From contig JAFTUI010000018.1 in NCBI GenBank assembly GCA_017466345.1, forward strand, positions 1 to 64,000: DNA of 64,000 bases, written 5' to 3'. Below are positions 1 to 64,000 of the stretch, piece by piece (within the stretch, counting starts at the first letter, position 1; the number at the start of each line of letters is the position of its first letter). The stretch comes from Tidjanibacter sp. GTDB lineage: Bacteria > Bacteroidota > Bacteroidia > Bacteroidales > Rikenellaceae. The position numbers were made by a program, and so were the translations under genes. Under the pieces are notes generated by a model, which was not told where the DNA came from, did no database searches, and saw only the letters and a list, made by a program, of their open reading frames with translations.

Positions 1-6
1 AAAAAA
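1..6 (-). terminator. T-run at the 3' end of the SRP RNA
   Basis: Six A on the plus strand read as TTTTTT on the minus strand, directly after the closing GGGTAAG/CTTACCC helix of the SRP RNA. The terminal RNA helix plus the U-run forms an intrinsic terminator. The window edge may cut the T-run. Confidence 0.7.
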
Positions 7-102
7 GGGTAAGCTACTTATATCGCACCGCTACAACCACCTACCCTTGCTCTCTTCCAAGCCTGGGGGATTCAGCAGGAGCTGGTCGTATAAGACTTAC
101 CC
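7..102 (-). ncRNA. ffs: Small bacterial SRP RNA (4.5S-like)
   Basis: Read on the minus strand, the RNA begins GGGTAAGTCTTATA and ends TATAAGTAGCTTACCC, so its ends pair. In the middle is the SRP domain IV signature in the right order: CAGG, a three-base stem (CUU), the GGAA tetraloop, GAG closing the stem, then AGCA. The E. coli counterpart is CAGG-UCC-GGAA-GGA-AGCA. The length, about 96 nt, fits the small type without an Alu domain. The RNA binds Ffh for co-translational targeting. A consensus promoter lies 6-7 nt upstream of the predicted 5' end. Identification is by eye from the conserved loop, not from a covariance model. Confidence 0.88.
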
Positions 103-108
103 GAGGTG

Positions 109-139
109 CAAATGTACAATTTTTTCTTATTTTTGCAAA
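109..139 (-). promoter_or_regulatory. Consensus Bacteroidetes promoter for SRP RNA
   Basis: On the minus strand TTTG (136-139), 19 nt, then TACATTTG (109-116), an exact TTTG-N19-TAnnTTTG. The predicted RNA 5' end (102) is 6-7 nt after the last base of the box, which calibrates start sites for the other promoters in this window. The region also carries the leader of the divergent mltG. Confidence 0.85.
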
Positions 140-153
140 AAATTTTGAACTTT

Positions 154-1176
154 ATGGCAAACAAACATCGCAAATCATTTGGCGGCATCTCGCTTATAGT
201 GCTGATTGGCATAGTGTTGGCACTTGGCGCACTATGGTTGGCGGGCAAGCCTTGCGTGGAGCAAGATACCGATATTTATATTCCTACGGGCTCTTCCTAC
301 GTCTCGGTAGTGGAAATTCTCGATGAGGCAGGAGTGGAAAGGCTCGGCATTATCGACTTTGTAGGCAAGCTCAAAAAACTCGACCGCAACCCCAAGGCGG
401 GACACTACCTCCTGCCCAAAGGAGCAAGCCCAATGGATGTTGTGAATATGTTGCGTAGCGGTGCCCAGAAGCCCGTAAGGCTCACCTTTAATAATACTCG
501 CACCCTGCAAGATTTGGCAGGTCGCATAGCAGAGCAGATAGAGGCAGATAGCCTTACTCTCCTTGCGCACCTTTCAGCCCCCGAGACTGCCAAGAAATAC
601 AACCTCTCGCAAGAGGAGGTCATCGGACTCTTCATCCCCAACACCTACGAGGTGTGGTGGAATATCTCGCCCGAAGCACTCACTGACCGTATGGCGAAGG
701 AGTGGAAGAGGTTTTGGAACGAAGAGCGCACCAAGAAGCTCTCGCGCACAAAACTCTCCAAAATGGAGGTCATAACGCTTGCTTCGATAGTCTACGAGGA
801 GACCAAGAATGTGGGCGAGATGCCCAAAATTGCAGGCGTATATATCAACCGTCTTAGGCTCGGTATGCCCTTGCAGGCTTGCCCAACTGCCAAATATGCC
901 GTTGGCGACTTCACGATTAAGCGTGTGCTACACAAACACACTCAGGTAAAATCGCCCTACAACACATACCTCAACAAGGGGCTTACCCCGGGACCCATCT
1001 GTACACCTTCCATTGCGGCAATAGATGCTGTGCTGAACTACTCTGACCACAGTTATCTCTATTTCTGCGCCAAAGAGGATTTTTCGGGCACACACTACTT
1101 CTCCAAAACACTCTCGGAGCACAACCGCTATGCTGCACGCTACACTAAGGCTCTAAAAAAGTCGGGGATAAAATAG
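154..1176 (+). CDS. mltG: Endolytic murein transglycosylase MltG (YceG-like)
   Basis: A membrane-anchored lytic transglycosylase that cleaves nascent peptidoglycan glycan strands and is thought to set strand length. Reading from 154 gives 340 residues: a short basic N-terminus (MANKHRK), one membrane segment at about residues 15-30, a LysM-like region, and the YceG catalytic domain. That domain has ASIVYEET near residue 211, then INRLRLGMPLQ, SPYNTY and GLTPGPI. An upstream in-frame ATG at 106 was rejected because it overlaps the SRP promoter and adds an unrelated FFLFLQ stretch. A TATTTTTG box at 128-135 would leave a short leader before 154. The shikimate genes follow but have their own -7 box. 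Confidence 0.92.
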   Translation: MANKHRKSFGGISLIVLIGIVLALGALWLAGKPCVEQDTDIYIPTGSSYVSVVEILDEAGVERLGIIDFVGKLKKLDRNPKAGHYLLPKGASPMDVVNMLRSGAQKPVRLTFNNTRTLQDLAGRIAEQIEADSLTLLAHLSAPETAKKYNLSQEEVIGLFIPNTYEVWWNISPEALTDRMAKEWKRFWNEERTKKLSRTKLSKMEVITLASIVYEETKNVGEMPKIAGVYINRLRLGMPLQACPTAKYAVGDFTIKRVLHKHTQVKSPYNTYLNKGLTPGPICTPSIAAIDAVLNYSDHSYLYFCAKEDFSGTHYFSKTLSEHNRYAARYTKALKKSGIK

Positions 1177-1199
1177 GCGGTATTTTTCGGGTTTATTAC

Positions 1200-1207
1200 T
1201 ACCTTTG
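1200..1207 (+). promoter_or_regulatory. Probable -7 box of the shikimate gene block
   Basis: TACCTTTG matches TAnnTTTG and lies 27 nt before the start codon of the DAHP synthase gene. No clear TTG is present 19-21 nt upstream, so only half the promoter is supported. Confidence 0.5.
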
Positions 1208-1234
1208 TAGGGAATAAAAATAAAGAGTATCACG

Positions 1235-2287
1235 ATGCGCAACCTTAAATCCATCATAGAGAGCCCACACCCCACCATTGCAGGCCCTTGCAGTGCCGAG
1301 AGCCGAGAGCAGGTGCTCACTATTGCACAAAGGCTTGCCGCCACGGGCAGGGTAGATGTTCTGCGTGCGGGAGTGTGGAAACCTCGCACAAGCCCCAACT
1401 CGTTTGAGGGAGCAGGCGATGCGGCTTTGGAGTGGCTCCGCGAGGCTCGGGAGATTACGGGACTGCCCGTAGCCACCGAAGTTGCCACAGCACAACACGT
1501 CAGGAAGGCTACCGAGGCGGGAGTGGATATGCTTTGGATAGGTGCACGCACCGCCAACAACCCTTTCAGTGTGCAGGAGATTGCCGAGGCTCTCGAAGGC
1601 TCACAAATCCCCGTGTTTGTGAAGAACCCCACAAGTGCTGATGTGGAGTTGTGGATTGGAGCAGTTGAGAGGTTGCAGAGGTGTGGTGTAGAGAACATAG
1701 GGCTCATACATCGTGGCTTTGCGGGCTACACCTCGGTGGGCAACTACCGCAATGCTCCTCTGTGGGGTGTTGCTTTGGAGATGAAGCGCCGAATGCCCCA
1801 CCTTAGGATGATTTGCGACCCCTCGCACATCTGCGGCAACCGCGAAGGGCTTCTTTCGGTGGCTCAGCAGGCTGCTGACCTCGACTATGGCGGCGTGATG
1901 ATTGAGTGCCACCCAACGCCCGATTGTGCGCTGAGCGATGCCGAGCAACAGATAACTCCTGAGGAGTTGGAGCGACTCTTAGGGCAGATTGTGTGGAAGA
2001 GCACATCGTCCGATTCTACACTCTGCAAGAGCGAACTCGAAAGGCTGAGGGGCGCAATAGACCGCCTCGATGAGGAGATTTTCTCGCTCATTGCCCGCCG
2101 AATGGACATCTCGGACCAAATAGGAGCCATCAAACGCCAAAATAACCTCACTATTTTGCAGTCCAACCGCTGGCAAGAGGTTGTAGATAGGGTAACAGCC
2201 CACACCCAGCAACTCGGACTGAGCAAAGAGTGTACAACCAAAATACTCAATGCCATACACTTAGAGAGCATTGAACGTCAAAAATAG
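1235..2287 (+). CDS. Bifunctional DAHP synthase / chorismate mutase
   Basis: 350 residues. The N-terminal two thirds is a type I-beta (KDOPS-like) 3-deoxy-7-phosphoheptulonate synthase, which condenses PEP with erythrose 4-phosphate to start the shikimate pathway: AGPCS at residues 16-20, KPRTSPNSF at 49-57, then VKNPTSADVELWIGA and DPSHICG. The C-terminal 85 residues, from about 265, are an AroQ-type chorismate mutase helix bundle (LRGAIDRLDEEIFSLIARR and QSNRWQEVVDRV). In this fusion class the mutase domain commonly mediates feedback by prephenate or chorismate; that is family knowledge, not seen here. It is 31 nt upstream of the next shikimate gene, so co-transcription is likely. Confidence 0.93.
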   Translation: MRNLKSIIESPHPTIAGPCSAESREQVLTIAQRLAATGRVDVLRAGVWKPRTSPNSFEGAGDAALEWLREAREITGLPVATEVATAQHVRKATEAGVDMLWIGARTANNPFSVQEIAEALEGSQIPVFVKNPTSADVELWIGAVERLQRCGVENIGLIHRGFAGYTSVGNYRNAPLWGVALEMKRRMPHLRMICDPSHICGNREGLLSVAQQAADLDYGGVMIECHPTPDCALSDAEQQITPEELERLLGQIVWKSTSSDSTLCKSELERLRGAIDRLDEEIFSLIARRMDISDQIGAIKRQNNLTILQSNRWQEVVDRVTAHTQQLGLSKECTTKILNAIHLESIERQK

Positions 2288-2318
2288 CCCCATACAATAG
2301 TCCATAGGCAATACACGA

Positions 2319-4235
2319 ATGGATATTTGTCTTAGCATATCCCAACGCAACCCTGCAAGGTGGCTCACGCTCGCAAAGAGCCAGCCGCTGGTGGAGTTGC
2401 GCTGTGACCTTATGGGTATCTCGCAGGGCGAGTTAAAAGGGCTACTGAGCCACTGTAACCAAGCGATTGTCACTTGCCACAGCGAGGACAGAGAATATGC
2501 TTTGGGGATATACCTCGCAGCCATTGAGGCGGGTGCGTGGGCGGTGGATGTTGACTACCTTAGCCCACACGATTTCCGCCAAAGAATAGCCGCAGAGGCA
2601 CACCAAAAGGGCGTGAAAGTTATCTTCTCGCGCCACTACACCAACACTCCCCCACTCGAAGAACTTGTGGCAACTGCCGAGGGAATGTTTGCCGAGGGGT
2701 GCGACATTGCCAAAGTTATCACTACCGCCACCACAACTGCCGAGGCACTTGTGCCTATGGGACTCTATGAGCACTTCGAGAGTGGCAGACTTGTAGCCTT
2801 TGCGATGGGTAGTGAGGGTGCTTTTACGCGCCGACTATCACTCCTTAGGGGTGCACCCTACACCTACGCTGCTCCATCCGCAAAGGAACGCACCGCTGAG
2901 GGGCAACCCACAATCGAAGAGTTGGAGGAGTCACTTAGGGCGGGGTATGGTTTTGAGCACATCGCTCTCCCCCACTCCGCAACACCCCCCTGCTCCAAGA
3001 GTGAGGCACAAAGAGCCATAATACTTGCTACGCTTACGGAGGGCACAACAACAATAGAGAACTACACTCCTTGTGGCGACTCGCTGGCTGCCGAGGGTGT
3101 TGCTTTGGCACTTGGCGCACACATTTCCCACCCTACACCCTCCACGCTCCGCATTGAGGGCGTAGGAGTCGAGGGGGTACGCAAAAGGCTCTGCGAGGAC
3201 AATCTGAGGCTTTCGGTGGGCGAATCGGCACTCCTTGCGAGGATGACATTGCCGATTGTGGCGTTGCTTGGTGGAAGGGCGACCATAGAGGGCGAGGGCA
3301 CGCTGCTCGAACGCTCTTTGGCGGGCGACATCGCCACACTCAATGGGCTTGGCGCAAACTATACTTCCGAGAACGGAAAACTCCCCATAACTATTCATTC
3401 GGGGGCAAAAATAGAGAATAAGATAACCATTGACGGCAGCCACTCTTCGCAGAGCGTGACAGGTTGGATGCTGGCACTTGGCGCAACGGGTGGCGAGCAC
3501 ACTTTGGAGGTTACAAACCCCACAAGCCGCCCCTACATACTCCTCACCGCCCGAATGATGGAGCAGTTTGGGGCAAGCGTGACCATAGAGGGCGAAGAGA
3601 AACTTACCATAACCATAAACTCCGCAGGCTACCACTCGTCACACATAAGGCTCCGAGCCGATTGGTCGGGTGCATCCTACTTTGCGGCAGCCTTTGCGGT
3701 GGCTCAGAGCGGCAAGAGGATTGCCGAGTGCTACACCATCCGAGCCACAACCCACACCGAGCAGGCAGACGAGGCAGTGCTCGATATTTTGCGCTCTGCG
3801 GGGGCGGAGATTGAATACGGCGAGGGCGAGGTGCGATTTTTGCCCTCGGGCAGACTGAGGGGGTTTGACTATGATGCCACACACACTCCCGACCTTGTGC
3901 CAACGCTTGCGGTGCTGGCACTCTTCTGCGAGGGCTCTTCGCGCATTGGTGGGCTCTCTCGCCTACGCAACAAGGAGAGCAACCGCACCGAAGTGCTCGT
4001 GGAGAACCTTGTGGCATTGGGTGCACGGGTGGCAATAGAGGGCGATGAATTGGTGGTTTGGGGCACAAGCGACCTTCGCTCGGCACCCCTTAGGAGCCAC
4101 AACGACCACCGCATAGCGATGGCTCTCGCAGTGGCAGCACTCTTTATGCCCCAAAAGCCCACGATTGACAATGTGGAGTGTGTGGCAAAATCCTTTCCCG
4201 ACTTTTTTGAGCAACTAACAGCAAAACAGAGATAA
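2319..4235 (+). CDS. Fusion: type I 3-dehydroquinate dehydratase + EPSP synthase
   Basis: 638 residues carrying two shikimate enzymes. Residues 1 to about 205 are a type I dehydroquinase: LRCDL near 28, the active-site His in FSRHYTNTPP (about 106), the Schiff-base Lys in DIAKVI (about 132), and MGSEGAFTRRLS. From about 215 to the end is EPSP synthase (3-phosphoshikimate 1-carboxyvinyltransferase): CSKSEAQRA (Lys about 227), GSHSSQSVTG, DWSGASYF, DLVPTLAVLAL, LRNKESNRTE, DHRIAMALAVAA and VAKSFPDFF. The first EPSPS loop is divergent: the usual GSKSxSNRA is CSKSEAQRA. Catalytic residues of both halves appear intact, with no frameshift between them. The aroC start codon follows 2 nt after the stop, a tight operon junction. 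Confidence 0.92.
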   Translation: MDICLSISQRNPARWLTLAKSQPLVELRCDLMGISQGELKGLLSHCNQAIVTCHSEDREYALGIYLAAIEAGAWAVDVDYLSPHDFRQRIAAEAHQKGVKVIFSRHYTNTPPLEELVATAEGMFAEGCDIAKVITTATTTAEALVPMGLYEHFESGRLVAFAMGSEGAFTRRLSLLRGAPYTYAAPSAKERTAEGQPTIEELEESLRAGYGFEHIALPHSATPPCSKSEAQRAIILATLTEGTTTIENYTPCGDSLAAEGVALALGAHISHPTPSTLRIEGVGVEGVRKRLCEDNLRLSVGESALLARMTLPIVALLGGRATIEGEGTLLERSLAGDIATLNGLGANYTSENGKLPITIHSGAKIENKITIDGSHSSQSVTGWMLALGATGGEHTLEVTNPTSRPYILLTARMMEQFGASVTIEGEEKLTITINSAGYHSSHIRLRADWSGASYFAAAFAVAQSGKRIAECYTIRATTHTEQADEAVLDILRSAGAEIEYGEGEVRFLPSGRLRGFDYDATHTPDLVPTLAVLALFCEGSSRIGGLSRLRNKESNRTEVLVENLVALGARVAIEGDELVVWGTSDLRSAPLRSHNDHRIAMALAVAALFMPQKPTIDNVECVAKSFPDFFEQLTAKQR

Positions 4236-4237
4236 CG

Positions 4238-5230
4238 ATGAACTCTTTTGGACACAATTTTCGCATTTCGCTCTTTGGCGAGTCGCACGGTGCGGCAGTA
4301 GGCGTAGTGATAGACGGAGTACCCGCAGGCATAGCCCTCACGGAGGCGGATTTTGCCGAGGATTTGGCACGCCGCAAGGGTGGCACGCTCGGTACAACCT
4401 CTCGCACCGAGCCCGATGAGCCCGAACTGCTCAGTGGCATCTTCAACGGGCATACCACAGGCGCACCCGTAGCGATACTCTTCCGCAATCGCCATCAGCA
4501 GAGCGAGGACTACGCACCCCTTGCCCACACGCCCCGTCCCGGACACGCCGATTGGGTGGCTGCCAAGAAGTTTGGCGGCTGGAATGACCCTCGTGGCGGA
4601 GGTCACTTCTCGGGCAGGCTTACGGTGGCTCTTGTGGCGGCAGGCGTGGTAGCCAAGAAGATTATGGGTGCGAAGATTACTGCCCGAGTGTGCGAGATTG
4701 GTGGCGAGAGCAACCCCGCAAAGTGGCAGGAGATGCTCACACAAGCCGCCTCGGATGGCGACTCACTCGGTGGCATCGTGGAGTGCCGAGCCGAGGGCGT
4801 GGGCGTAGGTCTTGGCGAGCCATTTTTCGACTCGTTGGAGAGTACCATAAGCCACCTCTTGTTCTCCATTCCCGGCATTAGGGGCGTGGAGTTTGGCGAT
4901 GGCTTCGAGGCTGCACGCAAGCGTGGCTCGGAGCACAATGATCCCATCATCAGCCCCGATGGTACTACGGCGACCAATGGCGCAGGAGGTATCAATGGCG
5001 GCATCTCGAATGGCAACCCCATTGTGGTGCGCGTGGCAGTGAAGCCCACTTCGAGCATAAGGCGCGAGCAACACACTCTCAATACCCTCTCGGGTAGTGT
5101 GGAGCCCCTCAGCATTGGCGGCAGGCACGACCTATGCATAGCCCTGCGTGCAGCAGTGGTTGTGGAGGCAGCGGTGGCTATTGCGCTGGCAGATGCAAGT
5201 GCGAATTTAAAATTGAAAATTGAAAATTGA
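4238..5230 (+). CDS. aroC: Chorismate synthase
   Basis: 330 residues. Converts EPSP to chorismate, using reduced FMN. The N-terminus MNSFGHNFRISLFGESHG is the family signature with the conserved His, followed by RPGHADW, DPRGGGHFSGR, GIRGVEFG and GGISNGNPI. The length is slightly short for the family (often 350-360), and the last residues (NLKLKIEN) are encoded by an AAAATTG heptamer repeat that runs through the stop codon. The normal C-terminus has probably been trimmed or replaced by the repeat. It starts 2 nt after the preceding gene. A strong terminator follows. Confidence 0.95.
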   Translation: MNSFGHNFRISLFGESHGAAVGVVIDGVPAGIALTEADFAEDLARRKGGTLGTTSRTEPDEPELLSGIFNGHTTGAPVAILFRNRHQQSEDYAPLAHTPRPGHADWVAAKKFGGWNDPRGGGHFSGRLTVALVAAGVVAKKIMGAKITARVCEIGGESNPAKWQEMLTQAASDGDSLGGIVECRAEGVGVGLGEPFFDSLESTISHLLFSIPGIRGVEFGDGFEAARKRGSEHNDPIISPDGTTATNGAGGINGGISNGNPIVVRVAVKPTSSIRREQHTLNTLSGSVEPLSIGGRHDLCIALRAAVVVEAAVAIALADASANLKLKIEN

Positions 5231-5232
5231 AA
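5209..5232. repeat. AAAATTG heptamer array inside the aroC 3' end
   Basis: Three or more near-perfect AAAATTG units overlap the last codons and stop of aroC. The same unit or its complement recurs at 42481-42505 and 60181-60205, with variants at 49516-49539, 60757-60774 and 63857-63887. Confidence 0.8.
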
Positions 5233-5241
5233 GTTATAGCG

Positions 5242-5268
5242 CGAGCCGAAATTTCGGCTCGTTTTTTT
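5242..5268 (+). terminator. Intrinsic terminator of the shikimate block
   Basis: CGAGCCGAAATTTCGGCTCG is a perfect 10-bp inverted repeat, followed by seven T. Confidence 0.9.
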
Positions 5269-5320
5269 ACAGACCTCTCCCGCCTTCGGCACCCTCCCCT
5301 AACTTAGGGGAGGGTTGCAG
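5269..5320. repeat. Structured dispersed repeat, family 1, copy A
   Basis: ACAGACCTCTCCCGCC, a small GCC-TTC-GGC hairpin, ACC, then CCCTCCCCT-AACTT-AGGGGAGGG (9-bp stem). Copy B is at 46478-46562 and a diverged copy C at 49378-49424. Flank and loop are conserved while stem bases differ between copies. Confidence 0.75.
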
Positions 5321-5358
5321 GGGTTGCAGAAGGAGGAGCGAGCCCGCTATATGTGTTT

Positions 5359-5396
5359 CTAAAAAAAAGTGGTGGTACTCTTCGTGAGTACCACCA
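5359..5396 (-). terminator. Intrinsic terminator of the minus-arm lipoprotein operon
   Basis: GGTGGTACTC-TTC-GTGAGTACCACC (10-bp stem allowing for the loop bases) is preceded on the plus strand by eight A, that is, followed by eight T on the minus strand. It lies about 28 nt downstream of the last gene of the minus arm. Confidence 0.85.
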
Positions 5397-5423
5397 CAAT
5401 TATTAACTACCAACAGGTAACTA

Positions 5424-8297
5424 TTAGAAGGGCATAATACCTCCGTTACCGCCAGAGTTCTCCAATGCATACTGGGCTTCGATGTCATCCTGAGCATCCT
5501 CTGCCTCCTCGCGGTTGTACCAAGCCTCGTGATACTTGTTGTTGGTATCTTTCCAAGCAATCACAACCATACCATCGGTATTCCACGAGGGATCATCTGG
5601 GTCTCTATAATCCCTGCAATAGGTATAATAGCGTGCTGCTACACCACTCTCGGTGAGGGTATTCACACCATAAACTTCACCACTAACCATACCATCTACC
5701 AAAGTGTAGGGAGTGTGTGAAGATAGGTAATCCGTGTTGGTAATCCAAACATATACCTCCGCGGTACCCTCAGCGAAAGTAACATTGAAAGCAACCTGTT
5801 TTGCCTCTTCGCCAAACGAATCAAAGCCATCGATAAGACCTTTATATTCTACGGTGGGTTTACCAAATTCCCAACCCTCATCGTCTTTATAGATGAGTTG
5901 CATAGCCTCGCCAGTGGGAGTATACTCTACATAGTCAGCGTGCGACTGATTGTTGTCCTCATCCATAGCTATCACCAAGATGTGAGCCTTTTGCTGAGGT
6001 GCTGAATAACCATCAATAACGATGGTATTGTCGGTCATCTCATCAACATAGGCAAATGCTGGCCACTCACCAATACTATACATATACTGAGCGGCAGCAA
6101 GTTTAGCCTCGGCTGCTTCGAGCGAACCACCCCAAGTGGAGGTCCATTCGCTATCGCTGATGTATGCATATTTGTAGCGGTATACATTACCGGCACCAGT
6201 TACGGGAACATATACGATTTTGCCATTCTCGCTATTGGTAACCTCGCCAATGGTTACGGTGAGATCTTCGGAATACTCAATATCCTTAGCAGCAAACTCA
6301 GTAACTACAACCTCGCCAAAGTTACCCTCGTTGTCGATAGCCACTGCTGCAACCCAGAACTTCTGACCGGGAGTCAAACTATAATTTTCGACATAGTTAT
6401 CGGGCTTGGTACTACCTTTACCATCTGCCAGAAGTTGCTCAGCGGTGAGATTCTCGGGTTTTTCGAGGTAGAGTTTGTAGTAGGTAGCATAAGCATTCTC
6501 GGTGGTAATGGTAACAGACGCATAACTCATACCTACATCCGACAATGTCATAGTGGGTTTAACTGCGCTACCCGAGCCAGCGGGAGCGGTAGTAAACGAA
6601 GTTACCTTTACATCCTCCAAGGTGTACTCCTCGGGCTGTTTGTCGTTGTCGAGAACAAGGATTGCCAAGTCGTAGGTAGTGCCAGGTTTAATAACCAAAG
6701 GATCATAAGCATCGGGGTCAGCACCGAACTCGAAGAGCGAACCCTCGAAGCGAGTCTCGGTACCCAACCAACCAAGATAGGGTTCACCCCAGCCCCCTTC
6801 GACAGACTGTTTCCAATTCTCAAACTCCTCTTTCCAAGCGTCTTTCTCGCCAAGATAGATGCTGTAACCATCGTAGCCTGCGATACCAACAGCAATCTGA
6901 ACATCGAGAGGAGTACTCTCACCTACCTGCTCAATCTCGTAGCCTGCGTGAACGTAGTCCACCATAACGATATCTTCGGCATAGAGAATAGTATTGTAAT
7001 CATCGTCTACATCATAGAAACCTGCCCAGATTTCATACTCCTGACCAATAACGGGTTTTACGCGGTGACCGGTTTCGCTGTCATTGGGGAAACACTCTCC
7101 CACAAAGCTTTCAACAAGTTCAACAATCTCCACAGCACCATCTACAATCTCATCTGGATCTGCCCAACCACCATAGAATTCTCCACAAGTGTAGCCAAGT
7201 TCGCAGTTGTAATTAACGCACATATCAACGATCTGCTCGGGGGTCATAGCACCCTTAGGCATAATGCCATAGTACATTTTAGCATACTCCTCGCCCCATT
7301 GACCGACAATAGTCTTGTAGTTGCGAATAACAAGAGCAATACCCGTGGTGGTCACATATTCTGATTCGCCAATTTCAGGATTATATACCCAACCAGAAAC
7401 CGTGCGCTCCTCAAAGAGCATCTCGAAGTCTACGCCAAGTTTAACGGTGAGTTTACCAATAACTGCGTGGTTGCCAGCAGAAACACCCAACACCTTGATG
7501 GTTGCTTTCTCGTCTGCCTCGCCAGCTGCAACAGCCTCCTCGGCGGGAGCAGTAACGGTCAGAGCATCGCCGGTGTACTCAACAGCCCAACCTTTGGGAG
7601 TACTAAGCAAAACTGCATCGCTGATAGCCTGTGCCTCAACCTTGAAGGTCTTGGTCTCGCCACCACGGAAGAATGCTGCGTTGCCCGATACGGCAAACTT
7701 GAACTCCTCGGGAAGAGCAACAGTGAACGACTCGCCACCTGCCAGAGTGAAGGTTACAGCGTTGTCCTCAACAACTACGTTGGTAAACAATGCCACCTCG
7801 CCTGCAACAGCTACCCAAGTGTCGCCACCATCGAGCGAAACCTCGGTGCGACCGTCAGCATCCTGGCGAACCTGTGCGTTCTGGTCAACTGCAATTTTGT
7901 TGCCATTGGCATCAACCATTACAACAGCTTTGCCCTCGACAACCTGTGCCCAATAGTAAGTACTCTCTTCCTTAACAACGGTAAGAGCACTATTGGTGGC
8001 GCAAGAAAGGCTCAAAACCTCACCATTGGCAAGAGTAAGCACCCAATTGCCCTCAGCATCCTGCTCGCAAGCCACGACAGCAGCAACGTGCTCCGCCTTA
8101 GCATCGCCAATAAGAGCCTTCAAAGCAGCTACTTCCTCATTCAAGCGAGTCTCCAATGCATCAACACGCTCGGTAAGATCCGAAAGATCAGATTTAATCT
8201 GGTCAAGATCGTCCTGATTACAGGAGGTTGCCAATGTGGCAACACCAACCAATGCTACCAATGCAAGAGTTTTCAAATTGCGGAAAAATCTTTTCAT
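5424..8297 (-). CDS. Large surface lipoprotein, DUF4988/PL29 N-terminal type
   Basis: 957 residues from the ATG at 8297; the longer reading frame upstream lacks a signal peptide at its start and was rejected. MKRFFRNLKTLALVALVGVA leads to the lipobox LATSC, then NQDDLDQ, acidic residues typical of Bacteroidetes surface lipoprotein export. Residues about 25-70 form a predicted coiled coil (DDLDQIKSDLSDLTERVDAL). It is followed by the repeated W-x-L/G-x-x-W-like modules of the DUF4988 / 'PL29 family lyase N-terminal' region, a BACON/Ig-like stretch, and two or more fibronectin-like domains (LTPGQKFWVAAVAIDN). No catalytic lyase domain is recognised, so enzymatic activity is not claimed. Last gene of the minus arm, separated by 185 nt and probably with its own promoter. 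Confidence 0.8.
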   Translation of the reverse strand: MKRFFRNLKTLALVALVGVATLATSCNQDDLDQIKSDLSDLTERVDALETRLNEEVAALKALIGDAKAEHVAAVVACEQDAEGNWVLTLANGEVLSLSCATNSALTVVKEESTYYWAQVVEGKAVVMVDANGNKIAVDQNAQVRQDADGRTEVSLDGGDTWVAVAGEVALFTNVVVEDNAVTFTLAGGESFTVALPEEFKFAVSGNAAFFRGGETKTFKVEAQAISDAVLLSTPKGWAVEYTGDALTVTAPAEEAVAAGEADEKATIKVLGVSAGNHAVIGKLTVKLGVDFEMLFEERTVSGWVYNPEIGESEYVTTTGIALVIRNYKTIVGQWGEEYAKMYYGIMPKGAMTPEQIVDMCVNYNCELGYTCGEFYGGWADPDEIVDGAVEIVELVESFVGECFPNDSETGHRVKPVIGQEYEIWAGFYDVDDDYNTILYAEDIVMVDYVHAGYEIEQVGESTPLDVQIAVGIAGYDGYSIYLGEKDAWKEEFENWKQSVEGGWGEPYLGWLGTETRFEGSLFEFGADPDAYDPLVIKPGTTYDLAILVLDNDKQPEEYTLEDVKVTSFTTAPAGSGSAVKPTMTLSDVGMSYASVTITTENAYATYYKLYLEKPENLTAEQLLADGKGSTKPDNYVENYSLTPGQKFWVAAVAIDNEGNFGEVVVTEFAAKDIEYSEDLTVTIGEVTNSENGKIVYVPVTGAGNVYRYKYAYISDSEWTSTWGGSLEAAEAKLAAAQYMYSIGEWPAFAYVDEMTDNTIVIDGYSAPQQKAHILVIAMDEDNNQSHADYVEYTPTGEAMQLIYKDDEGWEFGKPTVEYKGLIDGFDSFGEEAKQVAFNVTFAEGTAEVYVWITNTDYLSSHTPYTLVDGMVSGEVYGVNTLTESGVAARYYTYCRDYRDPDDPSWNTDGMVVIAWKDTNNKYHEAWYNREEAEDAQDDIEAQYALENSGGNGGIMPF

Positions 8298-8365
8298 AGT
8301 AATTGTGATTAAGTTAATAAAATAAGTGAATTGTGTTTGTTCCAAAAAAACCTCTCTCTGAGCCA

Positions 8366-8401
8366 CGTCCCGCCACATCGCAACGGCAATGTGGCAGGGC
8401 G
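8366..8401 (-). promoter_or_regulatory. Leader hairpin upstream of the 957-aa lipoprotein
   Basis: A 36-nt inverted repeat with a 16-pair stem (one mismatch, two G-U) and a CGTT loop on the minus strand. It lies between a TATATTTG box (8421-8428) and the start codon at 8297. A run of seven T follows about 15 nt after the stem, too far for a textbook terminator. Confidence 0.6.
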
Positions 8402-8420
8402 TTCCCAAAAATCATATATG

Positions 8421-8454
8421 CAAATATAAGTTTTTTTTTCTTTAAGTTGTGCAA
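8421..8454 (-). promoter_or_regulatory. Possible promoter for the 957-aa lipoprotein
   Basis: Minus-strand TATATTTG at 8421-8428 matches TAnnTTTG. A TTTTTTGC stretch ends about 23 nt upstream, a little further than the usual 19-21 nt. It would give a leader of roughly 115 nt that includes the strong hairpin. Confidence 0.5.
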
Positions 8455-8482
8455 AAAATCGCTGTTAATATCTTAACATTCG

Positions 8483-11083
8483 CTATCTGCCACTTGCTTT
8501 GGGGTGCGAAGAGAGTTTCTTATAGTCTATCATCTCCACATTCTTACCCTCTACAAACTCCTCGAAGTTCATAGTGCGAACACCATAGTCAACCTCGGGC
8601 AACTGGCTCGAATGAACGTAGCCCACAGGACGCTCGTGAGCAGTGATAACCTGCTGACGTACACGCTGCATTTCGCTCTTAACAGCAGCAGGAACATCGT
8701 TGGGATAGTAGTATGCAAGGGTGCGGAATTCCTCGTCTGCGTAGATGAGGTGCTCCATAGGTCCGTAGACGGGTGCACCAGCCTCGCCACCAATAGCCAT
8801 ACCGAGTGCTACACACAAGCCATCTGCCCTCTCGGTTATGGATGTTGAATAGCGACTGATACCATAACTCATAATGAAGTTTTCGAAGAGAGTAACGGCA
8901 TCCTTATAGCGCAGTTTGTTGCGGTTGCCCAGGTCGTAAAGTTGTGTCATCGAGCTTCCATCGCACACAGCAGTATACATTTGCATTGCATCCTTAACCA
9001 TTGCAAACGTAAAGAAAGGCTGACCATCGGCAGTGTAATCTCCCGTAATACTCATCTGGGGATCATCGCCACCAATAAGAGGATCGGTGGTAGCACTACC
9101 GAACTTAACCTCGCCAAGCACACCATTCCAGTCCTCTGCCACATAAGCAACAGTGTAAGTGGTGTTGGGATCGTTGATTAGAGTGTAGCTATCCACGCCA
9201 TAGGGCTCGCTCCACCAGTGGTTGACAGGTATCATCTGTGCATTGGTGGGACCTTGGTTGTCACCCTCCTCAAAGAGGAAGTTGATGAAGTCTTCGCGAG
9301 TTGCCTCGTTGTTGGGAGTGGGTACCCACGCCCCATACTCGTAGCCCTCCACAAACTGGAAGTGAATTTTTGCAACCTTTTCGAAATCGTAGGTAAACTT
9401 AACCGTCACCTCCTGGGTGCCCTTGGCTGTGAGTTCCAACACCGCATTCTCCTCACTCGCCTCGGGATTGTCTTTTACAATAGGTTTGGTCTTCACAACA
9501 TCGGTAAATTTCAAAGGAGCAATCTCCTTATACTGGTTCATAGCAGTATAGGCAATAACATACTCCGTATCCGACTCACACGACACCCAAGGCTCCGACA
9601 TTCTATACGAAGAACCCGTAAGTTCGTCTGTGTCGAGATTGTAACCATAGTTCTTATTGCCAAAGCCCCAGCCGTTATCGTAAATATCGCGAGCCAAAAC
9701 AGCCAACTCTTCCTCGCTCTTCTTCTTGACCTCTTCGGCTTCATCTTTGGTATAAACCCTCATTACAGCCGCATTACAGTTGGCTCCCATCTCAACATCG
9801 AGCCAAAATACCGTAGCACCAACGTGCTCTTCATCAATAGTGATAGTTGCCTCGGCATCGAGAGTATTCTCGGGACGTTTGCGCAACGTGAATACCTCGC
9901 TCTCCATTGTCTTTGCAGGGGTATACTGAGCATCCAAACCGATGGTAGTAGCCATAATAGGCACCTCGGGAGAGGCTCCGCTGCCAAAGTTCATATAGAA
10001 TGTGAGTCCCTCCTCATCGCTGGTCGATTTGGGCTCATAGATGGCGTTACGCATAAAGTCTATATAGAGTTTCTCGCCATAGGTGTCAATGTAGGGCTGC
10101 AAATCCGACTCGTTGGAGCACCACTCATAGAAATAATATGCATCGCTATTGGGCTTGTAGTTAAGCTGCATAGCGGTAAAGGATGTCAGCACCTCCATCT
10201 CCACTCTTGGATCGCCTTCGAGGGGGTAGTAGGGTGTGCGAACATAGCAGAGAGTCAAATCGCCCTCAGCAAAGCCATCCTTGTCGAAGCAGCCCACAGC
10301 CGCAATAACATACTCACAATCGGGCACTACCATTGCCTGTGCGTAGGGTGTATTCATCCAATCAAACTCGTGACGCAAGAAATCGTCCATATTGTCTGTG
10401 GAGAAAGTGTAGGCACCCGAGCCCGAATCGTCAAAAATAAAACCGCGAATGAAGCTCTCAACCTGCTCGGCATCCAAAGGAGTATTCATATCCCTGCCGG
10501 CAGCCCTCATACCCTCATAAAGAGAGTTGTAGAGGCGGCAAAGAGGATATACATCCAAGCGATAGGACTGAATGTTTGCGCCAGGAGTGATGGTAAACTT
10601 AAAGTTGTTGGTAAACTTATCAGTCACCTCAATAGTGACACCATCCATACCTCCATAAACGTAGCCAGGAACGTAATCTACGGGAGTAAGGATGTCGGGA
10701 CGCATAATAGGATCGGGTACAACAGTACCTATCAAAGCGTTGCCTCGCTGCTCAATAGAGAGAAGCTCTTTTCTGGTACCCATCGTGAAGGTAATCTCAC
10801 CGTGGCGAAGGTTGTCGTTAGGGTTCTTCGAAACCTCAATTGTCAACACACCTTCGTAGTTTGAGCCGCTCATCATATCGAGCGACACCCACTCGGCACC
10901 CTTAGTAATCTCGGCTGTCCAATCCTCGCTTGCGTAGAAGTCGATGGTCTTGCTATCCGCATTTTGGAGGAATATAAGAGCCTTAGGATTTACCCTCAGA
11001 CCGCTATCGATCTCAGGATCGTTGCACGAAAACATAATTGCGGAACTCAACACCGCAAAGAGTAGCAAAAGTTTTTTCATCAT
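8483..11083 (-). CDS. BACON-domain surface lipoprotein
   Basis: 866 residues (865 if the second of two adjacent Met codons is used). Signal peptide MKKLLLLFAVLSSAIMFSC with lipobox and acidic NDPEID after the Cys, so probably exported to the cell surface. Residues about 28-115 form a BACON domain (Bacteroidetes-associated, putative carbohydrate- or mucin-binding): DFYASEDWTAEI, WVSLDMMSG, LTIEVSKNPND, LLSIEQRG. The rest is several all-beta modules of uncertain family, with patterns such as DTEYVIAYTAMNQY and YTVAYVAEDWNGVLGEVKFG resembling fibronectin-like domains. The latter is also similar to a part of the neighbouring 957-aa lipoprotein. It is 22 nt downstream of the double Omp28-like gene. 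Function unknown; ligand binding at the surface is an inference. Confidence 0.8.
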   Translation of the reverse strand: MMKKLLLLFAVLSSAIMFSCNDPEIDSGLRVNPKALIFLQNADSKTIDFYASEDWTAEITKGAEWVSLDMMSGSNYEGVLTIEVSKNPNDNLRHGEITFTMGTRKELLSIEQRGNALIGTVVPDPIMRPDILTPVDYVPGYVYGGMDGVTIEVTDKFTNNFKFTITPGANIQSYRLDVYPLCRLYNSLYEGMRAAGRDMNTPLDAEQVESFIRGFIFDDSGSGAYTFSTDNMDDFLRHEFDWMNTPYAQAMVVPDCEYVIAAVGCFDKDGFAEGDLTLCYVRTPYYPLEGDPRVEMEVLTSFTAMQLNYKPNSDAYYFYEWCSNESDLQPYIDTYGEKLYIDFMRNAIYEPKSTSDEEGLTFYMNFGSGASPEVPIMATTIGLDAQYTPAKTMESEVFTLRKRPENTLDAEATITIDEEHVGATVFWLDVEMGANCNAAVMRVYTKDEAEEVKKKSEEELAVLARDIYDNGWGFGNKNYGYNLDTDELTGSSYRMSEPWVSCESDTEYVIAYTAMNQYKEIAPLKFTDVVKTKPIVKDNPEASEENAVLELTAKGTQEVTVKFTYDFEKVAKIHFQFVEGYEYGAWVPTPNNEATREDFINFLFEEGDNQGPTNAQMIPVNHWWSEPYGVDSYTLINDPNTTYTVAYVAEDWNGVLGEVKFGSATTDPLIGGDDPQMSITGDYTADGQPFFTFAMVKDAMQMYTAVCDGSSMTQLYDLGNRNKLRYKDAVTLFENFIMSYGISRYSTSITERADGLCVALGMAIGGEAGAPVYGPMEHLIYADEEFRTLAYYYPNDVPAAVKSEMQRVRQQVITAHERPVGYVHSSQLPEVDYGVRTMNFEEFVEGKNVEMIDYKKLSSHPKASGR

Positions 11084-11105
11084 TAATCTATTTTTGGAGT
11101 TTATA

Positions 11106-12992
11106 TTATTCTGCTAAGTACTTATAGTCCACACTCTCGCCCAAAGGACACACTGCAACGTTATTCACATAGCCGTTTGAGTCTACGGAGAGTGCCATAA
11201 CATACATATTATCCCTATTCCACTCCTCGTTGAGGGTAATGGTATAACTCTTGGTTGCCTCCTGCTCGGCAGCAAGGGTTCCAAGGCTATCGCCCATCCA
11301 GTATTTGCTCACAACAGCCCTCGCAACGTGGTCGTGAGGGTAATCATCGTGGGTTAGTGAGCCATCTTTCTGTGCCGCAACGATACCGTCCTCCACAAGA
11401 AAGACGCTCGCCTTCCACTCCCCCGCAACCTCAGGGAAGAGCGCAACATCAACACTCAGCTCTTCGCCACTAACAGTAGTCGCAATTTTCACATCCGAGC
11501 AAGCAGGATACTCCTCCAACGAGCGTTCGAAACTCGGAGCAATGTTGGCAATATGCTCCGTAAGGCTTCCCGAATCCCTCAGGTCAGTTACAAACATAGG
11601 ATAACCATAGTTGCCATATTTTTTCATTACATCCGAGGTCAGAGCCAAACCCATAGGATCTTCGCCCTGAGTATTGTCGTGCAGTGCCAAAAGATGAACA
11701 ATATCTTTCCACTCCTCTTTTTGAATGTAGAATTTGAGTTTGTTCATACCCTCTGGGCAGAAGCTACACCAAGTGCCCGTAAGGTCCATAACGCAGATAT
11801 GGCGCTCGAAGCGCGAAGAGAGCGCTGGGGCATCTATTGTATTATACTCCACACTACCACCCAGAGGGCACTCAGCACAGTTATTAACAACATAAGAGTT
11901 GCCACCATCATACGACACCATAGCAGCAGCAACAATCCTCATATTATCGAGGTTGCAGCCATCGGGTATCTGCATCGTGCGTTCAACGGTCGTTTCAACA
12001 CCCACCTGCAAATTGGCACCCTCATTGAGAAGTTCGCCATAGGTCTTATCCGACCAAGTTGCCCTAACTACGTTATTGTGGATGTAATCATAGCCGGCAC
12101 CATCTTGGGGGATAGACGACTCCACGCCATCTTCCACCAAGAAAATCTGGTAGCGATATTGCGAAGGGGTGTTGGAAGTAACCTTAACCTTCACTTTAAC
12201 CGCCCTATCGCCTCCTACAACCATAGAACTCTCTATTGCTACACCACAAGTGGCTGGGTAGTTCATCTCTACCCTATCGAGAATATCCACAATGGCGGTA
12301 TACTCGGAAACGGTCGTATATTCGTCACTAATAATAAGATTTGCGTTAAACTGAGGCAAGCCCTGGCGATTGATACACTTATAGTACGAGTCCGACATTG
12401 GAATAGTCATAGGGTCGCTCTTACCAAAATCTCTATGGAATGCCACAGGAATAACTCTATCGGGGAAGTTGGCTTGCACAGACTTTAATGAGGTAGCCAA
12501 ATCGGGGCACGAAGAGCAACCTACCGAAGTGAATTGGAAGCCGAGAATTTTCTGTATCCACTCCCTTGTCTCGCCATCTGCCACACCCGACACAGCCACA
12601 ACCTCCACCTCGTTATCGGAGTAGTACTGCCCCGCGCGATAGAACTCTGCTTTGAATGTGTATGTTCCAGGGATGGTGGTCGAGAAAGTATTTACTCCAT
12701 AGTTCATAAGTTTCTCGTTACCATCAATGGTGCGTGTCAGTTGGAGCGTGCGGGCATTGCTAACATCCTCGCTTCCAAACATTACCGTAAATGTAACCAC
12801 ATCGCTACCATCGGCAGTTATAGAGGTCTTGTCGGCAAAAATTCTCAGCACACCCTCTGGGACATTTTGCGTTGGATCCGTAGGGTCAATTATTGGCTCT
12901 GCTGGCTCATCGGGCTGACCGTGACACGAAACAAAGATTGCCGCGCCTATCATCGCCAATGCAATGGTTATATATCGGGTTATCTTTTTCAT
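11106..12992 (-). CDS. Double Omp28-like lipoprotein with two thioredoxin-fold CxxC sites
   Basis: 628 residues. Signal peptide and lipobox ending FVSC (Cys 23), then an acidic, Pro-rich linker (PDEPAEP). An Ig-like N-terminal domain (about 45-135) precedes two Omp28-type thioredoxin-fold units. The first has CSSC at about 159-162 (SVGCSSCPDL), the second CSFC at about 409-412 (TGTWCSFCPEGM). Each unit is followed by a beta domain with the recurring pattern FLVEDGV/I, HNNVVRA or HDHVARA, and NCAECPLGGSVEY or VAVCPLGESVDY, which shows internal duplication. P. gingivalis Omp28 is the family prototype. Redox activity is inferred from CxxC. It is 14 nt from the gene upstream of it in the operon. 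Confidence 0.85.
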   Translation of the reverse strand: MKKITRYITIALAMIGAAIFVSCHGQPDEPAEPIIDPTDPTQNVPEGVLRIFADKTSITADGSDVVTFTVMFGSEDVSNARTLQLTRTIDGNEKLMNYGVNTFSTTIPGTYTFKAEFYRAGQYYSDNEVEVVAVSGVADGETREWIQKILGFQFTSVGCSSCPDLATSLKSVQANFPDRVIPVAFHRDFGKSDPMTIPMSDSYYKCINRQGLPQFNANLIISDEYTTVSEYTAIVDILDRVEMNYPATCGVAIESSMVVGGDRAVKVKVKVTSNTPSQYRYQIFLVEDGVESSIPQDGAGYDYIHNNVVRATWSDKTYGELLNEGANLQVGVETTVERTMQIPDGCNLDNMRIVAAAMVSYDGGNSYVVNNCAECPLGGSVEYNTIDAPALSSRFERHICVMDLTGTWCSFCPEGMNKLKFYIQKEEWKDIVHLLALHDNTQGEDPMGLALTSDVMKKYGNYGYPMFVTDLRDSGSLTEHIANIAPSFERSLEEYPACSDVKIATTVSGEELSVDVALFPEVAGEWKASVFLVEDGIVAAQKDGSLTHDDYPHDHVARAVVSKYWMGDSLGTLAAEQEATKSYTITLNEEWNRDNMYVMALSVDSNGYVNNVAVCPLGESVDYKYLAE

Positions 12993-13006
12993 TTACTACA
13001 CAGTTT

Positions 13007-14101
13007 TTACTCATTAACAGCATAATCTACCGAGGAGCCTGCGGCGCAGATGTTGGCATTATCCACCATCTGCTCGTTGTGAGCCAGCACCACCACCTTG
13101 CAGTTTGCGGGATTAAACTCAATACCGCCAAAGGCAGGAACCGATATATTGAAGGTCTTGCTATACTCCTCGCCCGCTTCGAGAGTCACTTTACTCTCAT
13201 CGGACATACCCAAGAAGTTACTCGAAACAGCCTGAACAACATCGTGGTAAATATCCTCCATACCACCATTCGAGGGCTGATTGTCTGCCAGCACTGCCCA
13301 AGCAATGTCAAAAGTGCCTGCTTTATCTGCCTTGATAGATGCCTCAATAACACCCGTACCATCGGCATTGATCTGAGCCTTAGCTATCTTTACGCCACAG
13401 TTGGAGGGATATTTAACCATAAAGGCGTGCAGGTAGCTATTGATAGCGGAGGCTGCGCTTTCACCATATCCAAAAGCCAAATCATATACTGCATAGGGGA
13501 AACCAGGTGCACCATATCTACCACCCAACCAGTTACCCAAGTCGTTACCGTCAGAGAGTGGCAATGCATAGGGGTCAGTAGCGTTTGGGCTGGATCCGTG
13601 GCAAGCCAAAACAATAACATTTTCGACATACTTACCATTACGCACTTTATTCAATGCCTCGGTCATCTGGGGGCAGTAGCCACACCAAGTACCCGTACAT
13701 TGATAGATGCACACCTTCTGTGCATATTTCTCATATTTAGCCCTATTCTGCACCGTAACAGTTGCTGTATTTTCGGTTTTAGCACCCTTTACAGTAGCAT
13801 AGAATGTGTAAACACCGTTGGTAATGGAGGTAAAAGTGCGCTCTTTACGCGCGAGATACTCGCCCGTCTCTTCGTTGACGAAATAGATTTTGCTGGAAAT
13901 CGAAGGGTCTGCCGTAAGGTCGTTGCCATTCTCGTCTTTAACCGTGAAAGTTGCGTAATCGACACCATTGGCTTCGATAGTATCCTTATCTACCGAAACG
14001 GTAAAGACACTACCATACACAACTTCGTCTTCGCTGTTGGTGTCACAACCAATGGCAGCCATCATCGCAAGGGCTGCAAGAAGCAATTTATGAAATTTCA
14101 T
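13007..14101 (-). CDS. Omp28-like thioredoxin-fold lipoprotein
   Basis: 364 residues. Lipobox AAIGC (Cys 19) followed by DTNSEDE, a surface-export type acidic tail. Residues about 30-120 form an Ig-like domain (VSVDKDTIEANGVDYATFTV, also seen in the 628-aa neighbour as FADKTSITADGSDVVTFTV). A thioredoxin fold follows, with CTGTWCGYCPQM (CGYC at 140-143), FPYAVYDL containing the cis-Pro region, and the C-terminal beta domain ending ICAAGSSVDYAVNE. Extra Cys at 131 and 135 lie just before the CxxC. It sits 39 nt after the beta-barrel gene in the same operon, so an exchange partnership with that barrel is a reasonable inference. Confidence 0.87.
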   Translation of the reverse strand: MKFHKLLLAALAMMAAIGCDTNSEDEVVYGSVFTVSVDKDTIEANGVDYATFTVKDENGNDLTADPSISSKIYFVNEETGEYLARKERTFTSITNGVYTFYATVKGAKTENTATVTVQNRAKYEKYAQKVCIYQCTGTWCGYCPQMTEALNKVRNGKYVENVIVLACHGSSPNATDPYALPLSDGNDLGNWLGGRYGAPGFPYAVYDLAFGYGESAASAINSYLHAFMVKYPSNCGVKIAKAQINADGTGVIEASIKADKAGTFDIAWAVLADNQPSNGGMEDIYHDVVQAVSSNFLGMSDESKVTLEAGEEYSKTFNISVPAFGGIEFNPANCKVVVLAHNEQMVDNANICAAGSSVDYAVNE

Positions 14102-14140
14102 ATTCGCTATTATTAATATAGGTATAAATAGTTTTTTTCG

Positions 14141-15757
14141 TTAAAAAGAGGTTGAAATTGTGAGGTTACCACCCGTATAGGCGGGCATCGGGCGGCACAC
14201 GCCACCAGAGCATACCATACCTCCTCGGTTTCGACCATAGCTAAGTGCCACGCGAGTGCGGCCCTCGGTATAGCTGAAACCCGCATTGTAGTAGTGGATG
14301 CCCGTAGAGCCGTGGTTGAACATATCGCTCACAAAGAGGCTCCACGAGGGGGCAAAATTGACCTCCAAAAGTGCCGACATCCAATCCTTCTTATCCTCAA
14401 ATGTAACCAAATACGCCAACTCGGCACGAGTGGAGAATGTGGGTGTGAACTTATACAACAAGTCGGCAACTACGATATTAGAAAGCCAAGTGCCCTTACC
14501 CACACCGTGCGAGTGGTTATACTCCTGCATCGCATAGAGCAGTTGCATCTTGAACTTGCGACTCAGTTGTTTCTCCACACCAACATTGATATTGCGCCAC
14601 AAGAGCGTCTTAGGCATCCACGAGCCCTCCTCGGCGAGGTTGTAGTAGGTCGAGAAGTTCAGATTGACCTTCATACCCCTCTTGCCGCCGAGTGCAGTTC
14701 CGCGTTTGAAGTTGTAGTAGATGTCGAGTTGTCCACCAATCTCGCCACTATTGACGTGTCCACCTACGGTCGTTCCGGGCTGAGGAATATAGGGGTTGAG
14801 GTTGGTAATTGCGTAGGAATACTGTGCACAAAGTGCAGGCAAGTAGTTCAAAGCATTATTGGTTTCCGAAGAGCCATAGGACACCTTCGACTCCATCCAC
14901 TCCATCCTACGACCCGTAAGGTTTATGCCCAATCCGCCACCGCTATACGACAACTCCAAAAGTTGTGCGTTGGCACGTTTCACCACATTGGTCTTGTTGT
15001 CGATGATGTAGTTGGGATTAGTGTGGATTTTATCTCCGCCATCAACCCACTCAGCCTTAGCAATAAAGCCTCCCGACTCGAAGTTCATTCGTGCCGACCA
15101 GCCAATGGTAGAGGGGCTTGCGCCCGACTCCTCGGCATTGATATTGATAGGCTCATAGCGTTGCAGCAGCGAGCCCTCCAACGATAGGTTTACACCCGAA
15201 AGTCCCACAAGAGAGGAGAGCGACAGCGAGCCATCCAAGCCCCTCACCTGAGTCTTCTCGAAAGGTTCCATACCGAGGCGAGGTGCGCCCCAGAGAGCCT
15301 TCAACGAGGCGATATTCTTGTAGCGGTAGGCAACCCTGGCACCCATCATTGCGGTATTGACGCCAAGTGTGCGATCCTCGTAGGTGCGGAAGAGCAGACC
15401 GCTACCGAATTGGTCGTAGAAAGTACCCGCCGTAACATCAAAAGCACCATCCGACCACTGCATATAGTAGTTCGTAAGGCGAGCACCTTCAAGATTGGAG
15501 GGGTAGCCGATAAGCGCAGGTTGGTATGCCTCCAACTGCACGCCTGCCGAGAAATTACCGTTGTAATAGTCGGCTTTGAGGTAGTTGTTGCTGGCAAAGT
15601 TACCATCGGGACGCTGTGCGTTGGTCACTGCGTCTTCGGCATAGACGATGGTATTACTCTCGTAGGAGCCAACCAAATATCCCTTGTTGTCGTTCTGAGC
15701 AACAGCCCACTGAGCCGAAGCGGCTACCAACGTGAGGATAAGTGCAAGTTTTTTCAT
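14141..15757 (-). CDS. DUF6029-like outer-membrane beta-barrel protein
   Basis: 538 residues with a cleavable signal (MKKLALILTLVAASAQWAVAQ) and no lipobox Cys. It is rich in alternating hydrophobic/aromatic strands (GSYESNTIVYAED, NNYLKADYYNGNFSAGVQLEAY, YEDRTLGVNTAMMGARVAYRY) and ends in Phe (TISTSF), typical of outer-membrane barrels. I assign it to the DUF6029-type family by overall look; the family name is from memory. Near the C-terminus is GMVCSGGVCRPMPAYTGGNL, with Cys at about 516 and 521; the same motif occurs in the paralogue at 19562. It is flanked by a TlpA-like thioredoxin 44 nt upstream and an Omp28-like lipoprotein 39 nt downstream. Its exact function is unknown. Confidence 0.82.
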   Translation of the reverse strand: MKKLALILTLVAASAQWAVAQNDNKGYLVGSYESNTIVYAEDAVTNAQRPDGNFASNNYLKADYYNGNFSAGVQLEAYQPALIGYPSNLEGARLTNYYMQWSDGAFDVTAGTFYDQFGSGLLFRTYEDRTLGVNTAMMGARVAYRYKNIASLKALWGAPRLGMEPFEKTQVRGLDGSLSLSSLVGLSGVNLSLEGSLLQRYEPININAEESGASPSTIGWSARMNFESGGFIAKAEWVDGGDKIHTNPNYIIDNKTNVVKRANAQLLELSYSGGGLGINLTGRRMEWMESKVSYGSSETNNALNYLPALCAQYSYAITNLNPYIPQPGTTVGGHVNSGEIGGQLDIYYNFKRGTALGGKRGMKVNLNFSTYYNLAEEGSWMPKTLLWRNINVGVEKQLSRKFKMQLLYAMQEYNHSHGVGKGTWLSNIVVADLLYKFTPTFSTRAELAYLVTFEDKKDWMSALLEVNFAPSWSLFVSDMFNHGSTGIHYYNAGFSYTEGRTRVALSYGRNRGGMVCSGGVCRPMPAYTGGNLTISTSF

Positions 15758-15801
15758 CGTTTGAGTTTTGTTTTGTGGTTAGGATGCGACATCCTTGGCG
15801 A

Positions 15802-16284
15802 CTACTGCAACTTTTTAATCTGCTCGAAGAGCTCATACTCGCCACCGGGGGTATAGCCTGTGTGCGAATAGACAATCTTGCCATCTTTGTCTACAACATA
15901 TACCTGAGGTGTAAACTGTACATTCATAGCCCTTTTGAAGTCGCCATTTTTGTCATATACGAGGGTGTAGTCGCTCCAACCGTGACCTTCGGCGAGCGAG
16001 CGAGCCTGTGCTGTAAAACGAGCGTCATCGGTCGAAACAGCAACAACACGGAAGTTAGCCTCCTCAATCCAATCGGGATAGAGCTCAGCGATAGCGTCCA
16101 ACTCGCGGATGCAAGGTTTGCAGGTCACAGCCCAGAAGGAGATAATCATAGGGGTCTCGCCATCGACCAACTCCGAGGTGTTGAATACTTTGCCTTTGCC
16201 ATCCTCAACTTTAACCGAGGGGATTTGTGCCATTGCAACCGAAGTAACGAGCAGCGCGAGAGCCGCAAAAATGAGTTTTTTCAT
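15802..16284 (-). CDS. TlpA-like periplasmic thioredoxin
   Basis: 160 residues. Signal peptide MKKLIFAALALLVTSVAMAQ, then a TlpA/ResA-type thioredoxin fold: SFWAVTCKPCIRELDAIAELY with CKPC at 55-58, VVAVSTDD, and the cis-Pro loop QFTPQVYVVDKDGKIVYSHTGYTPGGE. No lipobox, so probably soluble in the periplasm. First gene of the minus arm, 130 nt after a consensus promoter. Such proteins usually reduce or exchange disulfides of exported partners; the co-transcribed CxxC lipoproteins and the Cys-bearing barrel are candidate partners (inference). Confidence 0.92.
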   Translation of the reverse strand: MKKLIFAALALLVTSVAMAQIPSVKVEDGKGKVFNTSELVDGETPMIISFWAVTCKPCIRELDAIAELYPDWIEEANFRVVAVSTDDARFTAQARSLAEGHGWSDYTLVYDKNGDFKRAMNVQFTPQVYVVDKDGKIVYSHTGYTPGGEYELFEQIKKLQ

Positions 16285-16415
16285 AGTTCAAAAAAGATTT
16301 TTTATTGGTTATGTTTTTTGTTTGTTTTTGTCTTGTTTGTGGCGTGCCTGCAATTGCGTATTATCCTTAGCGTTCATACTACTTTCGACACAAAAGCAAC
16401 ACTCCTATTATCACG

Positions 16416-16446
16416 CAAAAATATAAATAAATTTATATTCTGCAAA
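16416..16446 (-). promoter_or_regulatory. Consensus promoter of the minus-arm operon
   Basis: Minus strand TTTG (16443-16446), 19 nt, TATTTTTG (16416-16423), matching TTTG-N19-TAnnTTTG. It predicts a leader of about 125 nt before the TlpA-like gene. Confidence 0.75.
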
Positions 16447-16562
16447 CATTCACACCCATATTTGCTCAAATAAACACATCTGACATAGGCAACATTTCTA
16501 TGCCGCAAAACGACATAGCGAGAGTTGGTGGCAAAAAATAGATTTAGAGAGTGTGGAGAGTA

Positions 16563-16591
16563 TTGCAATTTGAAAAAAAATGCGTATATTG
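16563..16591 (+). promoter_or_regulatory. Weak candidate promoter of the plus-arm operon
   Basis: TTG (16563-16565), 19 nt, then TATATTG (16585-16591). The final bases deviate from TAnnTTTG, so this is only the best available match before the gene at 16686. Confidence 0.35.
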
Positions 16592-16685
16592 TCCCCGATT
16601 TGTATACTCATTGTTGGCAAGTCAAATGGAAAGGAAAATAACCGCAAAAAAATAATTTAACTAACCTTTTTATTTACAAAAATTT

Positions 16686-19445
16686 ATGAAAAATTTATTC
16701 AGATTAGCGACTCTTCTCCTGGCGTTTGCAACGCTGGGTTTTGTTGGTTGCGAGGACCCCGACACTGATTGGATCGGCGAAGATGGTGTTGGCATCAAAG
16801 CCACGTTTAAGTCTTCGACCACTAAGACTGCAACTCTCGAAGTGCAGACCGTAGGTTTGAGCAAAATTGCTTGGATTGCCAAACCCGCCGAGGAGAAAGC
16901 TCCTGCACCTGTGTTCGTTTTCAAAAACGGTAGCCAGATGGATGTAACCGATGGTACGCACACCGTTGAAGTTAAACAACTCAGTGCAAACACCACCTAC
17001 ACCGTCTACTTTGCTGGCGAAACTACTGCCACAGCAGACCTTAGCGACTTGTACACATTGCAGAATGTCAAGACAACCGACTTCGACACAGATGGTGTAA
17101 CTGTCCGCGAGGTTTTGTACGATGGACTTATCCTCGACATCAAAGTTCCTGAGAGCGTGAAGGAGCAAGACCACCTTATCAAATGGTCTACTACCGACCT
17201 CTACCTCTACAATAGGAATAAAATCGGCACTCACGGTACTCAGCCCGATACCGACCTGATGAACTGGAACGATAGCAAGGCAGGTTGGAAACATATGTAT
17301 TTCAACAGTAGCACTACGCTTCACCTTACAGAGATGAACTCGTACGCCGTTGACGAGAACGGCAATACGAACACCAAATACCACTACTACGAGACTCTTG
17401 TTCCCGGTCAACCTCAGGTTTTCATACTCGGTGAGTATGAGTTTGGTCAGGATATGGGCAGCGGCTGGGGCTGGGGCTACTACGAGCCTTTGTTCGACCG
17501 CGCAGCTTGGTCGAGTGCATTGGCTAAGAACGGTGGCGAGCTCGTTGACGAGACTCCTTTCTGGGATGGTATGTACACCCATATGCTCGTTAAGACCAAA
17601 GAGCCTGAGAAATTGCCTGACGAGCTGATGAAGGTAGAACTCGACATCCGCCCAGATGACGCCATCATTGATGTAACCGTAGACGACAGCATCGAAGTTT
17701 TACAGGTGATGGTACTTGACGAGGAACAGCACGCGATTGCGTACAAGTGGCTCGGCGAGAGCTACGAACACTTCCAGTGGTTTGCAACTTCGTATGTTGG
17801 TCTGATGGAAGGTGCAACTGATTTCTATACGCGTAGTAAGGGCGATGGTAGTAAACCTTACATCAATGAAAACGGTAGATTTAGGACTGCCCTTAGTAAA
17901 TACCTCATCAATGTAAGTATGACCTCGAAATACTGGGTATATGTTGTAGGTGTTAGCGGCTACGATGAGGAGGGCTATATGAACGGTAGCAAGCAGGTTT
18001 GCTGGAGTATGAATGGCTTCAACCTCAAAGAGACCACCAAACCCGCGCCCACCGTTGAGGTAACACCTGTTGAACCTCTCGAACCCAACAAGGCTTACTA
18101 CAAGATATTCTGCCCCAGCGCTGCCGAGGGCAATGGCGTAACCAAAGGCTACTATTACGCTGGATATGAGAAGGATTGGCTTTCGTCAGGTATGACCGCA
18201 CAGGAGATCATTGACACCTATGCCTGGGGTAATACAATTGTCCAGTTCACACAAAACGACCTCGATCTGATCAATACAGATGGTCTGATTATTGATTTCC
18301 CCTCGCGTCCCAACGAGAACTTCTATTTTGCAACAGTATTTACAAATGACGAGGGTAGTCGCAACTACTCCGATGCGGTAGTATGCCGCACCTACGAGAC
18401 TCCCGTAGATAGGGTTGAGAGTGAGTACTTCGAGAGACTCAAAGGCGATTGGACTGCAAGTGCAACCGTTCGCTTCAAGAAACTCAAACCTGGCGTTGAT
18501 ACCGAAGATGATTCCCTCACTACGGATGATTTGTACGAGGAGCACACCAAGACTCACACCTGCACCATCACCGTTGGCGATGCAGAGTATCCCGAATCTC
18601 TCAACGAGAGTGTATACGAAACATACGAGAAACACGGTATAAGTCGCGAGAAGACCGACCTCTATTTCTCGGAGTTCTGCAAAGCAGTGGATCTGTTCAA
18701 CGAGACCAACCGCGCACAGAACCGTATCCTCGTGAATGGCTTTAACTTCGCAGGCGAGATGCTCGAATACCTCCCCTACTTCAACTTCCAGAGTGCATAC
18801 GACCTCTTCATTTCGGACACCTACAATGGCGTAAGCCACACTATGCCCGTATATGACTTCGGTCCTAAGTGGTTCTTTGAGGTTATGGCTGACGGTAGTC
18901 TTGCAGTACCTTTCAACACCGTCTACTACGCACCTATGGGTAGCTGGTACGTAGACTCGTTCTACGGTCAGCAGGAAATTCACTTGATTGCTTACGAGCC
19001 CACCACCTCCGGTGCAGCAGGCTACGTTGGAAAAGGTAGTACCGGCTACTTCCCCGTGGAGATCTCGGAAGATGGCAACACCATCACTATCAAGCCCTAC
19101 GAGAATGCTGAACTACCTGGCTATAAGTACTATCCCAACGTAGGTGTTTACAACCAGTTGGATCCTACATCCTACAGTATGTCTATGTATATCATCTCGG
19201 AGATTACCCTCACTCGTGGTGCTGCCGCAGAGCCTGCTCGCGTGGCTGCTAAGGGTGGCAAGGCAGTAGCTCCCGTAGAGATGAAGGTTGAGGCAAAGAA
19301 CGGCATTAAGACCGCCATCCGTCCCCGCACTCCCGGTATCTTTGACGAGAGCGACAGGGTTGAGATGTCTGGTCCTTGCAAAGACCTCACTCCCGAGCAG
19401 AAACACGAGAGGTGGATTAAGGAGCGTATGAGTATCCGCAAATAA
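16686..19445 (+). CDS. Large surface lipoprotein heading the plus arm
   Basis: 919 residues. MKNLFRLATLLLAFATLGFVGC is a lipoprotein signal with Cys 22, followed by EDPDTDW, an acidic surface-export type sequence. It is composed of beta-rich modules. Residues about 130-460 (VPESVKEQDHLIKW, STTLHLTEMNSY, LVPGQPQVFILGEYEFG, VTVDDSIEVLQVMVLDE, HFQWFATSY) have clear counterparts in the LRR lipoprotein at 43675. The C-terminal third contains a domain with YKYYPNVGVYNQL and ends in a basic, Lys/Arg-rich tail (HERWIKERMSIRK), unusual for a surface protein. Gene family not recognised. A hairpin separates it from the following barrel gene. Role unknown; likely a surface partner of the barrel/Omp28-like pair. 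Confidence 0.8.
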   Translation: MKNLFRLATLLLAFATLGFVGCEDPDTDWIGEDGVGIKATFKSSTTKTATLEVQTVGLSKIAWIAKPAEEKAPAPVFVFKNGSQMDVTDGTHTVEVKQLSANTTYTVYFAGETTATADLSDLYTLQNVKTTDFDTDGVTVREVLYDGLILDIKVPESVKEQDHLIKWSTTDLYLYNRNKIGTHGTQPDTDLMNWNDSKAGWKHMYFNSSTTLHLTEMNSYAVDENGNTNTKYHYYETLVPGQPQVFILGEYEFGQDMGSGWGWGYYEPLFDRAAWSSALAKNGGELVDETPFWDGMYTHMLVKTKEPEKLPDELMKVELDIRPDDAIIDVTVDDSIEVLQVMVLDEEQHAIAYKWLGESYEHFQWFATSYVGLMEGATDFYTRSKGDGSKPYINENGRFRTALSKYLINVSMTSKYWVYVVGVSGYDEEGYMNGSKQVCWSMNGFNLKETTKPAPTVEVTPVEPLEPNKAYYKIFCPSAAEGNGVTKGYYYAGYEKDWLSSGMTAQEIIDTYAWGNTIVQFTQNDLDLINTDGLIIDFPSRPNENFYFATVFTNDEGSRNYSDAVVCRTYETPVDRVESEYFERLKGDWTASATVRFKKLKPGVDTEDDSLTTDDLYEEHTKTHTCTITVGDAEYPESLNESVYETYEKHGISREKTDLYFSEFCKAVDLFNETNRAQNRILVNGFNFAGEMLEYLPYFNFQSAYDLFISDTYNGVSHTMPVYDFGPKWFFEVMADGSLAVPFNTVYYAPMGSWYVDSFYGQQEIHLIAYEPTTSGAAGYVGKGSTGYFPVEISEDGNTITIKPYENAELPGYKYYPNVGVYNQLDPTSYSMSMYIISEITLTRGAAAEPARVAAKGGKAVAPVEMKVEAKNGIKTAIRPRTPGIFDESDRVEMSGPCKDLTPEQKHERWIKERMSIRK

Positions 19446-19475
19446 TCCCTAACCTCTAAACTCTATGCACACAAC

Positions 19476-19511
19476 ATTCAGAAACCCCTCTATGAGCAGG
19501 GGTTTCTGAAT
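19476..19511 (+). terminator. Inter-cistronic hairpin
   Basis: Perfect 14-bp inverted repeat (arms 19476-19489 and 19498-19511) with an 8-nt loop, then CGCGTGTTTT. The T-run is weak and displaced, so it may be a partial terminator or an mRNA-stabilising end between the lipoprotein and barrel genes. Confidence 0.65.
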
Positions 19512-19561
19512 CGCGTGTTTTAGGACACAAACAACACAAATCGCATTAGAAAACAGACAGA

Positions 19562-21211
19562 ATGAAGCGACTGACTATAACCTTGCTGGCACTCGCCGCA
19601 ACAACCGCCCTCAGTGCACAAATAAAGCTCGGAGGGGGCAACTTGACAGGTAGCTTGGAGTCCAACTCCATCTACTACCTTGACGATGCTGCGTTGGGCG
19701 ACAAGAAGATACCTTTCGGCTCGAACGACTACCTCAAACTCGCCTACTACAACGGGCGTTGGAGCGCAGGTCTGCAAGGCGATGCCTATCTGCCCGCACT
19801 TGTGGGTTATGACGACATCCGCAACCTCAAAGCCGACCCAACCTTCGCACTCACACAGCTCTTCGTGAACTATCGTGGCGATTGGTATGACATCACGGTT
19901 GGCGATTTCTTCGAGCAGTTCGGTAGCGGCTTGGTATATCGTAGTTTCGAGGATAGACAACTCGGCTTCAACAGCGCAACGCAAGGTCTGAGGTTTACCG
20001 CCTCGCCCACCGAGTGGCTCGCACTGAAAGCCTTCTATGGTCGTCCCCGATTGGCTGTGATAGACTACTCCACAGCGTGGATTGGCGGCTTGGACGCAAG
20101 CGTCAATGTGGGTTCGCTCTTGAAGTGGCAGGAGGCTATGCTGATGGTGGATGGTAGTTATGTCAATCGCTATCAGGCTCTCGACTTGGAGGGTAGCGAG
20201 AACAGCTTAGGTATTAGCATATTCCCCGCTGGCTTCGAGACTCCTATGACTCATCTCTACTCGGCTCGTGGCTCGTTCGACTGGAATGGTCTGAGTGTGA
20301 AGGGCGAGTATGTGGGCAAATCGTTGGACCTTAGCGATAGGAGTTCGGAACCCTCAAAAGGTAGTGCACTATTGGGCGAGGTTTCCTACACCGTTGGCAA
20401 GTTCAACATTATGGTGCAGGCTCGTATGATTGAGAATATGGGTACACGCCTTTCGCTCTACGATATTCCAGTAGAGGGAGCGTTTGGTGGCTACGACTAC
20501 CTCTCGCCTCTGAGCAATACGCTCAACTACATCCCCGCTCTGACACGTCAGCACACCTATATGCTCGCAAACCTCGAACCACATCAGGTTAATACCCACA
20601 GTGAGTTCGCGGCTCAGGCAGACGCTTACTACTCCATCCGTCACAAGAAAGATCGCCGCAACTTCTGGCGCTTCCACCTGAACGCTTCGATGGCACAGAA
20701 CACCGAAACCAACAACCTCACTTGGCTCGATGTGAATGTAGATGTAGAGCGTCAGTGGAACAAGAATTGGAAGGCTACGTTTATGTACTCGTTGCAGAAA
20801 CGCAATCCCAATAAGGGTTTTAACGACCAAATTTATACCTCTAATATATTTGTGGCAGACGTAACACACAAACTCAGCACCAAGAACTCTCTGCGTGCCG
20901 AGTTGCAATACCTCTACTCCAACGACTATGAGGGCGACTGGATGGGTGCACTCGTGGAGTTCAATATGGCTCCTCGGCTGAGCATCTTTGTGAGCGATAT
21001 GTACAACCACCAGAGGGTAAAAACCGGTGATTGGGCGCAGGAAGAAGAGAAATTACACTATTACAGCATAGGTGCAAGCTACACCATCGACCGCACAAGG
21101 GTACAACTCTCCTATGGTCGCAACCGTGCAGGTATGATATGTTCGGGTGGCGTTTGCCGCTACACTCCTGCCTACACAGGTTTCAATCTCCTGCTCAGCA
21201 CCTCGTTCTAA
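19562..21211 (+). CDS. DUF6029-like outer-membrane beta-barrel protein, second copy
   Basis: 549 residues, paralogue of the gene at 14141. Signal MKRLTITLLALAATTALSAQ without lipobox. Shared motifs in the same order: GSLESNSIYYLDD, NDYLKLAYYNGRWSAGLQGDAYLPALVGY, FFEQFGSGLVYRSFEDRQLGFNSATQGLR, ALKAFYGRPRL, LNYIPALTRQHTYMLANLEP, and the C-terminus RTRVQLSYGRNRAGMICSGGVCRYTPAYTGFNLLLSTSF in segments. Cys at about 527 and 532. It ends in Phe as outer-membrane barrels do. It is followed 55 nt later by an Omp28-like lipoprotein, repeating the barrel-then-Omp28 order of the minus arm. Function unknown. Confidence 0.82.
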   Translation: MKRLTITLLALAATTALSAQIKLGGGNLTGSLESNSIYYLDDAALGDKKIPFGSNDYLKLAYYNGRWSAGLQGDAYLPALVGYDDIRNLKADPTFALTQLFVNYRGDWYDITVGDFFEQFGSGLVYRSFEDRQLGFNSATQGLRFTASPTEWLALKAFYGRPRLAVIDYSTAWIGGLDASVNVGSLLKWQEAMLMVDGSYVNRYQALDLEGSENSLGISIFPAGFETPMTHLYSARGSFDWNGLSVKGEYVGKSLDLSDRSSEPSKGSALLGEVSYTVGKFNIMVQARMIENMGTRLSLYDIPVEGAFGGYDYLSPLSNTLNYIPALTRQHTYMLANLEPHQVNTHSEFAAQADAYYSIRHKKDRRNFWRFHLNASMAQNTETNNLTWLDVNVDVERQWNKNWKATFMYSLQKRNPNKGFNDQIYTSNIFVADVTHKLSTKNSLRAELQYLYSNDYEGDWMGALVEFNMAPRLSIFVSDMYNHQRVKTGDWAQEEEKLHYYSIGASYTIDRTRVQLSYGRNRAGMICSGGVCRYTPAYTGFNLLLSTSF

Positions 21212-21266
21212 CGACCAAAAGTGAAAGAATTTATAACGATTAAAAACAACCAAATACCTTTTAGAA

Positions 21267-22448
21267 ATGAAATTTTTGAAATTTATTGCAGCCGCAGTTT
21301 TTGCTCTCGCAATGGTGGCTTGCGGTGACGAACCCACCAACACTCCCGTTGAGAAATCGCCTTTCAGGATGGAGGTAAGCAGCAATTTCGTGCAGATTGG
21401 TGTTGACCACGCATATTTCTTGGTATATCTCGATGAAGAACTCGTTGACCCCGCCGAGCTTACATTCTACGATGAGAATGATGAGGAGGTGGAGATGACT
21501 ACCCTCGAAATAGAGATTGATGGCCAAACCGTGACCGTTCCTGAGTGGGCACCTACCGAGCCCACCACCAAATCGTTCTGGGTGTCGTATAAAACCTACT
21601 TCACCAAAGAGCTAATCACTATTACAGCAGTAGACTTTGCATTCCCCGATAGTATGGAAGACCCTCAGCCCAACAATGTATCGTTCAAAAAACGCACATT
21701 CTTCACTCAGTTCACCGGTGCGGGTTGTGGCTATTGTCCCTGGGCAAAAGCTGCCCTTTATGAGGCTGCCGCAGATGAGGCCTACGCTGACAAATTTGTA
21801 GTTGCAGCAATCTACACATACGATGGACAAAACTCCAAGCTCTACCCTACGGAAAATGGGGATATTTCAACTGCATTTGGTGTAAGCAGCTACCCTACCG
21901 TAATCTATGATATGATGGGTTCGTTCAGCTACGAAAGGGTAGATAAAGACTACGTCAGTGTAAAAGCCGCTATTGACAACACGCAGCAGCAGGAGGCAAA
22001 AGCAGGTATCGCTGTAAATGTCGCAAGTGACGAGGGCGACACCTTCGTGGCTCGCGTATCTGTTAAGGCTGCTGTGGATGGCGAATACAATGTTGGTGCT
22101 TGGCTCGTAGAGGATGGTATAAAAGAGAAACAGGCCAATAATGGATGTGGATACCCTATGGACTTTGACAACCACAACAACGTACTCCGTTATGCTGATA
22201 GTGGCAAGAAGTACATCGGTCACTCGCTTGGCGCAATGAAGGCTGGCGAGATCAAAGACCACGTCTTCACTATGAACTTCTTCAAGGGTACATACAACAA
22301 AGATGGTAAAGAAGTCAAGGCTCCTTGGGTAAAGGAGAATTGTCGCCTTATCGTCTTCGTAACAACCAGCGTCAGAGGTAGTGCATACGTTACCAACGTG
22401 GTAGCAAATGATATTTACAGTGAGTCAATTGCGTTTGACTACAAGTAG
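21267..22448 (+). CDS. Omp28-like thioredoxin-fold lipoprotein, plus arm
   Basis: 393 residues. Lipobox LAMVAC (Cys 19), then GDEPTNTPVEK. An N-terminal Ig-like domain (about 30-125) includes DHAYFLVYLDEELVDPAEL. The thioredoxin-fold part begins KKRTFFTQFTGAGCGYCPWAK with CGYC at about 154-157 and contains VSSYPTVIYDM with the expected Pro. The C-terminal beta domain has WLVEDGIKEKQANNGCGY and HNNVLRYADSGK, matching the FLVEDG.../HNNVVRA pattern of the 628-aa minus-arm protein. It ends the plus arm; a strong terminator follows. Likely surface-anchored; redox partner of the adjacent barrel is an inference from context and CxxC. Confidence 0.87.
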   Translation: MKFLKFIAAAVFALAMVACGDEPTNTPVEKSPFRMEVSSNFVQIGVDHAYFLVYLDEELVDPAELTFYDENDEEVEMTTLEIEIDGQTVTVPEWAPTEPTTKSFWVSYKTYFTKELITITAVDFAFPDSMEDPQPNNVSFKKRTFFTQFTGAGCGYCPWAKAALYEAAADEAYADKFVVAAIYTYDGQNSKLYPTENGDISTAFGVSSYPTVIYDMMGSFSYERVDKDYVSVKAAIDNTQQQEAKAGIAVNVASDEGDTFVARVSVKAAVDGEYNVGAWLVEDGIKEKQANNGCGYPMDFDNHNNVLRYADSGKKYIGHSLGAMKAGEIKDHVFTMNFFKGTYNKDGKEVKAPWVKENCRLIVFVTTSVRGSAYVTNVVANDIYSESIAFDYK

Positions 22449-22469
22449 TAGCGCTTGCTAAACCATACA

Positions 22470-22505
22470 AAAGGGTCGCACCAAAGGGTGCGGCCCTTTT
22501 TCGTC
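22470..22505 (+). terminator. Intrinsic terminator of the plus arm
   Basis: AAAGGGTCGCACC-AAA-GGGTGCGGCCCTTTTT, a GC-rich stem of about 11 pairs followed by five T. Confidence 0.9.
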
Positions 22506-22539
22506 TTTTGGGCATCGTAGAAATTAACCATAGGAAAAG

Positions 22540-22570
22540 TTGGCTGTATAAAATAAAATACATATATTTG
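22540..22570 (+). promoter_or_regulatory. Promoter of the nitroreductase gene
   Basis: TTG (22540-22542), 20 nt, TATATTTG (22563-22570), within the Bacteroidetes consensus; leader of about 15 nt. Confidence 0.7.
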
Positions 22571-22590
22571 TATGATATTGTTTTGATTTT

Positions 22591-23232
22591 ATGGCAGACA
22601 ACTATCTCGAAAAGAAGATGGAGGACCTGAAAGCGGCAGGCTCTGGCACCAAAACCAAGAGCCACCTTTCGCTCGAAAAACTCCTCGTGCGCAACCGTAG
22701 TTATCGAGGCTACGACAACTCCTATGTCGTTCGCCCCGACCAACTTAGGCGTATAATCTCTGTTGCCACAAAAATCCCCTCGGCTCGTAATTCACAACTT
22801 TTGCGCTTCCGCCCCGTACCCCACGAGGAGGCAGATAAAGTATTGCCCTTCATCCGTCTGGGTGGTGCTCTGCGCGACCTTAAACTACCCTTCGAGGGAA
22901 TGGAACCTCGCGCCTTTGTGGTGATTTGTGCTGCCACCCCCACTCCCGACCACTACGTCTATATAGACCTCGGCATTGCGGCGCAGAGTATGCTGTTGCA
23001 GGCTGTGGAGATAGGTTTGGGAGGTATCTGCATCGGCGCTTTCGACAAGCAGGAGGTCAAAGAGTCGCTCGCCCTACCCTACGAGCCTTTGTTGGTGGTA
23101 GCAATAGGTAAGCCCAAAGAGAAAATCGAACTTGTGGAGATCCACGAGGACGAAGACAAAAACTATTGGCGAGACGAGAGCGGAACGCACTATGTCCCCA
23201 AAATTGCCCTCGAAGAACTAATTTTGAAATAA
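22591..23232 (+). CDS. Nitroreductase-family flavoprotein
   Basis: 213 residues. The nitroreductase fold is indicated by LLVRNRSYRGYDNS (R-S-x-R at the N-terminal FMN contact), IPSARNSQLLRF, HYVYIDLGIAAQSMLLQAVEIGLGGICIGAFD and ALPYEPLLVVAIGKPKE. These enzymes bind FMN and use NAD(P)H; the substrate cannot be read from sequence. About 40 N-terminal residues before the core are charged and probably flexible. The gene lies 57 nt upstream of an acyl-CoA synthetase, so the two may be co-transcribed, but no functional link is evident. Cytoplasmic, with no signal peptide. Confidence 0.87.
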   Translation: MADNYLEKKMEDLKAAGSGTKTKSHLSLEKLLVRNRSYRGYDNSYVVRPDQLRRIISVATKIPSARNSQLLRFRPVPHEEADKVLPFIRLGGALRDLKLPFEGMEPRAFVVICAATPTPDHYVYIDLGIAAQSMLLQAVEIGLGGICIGAFDKQEVKESLALPYEPLLVVAIGKPKEKIELVEIHEDEDKNYWRDESGTHYVPKIALEELILK

Positions 23233-23289
23233 GAGAGAAGAAAATAATAAGTACAAAAACAATCAACAAAAACCAAAAACTAACACACT

Positions 23290-25179
23290 ATGAAGAAAAC
23301 ATTGGTAGACCTTTTTGAAGGTTCGGTTGCAAACTATGCAAACAACGTCTTTCTGAAAGAGAAAATTGGTAAAACTTGGACCGACACTACTTACGCCCAG
23401 ACCCGCGATGTTGTGTATGAGATTGGTGCAGGTTTCGTAAAATTGGGCGTGGCTCCCAAAGACAATATGTCGCTCCTTTCGGAGGGTAGGAATATGTGGA
23501 TTATGACTGAGCTTGCTATGTTCTACGCAGGTGCAGCCAACGTGCCCCTTTCGATTAAACTCGAAGAGAGCAACGACCTTATGTTCCGTCTGAAACACTC
23601 GGATACCAAGTGGATTGTTGTGTCGAAATCGCAACTTCCCAAAATCCGCCGCATTATTGCCGATCTGCCTTTGGTAGAGAAGGTTATCATCATCGACAAG
23701 GTTGACGAGTTGCAGGATAGGGAGATTTTGATGGACGATGTGAGGGCTATGGGTCGCGAGCTGCTCGCCGAGGACAAAGAGGGCTTCCTCAAAATCGGTC
23801 AGGCTATCCAGAATGACGACCTCGCAACTATCACCTACACCAGCGGTACTACTGCCGACCCCAAAGGCGTTTGCCTCTCGCACCGCAACTACACAGCCAA
23901 CGTGGAGCAGGCTCTGACGCTGATGGATATTGACGAGACTTGGCGCACACTTATCATTCTCCCCTTGGACCACTGCTTTGCACACGTTGTAGGTTTCTAC
24001 ATCTTTATGCACAAAGGTGCTCAGGTGGCTACCGTACAGAACGGCAGGACCGGTATGGAGACTCTCAAAAACATTCCTTTGAACATCAGGGAGGTAAAAC
24101 CCCACATCATCCTTTCGGTTCCTACGCTTGCTAAGAACTTCAAGAAGAATATCGAGAACAGTATCAAGGCTAAGGGTAAGTTTGTTGAGACCCTCTACAA
24201 CTGGGGCTTGAAGAACGCCATCGCCTACAACGGCAATAGCGACCGTGAGCGTGGTAAGGGTTTGAGGGCTTTGCGCAAACCTTTGGTATGGTTCTTCGAC
24301 AAACTTGTATTCTCGAAAGTTCGCGAGGGCTTCGGTGGCGAGATGAGGTTCTTTGTTGGTGGTGGCGCACTCTTGGACAAGGATTTGCAGGTATTCTTTA
24401 TGGCTGTCGGTATGCCTATGTTCCAGGGCTACGGTCTTAGCGAGGCAACCCCCGTCATTTCGTCTAATGGTCCTCGGAGATATGAGTTCGGTTCGAGCGG
24501 TGTTATGGTCAAACCCTTCGAGATGAAGATTTGCGACCCCGATGGTAACGAACTCCCCGAGGGCGAGAAAGGCGAGATGGTCTGCAAAGGCGAGAACGTG
24601 ATGATGGGCTACTGGAAGAACGCTTCTTCGACTGCCGAGACCGTTAAGGACGGTTGGCTCTATACGGGCGATATGGGTGCCGTTAAGAATGGTTTGCTCT
24701 ATGTATATGGTCGTTTCAAGAGCCTTCTGATTGCTGCCGATGGCGAGAAATACTGCCCCGAGGGTATCGAGGAGGCTTACGTTTCGAGCTCGAAGTTCAT
24801 CGACCACGCAATTCTCCACAACAACCAAGACCCCTACACTACCCTTCTTATCTCGCCCAACAAGGAGGCTATGAAGGCTGCTTTGGTGCCCTTCAAACTC
24901 TCGCTCGACAGTGAGGAAGGTCAGCGCAAAATCGTTGAACTCGTGCAGGCAGACCTCAATGAGTATAAGAAAGGTGGCAAATTTGAGGGCCAGTTCCCCG
25001 AGCGTTGGTTGCCCGCAACCTTCGCACTGCTTGACGAGCCCTTCACCGAGCAGAACCACCTCATTAACTCCACTATGAAGGTTGTTCGTGGCAAAGTTGA
25101 GGAGCACTTCGCAGACCGCCTTAACGCAATGTACACCCCCGAGGGTAAGGACATCTACTACAACGTAGGTAGGTTCTAA
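23290..25179 (+). CDS. AMP-binding long-chain acyl-CoA synthetase
   Basis: 629 residues. Member of the ANL adenylating superfamily, activating a fatty acid with ATP and CoA. P-loop TYTSGTTADPKGV at about 180-192, A4/A5 region MFQGYGLSEATPVIS, A7 GWLYTGDMG, A8 YVYGRFKSLLIAADGEKYCPEGIEE, and the C-terminal catalytic Lys region TMKVVRGKVEEHF. The long N-terminal and central parts match long-chain (FadD15/AAE-like) members common in Bacteroidetes. No signal peptide; likely cytoplasmic or peripheral membrane. A strong terminator follows directly, so this ends the transcription unit with the nitroreductase. Confidence 0.92.
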   Translation: MKKTLVDLFEGSVANYANNVFLKEKIGKTWTDTTYAQTRDVVYEIGAGFVKLGVAPKDNMSLLSEGRNMWIMTELAMFYAGAANVPLSIKLEESNDLMFRLKHSDTKWIVVSKSQLPKIRRIIADLPLVEKVIIIDKVDELQDREILMDDVRAMGRELLAEDKEGFLKIGQAIQNDDLATITYTSGTTADPKGVCLSHRNYTANVEQALTLMDIDETWRTLIILPLDHCFAHVVGFYIFMHKGAQVATVQNGRTGMETLKNIPLNIREVKPHIILSVPTLAKNFKKNIENSIKAKGKFVETLYNWGLKNAIAYNGNSDRERGKGLRALRKPLVWFFDKLVFSKVREGFGGEMRFFVGGGALLDKDLQVFFMAVGMPMFQGYGLSEATPVISSNGPRRYEFGSSGVMVKPFEMKICDPDGNELPEGEKGEMVCKGENVMMGYWKNASSTAETVKDGWLYTGDMGAVKNGLLYVYGRFKSLLIAADGEKYCPEGIEEAYVSSSKFIDHAILHNNQDPYTTLLISPNKEAMKAALVPFKLSLDSEEGQRKIVELVQADLNEYKKGGKFEGQFPERWLPATFALLDEPFTEQNHLINSTMKVVRGKVEEHFADRLNAMYTPEGKDIYYNVGRF

Positions 25180-25200
25180 TGCTATATTGCATCGCAGAAA

Positions 25201-25232
25201 AAGAGGAACAAGTTTGCTTGTTCCTCTTTTTT
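25201..25232 (+). terminator. Intrinsic terminator after the acyl-CoA synthetase
   Basis: AAGAGGAACAAG-TTTG-CTTGTTCCTCTT with six T in all at the 3' side. The stem also starts with A residues, so it could serve the convergent gene from the other side. Confidence 0.9.
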
Positions 25233-25258
25233 GTGTGTATGGATTGTGCCCTACTGCG

Positions 25259-26704
25259 CTATCTTACGACCACTTCATCCACATAGCAATCGGCGGGGCA
25301 AGTGAGCACCAAGCGCAAGTGTTGCAATCCTTGCATCTCGCCATCCAAGCCTATCTCCTCCACCCACGCATCGTGGCGATTGTTCTGCCAAGGCTGTGGG
25401 CGATGCTCAGCCAAGAGGTCGAAGTGTTCGCCATCGGCAGAGCCATAGAGCGCAACCCTCTCGGGCAGGCAGACGCCACTCGGAACATAGTTGAGTACTC
25501 CAAGCCTCGCTTCTACCCTATCGCACGCTTTATCTAACGAGAGCGAAAACTCGGTGGTGCCTTTGGGAAGTCGTACCCACGCACTGTTTGCGGTATCCTC
25601 ATCGCCCAACGTGCCATCAACTATCTTCGGCTCCGAGCAACGGGCTATTGTCACACACTCATCTGTGGGTGTTCTAAGCGGAGTACAATTCCGACTCCAC
25701 GCCACATACTCCCTCGCTGCTGCTACCGAAAGTTCGGGCTGACCGAGTGGGTATGGGGAGTCCTCAGCCTCGAAAATTCCGCACATTATAAACGATACAA
25801 TACGGTCCACACCTGCACTGCTTGCTGCCTCCAACTGCGCCACAAACCTCTCTGGGGCAGCAGGAATGAGTGCCGAGGTGCGGTCGTTGGTGCCTCGTTC
25901 CCAAGTAAAACTTTCGCAATTTGCCCATATCTCAATCGGTAGATTGGCGTGTATCGCTGCCAAACGCTTCCAATTCTCCCTCAGGCGTGGCAGTGGGAAC
26001 TTCTCCCTCACACACCCCACTTCGTCCTGATAGGCGATAATATCCACTTTGAGCCTTTCAATCTGTCGGGCGTAGTTGGGATGGTCAAAGTCTGAGTTGA
26101 AGATACCATAGGGGGATATGAGGATTTTAGCCTTGGGTGTAAGCCCACGCGCGTGATCCGTAAGGGCATTTACCGCCTCAACAGCATAGTCGGTCAGCAC
26201 AGGTCCTAAGCAGTCCTCTACGGGCAGATACCACCCATAGAACGCCTTGTGGTCGCCAAACAAGCGGGCAAGTTCGACCATCATATCCATCTGACGCTGT
26301 TTGATGCGGGGAATGCGTAGATTGTCGTCTTGATCCTCCGCCCAGCCGGTACTCATAAAGACCCGCATATTGTGTTCCGCTGCGGCATCCAAAATCGCCT
26401 CAACGGGACTCTTTCTGCCTGCGGGATAGTGGTGGGGCATCAGCTCCGAGGGATAGTAGGCTCTTCCCTCGTTGGCAACAGCCATAAAGATAAGGTACTC
26501 CATACCCATCTGGCTCATCTCTTCAATTTTTGCCTCCCACAATTCGGGAGCCGTCATATCCATACCCTCAGGGTTGGTGTACTTATTGCGCACATCCTGA
26601 TAGGCGAGGTTTATGAATGTGCCCGTAACGGGCTTAATGTTGCCTCCTAACGCCATATTCACGATAGCAAGAAGGCTTAGTGACAAACAAAGAAGTCGTT
26701 TCAT
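25259..26704 (-). CDS. Exported DUF4434 TIM-barrel protein (putative glycoside hydrolase-like)
   Basis: 481 residues with an N-terminal signal (MKRLLCLSLSLLAIVNMALG). Residues about 25-320 fit the DUF4434 family, a TIM-barrel related to glycoside hydrolases: GTFINLAYQDV, WEAKIEEMSQMGMEYLIFMAV, FYGWYLPVEDC, KILISPYGIFN, VDIIAYQDEVGC, IEIWANCESFTWE. Acidic residues at strand ends are candidate catalytic residues but cannot be proven here. The C-terminal 120 residues look like a discoidin/F5-8-type beta domain (FSLSLDKACDRVEARLGV, YGSADGEHFDLLAE). It stands alone on the minus strand; a TACCTTTG box at 26736-26743 gives a short leader. Substrate unknown. Confidence 0.8.
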   Translation of the reverse strand: MKRLLCLSLSLLAIVNMALGGNIKPVTGTFINLAYQDVRNKYTNPEGMDMTAPELWEAKIEEMSQMGMEYLIFMAVANEGRAYYPSELMPHHYPAGRKSPVEAILDAAAEHNMRVFMSTGWAEDQDDNLRIPRIKQRQMDMMVELARLFGDHKAFYGWYLPVEDCLGPVLTDYAVEAVNALTDHARGLTPKAKILISPYGIFNSDFDHPNYARQIERLKVDIIAYQDEVGCVREKFPLPRLRENWKRLAAIHANLPIEIWANCESFTWERGTNDRTSALIPAAPERFVAQLEAASSAGVDRIVSFIMCGIFEAEDSPYPLGQPELSVAAAREYVAWSRNCTPLRTPTDECVTIARCSEPKIVDGTLGDEDTANSAWVRLPKGTTEFSLSLDKACDRVEARLGVLNYVPSGVCLPERVALYGSADGEHFDLLAEHRPQPWQNNRHDAWVEEIGLDGEMQGLQHLRLVLTCPADCYVDEVVVR

Positions 26705-26735
26705 AGAAGGTTGCTCTTTTGTGGATTATCTCTCA

Positions 26736-26743
26736 CAAAGGTA
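26736..26743 (-). promoter_or_regulatory. Probable -7 box of the DUF4434 gene
   Basis: TACCTTTG on the minus strand, 32 nt before the start codon. No TTG at the usual 19-21 nt spacing. Confidence 0.45.
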
Positions 26744-26891
26744 GCATTTTTACCCCAAAATATCCACTCTTTTGCCAATTGTGTGGTGGGATATAGGGCT
26801 CATCGGGGAGAAAAAGGAAATAATGGCGAGATGTTTGCTAAAAAATAGGCAATAAATTAGCCCCACAAAGCGTATTAACAAAAAAAATAGC

Positions 26892-26899
26892 TACATTTG
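26892..26899 (+). promoter_or_regulatory. Probable -7 box of the pseudouridine synthase gene
   Basis: TACATTTG matches TAnnTTTG and lies 40 nt before the ATG at 26940; no clear -33 TTG. Confidence 0.5.
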
Positions 26900-26939
26900 T
26901 GCTAATACTTTTAACACATTATTTTTCTTAATTACAACG

Positions 26940-28403
26940 ATGACAAAGACAGATTTACCCGTGAGGGCTCATTCTGAGAACAATGATGGCTACAAAGCCT
27001 TCGTTAAAGACAAACGAGCAAGAACTACTCGTACCAACGATGCTGTATTTACCACATCATATCGCAACCGAGAGAGTGGCGAAAGAGAACAGCATAGTGG
27101 AGAGCGCAGGCACTCGTTTAATCCCAATTTCACACGCGACAACCGACTCACCGAGCGCAACCGTCAGCAGGGCGAATATCGTGCCGAAAGGAGCTATGGT
27201 AACCGCGAGGGTGGCTACAATCGCGAGGAGCGCGGTGGCTACAACCGTGAGCGCACCTTCAATCGCGAGGGTGGCTACCAGCAACGTAGCGAGCGTGATT
27301 TCAACCGCGAAGGTGGCTACAATCGCGAGCGCTCGTTCAACCGCGAGGGCGGATACCAAAGGCGTGAGCGCGAGGCAGGTGGCGAAGGTTTCCAGCCCCG
27401 TGAGCGTAATTTCAACCGCGAGGGTGGCTATCAGCAGCGCGGCGAGCGCAGTTTCAATCGCGAGGAGCGCAATTTCAACCGTGAAGGTTTCCAGCCCCGT
27501 GAGCGCAACTTCAACCGAGAGGAGCGTGGTGCCTTTGGCAGCAAGCGAGGTGGTGGTATACGCCCAACAAAGGCGGCACCTAAGAGCAAATTCGCTCAGC
27601 CCAAAGAGCCCAAGAAGTATATCAACACCGCAAACGAATACACATTAGAAAACTACCCTTCCTATGAGGCTCCCAAGCAGGAGGGTGCAATTCGTCTGAA
27701 CCGCTACATCTCTATGTCGGGTATCTGCTCGCGCAGGGAGGCTGACGAGTATATAGCCAAGGGCGAGATTACCGTAAATGGTGTGGTTGTTACCGAGCTC
27801 GGCTCGAAGGTAATGCCCAACGATGAGGTATGCTACAATGGCAAGAAGATAGAGAACGAAAAGAAGGTCTACATTGTGATGAACAAACCCAAAGGTTTTG
27901 TGACCACTCTCGATGACCCCCACGCCGACAAGAGTGTTATGGACCTTGTGAAGAACGCCTGCACCGAGCGCATCTATCCCGTAGGTCGCTTAGACAAGAA
28001 CTCCGTTGGTGTACTCCTTTTGACCAACGATGGCGATTTGGCGAAAAAGCTCACCCACCCTACTTACGAGAAGAAGAAAATCTATCAGGTAAGCCTCGAC
28101 AAGCACCTTACTCGTGCCGACTTGGAGCAACTCATCTTGGGTGTGACGCTCGAAGATGGCTACATCGCAGCCGATGACGTTTGCTATGTTGACGACCCCA
28201 AGATGAAGAATGCTGTGGGCATTGAGATTCACTCTGGCAGGAACCGTATCGTTAGGCGTATGTTCGAGCACGTTGGCTACCACGTTGGCAAGCTCGACAG
28301 AGTCTACTTTGCGGGCCTTACCAAGCAGAAACTCAAACGTGGCGAATGGCGTTTCCTTACCGAAAAAGAGGTCGCTATGTTGAAGTCGGGCAGTTACGAA
28401 TAA
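26940..28403 (+). CDS. RsuA/RluB-family rRNA pseudouridine synthase with a long repetitive N-terminal tail
   Basis: 487 residues. Residues about 1-225 are low-complexity, highly charged and disordered, built from units such as NREGGY, NREERGGY, RSFNREGGYQ and GFQPRERNFN, reminiscent of RNA-binding RG/RGG tails. From about 240 there is an S4 RNA-binding domain (RLNRYISMSGICSRREADEYI), then the synthase core with VYIVMNKPKGFVTT, the catalytic-Asp motif VGRLDKNSVGVLLLTNDG and SGRNRIVRRMFEHVGY. The core is family-typical; the tail is an extension. The enzyme isomerises a uridine in rRNA, probably 23S by RluB similarity (inference). Start codon chosen because the frame opens at this ATG after a -7 box. 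Confidence 0.9.
   Translation: MTKTDLPVRAHSENNDGYKAFVKDKRARTTRTNDAVFTTSYRNRESGEREQHSGERRHSFNPNFTRDNRLTERNRQQGEYRAERSYGNREGGYNREERGGYNRERTFNREGGYQQRSERDFNREGGYNRERSFNREGGYQRREREAGGEGFQPRERNFNREGGYQQRGERSFNREERNFNREGFQPRERNFNREERGAFGSKRGGGIRPTKAAPKSKFAQPKEPKKYINTANEYTLENYPSYEAPKQEGAIRLNRYISMSGICSRREADEYIAKGEITVNGVVVTELGSKVMPNDEVCYNGKKIENEKKVYIVMNKPKGFVTTLDDPHADKSVMDLVKNACTERIYPVGRLDKNSVGVLLLTNDGDLAKKLTHPTYEKKKIYQVSLDKHLTRADLEQLILGVTLEDGYIAADDVCYVDDPKMKNAVGIEIHSGRNRIVRRMFEHVGYHVGKLDRVYFAGLTKQKLKRGEWRFLTEKEVAMLKSGSYE
27180..27530 (+). repeat. Imperfect coding repeats for NREGGY-type units
   Basis: Within the pseudouridine synthase gene, degenerate units such as AACCGCGAGGGTGGCTAC recur about a dozen times, encoding N-R-E-G-G-Y or N-R-E-E-R. 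Synonymous differences between units indicate selection on protein composition as well as slippage. Confidence 0.8.
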
Positions 28404-28456
28404 GAGAGCTGTTTTATAGTAGCGGGGCTGATACTAAACGCCCCACAACATAATAG

Positions 28457-28508
28457 AGGGATTCTTCTTTGAGCGCTGCATCGGCACACAGAGAAGAGTC
28501 CCTTTTTG
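28457..28508 (+). terminator. Terminator after the pseudouridine synthase gene
   Basis: GGGATTCTTCT pairs with AGAAGAGTCCC (11 pairs, one G-U) across a loop of about 27 nt, followed by TTTTT. A second small stem, GGGGC/GCCCC, precedes it. Confidence 0.7.
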
Positions 28509-28547
28509 GATAGCCACATATAACAACCACATACAACTAAGGATACT

Positions 28548-30779
28548 ATGAAAAGAGCAACAAAACTACTTGTGGGCATACTCTTGACGGTGGCAATCTC
28601 AGGTCACTCGGAGTGCTTCGCAAACAAAAAAATCAACGACCCACAAGCCCCAAATCGCAAGAGTGTGGGACTTGTGCTCAGTGGTGGCGGTGCAAAAGGC
28701 GCTGCGCAGTTGCGAGTAATAAAGGCTATTGAGGAGGCAGGTATTCCCATAGACTACATTGCCGGCACCTCCATAGGCTCAATCATTGGTGGACTCTATG
28801 CAGTAGGCTACACCATCGAAGAGATTGAGGAGTACTACACCACTATGAATTGGTTTGACATCTTTACCGACCGCAACGCGAGGGACAAACAGCTCTTTGC
28901 CAACAAGCAAAAAGACGATGCTTATATGTTCGATGTGCTCCTCTCAACGGAGGATATATCCATACCGAGTGGCATCGTTCGGGGCGACAGGTTTATGGAC
29001 CAACTTAATGAATTACTGCTTGGTTATCAGCACATTGACTCTTTTGACAATCTTCCTATCCCCTTTGCGTGCGTGTCGTACGATATGAACACCGGCAGCG
29101 AGTATGTGGCGCGTGGAGGCAGTCTATCGGCAGCCATTAGGGCAAGTATGTCTATTCCCGCAGTTTTCAAGCCCGTGAAGTATAGGGATATGGTGTTGGT
29201 GGATGGTGGAGTGTATAACAACTTTCCCGTGGATGTGGTGCGCGATATGGGAGCCGATATAGTGATTGGTGTAGATCTCTCTGACGGAATCAAAACCGAT
29301 GCTGATGTGGAGAACCTGATAGTTATCTTCGAGCAACTCACCGTCTTTCTTGGGCGCGAGAACTACGAGAAAAACCTCAGGGATTGTGACTACTACATAC
29401 ACCCCGAAATTGCCCCCTACTCGGCTGCAAGTTTCAATCAGGAGGCTGTCGACTCACTCATTATGCGTGGTCAGAGAGAGGCCGATAAGCACAAGGAGGG
29501 TTTGCAGGCTCTGCGCAAGAAGATTGGGCTCCCTGAGGGCTATATGGCACCCAAACGCAAACGCTACTACGACCAGAATACCCCACTGAAAATTGGCAAC
29601 ATCAAGCTCGATGGCTTCTCGAAGTCGGAGCGTAAGCTCATATCGCGATACCTCGATTTGAAGCCATACACCACCGTCACAAGGCGCGAGTTCAACCGCA
29701 ACATTGAGCAGATTAAGAACTCCGGTGGATTTGAGTTTGTGAAATACTCGCTCTCCTATCAGGCACCCTACGACCTGAGGATTTGGGTAGATGAGAAGCA
29801 GAATGCATCACTGCACGTTGGTTTCCGCTTCGATTCGCACGAGTTGGCATCGCTGCTTTTGGGCACGGAGATGACACTTACGGGCAACTATTTCAAGCCC
29901 AAACTATCGCTTACAGCACGCCTTAGCGAGAGTCCCTACATACAACTCGGTGCTTCGAGCAGTAGGGTTTTCTTCGGCGAGTTCAACTTCGGGTATCGCT
30001 ATCAGTACAACAATTTTGCCTTCTACAAGGACGACAAGCGTTCCCACACCTCCACCTTCGACTTCCACAAGTTGTCGATGAAGTTCTCGGACATATACCT
30101 GCGCAATTTCAACCTTTCGGCAGGCATTGAGGCAGATTTCTTCGACTATCACGAAACATTCTACGAGGGAGGTAAGTACGAGGCGGAGTCGGAGGCTTAC
30201 ATCAACTATCTCATATCGGGGCACTACGACAACCTCAACAATGCCTATGTTCCGAGCAAGGGTTGGTCTATTGACGCCCACTACACACTCCACACCAACA
30301 ACGGTTTGGAGGTGCACCACCACGTCCCCTTTGCATCGGTGCAGTACAAGATGATGGGGGCCTTGAAGTTGAGCGACCTTGTGACCTTCGTGCCATCGCT
30401 CTATGGTCGCACGCTGATAGGTATGGAGCCCACCTACCCCTATTTCAACTGCGTGGGAGGCATACTGCCCTCGCGTTATATGCCCCAGCAGATGAACTTT
30501 GTGGGTATCCAGCACATCGAATTGTGCGAGAACTCTATGATGATTGGCGCACTCGAAACGCGCTTTACGGTTGCCAAAAACCACTATGTGTCGGCCATTG
30601 CTAATATGATGATAGAGAACGACAACTTCCTCAGGATGTTCAACTTTGAGGACACCCTTGTGGGCTTCGGAGTGAAATATACCTACCAAACATCACTCGG
30701 CCCGCTTACGGTTCTTGCAAGTGGCACCAACCGCAACCCCTTAGGTGGCATCTATGTAAGTTTCGGTAAGAACTTCTAA
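28548..30779 (+). CDS. Patatin-like phospholipase with POTRA and outer-membrane barrel (type Vd-like)
   Basis: 743 residues. Signal peptide about 1-25. Patatin domain about 35-310 with oxyanion-hole motif GGGAKG (46-51), nucleophile GTSIG (Ser 75) and catalytic Asp in VLVDGGVYNNFPVD (about 219). A POTRA-like domain follows at about 345-420 (GNIKLDGFSKSERKLISRYLDL), then a BamA-like beta-barrel to the C-terminal Phe (GGIYVSFGKNF). The architecture matches PlpD/type Vd autotransporters, although Bacteroidetes versions may keep the patatin domain periplasmic. It probably hydrolyses phospholipid acyl chains at the outer membrane. It lies downstream of its own small intergenic region after a terminator; no other operon member is seen. 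Confidence 0.9.
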   Translation: MKRATKLLVGILLTVAISGHSECFANKKINDPQAPNRKSVGLVLSGGGAKGAAQLRVIKAIEEAGIPIDYIAGTSIGSIIGGLYAVGYTIEEIEEYYTTMNWFDIFTDRNARDKQLFANKQKDDAYMFDVLLSTEDISIPSGIVRGDRFMDQLNELLLGYQHIDSFDNLPIPFACVSYDMNTGSEYVARGGSLSAAIRASMSIPAVFKPVKYRDMVLVDGGVYNNFPVDVVRDMGADIVIGVDLSDGIKTDADVENLIVIFEQLTVFLGRENYEKNLRDCDYYIHPEIAPYSAASFNQEAVDSLIMRGQREADKHKEGLQALRKKIGLPEGYMAPKRKRYYDQNTPLKIGNIKLDGFSKSERKLISRYLDLKPYTTVTRREFNRNIEQIKNSGGFEFVKYSLSYQAPYDLRIWVDEKQNASLHVGFRFDSHELASLLLGTEMTLTGNYFKPKLSLTARLSESPYIQLGASSSRVFFGEFNFGYRYQYNNFAFYKDDKRSHTSTFDFHKLSMKFSDIYLRNFNLSAGIEADFFDYHETFYEGGKYEAESEAYINYLISGHYDNLNNAYVPSKGWSIDAHYTLHTNNGLEVHHHVPFASVQYKMMGALKLSDLVTFVPSLYGRTLIGMEPTYPYFNCVGGILPSRYMPQQMNFVGIQHIELCENSMMIGALETRFTVAKNHYVSAIANMMIENDNFLRMFNFEDTLVGFGVKYTYQTSLGPLTVLASGTNRNPLGGIYVSFGKNF

Positions 30780-30819
30780 GGATTTTGGCTGACTTAGTCG
30801 TTGGACATTAGACACAAAC

Positions 30820-30864
30820 AAAAAATCTCCCCGAACTCACAGGAGTTCGGGGAGATTTTTGTTT
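30820..30864. terminator. Bidirectional terminator between convergent genes
   Basis: AAAAAATCTCCCCGAACTC-ACAG-GAGTTCGGGGAGATTTTT: a 13-bp perfect GC-rich stem flanked by A and T runs, suited to both the patatin gene (+) and the TonB-dependent receptor gene (-). Confidence 0.93.
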
Positions 30865-30878
30865 AGACGTACTCTCTA

Positions 30879-33800
30879 TTAGAAGAAGTAACGTGCGCTG
30901 AGCAACATCGACCAAGTGGAGATGGTGCTATTCTTAACACTCCACTTTGCAAGGTCAGTTGTGAAGGTATATGTATTATCTTTATTCAAGCTCAATACAC
31001 CTTCGCCACCCCACTTTTTGATGTTACCCCAAGCAGGATTCAAGAGGTTACCAAAGTTCTTAATATCCAAGCCAAACTGTACGGTCTGTTTCCTACCTGC
31101 AACCATAAAGTTGATGTCCTGGTTGATTTTGAGGTTGAACTGGTTGTACCAAGGCATAACAACTGCGCCACGCTCCGAGTACTCACCACGGTTCTGGCTG
31201 AGGTACTTGTCGTTCTCAATAAACTCATTGAAAGCTGCCTTGTTCTCCTCAGAGGAGAAGGTCATACCATCCAACTCTTTCTCGGTGGGGATATACATAA
31301 GGCTGTATGAGCCTTTATCTCCGTTCACGTTGCTTGACAATGTGTAGGACGAGCGACTGTAGCTATATTCGCCAACGAATGCGAAGTTGTAGCCCTCGTA
31401 GAACAAGCCTACGGTAGTTGCGAACTTACCTTTGCCATACTCGAAGCGGTAGTTAGCATTCAATACCAAGCGGTGGGGCGAAACGTACGAAGAGTAACCC
31501 AACTCGTGCGAATTCGAACCATTAACACCGAAAGTGTTGGTGCCAAATGCGGAATTAACCTGATCGCCAATACCATCAATTACATTCTTCGATGTGGAGT
31601 AGGTGTAAGCACCGTAGAGCGAAAGACCACAAGCAAAGTCTTTCTTCAAAGTAGCGGTCAACGATGCGTAGTAACCCTGTTTGTCAATACCTTCGTTAGA
31701 AATCAAATAAGCATTTGCACCAACGCCCTCAATATTAGAGTAACTTACACGAGGAGCAGGCTCACCAGGGAGTTGAACCTCACCTTCTTTAAGACCGGTC
31801 TTGGTAACAGCTACGCTAACGAGGTCTTTGTTGTAGATACCCTCAATCGAACCCTTGATACCAAAGGGAAGGTCGAAGTCAGCAGCGAGTGAAGTCTTCC
31901 AAGTGGTAGGCATTTTGAGATCTTTATCCAAGATGGTAGCACCAGAAGGAGCAGCCAAGTCACCAGCTTTGAAAGCACCACCGTAGATGTCGGTAAGAAT
32001 ATCGTTGATATTGGTGTGGAAGCCCGAAGGAAGTTCATCGCCTCTGGTTGTATTGTACTGCATCTGCATACAGTTGCTATTACCTGCAACAGAAACGAGC
32101 CATACAAAGGGCAGACGACCGGTGTAGATACCGCTACCACCACGCAACACGAGGCTACGATCGCCCATTACGTCCCAGTTGAAACCAACGCGGGGCGAAA
32201 CATTCAGAGTGGCAGTAGGCATATCGGAGGTCTTGTAACCACCGTAGTCTTTGTACATCTCGGTAAAGGCTTTATTCTCGTTACCTGCAATGTTGGGATA
32301 GAAGGGCAACTCCAAGCGAAGACCTGCGGTGAGTTTGAAGTTGTTGCTGATGTTCATCTCGTCCTGAATGTAAGCCGAAACCTGGTGGAAGTCGAACGAA
32401 GGATAAACCTGCTGCAAGTCGTCACGGTTAGCGTGAGTGATTGCAAATGCAAGTGGAGCTTCGTCATTTACGAAGTCATCCCACGAGTTGTATACATAGT
32501 AACCTGCACCACCCTGCATAAAACCGTTCTTGGTGTTGTCGTACTCATACTGCAAACCACCAACGAAGTTGTGAATGCCTTTGTGGAAGGTAAGCTCGTC
32601 AGTAACAACAACAGTATTTACATCGCGAAGGTTGCCATAGGTGAAGGGGTCGGGACCAAACGAAGTGAGGACTGTCTTCTGAGTCTTACCCTCGGAGTCT
32701 ACATAATCTTGGAGAATATCCACAGTGGGGAATACACCGCCCTCGAAACTACGAGGCTCGTACTGGTGCGAGTAGGTAGCACGGAAGGTGTTATTCAACT
32801 GACCATCCAAGAACGAAGAGTTCAACTCAGCTGCCCACGAGGAGAAGTTCTGCTCCTGATAGTAACGCGAGCTCTCAAAGTAGAGTGCGTAGTTAGAAGT
32901 ACGACCATAAGGTTTTCTTGTGTAGGTCAAACTCTCTTCCAAAGGAGTGATTGAGCTCGAAGGATCCGAAGAGTATTTGTTCTTGGTGTAGCTATAACGC
33001 AAGTTGAACTTGTGATCCTTGTTGATGTTCCAATCCAAACGAGCCATAACTTTGTAGTTAGGAATCTGGATGGAGTAATCCTGGTAGCGACCGGGATCAT
33101 AGTTATAGGTATCTTTCAAATAGCCTTTAATCGTCTCCATCTGCTCAGCGGTAGGACGGTTGAACTGGCTTTTATCACCGATATCACTAGTCCACTCGCC
33201 TTGGCTACCATCGTATGCCTTGCGGTTCTGACCGGGGCTTACATTGTTTTCGTACTCGAAGTTAACGAAGAAGAAGAGTTTGTTCTTGATGATAGGACCA
33301 CCAATGTTGAAGCCGATAGTGTTACTGAGCGACTCATTGAGTTCGAGCTCATTAACCTTACCCTCCAAGTCTGCGTAACGAGTACCGATAAGAGCGTCCG
33401 AAGTGTAGTAGTCGTAAACAGCTACCTTATACTGGTTGGTACCGCTCTTGGTTACAGCGTTGATAGCACCTCCGGTAAAACCACTCTGACGAACATCAAA
33501 GGGGGTGATGTTTACGCTCATCTGCTCCAAAGCATCCAACGAAATGGGAGCACCACCTGCGGGAAGGCTACCGCCGATACCGAAGGCGTTGTTGAAAGCA
33601 GCACCATCGACAGTAACATACGATTGGCGGTAGTTACCACCACCAATTGCCAAACCATTCGAGGTGGTAGTAGCCTGGGGAGTAAGTTTCATCAGGTCGT
33701 TCATACTACGGCTAACAGTAGGCATGCTCTCCATAATCCTTGTGCTGATGGTAGTCTGAGCACCTGCGTTGCTAGAACGCATATTGCTGTCAAGACCGTC

Positions 33801-34160
33801 ACCAGTCACAACAATCGCCTCAATCTCCTGACCCTCTGGGCTAAGAGTAGCGTTAAGAGTGTAGTTGTCACCAAGACCGATGGTAACATCCTGACGCCTA
33901 AGAGTACGGTAGCCGATGTACTCGAACTCGATGGTGTAGGGACCACCGGGGCGAACATTAGCAAGGCGATATACACCATTGCCATCAACCACAGCTGCAT
34001 ACTGGGTACCCGAAGGGGTGTGAACGGCAATAACAGTGGCACCAACAAGTGCAGTACCATCGTTACTGGTCACCTTACCGCTCATACTCGAAGTTGTAAC
34101 CTGAGCCATTGCGCTCATAGCCACAAACAACGAAACAATCAATGTGTAGAATTTCTTCAT
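30879..34160 (-). CDS. Oar-like TonB-dependent receptor with carboxypeptidase-regulatory N-domain
   Basis: 1093 residues. Signal MKKFYTLIVSLFVAMSAMAQ. Residues about 25-110 are a CarboxypepD_reg-like beta sandwich (SGKVTSNDGTALVGATVIAV, GGPYTIEFEYIGYRT). The plug follows (EAIVVTGDGLDSN, DLMKLTPQATTT, YVTVDGAAFNNAFG, GFTGGAINAVTKSGTN), then a large beta-barrel ending LLSARYFF. The sequence resembles Oar-type receptors rather than SusC: no SusD-like gene is adjacent, and the plug has the Oar-like TKSGTN pattern. Such receptors import or export bulky ligands using TonB energy; the substrate is unknown. The nearest promoter match lies about 250 nt upstream, giving an unusually long leader. Confidence 0.92.
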   Translation of the reverse strand: MKKFYTLIVSLFVAMSAMAQVTTSSMSGKVTSNDGTALVGATVIAVHTPSGTQYAAVVDGNGVYRLANVRPGGPYTIEFEYIGYRTLRRQDVTIGLGDNYTLNATLSPEGQEIEAIVVTGDGLDSNMRSSNAGAQTTISTRIMESMPTVSRSMNDLMKLTPQATTTSNGLAIGGGNYRQSYVTVDGAAFNNAFGIGGSLPAGGAPISLDALEQMSVNITPFDVRQSGFTGGAINAVTKSGTNQYKVAVYDYYTSDALIGTRYADLEGKVNELELNESLSNTIGFNIGGPIIKNKLFFFVNFEYENNVSPGQNRKAYDGSQGEWTSDIGDKSQFNRPTAEQMETIKGYLKDTYNYDPGRYQDYSIQIPNYKVMARLDWNINKDHKFNLRYSYTKNKYSSDPSSSITPLEESLTYTRKPYGRTSNYALYFESSRYYQEQNFSSWAAELNSSFLDGQLNNTFRATYSHQYEPRSFEGGVFPTVDILQDYVDSEGKTQKTVLTSFGPDPFTYGNLRDVNTVVVTDELTFHKGIHNFVGGLQYEYDNTKNGFMQGGAGYYVYNSWDDFVNDEAPLAFAITHANRDDLQQVYPSFDFHQVSAYIQDEMNISNNFKLTAGLRLELPFYPNIAGNENKAFTEMYKDYGGYKTSDMPTATLNVSPRVGFNWDVMGDRSLVLRGGSGIYTGRLPFVWLVSVAGNSNCMQMQYNTTRGDELPSGFHTNINDILTDIYGGAFKAGDLAAPSGATILDKDLKMPTTWKTSLAADFDLPFGIKGSIEGIYNKDLVSVAVTKTGLKEGEVQLPGEPAPRVSYSNIEGVGANAYLISNEGIDKQGYYASLTATLKKDFACGLSLYGAYTYSTSKNVIDGIGDQVNSAFGTNTFGVNGSNSHELGYSSYVSPHRLVLNANYRFEYGKGKFATTVGLFYEGYNFAFVGEYSYSRSSYTLSSNVNGDKGSYSLMYIPTEKELDGMTFSSEENKAAFNEFIENDKYLSQNRGEYSERGAVVMPWYNQFNLKINQDINFMVAGRKQTVQFGLDIKNFGNLLNPAWGNIKKWGGEGVLSLNKDNTYTFTTDLAKWSVKNSTISTWSMLLSARYFF

Positions 34161-34257
34161 ACTCTTTTTGTTTTTGTTTGGTAAAAATGAATTGTGTTTA
34201 TAAAAGTTTGTTTTAATTTATTTTCTCTCTTTATACATAATAAAAACAAAAGAGGAG

Positions 34258-34275
34258 GTGTCTATTGCTAAACAC
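34258..34275 (-). promoter_or_regulatory. GNRA-capped leader hairpin
   Basis: Minus strand GTGTTTA-GCAA-TAGACAC: seven pairs (one G-U) closed by a GCAA tetraloop, then CTCCTCTTTTGTTTTTATT. Possible attenuator or protein-binding element in the leader of the receptor gene. Confidence 0.4.
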
Positions 34276-34410
34276 TTCCCCCGTTAGTAGAGCGAACACC
34301 GCACATCAACGCCAAATAACATTGAAGGAACACTTCTCTATTTGCCTTAATCTCAGCGGTATTCATATCTTTCACTGTAATCAACATCGTAATTCTGCTT
34401 TCCGACACCA

Positions 34411-34442
34411 CAAAGATATGCAATTCAAACCCTTTTTCGCAA
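34411..34442 (-). promoter_or_regulatory. Promoter upstream of the TonB-dependent receptor
   Basis: Minus strand TTG (34440-34442), 21 nt, TATCTTTG (34411-34418). No closer TAnnTTTG box was found between here and the start codon at 34160. Confidence 0.55.
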
Positions 34443-34510
34443 CTATTTTCTCAACAAACTATCAACATTCCGCACCACCCTCCATAACTATGTTATGGTC
34501 GTGGTCCGCA

Positions 34511-35863
34511 TTAGAACATTGCGCGAGGCAATTCCGACACCGAGTTGATAAATACGACCTCAATACCCTTGGGAAGTTTCAATCCCCTACCCGCAAGGTA
34601 GCCGCTGACGATAATCTTCCTAAAACCGTGGCGTGCAGCCTCAGCAATCCTCTGTTCGGTGCGGGGCGCAGGGCGCACCTCGCCCGACAAGCCTATCTCG
34701 CCCGCCATACACACCCCCTCGCCTATCGCCCTATCGAAGTAGGATGATATGACAGCACCCACAACAGCCAAGTCCAAGCCCGTATCCTGCACCTTAAAGC
34801 CGCCCGCAAAGTTCAAAAAGACATCCTTTTGGAACATCTTCATCCCCACCCTTTTCTCCAACACCGCAAGGAGCATATTGAGCCTTCGGGAGTCGTAGCC
34901 CGTAGCCGAGCGTTGAGGCGTACCATAGGCGGCGTTGCTAACCAGCGCCTGAACCTCGATGAGGTAGGGGCGGATGCCATCCACTGCCGCACCCACTGCC
35001 ACACCGCTGAGTTGCTCTTCGGGATGGCTGAGCAATATCTCCGAGGGGTTCGACACCTCCACCAAGCCCTCCTCGCGCATCTCGAAAATGCCTATCTCGA
35101 AGGTTGCTCCAAAGCGGTTTTTAATACCCCTCAGGAGCCTATATACGTTGTTATTATCACCCTCGAACGAGATGACCACATCGACAATATGTTCGAGGAT
35201 TTTAGGACCTGCAATGGCTCCGTCTTTCGTTATGTGACCGATGATAATTACCGATGTGCCGCTCTCCTTAGCCATCTTCAACAGCCTTGCAGCACACTCC
35301 CTAATTTGCGACACGCTACCTGCCGAGGAGTCTATCGCTTCACTATAAATGGTTTGTATAGAGTCAATTACCACAAGGTCTGGCTTCATCTCTTCGGTGT
35401 GGCTCAGGATGTTCTCCAAGAGGGTTTCGGGGTAGATGTAGCACTCATCGCTCACCTCGCCCAGGCGCGAAGCCCTCATCTTGATTTGCGATGCCGACTC
35501 CTCGCCACTCACATAGAGCGTCTTGATGCCCTTTGTGGCGAGTGCCATTTGGAGCGAGAGGGTGGACTTACCAATACCCGGCTCGCCACCGAGTAGCACG
35601 AGTGAGCCTCGCACCAAGCCTCCGCCCAGCACCCTATTGACCTCGGGGCTGGACAGTTCTATGCGCTTGTGGTCGGCATCCGCAATGTCGGCAACTTTTT
35701 GGGGGCGGCTCTCGCTCGTGCGCTTAATGCCGCTGTCGGTTGCGCGGGCTATAACCTCCTCGGAACAACTGCCCCACGCACCACACGCCGGACACTGCCC
35801 AAACCACTTGGGCGACTCGTTTCCACACTCTTTGCAATAGTATGCTTTCTTGACCTTTGCCAT
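34511..35863 (-). CDS. radA: DNA repair protein RadA (Sms)
   Basis: 450 residues. N-terminal zinc finger with Cys 10, 13, 24 and 27 (YYCKECG ... CPACGAWG), RecA-like ATPase with Walker A GGEPGIGKST at about 92-101 and Walker B VVIDSIQ, the RadA-specific KNRFG motif (RGIKNRFGATFEIG), and the C-terminal Lon-like domain (LDLAVVGAVISSYFDR, GEIGLSGEVRPA). It acts in branch migration and processing of recombination intermediates. A TATCTTTG box at 35884-35891 gives a leader of about 14 nt. It lies next to the AddAB-like recombination genes, but on a separate unit. Confidence 0.96.
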   Translation of the reverse strand: MAKVKKAYYCKECGNESPKWFGQCPACGAWGSCSEEVIARATDSGIKRTSESRPQKVADIADADHKRIELSSPEVNRVLGGGLVRGSLVLLGGEPGIGKSTLSLQMALATKGIKTLYVSGEESASQIKMRASRLGEVSDECYIYPETLLENILSHTEEMKPDLVVIDSIQTIYSEAIDSSAGSVSQIRECAARLLKMAKESGTSVIIIGHITKDGAIAGPKILEHIVDVVISFEGDNNNVYRLLRGIKNRFGATFEIGIFEMREEGLVEVSNPSEILLSHPEEQLSGVAVGAAVDGIRPYLIEVQALVSNAAYGTPQRSATGYDSRRLNMLLAVLEKRVGMKMFQKDVFLNFAGGFKVQDTGLDLAVVGAVISSYFDRAIGEGVCMAGEIGLSGEVRPAPRTEQRIAEAARHGFRKIIVSGYLAGRGLKLPKGIEVVFINSVSELPRAMF

Positions 35864-35883
35864 AATTCACTGCTTTAATCTCA

Positions 35884-35891
35884 CAAAGATA
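35884..35891 (-). promoter_or_regulatory. Probable -7 box of radA
   Basis: TATCTTTG on the minus strand, about 20 nt from the start codon; no clear -33 TTG. Confidence 0.5.
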
Positions 35892-35921
35892 GTAAAAAAC
35901 TTCACATTTCGCCCCACCCAC

Positions 35922-35951
35922 CGCACGGGTATTAAAAAAGATACCCGCGAG
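35922..35951. repeat. GGGTATC palindrome, imperfect copy
   Basis: CGGGTATTAAAAAAGATACCCG-type hairpin flanked by CGCAC on one side and CGAG on the other, related to the perfect copy at 46406-46435. It lies between radA and the AddB-like gene. Confidence 0.55.
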
Positions 35952-36033
35952 CAAAGGTTAAAGCCCAAAGGCTAAAATTACTAAGCGGGGGCAAACGCTC
36001 TCGCTTATTCACAATGTTAAATCCCAAATGCTT

Positions 36034-38925
36034 CTATCGGCGGCAGATTTTGGCGAAGTCGCACCATTTGCAGACCTGTTCATCCTCGGTGGCTGTGAAG
36101 GGAACATCGGGGTTGAAGAGTTCGCAGAGGGTGGTCGCCAAGTGTCGCTCGAACTCCTCGCGGTAGTCAGCATAGGAGTTCACTTCGTGTCCCGCACTAC
36201 GGTCGTTCAGCAGGGGCGAGTACTCCTCCTTGCCGAGGTAGCGGACATAGTAGAGCGAGGGGGTAACGTCCTTGCCCTCCAAGTCGCCGCGACTCTGCAT
36301 ACGTTCTGCCACCAGGGAGTAGATAAGTGTTTGCAGCACAGCACCATTACGCCCCTCGGGCAGGTGCGAGAGGAGTGCCGAGAGTCCCACAAAATCCTTA
36401 TGCAGCGAGCCTGTCTTATAGTCGATAATCCTCAGCGAGCCATCGGGCATTCTGTCTATCCTATCCGAGTAGCCCCAAAAGCGCACACTACGTCTCTTAT
36501 CGAAGCAGAAGTCGCTCTCCATCTCGCGTTCCAGGGCGTAGATGCGGTAGTCGCCCCTCTCGGGAGCCTTATCGAAAGGCAGAACACACGAGAGGATATA
36601 CTTCTCTACCGTATCCCTTACGACAACAACATTGCCGCCATAATCCTCCTCTGGGACCTCTTCGCCACCAAAATACTCCTCCGTAATAGCCCCAACGACC
36701 GCCTCGTGTACCTTTGCGGCATCCACCTTTGGCAGATACTCCTTGGGGGCAATCTTTTCGCCCTCCATAGGCTCATAGAGCAGTTGCATAGCCTTGTGGA
36801 AGATTGTGCCAAAGAGCGCATTATCCACACCCTCCTCAATCTCCTCCTCGGTGCGTATGCCCGCAATAGCCTTGAAGTAGAATTTCAGCGGGCACTCCAT
36901 ATAATTATTAAAGGTGGAGGGCGAGAGTCGGCGTTTTGCCTCGCCATCGGCACCCACCAAAAACTCCTGCAAGCGGCGCAGTTCCTCGCCACGTTTTGCC
37001 ACCTCCAATCTACGCTCCTCGGCGAGGCTCACATTGAGGCTCTTTTCGATGCGGTGGAGCGTATGTGGGCTCTCGTAGTCGAGTTGGTAGATGTAGCGGC
37101 TCGGCTCGCCCGTAGCCTTTTCGGTAGCCACCGAGCAATAGACCAAATCTACTCTCTCAGCACGCCCCACAAGGCGGTAGAAGTAGTAGGCATAGACACC
37201 CTCGTTGTGGCGAGGTGTGGGCATACCGTAGGCGTAGCGCAAATTGTAGGGGATGAACGAAGTGTCGGTGATGCGTCCAGAAGGGAAGTTGTCGTCATTC
37301 ATAGAGAGCAGCACCACATTCCTAAAATCGAGGTTGCGGGTTTCGAGAATACCCATAACCTGCACACCGCTCAGCGGCTCGCCACTATATGGAATTCGCA
37401 CACCCTGCAACACACGCCTAAGGAGTGTGGCGTATGTCGATGGGCGCATAGGCACGTTGCAACTGCGCAACGAATGATCCAACTTGCTCACAGCCTCAGC
37501 AATAAGCCCAAAGCACTCCCTACTGAGAGCCCTGCGCTCGGTGCCCTGATGGGGTATCTCCAAACGCGAAATTGTACTAATCACACCAACCACATACTCG
37601 CCTAACGACTCCCAGCCTTCGTGGAATGTAAATATCATATCGAGTAGTGGCACACGTCCCACCAATCTCTCTTCGGCAACATATATACGCCCCTGCTCCA
37701 CAATCTCGCTCCTCAGCGTAGTGCACTCGTCCTTGCCTACTGCCACCACAAAGGGGTGCGAGAGGATACCCTCAACATCGGAGTGGTAGAAGGAGAGCAC
37801 ACCCGAGCGGTTGGTGCGGGCACGCAGTTGGAGTTGCAGGAGTCGTTCTACGAAACTATATGGCAGAGTAGCCCTCAGTGGGTAGCCCATAGTGATATTC
37901 ACTTCGCCCACGCTATCGGGCAAAGAGTAGAGAAGTGGCGAGAGCAGCCCCTCATCGGTCAGTACTATGGCGGTATTCTTATCCACCCCACCCTCTTTCT
38001 CGATTATATCCTCCAAGAACTCGCCCACATACTTACACTGCAACGAGTCGGAGGGAGTGGATATAACATTTACGGCTTTGGGCTCCGAAAAGTGGCTCGG
38101 AAGGTTGAACGTAGCAGGTGTGGGATAGCGTCTGAGGTTTTCGCGCACAAAGAGTCCTGCCTCCTGGTTTTCGTCCCGCAGGTAGTAGTCGTCCGTATCC
38201 CAATAGAAATCCGCTTCGTGGGCATTTTTGAGGTGGTCGAAGAGTATCTTTTCGGCTGCCGAGAGGGCATTGAAACCCAGCACCACATACTGCCCCGCAG
38301 GGAGTTCCACCTCTCCCGAACTTAGCCTTTCGGCTGCCCTGCGGTATATCATACCCGTATAGCCCAAGCCTTGTTTTGAGAGTCTTTGACGGAAGGTGTT
38401 ATAGACGGGTAGCAGGGTGCGCCATACGGAGAGGAAGCGTTCTTTGTGCGCCGAAGAGCGATGCTCGGCATCGAACTCACGCCAAAAGCGAGCCACCATC
38501 CTCAGCTGTTCCTCGCTCATATAGGAGAGCAGGTCGGCATCCACATCCCTCAGGTCGGCGATATTACAAAAGAGCATCTCAGCATCAATCAGGTACTTAT
38601 CCACCGCATCGAAATCATTGATAAGCACCTCACCCCAGCGGTAGAACGTATCAAAACTCTCCTCCTTGTGAAAAGAGGAGTATATGTCGAACAGCTGAGT
38701 CACAGCCACAATAGGCTCTATCCTCTCCAAACCCGCAAGAGTCACCATCAGTGAGTCGATGGAGAGAAATTCGGGCGACCAAAGTGGTTTGTGGGCAATC
38801 TTGGAGAGTGCATCCACAAAGAATATGCGGGTACGAGTATTGGGGAGAATTACCTTCAACTCCCCCACTCTCTCGCCATATCTTGCCCAAAGGTCGCAAG
38901 CAACGCTCTCTAAAAATTTTTGCAT
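36034..38925 (-). CDS. AddB/RecB-like PD-(D/E)XK nuclease with Fe-S cluster motif
   Basis: 963 residues from the ATG at 38925. The C-terminal region is a PD-(D/E)XK nuclease: RLSPSTFNNYMECPLKFYF, ALFGTIFHKAMQLLYEP, GYSDRIDRMPDGSLRIIDYKTG. A single Cys in MECPLK plus CKWCDFAKIC at the end form the four-Cys 4Fe-4S arrangement of AddB. The N-terminal helicase-like part has no recognisable GxGxGKT Walker A (LKVILPNTRTRIFFVDAL in its place), as expected for an inactivated AddB helicase domain. It partners the divergent AddA-like gene 75 nt away in double-strand break end resection (inference). Its promoter overlaps the start codon region. Confidence 0.88.
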   Translation of the reverse strand: MQKFLESVACDLWARYGERVGELKVILPNTRTRIFFVDALSKIAHKPLWSPEFLSIDSLMVTLAGLERIEPIVAVTQLFDIYSSFHKEESFDTFYRWGEVLINDFDAVDKYLIDAEMLFCNIADLRDVDADLLSYMSEEQLRMVARFWREFDAEHRSSAHKERFLSVWRTLLPVYNTFRQRLSKQGLGYTGMIYRRAAERLSSGEVELPAGQYVVLGFNALSAAEKILFDHLKNAHEADFYWDTDDYYLRDENQEAGLFVRENLRRYPTPATFNLPSHFSEPKAVNVISTPSDSLQCKYVGEFLEDIIEKEGGVDKNTAIVLTDEGLLSPLLYSLPDSVGEVNITMGYPLRATLPYSFVERLLQLQLRARTNRSGVLSFYHSDVEGILSHPFVVAVGKDECTTLRSEIVEQGRIYVAEERLVGRVPLLDMIFTFHEGWESLGEYVVGVISTISRLEIPHQGTERRALSRECFGLIAEAVSKLDHSLRSCNVPMRPSTYATLLRRVLQGVRIPYSGEPLSGVQVMGILETRNLDFRNVVLLSMNDDNFPSGRITDTSFIPYNLRYAYGMPTPRHNEGVYAYYFYRLVGRAERVDLVYCSVATEKATGEPSRYIYQLDYESPHTLHRIEKSLNVSLAEERRLEVAKRGEELRRLQEFLVGADGEAKRRLSPSTFNNYMECPLKFYFKAIAGIRTEEEIEEGVDNALFGTIFHKAMQLLYEPMEGEKIAPKEYLPKVDAAKVHEAVVGAITEEYFGGEEVPEEDYGGNVVVVRDTVEKYILSCVLPFDKAPERGDYRIYALEREMESDFCFDKRRSVRFWGYSDRIDRMPDGSLRIIDYKTGSLHKDFVGLSALLSHLPEGRNGAVLQTLIYSLVAERMQSRGDLEGKDVTPSLYYVRYLGKEEYSPLLNDRSAGHEVNSYADYREEFERHLATTLCELFNPDVPFTATEDEQVCKWCDFAKICRR

Positions 38926-38928
38926 AGC

Positions 38929-38960
38929 CAAAGGTAGGATTTTTTTGCAGGTATAACAAA
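38929..38960 (-). promoter_or_regulatory. Consensus promoter abutting the AddB-like start codon
   Basis: Minus strand TTTG (38957-38960), 20 nt, TACCTTTG (38929-38936). The box ends only 4 nt before the ATG at 38925, so transcription would start at about the ATG itself, suggesting a leaderless mRNA or a different start. Confidence 0.6.
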
Positions 38961-39000
38961 TAATTTCTACCTTTATCCGATATTTTTTCGTTTTTGCACA

Positions 39001-42000
39001 ATGGGTAGAGTTGATATACTGAGCGCATCGGCTGGCTCAGGCAAGACATATCGCTTGGCGTTGAACTACATCACAACGCTTTTGGAGGAGCCTCTGAGCT
39101 ACCGCCATATTCTTGCCGTGACCTTTACGAACAAGGCAACAGACGAGCTCAAAGGGCGTATTCTGGCGCAACTCAACCTACTCGCAAACGGTTCCAAGAG
39201 CGACTTCGATGACGATCTAAGGCGCAATGGGTACGATATGGAGCAAGTGGCACAAAAGGCCGCCGAGGCTCGCAACCTCATACTCCACGACTACAACAAC
39301 TTCGCCGTGATGACCATCGACAAGTTCTTCCAGAGGGTTATGCGTGCTTTCGTGAAGGAGATTGGTGTGGATTTAGGGTTCAACCTCGAACTACATACCG
39401 ACTCACTGCTCGAACAAGCCGCCGACCGTATGCTCGAAGAGGTGGCAGACGACAAGACGCTACATCGTTGGATAATGGACTACATTGGCGAAAATATCTC
39501 CGATGGAGCTTCGTGGAATATCAAAGGGGCTATCGTAGAACTCGGCAAACAGCTCTTTGGCGAGGAGTGTAAGCACTCGCTCATAACCTCCAAGGAGAAG
39601 CCCGAACTCGAAAAGCTCGCCTCCGTAGCAAGTGCCCAAGCCAAAGTCCTCACATCGGCATATCGTAAAGAGGCTGAGCGTTTTATGACTCTTTTAGGCA
39701 GCAACAATCTCACGCCTGCCGACTTCAAGGGTGGCGAGCGTAGTAGTGTAGCAACCTTCGTGCGTAAGATTGCAGAGGGCGATTTTCCCAACCCCAAGAC
39801 AAATGTTTTCAACGCCCTCGACAATCACGAGTGGCACAAAGCGGGCAAGAGTAGTGCAAACAGCGCAATAGATGCCATAGAGAGCGACCTTTACGACATA
39901 CTCTATGGCATCATAGAACTCTACCCCAAAGTGACGATTGCCGAACACAATCGCCTTCTTATATTGGAGCACTACCGCGACTTTGCACTGCTCACCGACC
40001 TACAAGAGCGCATTGACGACCTCTGCACCGAGGGCGACATACTCCCCATATCCGAAGTCTCGGAGCTTATCTCTTCGCTTGTGGCTGACAACGATACTCC
40101 TTTCATCTACGAGAAGTCGGGCAACCGATATGACTACTTTATGATAGATGAGTTTCAGGACACCTCCACAAAGCAGTGGCGCAACTTCGTACCACTACTT
40201 CGCAATGCCATAGCCCAAAGCGCCTCATCACCCGTACTGCTTGTGGGCGATGTTAAGCAGTCGATATATCGTTGGAGAGGCGGCGATTGGAGTCTGCTCT
40301 CGCGCGGTGTGGAGGAGGAGTTTGAGGATGTAAGGCGCGAGCCTCTCGGCATCAACCGCCGCTCCTCGCGTAGTGTGGTGGAGTTCAACAACGCCCTTAC
40401 ACTTCACGCCATAGAAGCCATATCGCTCAACTTGGAGGCAGAGATTGACCACGCACAAGGAGCGAGTGTGCTCAGCCCGACACTCGCCACCAACCTAAAA
40501 GGTATGGTGCGTGAGGCATACGCAGACTACAAGCAAGAGGTCAAACCCAACGCCAGCGAGGGTTATGTTACGGTGCTCTCCTACGACAAGAAGTGCGCCA
40601 CCCACCCAGCCATTGCCCGCATCGAGGAGTTGCAGCAGAGGGGTTATAGAGCAAGCGACATTGCCGTGTTGGTGCGCACCAACCGCGAGGCTCGCCAGAT
40701 AGCAGCCGAGATACTCGCCTACAAGAACTCGCCCGAGCGCAACCCCCGATACGTCTTTGATGTGGTGACACAAGAGGCACTTGCCATAAACTCTTCGGCT
40801 GCGGTGCGCTTTGTAATAGCCTGCCTTACCATCGCCTCCAACCCTAACGATAGGCTCGCACGAGCACTCTACAACGACTATTTCGCACGCCCCTTCGAGG
40901 AGCCGCTTTCGGCAGAAGAGGAGGAGTTCATCTTCTCGCTCTCGCTACTGCAACCCGAAGAGGCGTTCAACGAGATATTGCTTCACTTCCCCACTTGCGC
41001 CACCAACAGCGAAGTGCCATATTTGCAAGCTCTGCACAATCAGATAATAGAGTTCTGCAACCGCAACATTGCCGACACCGCTCTATTCCTCAAATGGTGG
41101 AACGAGAAGGGCTCTGCGGAGTCGGTGGCTCTACCCCAAGAGGCAGACGCCATAACCATCATAACTATCCACAAGGCCAAGGGCTTGGGTTACAATGCTG
41201 TGATTGTTCCATATTGCAGTTGGAGTCTGCGCCCAAAGACGGGCACAACAATTTGGGCAGAGCCAAATGTGCCACTATCGAACAACATCAAGAGGCTCCC
41301 AATTTCGTATAGTAAAACGATGGCTGTGAGTGTTTTCTCGCACAGTTACTACACCGAGATGACTCTGGCTGCCATCGACTCGCTCAACACCCTCTACGTT
41401 GCCATCACTCGCGCCAAAGAGGAACTGCACCTTATGGTGCCGAGCGATGCAAACTCTTCTACCGTAGGAGCCATTGTGCGCGACAAAGCAGGCGTAAAAG
41501 AGGTGGGTGACATCTACGAGGAAGGGGCACCTCAGCACTTTGAAAGTACCCCCAAGAAGAGCCCCTCGCTGAGTCACTTCGCAACACACTCGCCCGCCGA
41601 GAAGATTGCGGTGCGCTACTCCCACCAGCGATACGATGAGGAGAGTAAGGGCGAGAGCATTGCTCCGCGCGACTACGGAATAGTGATGCACCGAGTGATG
41701 GAGAATGCCACCTCGCGAGAGGATATTGAGCGACAAGTGAAGCTATGCACCCTGAATGGCGTTCTAACCGCAGAGGAGGCAGAGAGTCTTAGGGAGCGTA
41801 TAGCAAATGCTCTTGCCGATCCAACAGTTGCCGAGTGGTTTGACTCTTCGTGGGAGAGCGTCAAAAGCGAGCGTGAGATTATCTACAACTCCCGTTCGTG
41901 GCGTCCCGACAGAGTCATTACAAAGGGCGACAGGGCTGTGATTGTAGATTACAAATTTGGCTTGGGCACCCCCGCCAACCATCGCCGACAAATAGAGCGC

Positions 42001-42090
42001 TATGCCGACCTGCTACGCAGAATGGGTTACAAGGATGTGAGTGGCTACTTGTGGTATGTTACAATGGAGAGAGTCGATAAAGTTGTGTAG
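39001..42090 (+). CDS. AddA/RecB-like UvrD-family helicase-nuclease
   Basis: 1029 residues. Superfamily I helicase: Walker A SASAGSGKTYRLAL at about 8-20, motif Ia AVTFTNKATDELKGRI, motif II YFMIDEFQDTS (about 379-389), motif III LLVGDVKQSIYRWRGGD, motif V ITIHKAKGLGYNAVIVP and motif VI TLYVAITRAKEELHLM. The C-terminal nuclease core is VITKGDRAVIVDYKFG (about 972-987). This is the motor and nuclease subunit of an AddAB-type enzyme that processes double-strand breaks. It is divergent from the AddB-like gene, whereas addB and addA are more often collinear. The following small membrane-protein gene is 6 nt downstream, suggesting co-transcription. Confidence 0.92.
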   Translation: MGRVDILSASAGSGKTYRLALNYITTLLEEPLSYRHILAVTFTNKATDELKGRILAQLNLLANGSKSDFDDDLRRNGYDMEQVAQKAAEARNLILHDYNNFAVMTIDKFFQRVMRAFVKEIGVDLGFNLELHTDSLLEQAADRMLEEVADDKTLHRWIMDYIGENISDGASWNIKGAIVELGKQLFGEECKHSLITSKEKPELEKLASVASAQAKVLTSAYRKEAERFMTLLGSNNLTPADFKGGERSSVATFVRKIAEGDFPNPKTNVFNALDNHEWHKAGKSSANSAIDAIESDLYDILYGIIELYPKVTIAEHNRLLILEHYRDFALLTDLQERIDDLCTEGDILPISEVSELISSLVADNDTPFIYEKSGNRYDYFMIDEFQDTSTKQWRNFVPLLRNAIAQSASSPVLLVGDVKQSIYRWRGGDWSLLSRGVEEEFEDVRREPLGINRRSSRSVVEFNNALTLHAIEAISLNLEAEIDHAQGASVLSPTLATNLKGMVREAYADYKQEVKPNASEGYVTVLSYDKKCATHPAIARIEELQQRGYRASDIAVLVRTNREARQIAAEILAYKNSPERNPRYVFDVVTQEALAINSSAAVRFVIACLTIASNPNDRLARALYNDYFARPFEEPLSAEEEEFIFSLSLLQPEEAFNEILLHFPTCATNSEVPYLQALHNQIIEFCNRNIADTALFLKWWNEKGSAESVALPQEADAITIITIHKAKGLGYNAVIVPYCSWSLRPKTGTTIWAEPNVPLSNNIKRLPISYSKTMAVSVFSHSYYTEMTLAAIDSLNTLYVAITRAKEELHLMVPSDANSSTVGAIVRDKAGVKEVGDIYEEGAPQHFESTPKKSPSLSHFATHSPAEKIAVRYSHQRYDEESKGESIAPRDYGIVMHRVMENATSREDIERQVKLCTLNGVLTAEEAESLRERIANALADPTVAEWFDSSWESVKSEREIIYNSRSWRPDRVITKGDRAVIVDYKFGLGTPANHRRQIERYADLLRRMGYKDVSGYLWYVTMERVDKVV

Positions 42091-42096
42091 CGAGGT

Positions 42097-42465
42097 ATGA
42101 AAGTCAAACGCTGGATATACATACTGCTCGGTGTAGTGTGCACCTCCCTCGGAGCCATTGGCGTGGTTATCCCTGGGCTTCCCACAACCCCTCTACTGCT
42201 TGCCGCCTCGTGGTTTTTCTACCGTTCCTCGCCACGCTTGCAGGAGCGACTGCTCGCCTCCTCGCTCGGAGTCTACATTCGCCGCTATCGGGAGCAGGGA
42301 GGTATGCGCCCCCACACAAAGGCGTGGGTTGTGTGTTTTATGGCTGCGATGGTCTGCTGCTCAATAGTGCTATTCATTCCCAACCCCATCGTAGATTGGA
42401 TTGTAGGCATCGCGGGAGTGGTGGGCTGCGTGGTGGTTATCTTCTGCGTTCCCACTGCCAAATAG
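42097..42465 (+). CDS. DUF454 (YbaN-like) small inner-membrane protein
   Basis: 122 residues. MKVKRWIYILLGVVCTSLGAIGVVIPGLPTTPLLLAASWFF in segments is the DUF454 signature (GxxGxxxPxLPTTPFLLLA). A first membrane hairpin at about 5-45, an amphipathic Arg-rich loop (SSPRLQERLLASSLGVYIRRYREQGG) with the conserved RxxR spacing, and two more membrane segments at about 75-118. Function unknown across the family. It starts 6 nt after the AddA-like gene. No terminator is visible between its stop and the rpmB promoter. Confidence 0.87.
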   Translation: MKVKRWIYILLGVVCTSLGAIGVVIPGLPTTPLLLAASWFFYRSSPRLQERLLASSLGVYIRRYREQGGMRPHTKAWVVCFMAAMVCCSIVLFIPNPIVDWIVGIAGVVGCVVVIFCVPTAK

Positions 42466-42480
42466 GGAGAAAATCTGACT

Positions 42481-42505
42481 AATTTTCAATTTTCAATTTT
42501 CAATT
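42481..42505. repeat. Heptamer repeat (TTTTCAA) abutting the rpmB promoter
   Basis: Three to four TTTTCAA units, the complement of the AAAATTG-type repeat at the aroC end. The array ends 8 nt before the rpmB -7 box and occupies the position where a -33 element would lie. Confidence 0.75.
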
Positions 42506-42512
42506 CTTTTTG

Positions 42513-42520
42513 TATCTTTG
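42513..42520 (+). promoter_or_regulatory. Probable -7 box of the rpmB-rpmG operon
   Basis: TATCTTTG, 51 nt before the rpmB ATG. The -33 position is inside the heptamer repeat and reads TTTC/TTTT. A small GCCGTAAAATGCGGC hairpin (42524-42538) lies in the leader. Confidence 0.6.
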
Positions 42521-42571
42521 CACGCCGTAAAATGCGGCAAGAGTATTAACACATTAATTAACTTATTGTAA

Positions 42572-42808
42572 ATGAGCAAGATTTGCGAAATCACCGGTAA
42601 AACTGCTCAGTCGGGAAACAATGTTTCTCACTCGAACAGGCGCACCAAACGCAAATTCAATCTTAACTTGAAGACAAAGCGTTTTTGGAGCGAGGAGGAG
42701 AACCGCTGGATTACCCTCAAAGTAACCGCAGCAGGTATCAAAACAATCAACAAAAAAGGTCTGGATGCAGCACTCAAAGAGGCTAAGGCACCCGCAAAAA
42801 TTCACTAA
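42572..42808 (+). CDS. rpmB: 50S ribosomal protein L28
   Basis: 78 residues. [39 protein letters not shown] in segments is the L28 signature, with the C-terminal [14 protein letters not shown]. Binds 23S rRNA in the large subunit. It begins a conserved Bacteroidetes trio with rpmG and a DUF4295 gene. The Cys in KICEITG replaces the first zinc-ligand position of C+ forms; the remaining ligands are absent, so this is a zinc-free type. Confidence 0.97.
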
Positions 42809-42832
42809 TCTTTTTTAACAGAGTAAAAAAGT

Positions 42833-43021
42833 ATGGCAAAAAAAGGTAAAGGTAACCGAGTACAGGTAATTCTCGAGTGTACCGAGCAGAAGGCAAGCGG
42901 TGTTCCCGGTATGAGCCGTTACATCACTACCAAAAACAAAAAGAACACACCCGACCGTATGGAGCGTAAGAAATACAATCCTTACTTGAAGAGGGTAACT
43001 ATCCACCGTGAGATTAAATAA
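42833..43021 (+). CDS. rpmG: 50S ribosomal protein L33
   Basis: 62 residues. [54 protein letters not shown] in segments is L33. It retains one Cys (LECTEQ) but not the CxxC pairs of zinc-binding forms. It is 24 nt after rpmB; the DUF4295 gene follows 14 nt later. Confidence 0.97.
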
Positions 43022-43035
43022 GGAGGAAAAGAACT

Positions 43036-43194
43036 ATGGCAAAGAAAGTAGTTGCAACACTTAAAAAAGAGGGTGCAAACAAGGGTTTTACCAAATGCAT
43101 CAAAATGGTTAAATCGGAGAAGACCGGTGCTTACATCTTCAAAACTGATGTAGTTCCCACCGAGGAGGTTAAGGAGTTCTTCAACAAGAAATAA
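43036..43194 (+). CDS. DUF4295 small basic protein, ribosomal operon member
   Basis: 52 residues: it starts MAKKVVATLKKEGANKG, continues FTKCIKMVKSEKTGAYIFK, and ends EEVKEFFNKK. The family is confined to Bacteroidetes and is found next to rpmB-rpmG, so a ribosome-associated role is often assumed; no function is proven. A purine-rich AGGAGGA at 43021-43027 lies 8 nt before the ATG, unusually like a Shine-Dalgarno for this phylum. The strong terminator downstream closes the operon. Confidence 0.93.
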   Translation: MAKKVVATLKKEGANKGFTKCIKMVKSEKTGAYIFKTDVVPTEEVKEFFNKK

Positions 43195-43240
43195 TCCCCA
43201 CCCCACGATTTTTCCAACAGTATTTTCGGACACACGATCC

Positions 43241-43285
43241 AAAATACAAAAGGCGTTCCCACAATGGGTGCGCCTTTTGTATTTT
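43241..43285 (+). terminator. Terminator of the rpmB-rpmG-DUF4295 operon
   Basis: AAAATACAAAAGGCG pairs perfectly with CGCCTTTTGTATTTT (15 bp) around a loop containing CCCACAATGGG. It is symmetric and may also block antisense transcription. Confidence 0.9.
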
Positions 43286-43674
43286 CTGTAAGCCAACCAC
43301 CACCAACCGCCCTAAGCATTGCCCTCTCTTTTGTTCGCGAACATTTTTCCCAATACCCGCGAATGTTTTGCATTTTAAGACAAAGTTTTTAACTTTGTGG
43401 CAACATACTAATTATTACGCGGAAAGTGTAAGTTTATTCTCGGACACGAATCTGGAAAATTCAAAGAGAGGGAGTAAGCGGACATCTTCCTGCGTCATAT
43501 CCTGCAATGGGATATGGCGTGGGGTTGTTGCTTGTTTTTTCTCGAAGGCATTCCAGAGCCTGTGTCCTAAAAATAAGTTTTCGGCACCACGCTTTCTTTT
43601 TGCTTATAAATCACTATCGGGGTGCGGGTAGTAATAATTTGGAACACAACAAGTTAAACCAAATTTATATTACT
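43286..43674. other. Intergenic region and long leader of the LRR lipoprotein
   Basis: About 390 nt. A perfect promoter sits at 43366-43397 and the gene starts at 43675, so the leader is about 270 nt. It contains a CATATCC/GGATATG hairpin at 43496-43516. In-frame ATG codons at 43507 and elsewhere lack signal peptides and are rejected as starts. Confidence 0.65.
43366..43397 (+). promoter_or_regulatory. Consensus promoter of the LRR lipoprotein gene
   Basis: TTTTG (43366-43370), 19 nt, TAACTTTG (43390-43397): an exact TTTG-N19-TAnnTTTG. Confidence 0.8.
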
Positions 43675-46344
43675 ATGAAAAGATTTTTTACCCTTTTTGC
43701 ACTGCTTGCAATGTTTGCTTTTGCGGGCTGTGAGAACACCGAAGAGCCCCTTTTGAAAGAGGTCTCCTCGCTGACGTTTAACTACTCCTTCCCCTCCATC
43801 AATCAGGGCGAGAGTATGACCAAGGCGGGCAGCAATGCCGACATCTTTGCCGAGTTCTACGCCGCCATCTGTGATGGCAGGCTCGTAGCGCCCTCCTACG
43901 ACCTCACCTTCACCAACATCCTTACGGGCGAGGAGTTCCAGCTGCAAGGTATGTGGAATGTGCGCACCGATGTAAAGATGAAGATGGGTACTTACTCAGT
44001 GAGGGGTACTGCCACCGCTGAGGGAGCCTACATTCAGGATAAATGCTCGATTGTCATTGACGACCCCGAGGTGGTTGTAGACCGCGACGAGGCTACCGTG
44101 ACACTGAGTGCCGCCTATGACTGCGCACTTGTGATTTTCTACGACCAGAGCATTGTATCGGTGGTGAACCATACGGGCGATAGCGACACCTCCCTCTTCG
44201 AGTTCGAGGAGTACATCTACGCATTTGTGAACGACAAGATTTGGGACGGCGTATCTGACTCCTACCTGCTCGGCACCCGCCAAAACGGCTCGGAGTTCAA
44301 GATTCCCACCCAATCACAGCCCTTCATCAAAGGCAAATTCTACGTCTACGATACCACCAAAACAAACTCCTTCGAGAGCATCTTTGACCTCCCCGGAATG
44401 GAGGAGGGAGGAACTGGCGTTGTTGCTTGCTTTGATAATTGTGTGTTTGTTAGAGACGTGAATTATCGTGGATTTACTCTGGATGTAGAGGTTCCCGAAA
44501 GCGTCAAAGAGAATAATCATATGATTAAATGGGTTGCCTGCGACCTCTACTCGTATAACAAGAATAGACACAGAGGTATGTCGGACGCAGATTTGTTAAT
44601 ATTCCACGACGATACTTGGGGTCAGTTCTTTTTTAACGAGAGTACAACACTAATTCTCAACGAGGAAGAGTCGTATATCAAAAACCCAGATGGTACACCC
44701 GATTATAGTGGTGTCCAGTTCTACGACTCTATGGTTCCCGGTCAACCCGAAGTTGTAATATTTGGCGAGTATGCTTGGGGAGAGTGTATATATGGTTGGG
44801 CAGATGGTTACTATACCCCAATGTTTGGCGAACCATCTTTGGATGGGTTGTATGCAAACGGAATGGTTGTGCTGAAACAACCCCAAGAGATGGGCGACCA
44901 TATCACCAATGTTGAGATATTGCCCTCTGGCGAAGATGCCACTATCAGGGTTACGGTAGATGATGATGTCGAAATCTTGTGCATTGCGTTGTACGATGAA
45001 GCCAAATATGCAGAAACGATGAGTTATCTGGACAACAACACCGATTACAGACAGTGGTTTACCACATCGTCTGGTGCTGTTTATGCGGAAATTGTCCAGC
45101 AATTTGAGCCCCAAAATCCAAACTACAATGGCGTCATTGAGGTAAAAGTTAGCGATTATTTTGAAACTATTGATGCAAAATCAGAGTATATTCTTGATAT
45201 AGTTGCTCTCTCGGGCGATTGTGACGGAGATGGCTTCCTTGATGGACACTTACAACATTACGAAACATACAACTTCTATATTGATAAACCACAAGCTAAT
45301 ATGATTTGGTACACTTCGACTGATGGTAATGTCGTAACACCTAATGCCACTGATGTTTTTGGTGCCAACATCGTATCCAATACTTACGAGAATGGCAAGG
45401 GTATAATTATCTTTGATGGCGATGTTACCGAGATTGGAGAGAATGCGTTCTACCTATGTGAGAATCTCGCAAGTATCACGCTCCCCGAGGACATTACTTC
45501 GATTGGTACTATGGCGATGGACACTTGCACAAACCTTTCGGAAGTCGTTATACCCGACTCTGTGGTAACTATTGGCGATCACGCTTTTAATGATTGCTTC
45601 AACTTGTCCAATGTCGTTATAGGCGAGAATGTAACTACTATTTCGGCGTGGGCGTTTAGTGATTGCGTGGCTCTGACGAGCGTTACCATTCCCGATAGTG
45701 TTTCCATAATTGGAGAGGGTGCATTTGGTGCTTGCTACGGGCTCGAACGCTTTGAGGGTAGCAATGTGTCAGCCGATGGTAGGTGCTTGATTTTTAACGG
45801 TGTATTGAAGGCATTTGCGCCAGCAGGGCTGACCGAGTATTCCATTCCTGAGGGAGTCACATCAATTGAGATGTATACTTTTCAAAAATTGGAGCATTTA
45901 ACAAGTATTCATTTCCCCGCGGGACTTACAGATATTTGTAAAGGTGCTTTTGAGTTCTGTTCAGGCTTAACAAGCATCTCGACTGCTGGAACGGATGTAA
46001 AAAACATTCATTATGACGCCTTTACAGATTGTTATGGATTGGTTGAGTTGAATCTGGATGGTGTCGAAACCATACAAAACGCCGCCTTTACAAGATGTTA
46101 TTCTTTGCTAAGCATTACCATTCCCGAAAGCGTAACCCATATTGGTAGCTGGGCTTTTGGTGAATGCGATAACCTTACTAGCGTCTATTTCGAGTCGCCT
46201 ACTCCACCTTTTATGGATTATGATGTATTTGTAGTACCGAAAGAACTTAGCATCTATGTACCTACCGAAAGTGTGGAAGCATATAAAAGCGCAACTTATT
46301 GGGGTATACATACCGACAGCATCTATCCTTACAACTTCGAGTAG
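43675..46344 (+). CDS. BspA-type leucine-rich-repeat surface lipoprotein
   Basis: 889 residues from the ATG at 43675. MKRFFTLFALLAMFAFAGC is a lipoprotein signal (Cys 19) followed by acidic ENTEEP. Residues about 25-240 are an unrecognised beta domain. About 250-540 is paralogous to the plus-arm lipoprotein at 16686 (VPESVKENNHMIKW, ESTTLILNEEESY, MVPGQPEVVIFGEYAWG, VTVDDDVEILCIALYDE, YRQWFTTSSG). About 570-870 holds LRR_5/BspA repeats of about 23 residues (ITEIGENAFYLCENLASITLP, VVTIGDHAFNDCFNLSNVVIG). Codon use shifts from C-ending to T-ending codons near 44400, suggesting a chimeric origin. BspA-type LRRs often mediate adhesion (family knowledge). Confidence 0.88.
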   Translation: MKRFFTLFALLAMFAFAGCENTEEPLLKEVSSLTFNYSFPSINQGESMTKAGSNADIFAEFYAAICDGRLVAPSYDLTFTNILTGEEFQLQGMWNVRTDVKMKMGTYSVRGTATAEGAYIQDKCSIVIDDPEVVVDRDEATVTLSAAYDCALVIFYDQSIVSVVNHTGDSDTSLFEFEEYIYAFVNDKIWDGVSDSYLLGTRQNGSEFKIPTQSQPFIKGKFYVYDTTKTNSFESIFDLPGMEEGGTGVVACFDNCVFVRDVNYRGFTLDVEVPESVKENNHMIKWVACDLYSYNKNRHRGMSDADLLIFHDDTWGQFFFNESTTLILNEEESYIKNPDGTPDYSGVQFYDSMVPGQPEVVIFGEYAWGECIYGWADGYYTPMFGEPSLDGLYANGMVVLKQPQEMGDHITNVEILPSGEDATIRVTVDDDVEILCIALYDEAKYAETMSYLDNNTDYRQWFTTSSGAVYAEIVQQFEPQNPNYNGVIEVKVSDYFETIDAKSEYILDIVALSGDCDGDGFLDGHLQHYETYNFYIDKPQANMIWYTSTDGNVVTPNATDVFGANIVSNTYENGKGIIIFDGDVTEIGENAFYLCENLASITLPEDITSIGTMAMDTCTNLSEVVIPDSVVTIGDHAFNDCFNLSNVVIGENVTTISAWAFSDCVALTSVTIPDSVSIIGEGAFGACYGLERFEGSNVSADGRCLIFNGVLKAFAPAGLTEYSIPEGVTSIEMYTFQKLEHLTSIHFPAGLTDICKGAFEFCSGLTSISTAGTDVKNIHYDAFTDCYGLVELNLDGVETIQNAAFTRCYSLLSITIPESVTHIGSWAFGECDNLTSVYFESPTPPFMDYDVFVVPKELSIYVPTESVEAYKSATYWGIHTDSIYPYNFE

Positions 46345-46405
46345 GCACTAAGAGCGTTAAAGACATTCAGGTCATTAAGGACCTTAAAGAAATTTCGCCA
46401 TTTTG

Positions 46406-46435
46406 CTCGCGGGTATCAAAAAAGATACCCGCGAG
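46406..46435. repeat. Perfect GGGTATC palindrome
   Basis: CTCGCGGGTATC-AAAAAA-GATACCCGCGAG: 12-bp arms around six A. A related imperfect copy is at 35922-35951. It may cap the LRR lipoprotein transcript although no T-run follows. Confidence 0.8.
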
Positions 46436-46477
46436 TGGTTTATATAAGCATTATAAGGCATATAGGGCGTATAGGCG

Positions 46478-46562
46478 ACAGACCTCTCCCGCCCTAACGG
46501 GCACCCTCCCCTAACTTAGGGGAGGGTTAAAAAAACTCTCCCCTTAATTAGGGGGAGAGTTA
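46478..46562. repeat. Structured dispersed repeat, family 1, copy B
   Basis: ACAGACCTCTCCCGCC, then a CCC-TAAC-GGG hairpin, then CCCTCCCCT-AACTT-AGGGGAGGG as in copy A, plus an extra CTCTCCCC-TTAATTA-GGGGGAGAG hairpin not present in copy A. Confidence 0.78.
46529..46562 (-). terminator. Terminator of the radical SAM gene, formed by the repeat
   Basis: On the minus strand AACTCTCCCC-CTAATTA-AGGGGAGAGTT is followed by TTTTTTT (plus-strand A-run 46529-46535). It lies 17 nt downstream of the stop at 46579. Confidence 0.85.
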
Positions 46563-46578
46563 GGCAGATACCAGCCAA

Positions 46579-47658
46579 CTATCTACACAGTCGTTTATAG
46601 TTGCAGTGGAGCAGTTCGTGGTTGTCATCGTAGAGGTGCATACCATTTCCCTCGCAGTAGCGCCACATCTTACAATCTTTACACTCGCCCTTGTGCGCCC
46701 ACTCGCGGTTGCGGAAGGGCTCAAAGCGGTTTTGCCACACCTCCCAAATATCATCTTTGTATATGTTGCCTTGGTCGAAGCCTGCGCGGATGCTCGTACA
46801 GCCCGAGATGGCTCCATCTACCTTTATGCCCACAATGCCCACGCCCGCCTGGCAGCCAAAGAAATTATCCCTAACCTCCGCCTCGTAGTCCCCAAGGAAG
46901 CCCTCGCAAGCGTAGTTGCATTTGATGCGCCCCTCCTTGCGGGTGGAGGCGATAAACTCCATAAGTCCTCTATAATCCTCAGCAGGGAGTTGCAGCGCCT
47001 CATCCTCGGCAGCCCTGCCTACGGGGAAAATCGTAAACAATCGCCACGCTTTGCACCCTTTCTCAATAAGGAACTCTTTGAAATCGGCAAGTTGCGAGTA
47101 GTTGTCACGGCTCACGCAGGTCACAACGTCATAATTGATGCCCTTTGTGGAGGTGATGACTTCGAGTGCCCTCACAGCGTTGCGCCAACTATTGGGGTTG
47201 CGTCTTATGGCGTTGTGTTGCTCCTCGAAGCCGTCAAGCGAGAGGGTTATGGAGCGAAGACCAGCTCTCACGAGCGAGCGCATACGTTCCGCCGTAAGCA
47301 GCATACCATTTGTCACAATGCCCCACGGGTAGCCACGCTTATAGAGTTCTCTGCCAACATCCTCCAAGTCGCGCCTACATAGAGCCTCGCCACCCGTAAT
47401 GACGACCATAACCTTGTTGGGATTGACGTGCGGGGTAATTTCATCCACCGCTGCAAGAAAATCCGCAGCAGGCATATCGGGCACCGTAGATGAGGAGCGG
47501 CAATCGCTACCGCAGTGGCGACAACTCAGATTACAGCGCAGCGTACACTCCCAGAAAATTTCTCTCAGCTCGTGTTTCTCTGCCAAGTCGTGCCTTATGC
47601 CCGCAAAGAGCCTTAGTGCCAAGCGTTTGCGCAGTCCTATTTTATTCACTTTCTGCAT
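46579..47658 (-). CDS. Radical SAM/SPASM enzyme of the rSAM/lipoprotein system
   Basis: 359 residues. Radical SAM cluster motif CNLSCRHC (Cys 42, 46, 49), preceded by another Cys in WECTLR, then VVITGGEAL and GIVTNGMLL. The C-terminal SPASM-type region has CQAGVGIVGIKVDG...GCTS and CKDCKMWRYCEGN...HCNYKRLC, enough Cys for two auxiliary 4Fe-4S clusters. I relate it to the TIGR04133-type family, known to be paired with a small lipoprotein (TIGR04134-type); the family names are from memory. The lipoprotein gene is 12 nt upstream, in the same direction. Probable role: radical-based modification of that lipoprotein, whose chemistry is unknown. Cytoplasmic, no signal peptide. Confidence 0.88.
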   Translation of the reverse strand: MQKVNKIGLRKRLALRLFAGIRHDLAEKHELREIFWECTLRCNLSCRHCGSDCRSSSTVPDMPAADFLAAVDEITPHVNPNKVMVVITGGEALCRRDLEDVGRELYKRGYPWGIVTNGMLLTAERMRSLVRAGLRSITLSLDGFEEQHNAIRRNPNSWRNAVRALEVITSTKGINYDVVTCVSRDNYSQLADFKEFLIEKGCKAWRLFTIFPVGRAAEDEALQLPAEDYRGLMEFIASTRKEGRIKCNYACEGFLGDYEAEVRDNFFGCQAGVGIVGIKVDGAISGCTSIRAGFDQGNIYKDDIWEVWQNRFEPFRNREWAHKGECKDCKMWRYCEGNGMHLYDDNHELLHCNYKRLCR

Positions 47659-47670
47659 ATTCGCAACACT

Positions 47671-48039
47671 CTATTTCTTTTTCATCACAACGCTCACGAC
47701 ATTGTGATTTTCGCTATTAACCACAACACTCTGGGTGCCAAAGTCGCCACCATTAGCCTCGCCATCGCAATCGGTAGCGGTAACAAGCACCGCGTCATAG
47801 AAATTGTAGGAACTCTCCAACAAGAAATGCCCCTCCTTATCGGTAAGACAACTTGTTGCGCCTTCCGTTTCGACTTTGATGCCCTCGATAGGCTCCATAT
47901 CGGTCGTTACGACAAAGCCCTCTACCGAGTCGAAAGGCTCCATTGGCTCATCGTAGGGCACACCATAGCAGGCGGTCAGCATAGGTGCTGCCGAGAATCC
48001 CGCAAGGCTCAAAAGTATGTTCTTAATGCTGCGTTTCAT
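47671..48039 (-). CDS. Small lipoprotein partner of the radical SAM enzyme
   Basis: 122 residues from the ATG at 48039. MKRSIKNILLSLAGFSAAPMLTAC is a lipoprotein signal with Cys 24, followed by YGVPYDEPME, the CYG-P pattern seen in radical-SAM-associated lipoproteins. The mature part is a single carboxypeptidase-regulatory-like beta sandwich (VEGFVVTTDMEPIEGIKVE, TDKEGHFLLESS, DAVLVTATDCDGEANGGDF). Candidate modification sites are the Cys in TSCLTDK and TDCDGEA. It is 12 nt upstream of the radical SAM gene. An upstream ATG adding nine residues (48066) is less likely because the basic n-region begins at MKRS. No promoter is recognised directly upstream. Confidence 0.85.
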   Translation of the reverse strand: MKRSIKNILLSLAGFSAAPMLTACYGVPYDEPMEPFDSVEGFVVTTDMEPIEGIKVETEGATSCLTDKEGHFLLESSYNFYDAVLVTATDCDGEANGGDFGTQSVVVNSENHNVVSVVMKKK

Positions 48040-48085
48040 AGGCGTAACAGTATTTGGGGTTATCAACTCCTTACATTAAGGATGC

Positions 48086-48120
48086 ACAAAGGGGGCAAAA
48101 TGTTGCATCGCCCCCTTATT
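48086..48120. terminator. Terminator between rluA and the rSAM/lipoprotein pair
   Basis: AAGGGGGC and GCCCCCTT, 8 bp, with a 13-nt loop, followed by ATT on the plus strand and TTTGTG on the minus strand. It lies just after the stop of the RluA-family gene (minus). Confidence 0.6.
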
Positions 48121-48130
48121 ATACTATCTT

Positions 48131-48823
48131 CTACGACTGGCTCTCCTCGAAGAATGCCCAGAGAGCATCGCCCGTGGGGACGGGGGCGGTAATTTTGAGG
48201 GGCTCTTTTCTTACGGGGTGGATGAACTCCACGCTACGCGAGTGGAGTGATATGCCACCACCCTCGTTGGAGCGTTTGGCACCATATTTCAGGTCGCCCT
48301 TGATGGGACAGCCCACCTTCGAGAGCTGGCAGCGTATTTGGTGGTGGCGACCCGTGATGAGTTGCACCTCCAAGAGTTTATAGTTCTTGCTGCCACCCAG
48401 CATCTTATAGCGCAGTTCGGCACGTTTGGCATCGCCCTTCTGGGAGTTATAAGCCACTGCCTTATTGGTCTTGCCATCGCGAGTGATGAAGTGCACGAGC
48501 GTACCCTCCAACTCCTCGGGAGCCTCCTCGCACACAGCCCAATAGCGTTTGTCTATCTTCCTATCGCGCACCATCTCGTTAAGCCTCACGAGTGCCTTGC
48601 TGGTCTTGGCAAAGAGCACCACGCCACTCACGGGGCGGTCTATGCGGTGCACAACACCGAGGAACACCTCGCCAGGTTTCTCGTCACGCACCTTGATGAA
48701 CTCCTTAATCTCGTCCTCCAAACCGAGCGTACCCTCAGCATCGGACTGCACCAAGTCGCCCGAGTGTTTATTGATGGCGAGGATGTGGTTGTCCTCGTAG
48801 AGTATATCTTGTTTCTTAAACAT
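48131..48823 (-). CDS. RluA-family pseudouridine synthase
   Basis: 230 residues. Catalytic motif VVHRIDRPVSGVVLFAKT (HRIDRPxSG, active-site Asp), plus YWAVCEEAP, YKLLEVQLITGRHHQIRCQLS and PIKGDLKYGA. Lacks an S4 domain at the N-terminus, so of the short RluA/RluC type. It converts a uridine in rRNA or tRNA to pseudouridine; the exact site cannot be told. A TACCTTTG box at 48861-48868 lies within the 3' end of the cdd gene and could drive it. Terminator downstream at 48086-48120. Confidence 0.92.
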   Translation of the reverse strand: MFKKQDILYEDNHILAINKHSGDLVQSDAEGTLGLEDEIKEFIKVRDEKPGEVFLGVVHRIDRPVSGVVLFAKTSKALVRLNEMVRDRKIDKRYWAVCEEAPEELEGTLVHFITRDGKTNKAVAYNSQKGDAKRAELRYKMLGGSKNYKLLEVQLITGRHHQIRCQLSKVGCPIKGDLKYGAKRSNEGGGISLHSRSVEFIHPVRKEPLKITAPVPTGDALWAFFEESQS

Positions 48824-48852
48824 TGTGTGTTTGGGTTTTTAGTTACTTACTT

Positions 48853-49308
48853 TTAGAGTTCAAAGGTAAAAGGCAGCAGGTCGCTCGCCCTATTCACAAC
48901 CGAAGCCGACCCTGCACCGCTCATAATAACCTTAAAGTCCAAGCCTTGACGTTTCTCCACATCGTGCAGCACCTGACGGCACTGACCACAAGGGTAGCAC
49001 TCCCTATGGCTGGGCTCGGAGGCGATAGCCAGAGCCACAATACGATCCTCGGGCGAGGTTGCCTGATGGTGGTAGAGCAATGTGCGCTCGGCACACAAGC
49101 CAGCAGGATAGACCTCGCTCTCGATGTTGCTACCCGTCACAATCTTGCCACTTTCGAGCCTTGCAGCCGCACCAACGTGGAAGTGCGAGTAGGTGGCAAT
49201 AGCACCCTCGCAAGCCCTCTGGGCAGCCTCAACGAGTTCTCTATCCTCACTCGTCATATCCGCTATGGAGTCGTAGTGTTCGTACTCCAACGTCATCTTC
49301 TTTTCCAT
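48853..49308 (-). CDS. cdd: Cytidine deaminase
   Basis: 151 residues from the ATG at 49308. Zinc-binding motifs FHVGAAARLESG, GLCAERTLLYHH (C-A-E with catalytic Glu) and CYPCGQCRQVL (PCxxC). Deaminates cytidine/deoxycytidine in pyrimidine salvage. The frame is open further upstream to 49467, but that part translates the dispersed repeat and has no similarity to deaminases, so it is rejected. 29 nt upstream of the rluA start, so co-transcription is possible. Confidence 0.94.
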   Translation of the reverse strand: MEKKMTLEYEHYDSIADMTSEDRELVEAAQRACEGAIATYSHFHVGAAARLESGKIVTGSNIESEVYPAGLCAERTLLYHHQATSPEDRIVALAIASEPSHRECYPCGQCRQVLHDVEKRQGLDFKVIMSGAGSASVVNRASDLLPFTFEL

Positions 49309-49377
49309 AACTTTATCATTAAAAACATCTTGCCATCCCAAGCAAAATCTATGCCCATAGATTTTGCTCCTTAATAC

Positions 49378-49424
49378 ACACGCCACCGCCTCAACGGGCA
49401 CCCCTTCTAACTTAGAGAAGGGAA
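49378..49424. repeat. Structured dispersed repeat, family 1, diverged copy C
   Basis: CGCCTCAACGGGCACC followed by CCCTTCT-AACTTAG-AGAAGGG. The AACTTA loop is as in copies A and B, but the stem is CTTCT/AGAAG instead of CTCCCC/GGGGAG. Confidence 0.6.
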
Positions 49425-49437
49425 TTCTCAATTCTCG

Positions 49438-49517
49438 CAAATGCGAGTAAGCGAGGGCAGAGGGCACTTGTGCACTATGCCGAGCGGGAGCATTTTAGAC
49501 AAAACAAAGTTTTGTCA
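49438..49517. repeat. Structured dispersed repeat, family 2, copy A
   Basis: GCAAATGCGAGTAAGCGAGG, hairpin 1 (GGCAGAGGGCAC-TT-GTGCACTATGCC, 10 of 12 paired), CGAGCGGGAGCATTTTAGA, hairpin 2 (GACAAAAC-AAA-GTTTTGTC), then AATT. Copy B is at 60213-60292. Confidence 0.82.
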
Positions 49518-49539
49518 ATTCTCAATTCTCAATTCTCAT

Positions 49540-50130
49540 CTACTCCCAGGGCCAGCACCAAGTGCGAGCCTTTGTGGTGTAGGAGTTGCCATCGGTGAGT
49601 TGCACCTTGCACTTCGAGCGTGTAGAGAATATGGGGTTGATGTAGTGCCTTAGAGTCTTGCTCTTACCGCTGAGCACCGACTCATCGCCATATTTGGGGT
49701 TGGGGGTCAAATAGAAGACCTCCATACGCACCCTCACGTTCTCGGCAGGGGCGGCAACAACATCGCCCTTGGCAACCTTGTCGCCCTCTTTGACCACAAT
49801 GCCATCAATACCTTGCAAATAAGTATAAATACCCTCTTCGTGGCGGATGAGCACATCGCGCTCCATAACGCTCTCCACAACGCCATCGCGGGGAGCAACG
49901 ACACCCGTAGGCTCCGAAGCAACAAGTTCCCAAGCGCAGAATTGGACCAAATTGTGGCTATGTCCTAAGCCCATACTCACAGGCGTAAGGCTATAAGCCA
50001 CACACTTCACACCCTTATCAAAGGGCAGGCGATAGAGGGCATCGGTCTGTGGCGAAGACACCACAACACTCTGTGCGCCAAGCGAAAGCGAGCACACAAG
50101 CATCACAAAAGCTACTACTACTCTTTTCAT
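49540..50130 (-). CDS. Exported LytM/M23-like protein with degenerate active site
   Basis: 196 residues with signal MKRVVVAFVMLVCSLSLGAQ. Residues about 60-140 fit a LytM (M23) fold: GLGHSHNLVQFCAWEL, GVVAPRDGVVESV, VLIRHEEGIYTYLQGIDGIVVKEGDKVAKGDVVA. Key metal residues differ from active M23 peptidases: the HxxxD motif is not kept and the usual HxH is YTYL-like, so it is probably a non-catalytic LytM scaffold. The C-terminal Lys/Arg/Trp-rich end (RTWCWPWE) is unusual. The start codon overlaps the stop of rlmD (ATGA), implying translational coupling. Likely periplasmic; role in cell-wall regulation is an inference. Confidence 0.75.
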   Translation of the reverse strand: MKRVVVAFVMLVCSLSLGAQSVVVSSPQTDALYRLPFDKGVKCVAYSLTPVSMGLGHSHNLVQFCAWELVASEPTGVVAPRDGVVESVMERDVLIRHEEGIYTYLQGIDGIVVKEGDKVAKGDVVAAPAENVRVRMEVFYLTPNPKYGDESVLSGKSKTLRHYINPIFSTRSKCKVQLTDGNSYTTKARTWCWPWE

Positions 50131-51530
50131 CGTTTTATAAGTTTTACTACATTTTCAACGTGGTGGGTATGGGGGAACATATCTACGGGCTGCACAGCGA
50201 CAATCTCGTAGTGTTCGTTCATCAGTGCCAAGTCGCGGGCCTGTGTTGCTGGGTTGCAGCTAACATAGACTATACGTTCGGGAGCCGCCCTGAGGATAGT
50301 GGCAATAACGTCCTCGTGTACGCCCGCACGAGGTGGATCGAGAATTACCACATCGGGACGACCATTGCGCTCCACAAACTCATCGTTCATCACATCCTTC
50401 ATATCGCCCGCATAGAACGAGGTATTCTCAATGCCATTGATTGCCGAATTGACCTTTGCGTCCTCAATAGCCTCCTCGACATACTCCACGCCCACAACCT
50501 TCTTTGCTTTCGATGCCACGAAGTTGGCGATGGTGCCCGTGCCCGTATAGAGGTCATAGACAACCTCCGAGCCCGTAAGGTCGGCAAACTCGCGTGCCAC
50601 CTTGTAGAGTTCGTAAGCCTGCTCGGAGTTGGTCTGGTAGAACGACTTGGGACCTACCTTGAAGCGCAAGCCCTCCATCTCCTCAAAGATATGGTCGCGA
50701 CCAGCGTAGAGGATTGGCTCCCTATCGCCAAGCGAGTCGTTGAGTTTGTCGTTTATCATATAGACAAGCGAGGTAATCTGGGGGAAAGTAACCCTCAGGT
50801 GCTCCATAAGAGCCTCTATGCGTTCCCTGTCCTCCACCGCAAAGACCACAATAACCATCACTTCGCCCGTAGAGGCAGTGCGGATGATGATGTTGCGCAT
50901 CAAGCCCGCGTGTTGGCGGATGTCATAGAAGGGGTAGTCATTCTCCACGCAAAAACGCTTCACCTCTCGGCGTATCTCATTCGAGGGCGAGGGTTGCAGG
51001 TGGCAGTAGTCGATGTCGAGAATCTTGTCGAACATTGAGGGAATATGAAAGCCCAAAGCGGGAGTGTCGGTAATCTCCTCGCCACGCGCCACCTCTTCGT
51101 AGGTCTTCCAGCGCTTGGGAGCGAAGGTAAATTCGAGTTTATTGCGGTAGTGGTCGGTCTTTTTCGAGCCGAGAATAGGGCTAATTGCAGGTAGCGAGAG
51201 GTGCCCAATGCGTGTAAGCTGATCCACGACCTGCTGCTGTTTGAAGGCTATCTGCTCGCTATAAGGGATGTTCTGCCACTTACAGCCGCCACAAACGCCA
51301 AAGTGAGCACAGAAAGGCTCCACACGCTTCTCGGAGCGTTTGACGTATTCGGTAACATAGCCCTCCATATAGCGGCGGCGTTTGGTGCGAATTTGCACAT
51401 TCACAACATCGCCCGGAACGGTCAGTGGCACAAAGACCACAATATCGTTCCACTTGCCCATAGCATTGCCTTCGGCTGCCAGAGCGGTTATTTCGAGTCC
51501 CTCCAAACGAGGGTGTCGGTTTCTTGCCAT
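50127..51530 (-). CDS. rlmD: 23S rRNA (uracil-5-)-methyltransferase, RlmD/RumA-type
   Basis: 467 residues from the ATG at 51530. TRAM domain first (LEGLEITALAAEG...VVFVPLTVPGDVV), 4Fe-4S Cys in CAHFGVCGGCKWQ plus a fourth, then the Rossmann methyltransferase with VVYDLYTGTGTIANFVA, the catalytic VILDPPRAGVHE and YVSCNPATQARDL. It makes m5U in 23S rRNA (U1939-like in E. coli; a tRNA-directed paralogue cannot be excluded). A TATCTTTG box at 51553-51560 gives a leader of about 16 nt and excludes an upstream ATG at 51551. The stop overlaps the start of the LytM-like gene. Confidence 0.92.
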   Translation of the reverse strand: MARNRHPRLEGLEITALAAEGNAMGKWNDIVVFVPLTVPGDVVNVQIRTKRRRYMEGYVTEYVKRSEKRVEPFCAHFGVCGGCKWQNIPYSEQIAFKQQQVVDQLTRIGHLSLPAISPILGSKKTDHYRNKLEFTFAPKRWKTYEEVARGEEITDTPALGFHIPSMFDKILDIDYCHLQPSPSNEIRREVKRFCVENDYPFYDIRQHAGLMRNIIIRTASTGEVMVIVVFAVEDRERIEALMEHLRVTFPQITSLVYMINDKLNDSLGDREPILYAGRDHIFEEMEGLRFKVGPKSFYQTNSEQAYELYKVAREFADLTGSEVVYDLYTGTGTIANFVASKAKKVVGVEYVEEAIEDAKVNSAINGIENTSFYAGDMKDVMNDEFVERNGRPDVVILDPPRAGVHEDVIATILRAAPERIVYVSCNPATQARDLALMNEHYEIVAVQPVDMFPHTHHVENVVKLIKR

Positions 51531-51583
51531 ACAATTTCGATAGTTTAACAAACAAAGATAGGAATTTTCTCAAAAAAACTCCC

Positions 51584-51591
51584 TACATTTG
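51584..51591 (+). promoter_or_regulatory. Probable -7 box of the MBL-trmD-lpxB operon
   Basis: TACATTTG, 28 nt before the first start codon. No clear -33 TTG. Divergent with the rlmD box at 51553-51560. Confidence 0.55.
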
Positions 51592-51619
51592 TACAAAATA
51601 AAATCAACAATAGGCTATT

Positions 51620-52294
51620 ATGACCAAATTAGCGCGTTTTACGTTCAATCATTTCGGCACAAACTGCTACATCCTCTCCGATGAGCAGGGCGCAGCCGTC
51701 ATTATAGACCCTTGTTTTACATCTGAGGCAGAGGCATCTAAACTCACGGATTTCATCGCCACAAACCACTTGGAGCCCCAGATGGTGGCACTCACCCACC
51801 CCCACCCCGACCATATAGGTGGCGTGGCTTTCGCCAAAAGGCTCTACAACATCCCCCTTGCGATGCACTCTGCCGATGGCGAGTTGCTTGCCATAGCACC
51901 CGCCTATGGTGCGCAGATGGGCTTTAACATTGAGCCTTTGGTGGCAGAGATTGACCTTGCCGAGAAGAAAACTTTGGAGGTCGGCACACTCCGCATCGAG
52001 GTACTCCACACCCCAGGTCACTCCAAGGGTGGCGTGTGTTTCTACGAGCCCGAGGGCGGTATTCTCCTGTCGGGCGACACCCTCTTTGCGGGTAGCATAG
52101 GTCGCAGCGACCTGCCGGGTGGCGACTACGATGAGCTGATGCGTAGCATTATTGAAAAACTGTTGCCTCTGGGCGGTGGCGTGAAGGTCTACCCTGGTCA
52201 CGGCGGCGACACCACAATAGGACAAGAGATGGGCACCAATCCCTTCATTGGCGAGGTGCTCGATGGAGGATTTAACAAAGACACAACACTATGA
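51620..52294 (+). CDS. Glyoxalase II-like metallo-beta-lactamase-fold hydrolase
   Basis: 224 residues. Metal motif [10 protein letters not shown] (HxHxDH), then [33 protein letters not shown] and [13 protein letters not shown], the pattern of the YcbL/GloB-like subgroup. Probably a thioester or S-acyl-glutathione-like hydrolase; the substrate is unknown, and glutathione is rarely made by these bacteria. First gene of a compact run; its stop overlaps trmD (ATGA). Confidence 0.9.
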
Positions 52295-52986
52295 GAATAG
52301 ACATACTTACGGTCGTACCCGACCTGCTGACTTCGCCCCTCAACGAGTCCATCCTGCGCCGAGCACAAGAGAAAGGCTTGGCAGAGATTGTTGTGCACAA
52401 CATACGCGACTACACCCCCTACAAGCACGGTCAGGTGGACGACTACCCCTTTGGTGGCGAGGCGGGTATGGTTATGATGATTGAGCCCGTATTCCGCCTT
52501 ATAGAAAAGCTCAAAAGCGAGAGGGAGTATGACGAGATAATCTTCACTTCGCCCGATGGCATAACCTACAATCAGCAGGAGGCAAACCGTCTATCAACAC
52601 TCGGCAACATCATCATCCTCTGCGGACACTACAAGGGCATAGACCACCGCATCCGCGAGCACCTTATAACCCGCGAGATCTCCGTAGGCGACTATGTGCT
52701 GACGGGTGGCGAGTTGGCGGCGGCGATTATTGCCGACAGCGTAGTAAGGCTCCTACCGGGTGCTATTGGCGATGAGGAGTCGGCACTTACCGACTCATTC
52801 CAAGACAACCTCCTCGCTCCGCCCATCTACACCCGTCCTGCCGAGTTCAACGGTTGGAAGGTCCCCGAAGTGCTCACAAGCGGCAACTTCGCAAAAATTG
52901 AGGCGTGGAGGGAAGAGCAAGCCTACGAGCGCACAAAACAACTGCGACCAGACCTTTTGGAAATTCAAAATGCAAAATTCAAATGA
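52291..52986 (+). CDS. trmD: tRNA (guanine-N1-)-methyltransferase
   Basis: 231 residues. SPOUT trefoil knot: [41 protein letters not shown] in segments, with upstream [14 protein letters not shown]. It makes m1G37 in tRNAs to prevent +1 frameshifts. The last residues (EIQNAKFK) are encoded by an AATTCAAAA-type short repeat, an apparent repeat invasion of the 3' end as in aroC. Overlaps the previous gene by ATGA and the next by ATGA, so translational coupling is likely. Confidence 0.96.
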
Positions 52987-54116
52987 AGTACTATATAATA
53001 GCAGGGGAAGCAAGTGGCGATTTGCACGGCTCGAACCTGATGAAAGGAATACTCAAAGCCGACCCCGAGGCAAAGTTTCGTTTCTGGGGTGGCGACAAGA
53101 TGGCTGAGGTAGGTGGCAGGGAAAACCTCGCCAAGCACTATAAGCAGACCTCCTTTTTTGGGGTGTCGGAGGTGCTCCGTAATCTCCGCACGATATTCTC
53201 GCAACTATCGGAGTGTAAGCGTGATTTGATGGCATTCCAGCCCGATGTACTGATAAGCATCGACTACCCCGGATTCAATTTCAAGATGGCAAAGTTTGCC
53301 CACTCGCAGGGTATCCGCACCTTCTACTACATCTCGCCCAAAGTATGGGCGTGGAAGGAGCGCAGGGTGGAACGCATACGCAAATATGTCGATAAACTCT
53401 TCATCATCTTCCCTTTCGAGGTGGAGTATTTCAAAGGCAAAGGTATCGAGGCGATATACGAGGGCAATCCGCTTGTGGACTCCATTGCCCAAAGGCTCCG
53501 CACCATCGCCCCACGCGAGGAGTTCTTGGCTGAGAATGGCTTGGACTCTCGCCCCGTGGTGGCACTTTTGGCGGGCTCGCGCAAGAGCGAAATACAGCGC
53601 AATATGGGCTTTATGGTCGCTCTCTCGAAGGCTCACCCAGAGTGGCAATTTGCTGTTGCGGGGGTGTCGTGGATAGACGAAGAGTTATATAAAGCAGCGA
53701 TTAAGGATAGCGATGTTAAAGTTTTGACCGACAAGACATACGAACTATTGAAGTATGCCGATGCAGCGGTGGTTTGCTCGGGCACGGCAACCCTCGAAAC
53801 GGCACTCATCGGAACGCCCGAGGTTGTCTGCTATCGTATGGACGAGTTCTCCTACCGAGTGGCTCGTGCCTTTGTGAAAATAGGCTTCATATCGCTCGTT
53901 AATATCATTATGGGCAGGGAGGTCGTAAGAGAGCTCATTCAGCACGATATGACCGTAGAGAACGCCTCCGAGGAGTTGCAAGCCATAATGGAGGGCGGCT
54001 CAAAACACCCGAAAATGATGGCAGATTATGCCGAACTGTGTGCTATTGTAGGTGGCGAGGGCGCATCCGACCGCTTTGCTGCACGAATGGTGGAATTGCT
54101 AAAAACCGACAAATAG
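52983..54116 (+). CDS. lpxB: Lipid-A-disaccharide synthase
   Basis: 377 residues from the ATG at 52983, overlapping the trmD stop; the longer reading frame upstream is only the trmD coding region in another frame. [16 protein letters not shown] is the LpxB N-terminus, followed by [44 protein letters not shown], and the nucleotide-binding [15 protein letters not shown] and [22 protein letters not shown]. It joins UDP-diacylglucosamine and lipid X in lipid A synthesis; peripheral inner-membrane enzyme. Confidence 0.96.
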
Positions 54117-54120
54117 ATAG

Positions 54121-54741
54121 ATGAAAATAATCTGCATTGGGCGCAACTACGCCGACCATATAAAGGAGTTTGACAACGGAGCAGCCCCCACCGAGCCGCT
54201 CTACTTCATCAAGCCCGACACCTCTTTGCTGAGGAACAACGACCCATTCTTCATCCCATCCTTCTCGAAGCAGGTGGACTACGAGACCGAACTCGTTGTG
54301 AAGATAAACCGTGTGGGCAAGTGCATCGAGGAGCGTTTTGCACACCGCTACTATGACGAGGTGGGTTTGGGCATAGACTTCACAGCACGCGACCTGCAAC
54401 GAGAGGCAATAGCCAAAGGTTATCCGTGGGAGCGAGCCAAAGGTTTCGACCGCTCGGCAGCCATCTCGCCCCGCTTTCTCTCGCTCTCGGAGTTGGGCAA
54501 AAAGGTGGAGGATTTGAGGTTCCAGATGACTCTCAATGGCGAGGTGCGACAAGTGGGAGAGCCTAAGAATATGATTTTCTCGGTTGACAAAATCATTGCC
54601 TACGTTTCGCGCTATATGACCTTGCGTATGGGCGACTACATCTTTACGGGCACTCCATCGGGTGTTGGTCCTGTGAAAAAAGGCGATGTACTGAGAGCCT
54701 CGTTGGAAGGCGAAGAACTCCTCAATTTTGACATTAAATAG
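54121..54741 (+). CDS. Fumarylacetoacetate hydrolase-family protein
   Basis: 206 residues. MKIICIGRNYADHIKEF, KPDTSLLRNNDPFFIPSF, YETELVVKI, GLGIDFTARDLQ, KGFDRSAAISPRF, MIFSVDKIIAYVSRYMTL and GDYIFTGTPSGVGPV are the core FAHD motifs, with the metal-binding E-x-E (YETELV) and D in GIDFTARD. FAHD members hydrolyse C-C bonds in acylpyruvates or decarboxylate oxaloacetate; which one is unclear. It starts 4 nt after lpxB, followed by a structured repeat before maf. Confidence 0.92.
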   Translation: MKIICIGRNYADHIKEFDNGAAPTEPLYFIKPDTSLLRNNDPFFIPSFSKQVDYETELVVKINRVGKCIEERFAHRYYDEVGLGIDFTARDLQREAIAKGYPWERAKGFDRSAAISPRFLSLSELGKKVEDLRFQMTLNGEVRQVGEPKNMIFSVDKIIAYVSRYMTLRMGDYIFTGTPSGVGPVKKGDVLRASLEGEELLNFDIK

Positions 54742-54781
54742 GGTCTAACGTCAAAAGTCGCGGGCACTATGTGCCCGAAAA
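54742..54781. repeat. Structured dispersed repeat, family 3, copy A
   Basis: GGTCTAACGTCAAAAGTCG followed by CGGGCAC-TAT-GTGCCCG and AAAA. The same flank with a different but still paired stem occurs at 61276-61324. It sits between the FAH-family gene and maf. Confidence 0.8.
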
Positions 54782-54790
54782 TAGAATTTT

Positions 54791-55381
54791 ATGTTACTGA
54801 AAGATAGATTGAAACATTACCGTTTGCTCTTGGCGAGTAAGTCGCCCCGCAGGAGGGAACTTTTGGCGGGTTGTGGCTTGGAGTTCGAGATTGCCGAGGG
54901 CAGGGATGCCGAGGAGGTTTTTCCCGCAGATATGCCGCTTGGCGATGTTGCCGAATACCTCTCGAAGTTGAAGAGTGACGCCTATGCCGACACGCTCAGT
55001 GTGGGCGACATTCTCATCACTGCCGACACCGTAGTGATTGCAAGTGGCGAGATACTCGGCAAGCCCCACGACAGGGAGGATGCTGTGCGTATGCTCTCCA
55101 CCCTCTCGGGCGCAACACACGAGGTTGTGACGGGTGTAACTCTCCGCACAACGGATAAGGCACAAAGTTTTTCGTGCCACAGCAAAGTGACTTTTCGCGA
55201 CCTTACGAGCGAGGAGATTGAGCACTACATCGACACCTTCCGTCCCTACGACAAGGCGGGTGCATACGGAATTCAGGAGTGGATTGGCTATGTGGCAATC
55301 AGCGGCATCGAGGGCTCGTTCTACAATGTTATGGGACTGCCCGTACAGAGGCTCTATGTGGAGTTGGAGAAATTTGTATAA
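54791..55381 (+). CDS. maf: Maf-family nucleotide pyrophosphatase
   Basis: 196 residues. LLLASKSPRRRELL (Maf signature SxSPRR), ITADTVVIASGEILGKP and YDKAGAYGIQEW. Maf proteins hydrolyse non-canonical or methylated (d)NTPs, historically named septum-formation inhibitors. 49 nt after the FAH-family gene with a repeat hairpin between, 21 nt before the S46 peptidase gene. Substrate subfamily (YhdE- or YceF-like) not resolved. Confidence 0.94.
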   Translation: MLLKDRLKHYRLLLASKSPRRRELLAGCGLEFEIAEGRDAEEVFPADMPLGDVAEYLSKLKSDAYADTLSVGDILITADTVVIASGEILGKPHDREDAVRMLSTLSGATHEVVTGVTLRTTDKAQSFSCHSKVTFRDLTSEEIEHYIDTFRPYDKAGAYGIQEWIGYVAISGIEGSFYNVMGLPVQRLYVELEKFV

Positions 55382-55402
55382 CCTAAAACATATCAACATT
55401 TT

Positions 55403-57418
55403 ATGAAGAAACTTATTTTAACGCTAAGTATCGCCATCCTCACCCTTTCGGGTGTTCGTGCAGACGAAGGTATGTGGCTCCCAATGCTCATTGGCGAGCG
55501 CATAGAGGATATGAAAGCCAAGGGGTTTGAACTCTCGGCAGAGGATATTTACAGCGTAAACCAAGCAGCCCTGAAAGACGCCATCGTACTCTTCGGCAGA
55601 GGTTGTACGGGCGAGTTGGTGTCGGGCGAGGGACTACTATTCACAAACCACCACTGCGGCTACGGACAGATTCAGTCGCATAGCAGTGTGGAGCACGACT
55701 ACCTCACAAACGGTTTTTGGGCTATGAATCGCTCGGAGGAGTTACCTAACCCGGGGCTGACCGTTTCGTTCCTCGTGAGGATGGAGGACGTAACAGCACA
55801 AATTGAGGGTGGCACAACCGCAGCCGAAGTTGTTGCAGCAGCCGAAGAGGGTGGCAAATACTCTGCATCGGTGGAGAGTCTTTACTACAACAACAAGTTC
55901 TACCTTTTTGTATATCAAGTATATAGAGATATTCGTTTGGTAGGAGCTCCCCCTTCGAGCATCGGCAAGTTTGGTGGCGATACGGACAACTGGATGTGGC
56001 CTCGCCATACGGGCGACTTCTCCATTTTCCGCATCTATGCGGGCAAGGACAACGAGCCAGCCGACTACTCGCCCGAGAATGTGCCCTACCAGCCCAAACG
56101 TCACTTTGCAATCTCTACTAAGGGTGCCGAGGAGGGCGACTTTACCTTCGTGTATGGCTTCCCTGGTAGCACTCGTGAGTACGTCACAAGCGACTTTGTG
56201 GACTACACTCTCAACCACTCCAACCCCGCAAAAATTCGACTGCGCACCAAACGTCTGGACATTATTGGCGAAGCACAGAGCAAAGATGTTGCAACACGCA
56301 TTATGTACGCCTCGAAACACGCAGGCATAGCCAACGCTTGGAAGAAGTGGCAGGGCGAGAGTCTGGGACTTGCAAGGCGCAACACGGTGGGCAAAAAGCA
56401 GGCATACGAAGCTCGCTTTGAGGAGTGGGCTGCGGGTACCGAGTATGAGGGTGTGCTCGCCTCGCTCCACGCAAAATATGCCGAACTACTCCCCTACGCC
56501 ATCTCTCGCGACTACTACAACGAGGCAGTATATGCCATTGAACTTTTGGGCTTTGCAGGTCGCTTGGGTAGGCTCTCGGAGGCTAACTACAAAGACTATT
56601 CGCCCGCCATCGACAAGGCTATTACGGTTGCTATGCTCAGCGACTTTGGCGAGAATGTAGCCGCGGAGTTTGTACCCGAGTGGTACACCGCAAGGCTTGC
56701 CGAGTGTGGCTCGGTGGAGGCTTTTGTGGAGTGGCTATATGGCACCTCGCGCCTTACATCATTGGAGTGCTACGAGGGTGCAAAAGCTGAGGGTTACGAC
56801 TTCGGTAGTGACCCCGCAGTGATTATGCGCCGTGAGTTCGACAACCTCTACAAAGAGAAAATCAACACCCCCTACATCACTCTCAACCAAGAGATTACCG
56901 AACTCTACAAGACCTATATGCGCGGTCAGATGGCTTTCGAGCCCGAGCGCACGTTCTATCCCGATGCAAACCTCACGCTGAGGGTTGCTTACGGCTCGGT
57001 GGCGGGCTATGAGGCTGCCGATGGCGTCTACCATCTGCCCTACACCACTCTCGATGGTATCATCGAGAAGGACAACCCAGAAATATACGACTACGACATT
57101 CCTCAGAGTTTGCGTGAGCTGTACGCCTCGAAGGAGTATGGCAGGTGGGGCGTAGAGATGAATGGTCGCTACACCATTCCCGTAGCGTTCCTCGCCAAAA
57201 ACCACACCACAGGTGGCAATAGCGGTAGCCCGATTATTAATGGCAAGGGCGAGCTGATAGGTATCAACTTCGACCGCACCTGGCTCAGCACAATGAGCGA
57301 CCTCGACTACGATCCCGACATCTGCCGCAACATCTCGGTGGATATTCGCTATGTACTCTTTGTGATAGACAAGATAGGCGGCGCAGGCTATCTGCTCGAA
57401 GAGATGACAATCAACTAA
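55403..57418 (+). CDS. S46 family dipeptidyl-peptidase, DPP11-like
   Basis: 671 residues. Signal MKKLILTLSIAILTLSGVRA. Bilobal trypsin-like S46 peptidase with GRGCTGELVSGEGLLFTNHHCGYG in segments (catalytic His), WMWPRHTGDFSIFRIY with the catalytic Asp region, and GGNSGSPIINGKGELIGINFDRTW with the catalytic Ser in NSG. Eighteen residues after this Ser is Arg (NFDR), the position that gives P. gingivalis DPP11 its Asp/Glu P1 preference; DPP7 has Gly there. It releases dipeptides from peptide N-termini in the periplasm, suiting peptide or amino-acid feeding. It ends the operon and is followed by a strong terminator. Confidence 0.93.
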   Translation: MKKLILTLSIAILTLSGVRADEGMWLPMLIGERIEDMKAKGFELSAEDIYSVNQAALKDAIVLFGRGCTGELVSGEGLLFTNHHCGYGQIQSHSSVEHDYLTNGFWAMNRSEELPNPGLTVSFLVRMEDVTAQIEGGTTAAEVVAAAEEGGKYSASVESLYYNNKFYLFVYQVYRDIRLVGAPPSSIGKFGGDTDNWMWPRHTGDFSIFRIYAGKDNEPADYSPENVPYQPKRHFAISTKGAEEGDFTFVYGFPGSTREYVTSDFVDYTLNHSNPAKIRLRTKRLDIIGEAQSKDVATRIMYASKHAGIANAWKKWQGESLGLARRNTVGKKQAYEARFEEWAAGTEYEGVLASLHAKYAELLPYAISRDYYNEAVYAIELLGFAGRLGRLSEANYKDYSPAIDKAITVAMLSDFGENVAAEFVPEWYTARLAECGSVEAFVEWLYGTSRLTSLECYEGAKAEGYDFGSDPAVIMRREFDNLYKEKINTPYITLNQEITELYKTYMRGQMAFEPERTFYPDANLTLRVAYGSVAGYEAADGVYHLPYTTLDGIIEKDNPEIYDYDIPQSLRELYASKEYGRWGVEMNGRYTIPVAFLAKNHTTGGNSGSPIINGKGELIGINFDRTWLSTMSDLDYDPDICRNISVDIRYVLFVIDKIGGAGYLLEEMTIN

Positions 57419-57423
57419 CACAC

Positions 57424-57456
57424 AAAGGCGAGTCACTTGATGACTCGCCTTTTTCT
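57424..57456 (+). terminator. Terminator of the trmD-to-S46 operon
   Basis: AAAGGCGAGTCA-CTTGA-TGACTCGCCTTT, a 12-bp stem followed by further T (TTTTTC). Confidence 0.92.
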
Positions 57457-57469
57457 TAAAAGCTACATA

Positions 57470-57650
57470 GGCCTTAGGGTATTAAGGACATTAAGGACAT
57501 TAAGGAGTTTAAGGAGTTTAAGGAGTTTAAGGACATTAAGGTCGTTAAACTCCTATATGCCCTATAAGCCCTATAAGCCCTATAAGCCTTAGGACTATTG
57601 ACGTTAGACGTTAGACGTTAGACGTTAGACTTTAGACGCAAAAACGCATA
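57470..57650. repeat. Composite short tandem repeat array
   Basis: Three arrays in a row: 9-mers CATTAAGGA and GTTTAAGGA (57485-57540), 9-mer CCCTATAAG (57557-57586), and heptamer ACGTTAG (57600-57634). Similar pieces in the same order recur at 63888-63940 and fragments at 46350-46475. No gene. Confidence 0.85.
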
Positions 57651-57677
57651 TAAGCGAGCGGATTTTAGGCGCACAAG

Positions 57678-57722
57678 AAAACCACCTTCGCAGTTTACTC
57701 TTCGTAAATGAGAAGGTGGTTT
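57678..57722 (-). terminator. Terminator of prs
   Basis: AAACCACCTTC and GAAGGTGGTTT arms around an imperfect inner stem with loop. On the minus strand the 3' arm continues as GGTTTTCTTG. It lies 42 nt downstream of the prs stop. Confidence 0.8.
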
Positions 57723-57763
57723 ATCGCAGTGCAACGCCAAAGACGCCGCTTAGATGCGTTTTT

Positions 57764-58714
57764 TTATTTTTTGCCGAAAATGAACTGTGACGATATTTCA
57801 CGATAATTATGCACTCGCTCAATAACGTCAGCCAACATATCGGCAACACTCAACACAGTGAACTTGTCGGTAGGTTTGTCGGTACGCAAGGGGAGAGTAT
57901 CGGTAACGATAATCTCGGTCAGCTGGCTCTCGGCGATGCGCTCGTAGGCAGGACCACTCAGCACGGGGTGAGTGATGACGGCACGCACGCTGGCAGCGCC
58001 CATATCCATAAACATACCTGCTGCCTTGGTAAGTGTACCTGCGGTATCGACCATATCGTCAAAGATGATTATATCGCGGCCCTTAACCTCGCCGATGGCG
58101 GTCATAGTACCTACAACATTGGGACGCTCGCGGTGTTTGTGGCAGATTACCAGAGGTGCTTCGAGATAGGAAGCATATGAATTTGCACGCTTAGCACCAC
58201 CGATGTCGGGGGTTGCCACCGAAAGATTTTCGAGTTTGAGGTTTTTGATATAAGGTACAAAAACCTTCGACGCGTAGACGTGGTCTACGGGAATGTCGAA
58301 GAAGCCCTGAATCTGGTCGGCGTGGAGGTCGATGGTGATAACCCTATCGCAACCTGCCGAAGTGAGGAGGTTTGCCACCAACTTAGCACCAATGGGCACA
58401 CGGGGGCGATCCTTACGATCCTGACGAGCCCAACCAAAGTAGGGAATAACTGCAACAACCATATGAGCCGATGCCCTACGAGCAGCGTCAATGGTAAGCA
58501 ACAGTTCCATCAAATTCTCAGCTGGTGGAGGAGTAGATTGTACGATAAAGACGGTACAACCGCGAATACTCTCGTTGAAAGCGGGCTGAAATTCGCCATC
58601 GCTAAACTGACTGACTGTCAGGTCGCCAAGTTCCACTCCGTAGGACTTAGCAATCCTCGCAGCCACGGCTTCCGAGCCACGACAAGCGAAGATTTTGAGT
58701 TTATGAATAGCCAT
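57764..58714 (-). CDS. prs: Ribose-phosphate pyrophosphokinase
   Basis: 316 residues, the usual length. SQFSDGEFQPAFNESIRG, TPPPAENLMELLLTIDAARRA, PYFGWARQDRKDRPRVPI, TIDLHADQIQGFFDIP and the PRPP-binding loop IIIFDDMVDTAGTL. Makes PRPP from ribose 5-phosphate and ATP for nucleotide, His and Trp synthesis. A promoter at 58746-58776 gives a leader of about 25 nt. Transcribed alone with its own terminator. Confidence 0.97.
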   Translation of the reverse strand: MAIHKLKIFACRGSEAVAARIAKSYGVELGDLTVSQFSDGEFQPAFNESIRGCTVFIVQSTPPPAENLMELLLTIDAARRASAHMVVAVIPYFGWARQDRKDRPRVPIGAKLVANLLTSAGCDRVITIDLHADQIQGFFDIPVDHVYASKVFVPYIKNLKLENLSVATPDIGGAKRANSYASYLEAPLVICHKHRERPNVVGTMTAIGEVKGRDIIIFDDMVDTAGTLTKAAGMFMDMGAASVRAVITHPVLSGPAYERIAESQLTEIIVTDTLPLRTDKPTDKFTVLSVADMLADVIERVHNYREISSQFIFGKK

Positions 58715-58745
58715 TATGTGTTAGAATTTGGGTTTATCGTGAGTG

Positions 58746-58776
58746 CAAAGATAACGCCCAAAAGCGGGATATGCAA
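58746..58776 (-). promoter_or_regulatory. Promoter of prs
   Basis: Minus strand TTG (58774-58776), 20 nt, TATCTTTG (58746-58753). Confidence 0.75.
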
Positions 58777-58847
58777 TTTTTCTTTGTCGTTTTATCAACA
58801 TTTGCCAAACATTTTGGCTGTGGCTATGTCCGCCCTCCGACAAAGGG

Positions 58848-59447
58848 TTACTCGGCACGCTCGGCAAGTACCGCAAGGCACTCTTCCACAAACGCGAGTA
58901 TCTCCTCTCTCCCTCGGCGTTTCTCGGATGAGGTCACGAACATCGGAGGCAGTTCCTCCCACCACTCCGCAAGGGTGCGGCGGTAGGTTTCGATGTTGCG
59001 GTTCGTATCGCGCTGGCTTTGCTTGTCGGTCTTTGTAAAGACAATGCCAAAGGGTACGCCCTCTCTGCCCAAGAGTTGTATGAAGTCGAGGTCTATTTTG
59101 AGCGGCTCGTGGCGGCTGTCGACCAGCACAAAGAGGAAGTGAAGTGCCTTAGCCTTAGTAACATAGTCGGTAATGATGGTGGCAAACTCGCGCCTAACGG
59201 TTTGCGAAGTGCGGGCGTAGCCATAGCCAGGCAGATCCACCAGCCACCACTTCTCATCGACCAGAAAGTGGTTGATGAGTTTGGTCTTGCCGGGGGTTGC
59301 CGACACCTTCGCCACCTTGCTCTCGGAGAGCATATTGATGAGCGAAGACTTACCCACATTGGAGCGACCGATGAAGGCAAATTCGGGTTTGCCGTGGTCG
59401 GGAATTTGGGATAGTTTCGAGCTGCTGAACTTAAAAACGGTCTTCAT
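58848..59447 (-). CDS. engB: Ribosome biogenesis GTPase YsxC/EngB
   Basis: 199 residues from the ATG at 59447. TrmE-Era-EngA-like small GTPase with G1 FIGRSNVGKSSLIN, G2 ATPGKT, G3 DLPGYGYA, G4 FTKTDK and G5 VTSSEKRRGREEI. Needed for 50S subunit assembly in other bacteria. A perfect promoter places the transcript start about 17 nt upstream of this ATG and excludes the earlier start at 59471. Confidence 0.96.
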   Translation of the reverse strand: MKTVFKFSSSKLSQIPDHGKPEFAFIGRSNVGKSSLINMLSESKVAKVSATPGKTKLINHFLVDEKWWLVDLPGYGYARTSQTVRREFATIITDYVTKAKALHFLFVLVDSRHEPLKIDLDFIQLLGREGVPFGIVFTKTDKQSQRDTNRNIETYRRTLAEWWEELPPMFVTSSEKRRGREEILAFVEECLAVLAERAE

Positions 59448-59470
59448 AACGTCCACTTTATTGTGCGCCA

Positions 59471-59501
59471 CAAAGGTACATCTTTTTTTCGTGGTCGCAA
59501 A
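59471..59501 (-). promoter_or_regulatory. Consensus promoter of engB
   Basis: Minus strand TTTTG region (59498-59501 for TTTG), 19 nt, TACCTTTG (59471-59478), an exact TTTG-N19-TAnnTTTG. Confidence 0.82.
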
Positions 59502-59587
59502 AGCACCTTAGGCAAGAAATTTGCACCCCCTAACATTCCGAAAAGCAAACGTCAAACCATTGTCTAACATTAAATCCGCATTTTGGA

Positions 59588-60175
59588 ATGAAAAAAATTC
59601 TACTTTTCATCGCTATCGCAGCAACGCTCGCCACCCTTGTAGTACCGCTCATAGTCACGAGCAACACCCCCACAGAGTACGACACCTCCTTTGCCGCAGA
59701 CCGCACACGCGAGAAAGAACTGAGTGAGAAGCACCGCGAGCGCATCGAAAGGCGCAAGGCACGACAAGCAGCCTATGAGCACTTCATAGACTCCACAATC
59801 CTCTCGCACAACTACCGCTTTATGCCCACAATGTTCAACGTGGAGCCTGCGGGCAGCAGCCAACTCATCACCAATCCCAGCATCGAACTTGGCATCTATG
59901 GCGATTGGGCAGACATTCACTTGCCTATCTATCAGGGCTTTACCCCACCCTATCGCCTTATTGTGGTCAATACCGCCATCACAAATCTTGCCGACTTCAC
60001 GACAGTGCAGACCGACAACGGATGGACCATCTCGTTCGACTCGTGGCTCTACTCCTCCAACGACTACACCTTCACGCTGGACGTCTATTCCAAGACAGGC
60101 GGCGCCACACTCTCGGTTTCATCCACCTTCTACCCCACCACCACCTATTGGGGCTCGATTGTGGCAGTGTATTAA
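59588..60175 (+). CDS. DUF4251-like exported protein
   Basis: 195 residues. MKKILLFIAIAATLATLVVPLIV is a signal anchor or uncleaved signal peptide with no lipobox. Residues about 35-65 are a charged helix (ADRTREKELSEKHRERIERRKARQAAYEHFI). The remainder is a beta-rich domain (NYRFMPTMFNVEPAGSSQL, GIYGDWADIHLPIYQG, GWTISFDSWLYSSNDYTFTLDVYSKTGGATLSVSSTFYPTTTYWG in segments), resembling the DUF4251 family common in Bacteroidetes. Function unknown. It starts about 140 nt from engB, divergent. A repeat-rich region follows without a clear terminator. Confidence 0.72.
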   Translation: MKKILLFIAIAATLATLVVPLIVTSNTPTEYDTSFAADRTREKELSEKHRERIERRKARQAAYEHFIDSTILSHNYRFMPTMFNVEPAGSSQLITNPSIELGIYGDWADIHLPIYQGFTPPYRLIVVNTAITNLADFTTVQTDNGWTISFDSWLYSSNDYTFTLDVYSKTGGATLSVSSTFYPTTTYWGSIVAVY

Positions 60176-60212
60176 AAATTAAAAATTGAAAATTGAAAAT
60201 TGAACATTGAAG
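60176..60212. repeat. AAAATTGA heptamer array after the DUF4251-like gene
   Basis: Starts at the stop codon of the gene and runs AAAAATTGAAAATTGAAA-type units into family-2 copy B. Confidence 0.75.
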
Positions 60213-60292
60213 CAAATGCGAGTAAGCGAGGGCAGAGGCTGCTTGCAGCCTCTGCCGAGCGGGAGCATTTTAGAGCAGCCGAAGGCTGGTCA
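60213..60292. repeat. Structured dispersed repeat, family 2, copy B
   Basis: Same blocks as copy A (49438-49517): GCAAATGCGAGTAAGCGAGG, hairpin 1 now GGCAGAGGCTGC-TT-GCAGCCTCTGCC (12 of 12 paired), CGAGCGGGAGCATTTTAGA, hairpin 2 now centred on AGCC-GAA-GGCT, then TCAATT. Confidence 0.85.
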
Positions 60293-60364
60293 ATTGAGAG
60301 TTGACGGATTAACTGCGCTACGCCTATTGGCTTCGCTTGTGATCCGTCTGCTCGCCAAGGCAGT

Positions 60365-60492
60365 AAAGTTGCACATAGTTACATACTGCGTATGAGTTTT
60401 TTTGTTGCACAAAGGGGTGCTATGTGAGTAAACTCACAACACCCCTTTGTACAACAAAAGCCACTCTTTCGAGTGGCTCTATGTGCAACTTT
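60365..60492. repeat. Nested inverted-repeat segment
   Basis: Outer 14-bp arms (60365-60378 and 60479-60492, AAAGTTGCACATAG and its complement). Inside is a second large inverted repeat (60397-60459: TTGTTG, ACAAAGGGGTG, with a central TGTGAGT/ACTCACA) and the AGCCACTC hairpin. No coding potential. Confidence 0.8.
60455..60480 (-). terminator. Terminator of the tRNA-Val transcript
   Basis: Minus strand AGCCACTC-GAAA-GAGTGGCT followed by TTTGTTGT, 23 nt after the tRNA 3' end. It lies inside the nested inverted repeat. Confidence 0.8.
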
Positions 60493-60502
60493 GTTGCTCT
60501 TG

Positions 60503-60577
60503 TGGGAGTTGACGGATTCGAACCGCCGACCCTCTGCTTGTAAGGCAGATGCTCTAAACCAGCTGAGCTAAACTCCC
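60503..60577 (-). tRNA. tRNA-Val (anticodon TAC)
   Basis: Minus strand GGGAGTTTAGCTCAGCTGG...: acceptor GGGAGTT/AACTCCC plus discriminator A, D-loop TAGCTCAGCTGGTTTAGAGC, anticodon arm TCTGC-CTTACAA-GCAGA with TAC at positions 34-36, T-loop GGTTCGAATCC. 75 nt; CCA is not encoded. It closely resembles E. coli tRNA-Val(UAC). Confidence 0.96.
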
Positions 60578-60595
60578 TTGCTTTGTTTTGCGATG

Positions 60596-60626
60596 CAAAG
60601 GTAGTGCAAAAATTCTTTCCTGCAAA
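60596..60626 (-). promoter_or_regulatory. Consensus promoter of tRNA-Val
   Basis: Minus strand TTTG (60623-60626), 19 nt, TACCTTTG (60596-60603), an exact match; start about 12 nt before the mature 5' end. Confidence 0.85.
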
Positions 60627-60800
60627 TTTTTGGAGCAAAAAAAACACATTTTTTTGCACTTTTTTTCTTCGCAAATCCTAACTCTTTGTCCTCCAAAGCA
60701 ATAATAAAATAAGTTCTTTCAACTTCAAGCCCCACACCCGCTCGACTCGCATTTGTCTCAACTCTCAACTCTTTCAGTTTCTATTATTGCAGAAAAACAC

Positions 60801-60808
60801 TATCTTTG
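60801..60808 (+). promoter_or_regulatory. Probable -7 box of the thioesterase gene
   Basis: TATCTTTG, 36 nt before the ATG at 60845. The -33 position reads TTT, not TTG. Confidence 0.55.
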
Positions 60809-60844
60809 CAGATAGCAAACATCCTAAAACACAAACAAACGACT

Positions 60845-61219
60845 ATGATTGAGATAGGAACACGTCACACAAGCACAACGGTTGTTGATAGCACCAAGAC
60901 CGCCAGCGCAGTGGGTTCGGGCGGGCTCGATGTCTTTGCCACACCCTCTATGGTGGCACTTATGGAGCACGCAGCGATGACCGCCGTAGCACCCTTCCTC
61001 GCCGAAGGCGACACAACAGTTGGCGGCTATATTGCCACCTCTCACATTGCCCCCTCGCCTATGGGAGCGACCATAGAGGCAGAGGCCGTTGTCACAGCCG
61101 TAGAGGGGCGCAAAATTGAGTTTACGGTGGAGGCTCGTTGTGAGGGCAAGACCATCGGTAGCGGCACCCACACACGATTTATTGTCAATGCCGCCAAGTT
61201 TATGAGTAAACTACTCTAA
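60845..61219 (+). CDS. Hotdog-fold thioesterase (FlK-like)
   Basis: 124 residues from the ATG at 60845; an upstream ATG at 60806 lies inside the -7 box and was rejected. SGGLDVFATPSMVALMEHAA, GGYIATSHIAPSPMGATIEAEAVV, EFTVEARCEGKTIGSGTHTRFIVN are the hotdog core of the fluoroacetyl-CoA-thioesterase-like family, with the Glu (MEHAA) and His (TSHIAP) placed as in FlK. Probably hydrolyses a small acyl-CoA; substrate unknown. Followed by its own terminator. Confidence 0.88.
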   Translation: MIEIGTRHTSTTVVDSTKTASAVGSGGLDVFATPSMVALMEHAAMTAVAPFLAEGDTTVGGYIATSHIAPSPMGATIEAEAVVTAVEGRKIEFTVEARCEGKTIGSGTHTRFIVNAAKFMSKLL

Positions 61220-61228
61220 AAGTAAAAG

Positions 61229-61258
61229 AAAAAGCGTGTGAATGGTCACACGCTTTTA
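61229..61258 (+). terminator. Terminator of the thioesterase gene
   Basis: AAAAGCGTGTG-AATGGT-CACACGCTTTT, an 11-bp stem with A/T ends. Confidence 0.88.
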
Positions 61259-61275
61259 TCTTGTCAAACGTCTAA

Positions 61276-61324
61276 GGTCTAACGTCAAAAGTCGCGGGCT
61301 CGGCAAATCTACCGAGCCCGAAAA
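61276..61324. repeat. Structured dispersed repeat, family 3, copy B
   Basis: GGTCTAACGTCAAAAGTCG then CGGGCTCGG-CAAATCTA-CCGAGCCCG and AAAA. It matches the flanks of copy A (54742-54781) but has a longer stem of other sequence. It lies just after the lon stop and could serve as its terminator. Confidence 0.8.
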
Positions 61325-61335
61325 CTTTACAAGGG

Positions 61336-63762
61336 TTATAAGAGTGACAGTGATAGAACCTCCTCCACCGTCTTAACATAGTGGAAAGTAATTCCCTCTA
61401 AGTAATCCGCCTTAATCTCCAAGATGTCTTTGCGGTTATCCTCACTGAGGATAATTTCGGTAATGTCGGCACGTTTGGCAGCGAGGATTTTCTCCTTAAT
61501 ACCGCCCACGGGCAGCACCCTACCCCTAAGCGTTGTCTCGCCCGTCATAGCCACACGCTCCCTGACCTTGCGTCCCGTATAGGTCGAGGCAATGGAGGTG
61601 GTCATAGTGATACCTGCACTCGGTCCGTCCTTAGGCACTGCACCCTCGGGAACGTGGATATTGATGTCGTTCTTCTCGAACTTTTCGGGCTCTATACCGA
61701 GTTCGGTGTGGTGAGCCTTCACCCACTCCCAAGCGATGGTTGCCGACTCCTTCATAACATCGCCCAAGTTACCCGTAAGGCTTAGTGCGCCCTTACCAGG
61801 AGTTAGCAGCGACTCAATATAGAGGATGTCGCCACCTACCTCGGTCCACGCCAAGCCCGTAACAACGCCCGTCATACCGCCAATATCGTACCTATCGCGC
61901 GAGAACTTGGCTGCACCCAATATCTCCTTTGCCTGCTCGGCTGTAACCTCGGGTACATACTCCTCGCCGAAGCCTATCTGCTTTGCCCTATGGCGTGCAA
62001 TTTTGGCAATCTGTTTGTCGAGCGAACGAACGCCACTCTCGCGTGTGTAGTCGTCTATAATCATTGCCACTACATCTTTCGAGATAGTCATCTGTTCGGG
62101 CTTAATGCCGTGAGCCTCACGCTGTTTGTCCAGAAGATGGCGCTCGGCAATTTCAAGTTTCTCGTCCATCACATAGCCCGCAATGTTAATCATCTCCATA
62201 CGGTCGCGGAGGGCCTGCGAGATGTTGCCCACATTGTTGGCAGTAGCAATGAACAAAACCTTCGAGAGGTCGTAGTCGATGTCGATATAGTTATCGTGGA
62301 AAGTGGAGTTTTGCTCGGGGTCCAACACCTCCAACAGAGCACTCGAAGGGTCTCCGTGGTTGGAGCGGCTGACCTTATCCACCTCGTCCAAGATAATCAC
62401 AGGATTGGAGGAGCCGCAACGCTTGATAGTATCAATAATACGACCAGGCATTGAGCCGATATAGGTACGCCTATGTCCCCTAATCTCCGACTCATCGTGC
62501 AGACCACCGAGCGAGATACGCCCAAACTTCCTGCCCAAAGCCGCAGCCACAGACTTGCCGAGCGAGGTCTTACCCACTCCCGGAGGACCATAGAGGCAGA
62601 GGATGGGCGATTTCAGGTCGCCTTTGAGTTTCATCACTGCCAAGTGTTCCAAAATGCGCTCCTTAACCTCCTCCAAGCCGAAGTGGTCGGCATCGAGCCT
62701 CTGGCGAGCTTTCGAGAGGTCCATATTATCCTCCGTAATGTCATTCCAGGGCAGATCGAGCATCGTTTCGAGGTAGTTAATCTCCACCGAATACTCCGCA
62801 ACTGCGGGGTTCAGGCGCTCCAACTTCTGCACACCCTTCTCGAAGGCGGCAGCCACCTCGTCACTCCAATTCTTATGAGCAGCCCTCTCCCTAAGACGTT
62901 GTGCATCGCCAGCCTCATCGTGACCGAGCTCGTCTTGCAGAGTGCGAATCTGTTGCTGTATGAAATACTCCTTCTGCTGTTGGTCAATCTCCTGTTTTAC
63001 CTTGCCCTGAATCTGGTTTTTCAGCTCTACGAGTTGTCGCTGATTGATAAGTATTTCGAGCAACTTACGAGAGCGAGCCAGCAGACCGGGAGCCTCCAAG
63101 AGTTTCTGACGCTCGGCATCCGTAAAGTCCATATTGGAGCAGATGAAGTTGATGATGCCACGCTTGGAGTCGATATTCTTAATAGCAAACGTAGCCTCCT
63201 TGGGCACTGCGGGCGAGATGCTGATAATATCCAAAGCCACATCCTTCACAGAGTCCACAATGGCCTGAAATTCAACATTATTCTTATCGGGAGCAACATC
63301 CTGCAATACGCTCACCGTAGCCCTCATATAAGGCTCCGAGCGCAAGAACTGCAACACCTCTATCTTTTCCAAGCCGTGCAGAATTACAGTAAGGTTGCCG
63401 TTGGGCATTTCGAGAATTTTGAGGATTTTGGCAGCCGTACCCACGCGGTACATATCGTCTGCTGCGGGGTTTTCGACATCTGCCTCACGCTGCAAGACAG
63501 CACCCAAAATACCACCCTCGCGCTCCACATCCCTCACAAGTTTTATGGATTTGGCTCTGCCCACCGTAATAGGGGTTATCGCCCCAGGAAAGAGCACCGA
63601 TGAGCGCAACGAGAGAATGGGCAGTTCGGAGGGGATGGCAACCTTCTCGCCAAGTTCATCCTCGTCACCAACAATAGGAATGACCTGATGAACACCCTCG
63701 GCAGCTTCGCCAATGCCTGCTACAATCTCAAATTCTACACTTTTGTTCTTATTTCTATTCAT
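61336..63762 (-). CDS. lon: Endopeptidase Lon (LonA type)
   Basis: 808 residues from the ATG at 63762; an in-frame ATG at 63780 (MDICTI, six residues more) is nearly as plausible, and the longer frame to 63942 translates repeats and is rejected. LON substrate-binding domain ([23 protein letters not shown]), a long coiled-coil region, AAA+ with Walker [12 protein letters not shown] and Walker [11 protein letters not shown], and the protease domain with catalytic Ser in [10 protein letters not shown] and Lys in [14 protein letters not shown]. Degrades damaged and regulatory proteins. A TATATTTG box at 63796-63803 fits either start. Confidence 0.95.
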
Positions 63763-63795
63763 AATCGTACAAATATCCATTTTACAAATCAAACG

Positions 63796-63803
63796 CAAAT
63801 ATA
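63796..63803 (-). promoter_or_regulatory. Probable -7 box of lon
   Basis: Minus-strand TATATTTG, about 34 nt before the chosen ATG; the spacing to a TTTTGG upstream is short (15 nt). Confidence 0.5.
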
Positions 63804-63856
63804 GCACATTTCGTGCGCCAAAAGTGAGATTGGCGCAAAAAGTTATTAACAATCGA

Positions 63857-63940
63857 GTTGAAAGTTGAAAGTTGAAAGTTGAGAATTTCCCATATCTTCC
63901 ATATCTCTCATAAGCCCCATAAGCCTTAGGTCGGTTAGAC
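63857..63940. repeat. Mixed short tandem repeats upstream of lon
   Basis: GTTGAAA heptamers (63857-63883), then CATATCTTC-like units, CATAAGCCC-like units and GGTTAGACATTCGACC, parallel in order to the composite array at 57470-57650. Confidence 0.78.
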
Positions 63941-63949
63941 ATTCGACCA

Positions 63950-63985
63950 CAAAAAAAGTCGAGGGTTATTCCTCGACTTTTTTGT
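63950..63985. terminator. Symmetric terminator at the window end
   Basis: AAAAAAAGTCGAGG-GTTATT-CCTCGACTTTTTTG: an 8-bp core extended by A/T runs on both sides, so it could end transcription in either direction. The gene it serves lies outside the window. Confidence 0.85.
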
Positions 63986-64000
63986 AGATGGTTGCCGTGC

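Follow-up and report, generated by a model that had tools for sequence, protein, structure and literature searches.

A doubled DUF6029 barrel, TlpA and Omp28 locus in Tidjanibacter as a candidate outer-membrane thiol-disulfide module

The divergent gene cluster at 5424 to 22448 of the window (the whole 64,000-nt stretch of Tidjanibacter sp. DNA analysed here) may carry, twice over, an outer-membrane thiol-disulfide module that occurs across the Bacteroidota, has been expanded with big lipoproteins in gut Bacteroidales and would work by a relay mechanism that we infer; we put the chances of this overall reading at about even. Its core, a DUF6029-type beta-barrel with a TlpA-like thioredoxin and an Omp28-type lipoprotein, is widespread, and the doubling and the large lipoproteins are the local part. 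The isolated "island" of an earlier sequence-only reading is thus not sustained; its statement that no system of such composition has been described agrees with a literature search, which gave none among the matches listed.

Layout and origin of the two arms

All of the open reading frames lie where first reported, in two divergent arms with a common intergenic gap:

5424..8297, minus strand: large lipoprotein LPa, ATG start at 8297, no family above cut-off
8483..11083, minus strand: large lipoprotein LPb, BACON domain (PF13004, 7.1e-9)
11106..12992, minus strand: double Omp28 lipoprotein, two thioredoxin-Omp28 units, CSSC and CSFC (PF11551, 2.1e-54)
13007..14101, minus strand: Omp28-like lipoprotein, N-terminal Ig-like region and thioredoxin-like region, CGYC
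14141..15757, minus strand: DUF6029 outer-membrane beta-barrel BARm, C-terminal CSGGVC at residues 516-521
15802..16284, minus strand: TlpA/ResA-like thioredoxin, signal peptide, CKPC; the minus arm's first gene
16285..16685, no strand: divergent gap common to both arms, 401 nt
16686..19445, plus strand: large lipoprotein LPc, without family match
19562..21211, plus strand: DUF6029 outer-membrane beta-barrel BARp, CSGGVC at residues 527-532, without its own adjacent TlpA
21267..22448, plus strand: Omp28 lipoprotein, thioredoxin region, CGYC (PF11551, 8e-26)

ORFs and profile searches confirm that each arm has a barrel followed by an Omp28-type lipoprotein, with a TlpA and a double Omp28 added in the minus arm, and acidic residues do follow the lipobox Cys in every lipoprotein of the locus. 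For the 5424 lipoprotein the frame stands, and the TTG at 8408 previously taken as its start gives way to the ATG at 8297 as the most likely one. The divergent gap contains a promoter-like site (minus strand, 16446-16416) with a motif that we take to be Bacteroidota-type; there are 6 such sites in the window, against a mean of 0.84 and a largest value of 4 in shuffles. Scanning the gap for sigma-70 sites gave 3, not far from chance (1.6 in shuffles), and an Rfam search of 5000-23000 gave nothing above gathering scores.

By their sequences, the arms are separate barrel lineages: BARm and BARp share 37% identity and fall in separate supported clades of the barrel tree. Of the two origins previously offered, a local inverted duplication of the module is rejected on the tree and the identity; independent assembly fits better. 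Other gut Bacteroidales, including Phocaeicola coprocola (L158), have LPb homologues no more than 4 kb from a barrel; for LPc, 7 relatives have a homologue next to a BARp-type barrel, and 6 further loci have one at a greater distance from other barrels.

Gene linkage across the phylum

Of 296 genomes sampled from the phylum, 80 have a PF19494 (DUF6029) match and 216 have none; 62 of the 296 match PF11551 (Omp28). In the phylum sample, a TlpA lies within 1.5 kb of the barrel, or is fused to it, for 59 of 67 barrels, and an Omp28 thioredoxin protein lies within 3 kb for 51 of 67; one of the eight barrels with no TlpA within 1.5 kb (L073) is at a contig end. TlpA density is 0.254/kb within 1 kb of the barrel and 0.000-0.011/kb beyond 3 kb; for Omp28 the values are 0.215/kb and 0.002-0.026/kb. 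Picking barrels by ORF choice had missed some that antisense ORFs overlap; later counts are from all frames. In the neighbourhood check, set beforehand as the refuting test, barrels and Omp28 genes adjoin across the phylum. This, with a TlpA-barrel fusion in both sampled genomes of one genus, bears out the grouping of barrel, Omp28 and TlpA as one module.

Two findings count against the module reading: the eight barrels with no TlpA within 1.5 kb, and the lack of a PF11551 match in 22 of the 80 DUF6029 genomes. Of these 22, 19 are from one family with divergent barrels, in whose sampled loci the strict Omp28 profile finds none and only the first, looser one does. That first profile had drifted onto C-terminal tails common with other proteins; limiting it to the domain changed the count from 160 to 151 of 178.

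The barrel and its Cys pair

Both barrels are DUF6029-type, as previously proposed: PF19494 matches BARm with an E-value of 2.2e-173 and BARp with 5.3e-153 (578 and 511 bits, cut-off 27), over profile positions 1-538, its whole length. Otherwise Pfam gave only a sub-threshold LptD trace, with no match to a usher or TonB plug, to N- or C-terminal usher domains, or to CarboxypepD_reg, and a sequence-profile search of the PDB returned only RecA rows, none with a passing stretch. The AlphaFold model of the barrel is confident (pTM 0.87 alone), with about 24 predicted strands spanning residues 27-537; that of a natural TlpA-barrel fusion has a pTM of 0.75, and so lends no confidence to TlpA being docked there. 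The structure nearest to the barrel model is the FimD/PapC usher pore, at 11% identity, and porins and exporters are also matched. Of the chaperone-usher characters, the 24-strand pore is seen in the model; plug, periplasmic domains and usher profile are absent. A T9SS accessory role was considered and rejected: SprA (TIGR04189) has no match in this genome or in one other, G230, both with DUF6029, so that in this genome DUF6029 does not require the T9SS.

Both barrels carry a CSGGVC near the C-terminus, a feature absent from the earlier reading. Family searches gave 132 distinct barrels, of which 130 have the C-x4-C pair (CxxGxC) and the remaining two are broken or truncated frames; 80 loci were left out of this count because they had been found partly by a pattern containing the Cys motif. 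In 93 of the 132 there is no other Cys within the counted region. In a 65-row alignment reaching down to 15% identity (without the fusion, two broken frames and one near-copy), C516, G519 and C521 are three of only eight invariant columns. The hairpin precedes the barrel's last strand, and strand parity in the model would place it, together with most of the best-conserved residues, on the outer half: 35 of the 40 top-conserved columns fall on putative outer loops or outer strand halves, vs. 295 of 474 overall (hypergeometric p 2.4e-4). The same invariance would arise from a structural disulfide. Barrels without a TlpA within 1.5 kb (8 of 67) still retain CxxGxC, a point against any strict dependence on that TlpA.

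The thioredoxin-like partners

The minus-arm TlpA (Pfam Redoxin/AhpC-TSA; active site CKPC) shows the CxxC, the cis-Pro position and the family profile of TlpA/ResA proteins; it is assigned to family and not subfamily, because NCBIfam cut-offs were not reached. The TlpA profile was rebuilt, a first version having also matched barrels owing to the fused protein, and CxxC is found in 173 of 173 of its matches. Against the PDB, the orthologue profile has 2m72 (PG_2175) as its top match (E 7.9e-60), with ResA at 2.4e-28. W51, C55, C58, D86, D111, P126 and G147 are invariant in 29 chosen rows.

The CxxC motifs attributed to the Omp28-like lipoproteins are all there, as CGYC in both single proteins and CSSC and CSFC in the double one. 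Against PF11551 (cut-off 34.9), the plus-arm protein scores 91 bits (E 8e-26) and the double Omp28 184 bits (E 2.1e-54) in two stretches, with hits at 11133-11627 and 11853-12392. The minus-arm single protein (13007-14101) has no PF11551 match, Pfam giving an Ig-like Invasin_D3 and a weak thioredoxin match, and scores 25.6 bits against NCBIfam lipoprot_Omp28 (cut-off 150); it is named Omp28-like because it is kin by blastp to the other two (28% identity to the double Omp28, E 9e-16).

Of 240 unselected Omp28 domain matches, 239 have CxxC where a thioredoxin-like domain would have it. T21, P81 and G189 are also invariant in a 41-row alignment, where the invariance of the Cys proves nothing because rows were picked on condition of having CxxC. 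The invariant Pro occupies the cis-Pro place of a thioredoxin-like domain, and the Omp28 profile is akin to the TlpA profile (hhalign probability 95.9). Over positions 7-236 of its 244 it matches HBP35 (PDB 5y1a, E 2e-20); the plus-arm protein by itself matches the HBP35 thioredoxin region weakly (E 0.0073). HBP35 has measured thioredoxin activity, abolished by mutating both active-site Cys (abstract of PMC2907840).

The Omp28 lipoprotein is probably on the cell surface. As export signal for surface lipoproteins we took a K-(D/E)2 or SDDDD-like stretch following the lipidated Cys; at least two D/E occur within 9 residues past the lipobox Cys in 128 of 154 parsed Omp28 rows, a per-domain count that has no background and includes some misparsed lipoboxes. 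A selenoprotein link, raised by an NCBIfam Omp28_seleno match and two rows with in-frame stops, was rejected, CxxC being intact in the reading examined for the loci concerned (L077 and L044).

Possible mechanism and alternatives

The genome itself has DsbD_TM and no match to the VKOR or DsbB families, which makes a reductive role easier, and the module is probably reductive. DsbD would bring electrons to the periplasm; TlpA might pick them up at the barrel's inner mouth; the outer-side Cys hairpin could serve as a relay or redox switch; and the Omp28 lipoprotein would exchange thiols with this hairpin and with disulfide proteins that are either external or encoded alongside. In gut lineages, BACON and other large lipoproteins may bring the substrate, for example disulfide-rich glycoproteins. 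We infer a redox gate or relay spanning the outer membrane, of which the direction of electron flow, the membrane passage and the final substrate are the most uncertain steps. The fullest version, a trans-outer-membrane thiol relay from DsbD-fed TlpA through the barrel CxxGxC to surface Omp28 thioredoxins, reducing extracellular disulfides (in the gut, of host or dietary glycoproteins held by co-encoded lipoproteins), is offered tentatively, as possible and rather doubtful.

It is conceivable, if somewhat unlikely, that CxxGxC is a structural disulfide, with TlpA its dedicated maturation enzyme and the barrel an ordinary porin or exporter; Dsb enzymes serve LptD in a parallel way. This would account for an invariant, closely spaced Cys pair with a Gly in the turn, for a TlpA gene or domain directly upstream of the barrel or fused to it, and for a large barrel model with porin and exporter matches, but leaves the equally linked thioredoxin-type Omp28 unexplained; the persistence of the pair in barrels without an adjacent TlpA, and the DsbD without VKOR or DsbB match, which favours reduction, also argue against it. 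The usher-sized pore might alternatively be a protein translocon exporting the co-encoded lipoproteins, with TlpA keeping it reduced and the Cys hairpin as its gate. This seems improbable: a common pore size is no proof of function, the barrel has neither plug nor periplasmic usher domains, and the family is unmatched in 216 of 296 genomes, whereas surface lipoproteins are, to our knowledge, general in Bacteroidota.

The HBP35 match over most of the Omp28 profile would fit a role in haem or metal uptake, with Omp28 an HBP35-like surface haem-binding thioredoxin, the barrel a passive channel and TlpA reducing cargo or partner. HBP35 binds haemin and aids growth when haemin is scarce (abstract of PMC2907840), but is the sole relative with such data that was found, and we consider this role unlikely. 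DUF6029 has also been proposed as a polysaccharide-secretion barrel on the basis of HHpred similarity (excerpt of PMC9603273). A Wzi/AlgE-type export barrel with the thioredoxins as bystanders in the operon is very improbable, given that two thioredoxin-fold proteins are linked to the barrel at densities far exceeding background.

Under the preferred reading as a doubled thiol-disulfide module, the barrel-TlpA-Omp28 combination suggests undescribed thiol chemistry at the cell surface; the bacterial thiol relays known to us reach no further than the inner membrane and periplasm. A conserved outer-membrane barrel with an invariant dithiol, tied to thioredoxins through synteny and fusion, would make it directly testable how, or whether, Gram-negative bacteria control disulfides at their surface. 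The module would assign a function to DUF6029 and Omp28, both with little literature in the collection searched, and connect P. gingivalis proteins so far solved or detected individually; if the trans-outer-membrane relay is true, Bacteroidota would be able to reduce disulfides outside the cell.

Comparison with known systems

A PDB search with the module's TlpA profile puts P. gingivalis PG_2175 (2m72) first. In excerpts, PG2173 is described as an Omp28 lipoprotein (PMC9722745) and PG2174 as an uncharacterised protein of outer-membrane vesicles (PMC4335976); by locus number alone, PG2174 sits between the other two. Among the excerpts returned by a literature search for the three names, none linked all three, and a word search of a recent Bacteroidota BAM paper (PMC12578637) found no thioredoxin, disulfide or Omp28. 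HBP35, a P. gingivalis surface thioredoxin, resembles Omp28 in profile match and thioredoxin activity; it differs as a single surface protein with a conserved C-terminal domain, and its abstract has neither barrel nor TlpA (PMC2907840).

FimD/PapC ushers have a plug and N- and C-terminal domains; the DUF6029 barrel, at 11% identity, lacks these and has an invariant Cys hairpin. The DsbD/CcdA-ResA-TlpA reductive pathways likewise employ a ResA/TlpA-type thioredoxin, with DsbD in the genome; as far as we know they end at the inner membrane or at Gram-positive surfaces, and none has an outer-membrane barrel. The exposed pneumococcal thioredoxin Etrx2 was, among the matches listed, a further comparator for the module TlpA. 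In SusC/SusD and other Bacteroidota pairs, an outer-membrane barrel is encoded beside a probable surface lipoprotein. The module resembles SusC/SusD in this pairing of genes; its barrel is without TonB plug or CarboxypepD_reg, and its partner is thioredoxin-like.

Gene Order in the Window

The sequence-only reading had described two divergent arms, and both gene sets are borne out in the window sequence, with families assigned by Pfam and a gap of 401 nt between them:

16284 to 5424, minus strand: minus arm, in the order TlpA, DUF6029 barrel (BARm), Omp28-like, double Omp28, two large lipoproteins
16686 to 22448, plus strand: plus arm, in the order large lipoprotein, DUF6029 barrel (BARp), Omp28

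Inside the gap is what we take to be a promoter-like site of the Bacteroidota type, directed at the minus arm. The nearest named relative of BARm, among the best 80 of 554 named loci, is from a Tidjanibacter MAG (79% identity).

Elsewhere in the window, a 638-aa ORF (2319-4235, +) resembles by eye a dehydroquinate dehydratase fused to EPSP synthase, and is directly followed at 4238 by a probable-looking chorismate synthase (also by eye). Other genes encode a patatin phospholipase with an Omp85-type barrel domain in one protein (28548-30776, +), a 1093-aa outer-membrane barrel with CarboxypepD_reg and OMP_b-brl_4 domains (30882-34160, -), and a 945-aa BspA-type leucine-rich-repeat protein (43507-46341, +). 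Contig C30 of the source genome (L035/L103) has an extra Omp28-family gene (380-aa frame) followed by an 809-aa predicted lipoprotein; no DUF6029 match was found anywhere on that contig.

Distribution and Linkage of the Module

The module core (TlpA, DUF6029 barrel, and Omp28 thioredoxin lipoprotein) extends phylum-wide. In an even draw of 296 genomes from the phylum, DUF6029 was found in 80, Omp28 (PF11551) in 62, and both in 58 (Fisher p 4e-38, ignoring kinship between genomes). Neighborhoods were compared for 178 barrels: a phylum sample (67 neighborhoods from 66 of the 80 DUF6029 genomes, excluding the genome of the window itself and 13 others that matched weakly), 20 further loci from relatives, 80 named loci (best 80 of 554), and the window.

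In 142 of the 178 cases TlpA immediately precedes the barrel on its strand, at a distance of at most 700 nt; it is divergent in five, cut off by a contig end in three, and not there in 28. Ten of these 28 are second barrels whose partner at the same locus has an upstream TlpA, and four (L068, L072, L192, L208) have TlpA elsewhere nearby. The proposal that barrel and Omp28 genes would also be neighbors in other genomes held: by a domain-limited profile, a CxxC-bearing Omp28 thioredoxin protein is encoded no more than 3 kb away from 151 of 178 barrels, window included (24 have none; three are at contig ends). The nearest such protein is downstream on the same strand in 98 cases, upstream and divergent in 37, upstream on the same strand in 13, and downstream on the opposite strand in three. 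Beyond 3 kb from the barrel, TlpA density drops by a factor of more than 20 and that of Omp28 by a factor of 8 to 100.

Barrels with TlpA (within 1.5 kb or fused), with Omp28, and with both, by source
Phylum sample (67): 59, 51, 45
Relatives (25): 16, 24, 15
Named loci (84): 75, 74, 65
Window (2; TlpA within 1.5 kb): 1, 2, 1

At five loci (L063-L067), TlpA is divergent from the barrel rather than upstream on its strand.

At L043 (genome G292), a single 667-residue ORF comprises a full TlpA (CVPC) and then a full barrel. This fusion is present in both examined genomes of the genus, making a sequencing slip unlikely. No second fusion was found among the 178 barrels, and in the family of G292 a TlpA-barrel frame occurs in only 2 of 43 matching genomes; a 1055-aa frame in genome G483 matched below the cut-off.

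Origin of the Two Arms

A tree of 53 rows places BARp with barrels of the same family, the deepest of which (L134) retains TlpA, and BARm with barrels of Tidjanibacter, Phocaeicola coprocola, and other Bacteroidales; both clades have support of 100/100. The divergent barrel pair is also found in five further genomes of the genus (L135-L139). The two large minus-arm lipoproteins (LPa and LPb) track BARm-type barrels; the plus-arm one (LPc) adjoins the BARp-type barrel, and is found at greater distance in loci of BARm type as well.

Four loci of other gut Bacteroidales (L160, L165, L167, L168) have two tandem barrels on one strand, in the order TlpA-barrel-lipoprotein-lipoprotein-barrel-Omp28s-lipoproteins, and are a second solution to doubling.

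Cysteine Pairs and Thioredoxin Features

BARm and BARp alike end in a C-terminal CSGGVC hairpin. In an alignment of 65 barrels (the two in the window and 63 of the 67 sampled, excluding the fusion, two broken frames, and one near-copy), with identity down to 15%, eight columns are invariant, including C516, G519, and C521 (BARm numbering). Whole-genome family searches gave 132 distinct barrels, of which 130 have C-x4-C inside the last 70 residues; of the remaining two, one has a frame break and one is a truncated frame. In 93 of the 132 there is no other Cys past the first 25 domain residues. Exact CxxGxC is found in 176 of 178 barrels, a set retrieved in part by that motif, and is kept in all 27 barrels without TlpA within 1.5 kb.

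Judged from their sequences, TlpA and Omp28 both look like catalytic thioredoxins. CxxC is present in all 173 matches to the TlpA profile, and W51, C55, C58, D86, D111, P126, and G147 are invariant in 29 chosen rows; the closest solved structures are PG_2175 (2m72) and ResA. In Omp28, CxxC is at the expected position in 239 of 240 unselected domain matches, and T21, P81, and G189 are also invariant (41 rows, picked for having CxxC). The Omp28 and TlpA profiles align from CxxC to the cis-Pro region (probability 95.9). In the PDB, the Omp28 profile matches Omp28 (2r2c, 2e-24) and HBP35 (5y1a, 2e-20). HBP35 has measured thioredoxin and hemin-binding activity (PMC2907840).

The source genome (1.82 Mb, 30 contigs) encodes one DsbD_TM protein (673-aa frame), and in this genome alone, 95.6% complete, VKOR and DsbB had no match; together these would favor a reductive system, although other oxidases may be present. 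SprA (T9SS) likewise had no match in this genome, which carries the module, so that the module does not depend on T9SS.

Comparison with Known Systems

The composition and conservation of the module and its invariant dithiol are solidly established, and it is likely that TlpA, barrel, and Omp28 act together in outer-membrane thiol exchange. No description of this set appeared among the literature matches listed, and the module is undescribed within the literature searched, whose scope took in few subscription papers. DUF6029 was earlier proposed as a candidate polysaccharide export barrel (PMC9603273), and a trypsin-binding T9SS protein has been termed Omp28-related (PMC9477747). In P. gingivalis, PG2173 is Omp28 (PMC9722745), PG2174 is an uncharacterized vesicle protein (PMC4335976), and PG_2175 is the solved thioredoxin; the locus numbering, with PG2174 between the other two, suggests that it is the barrel.
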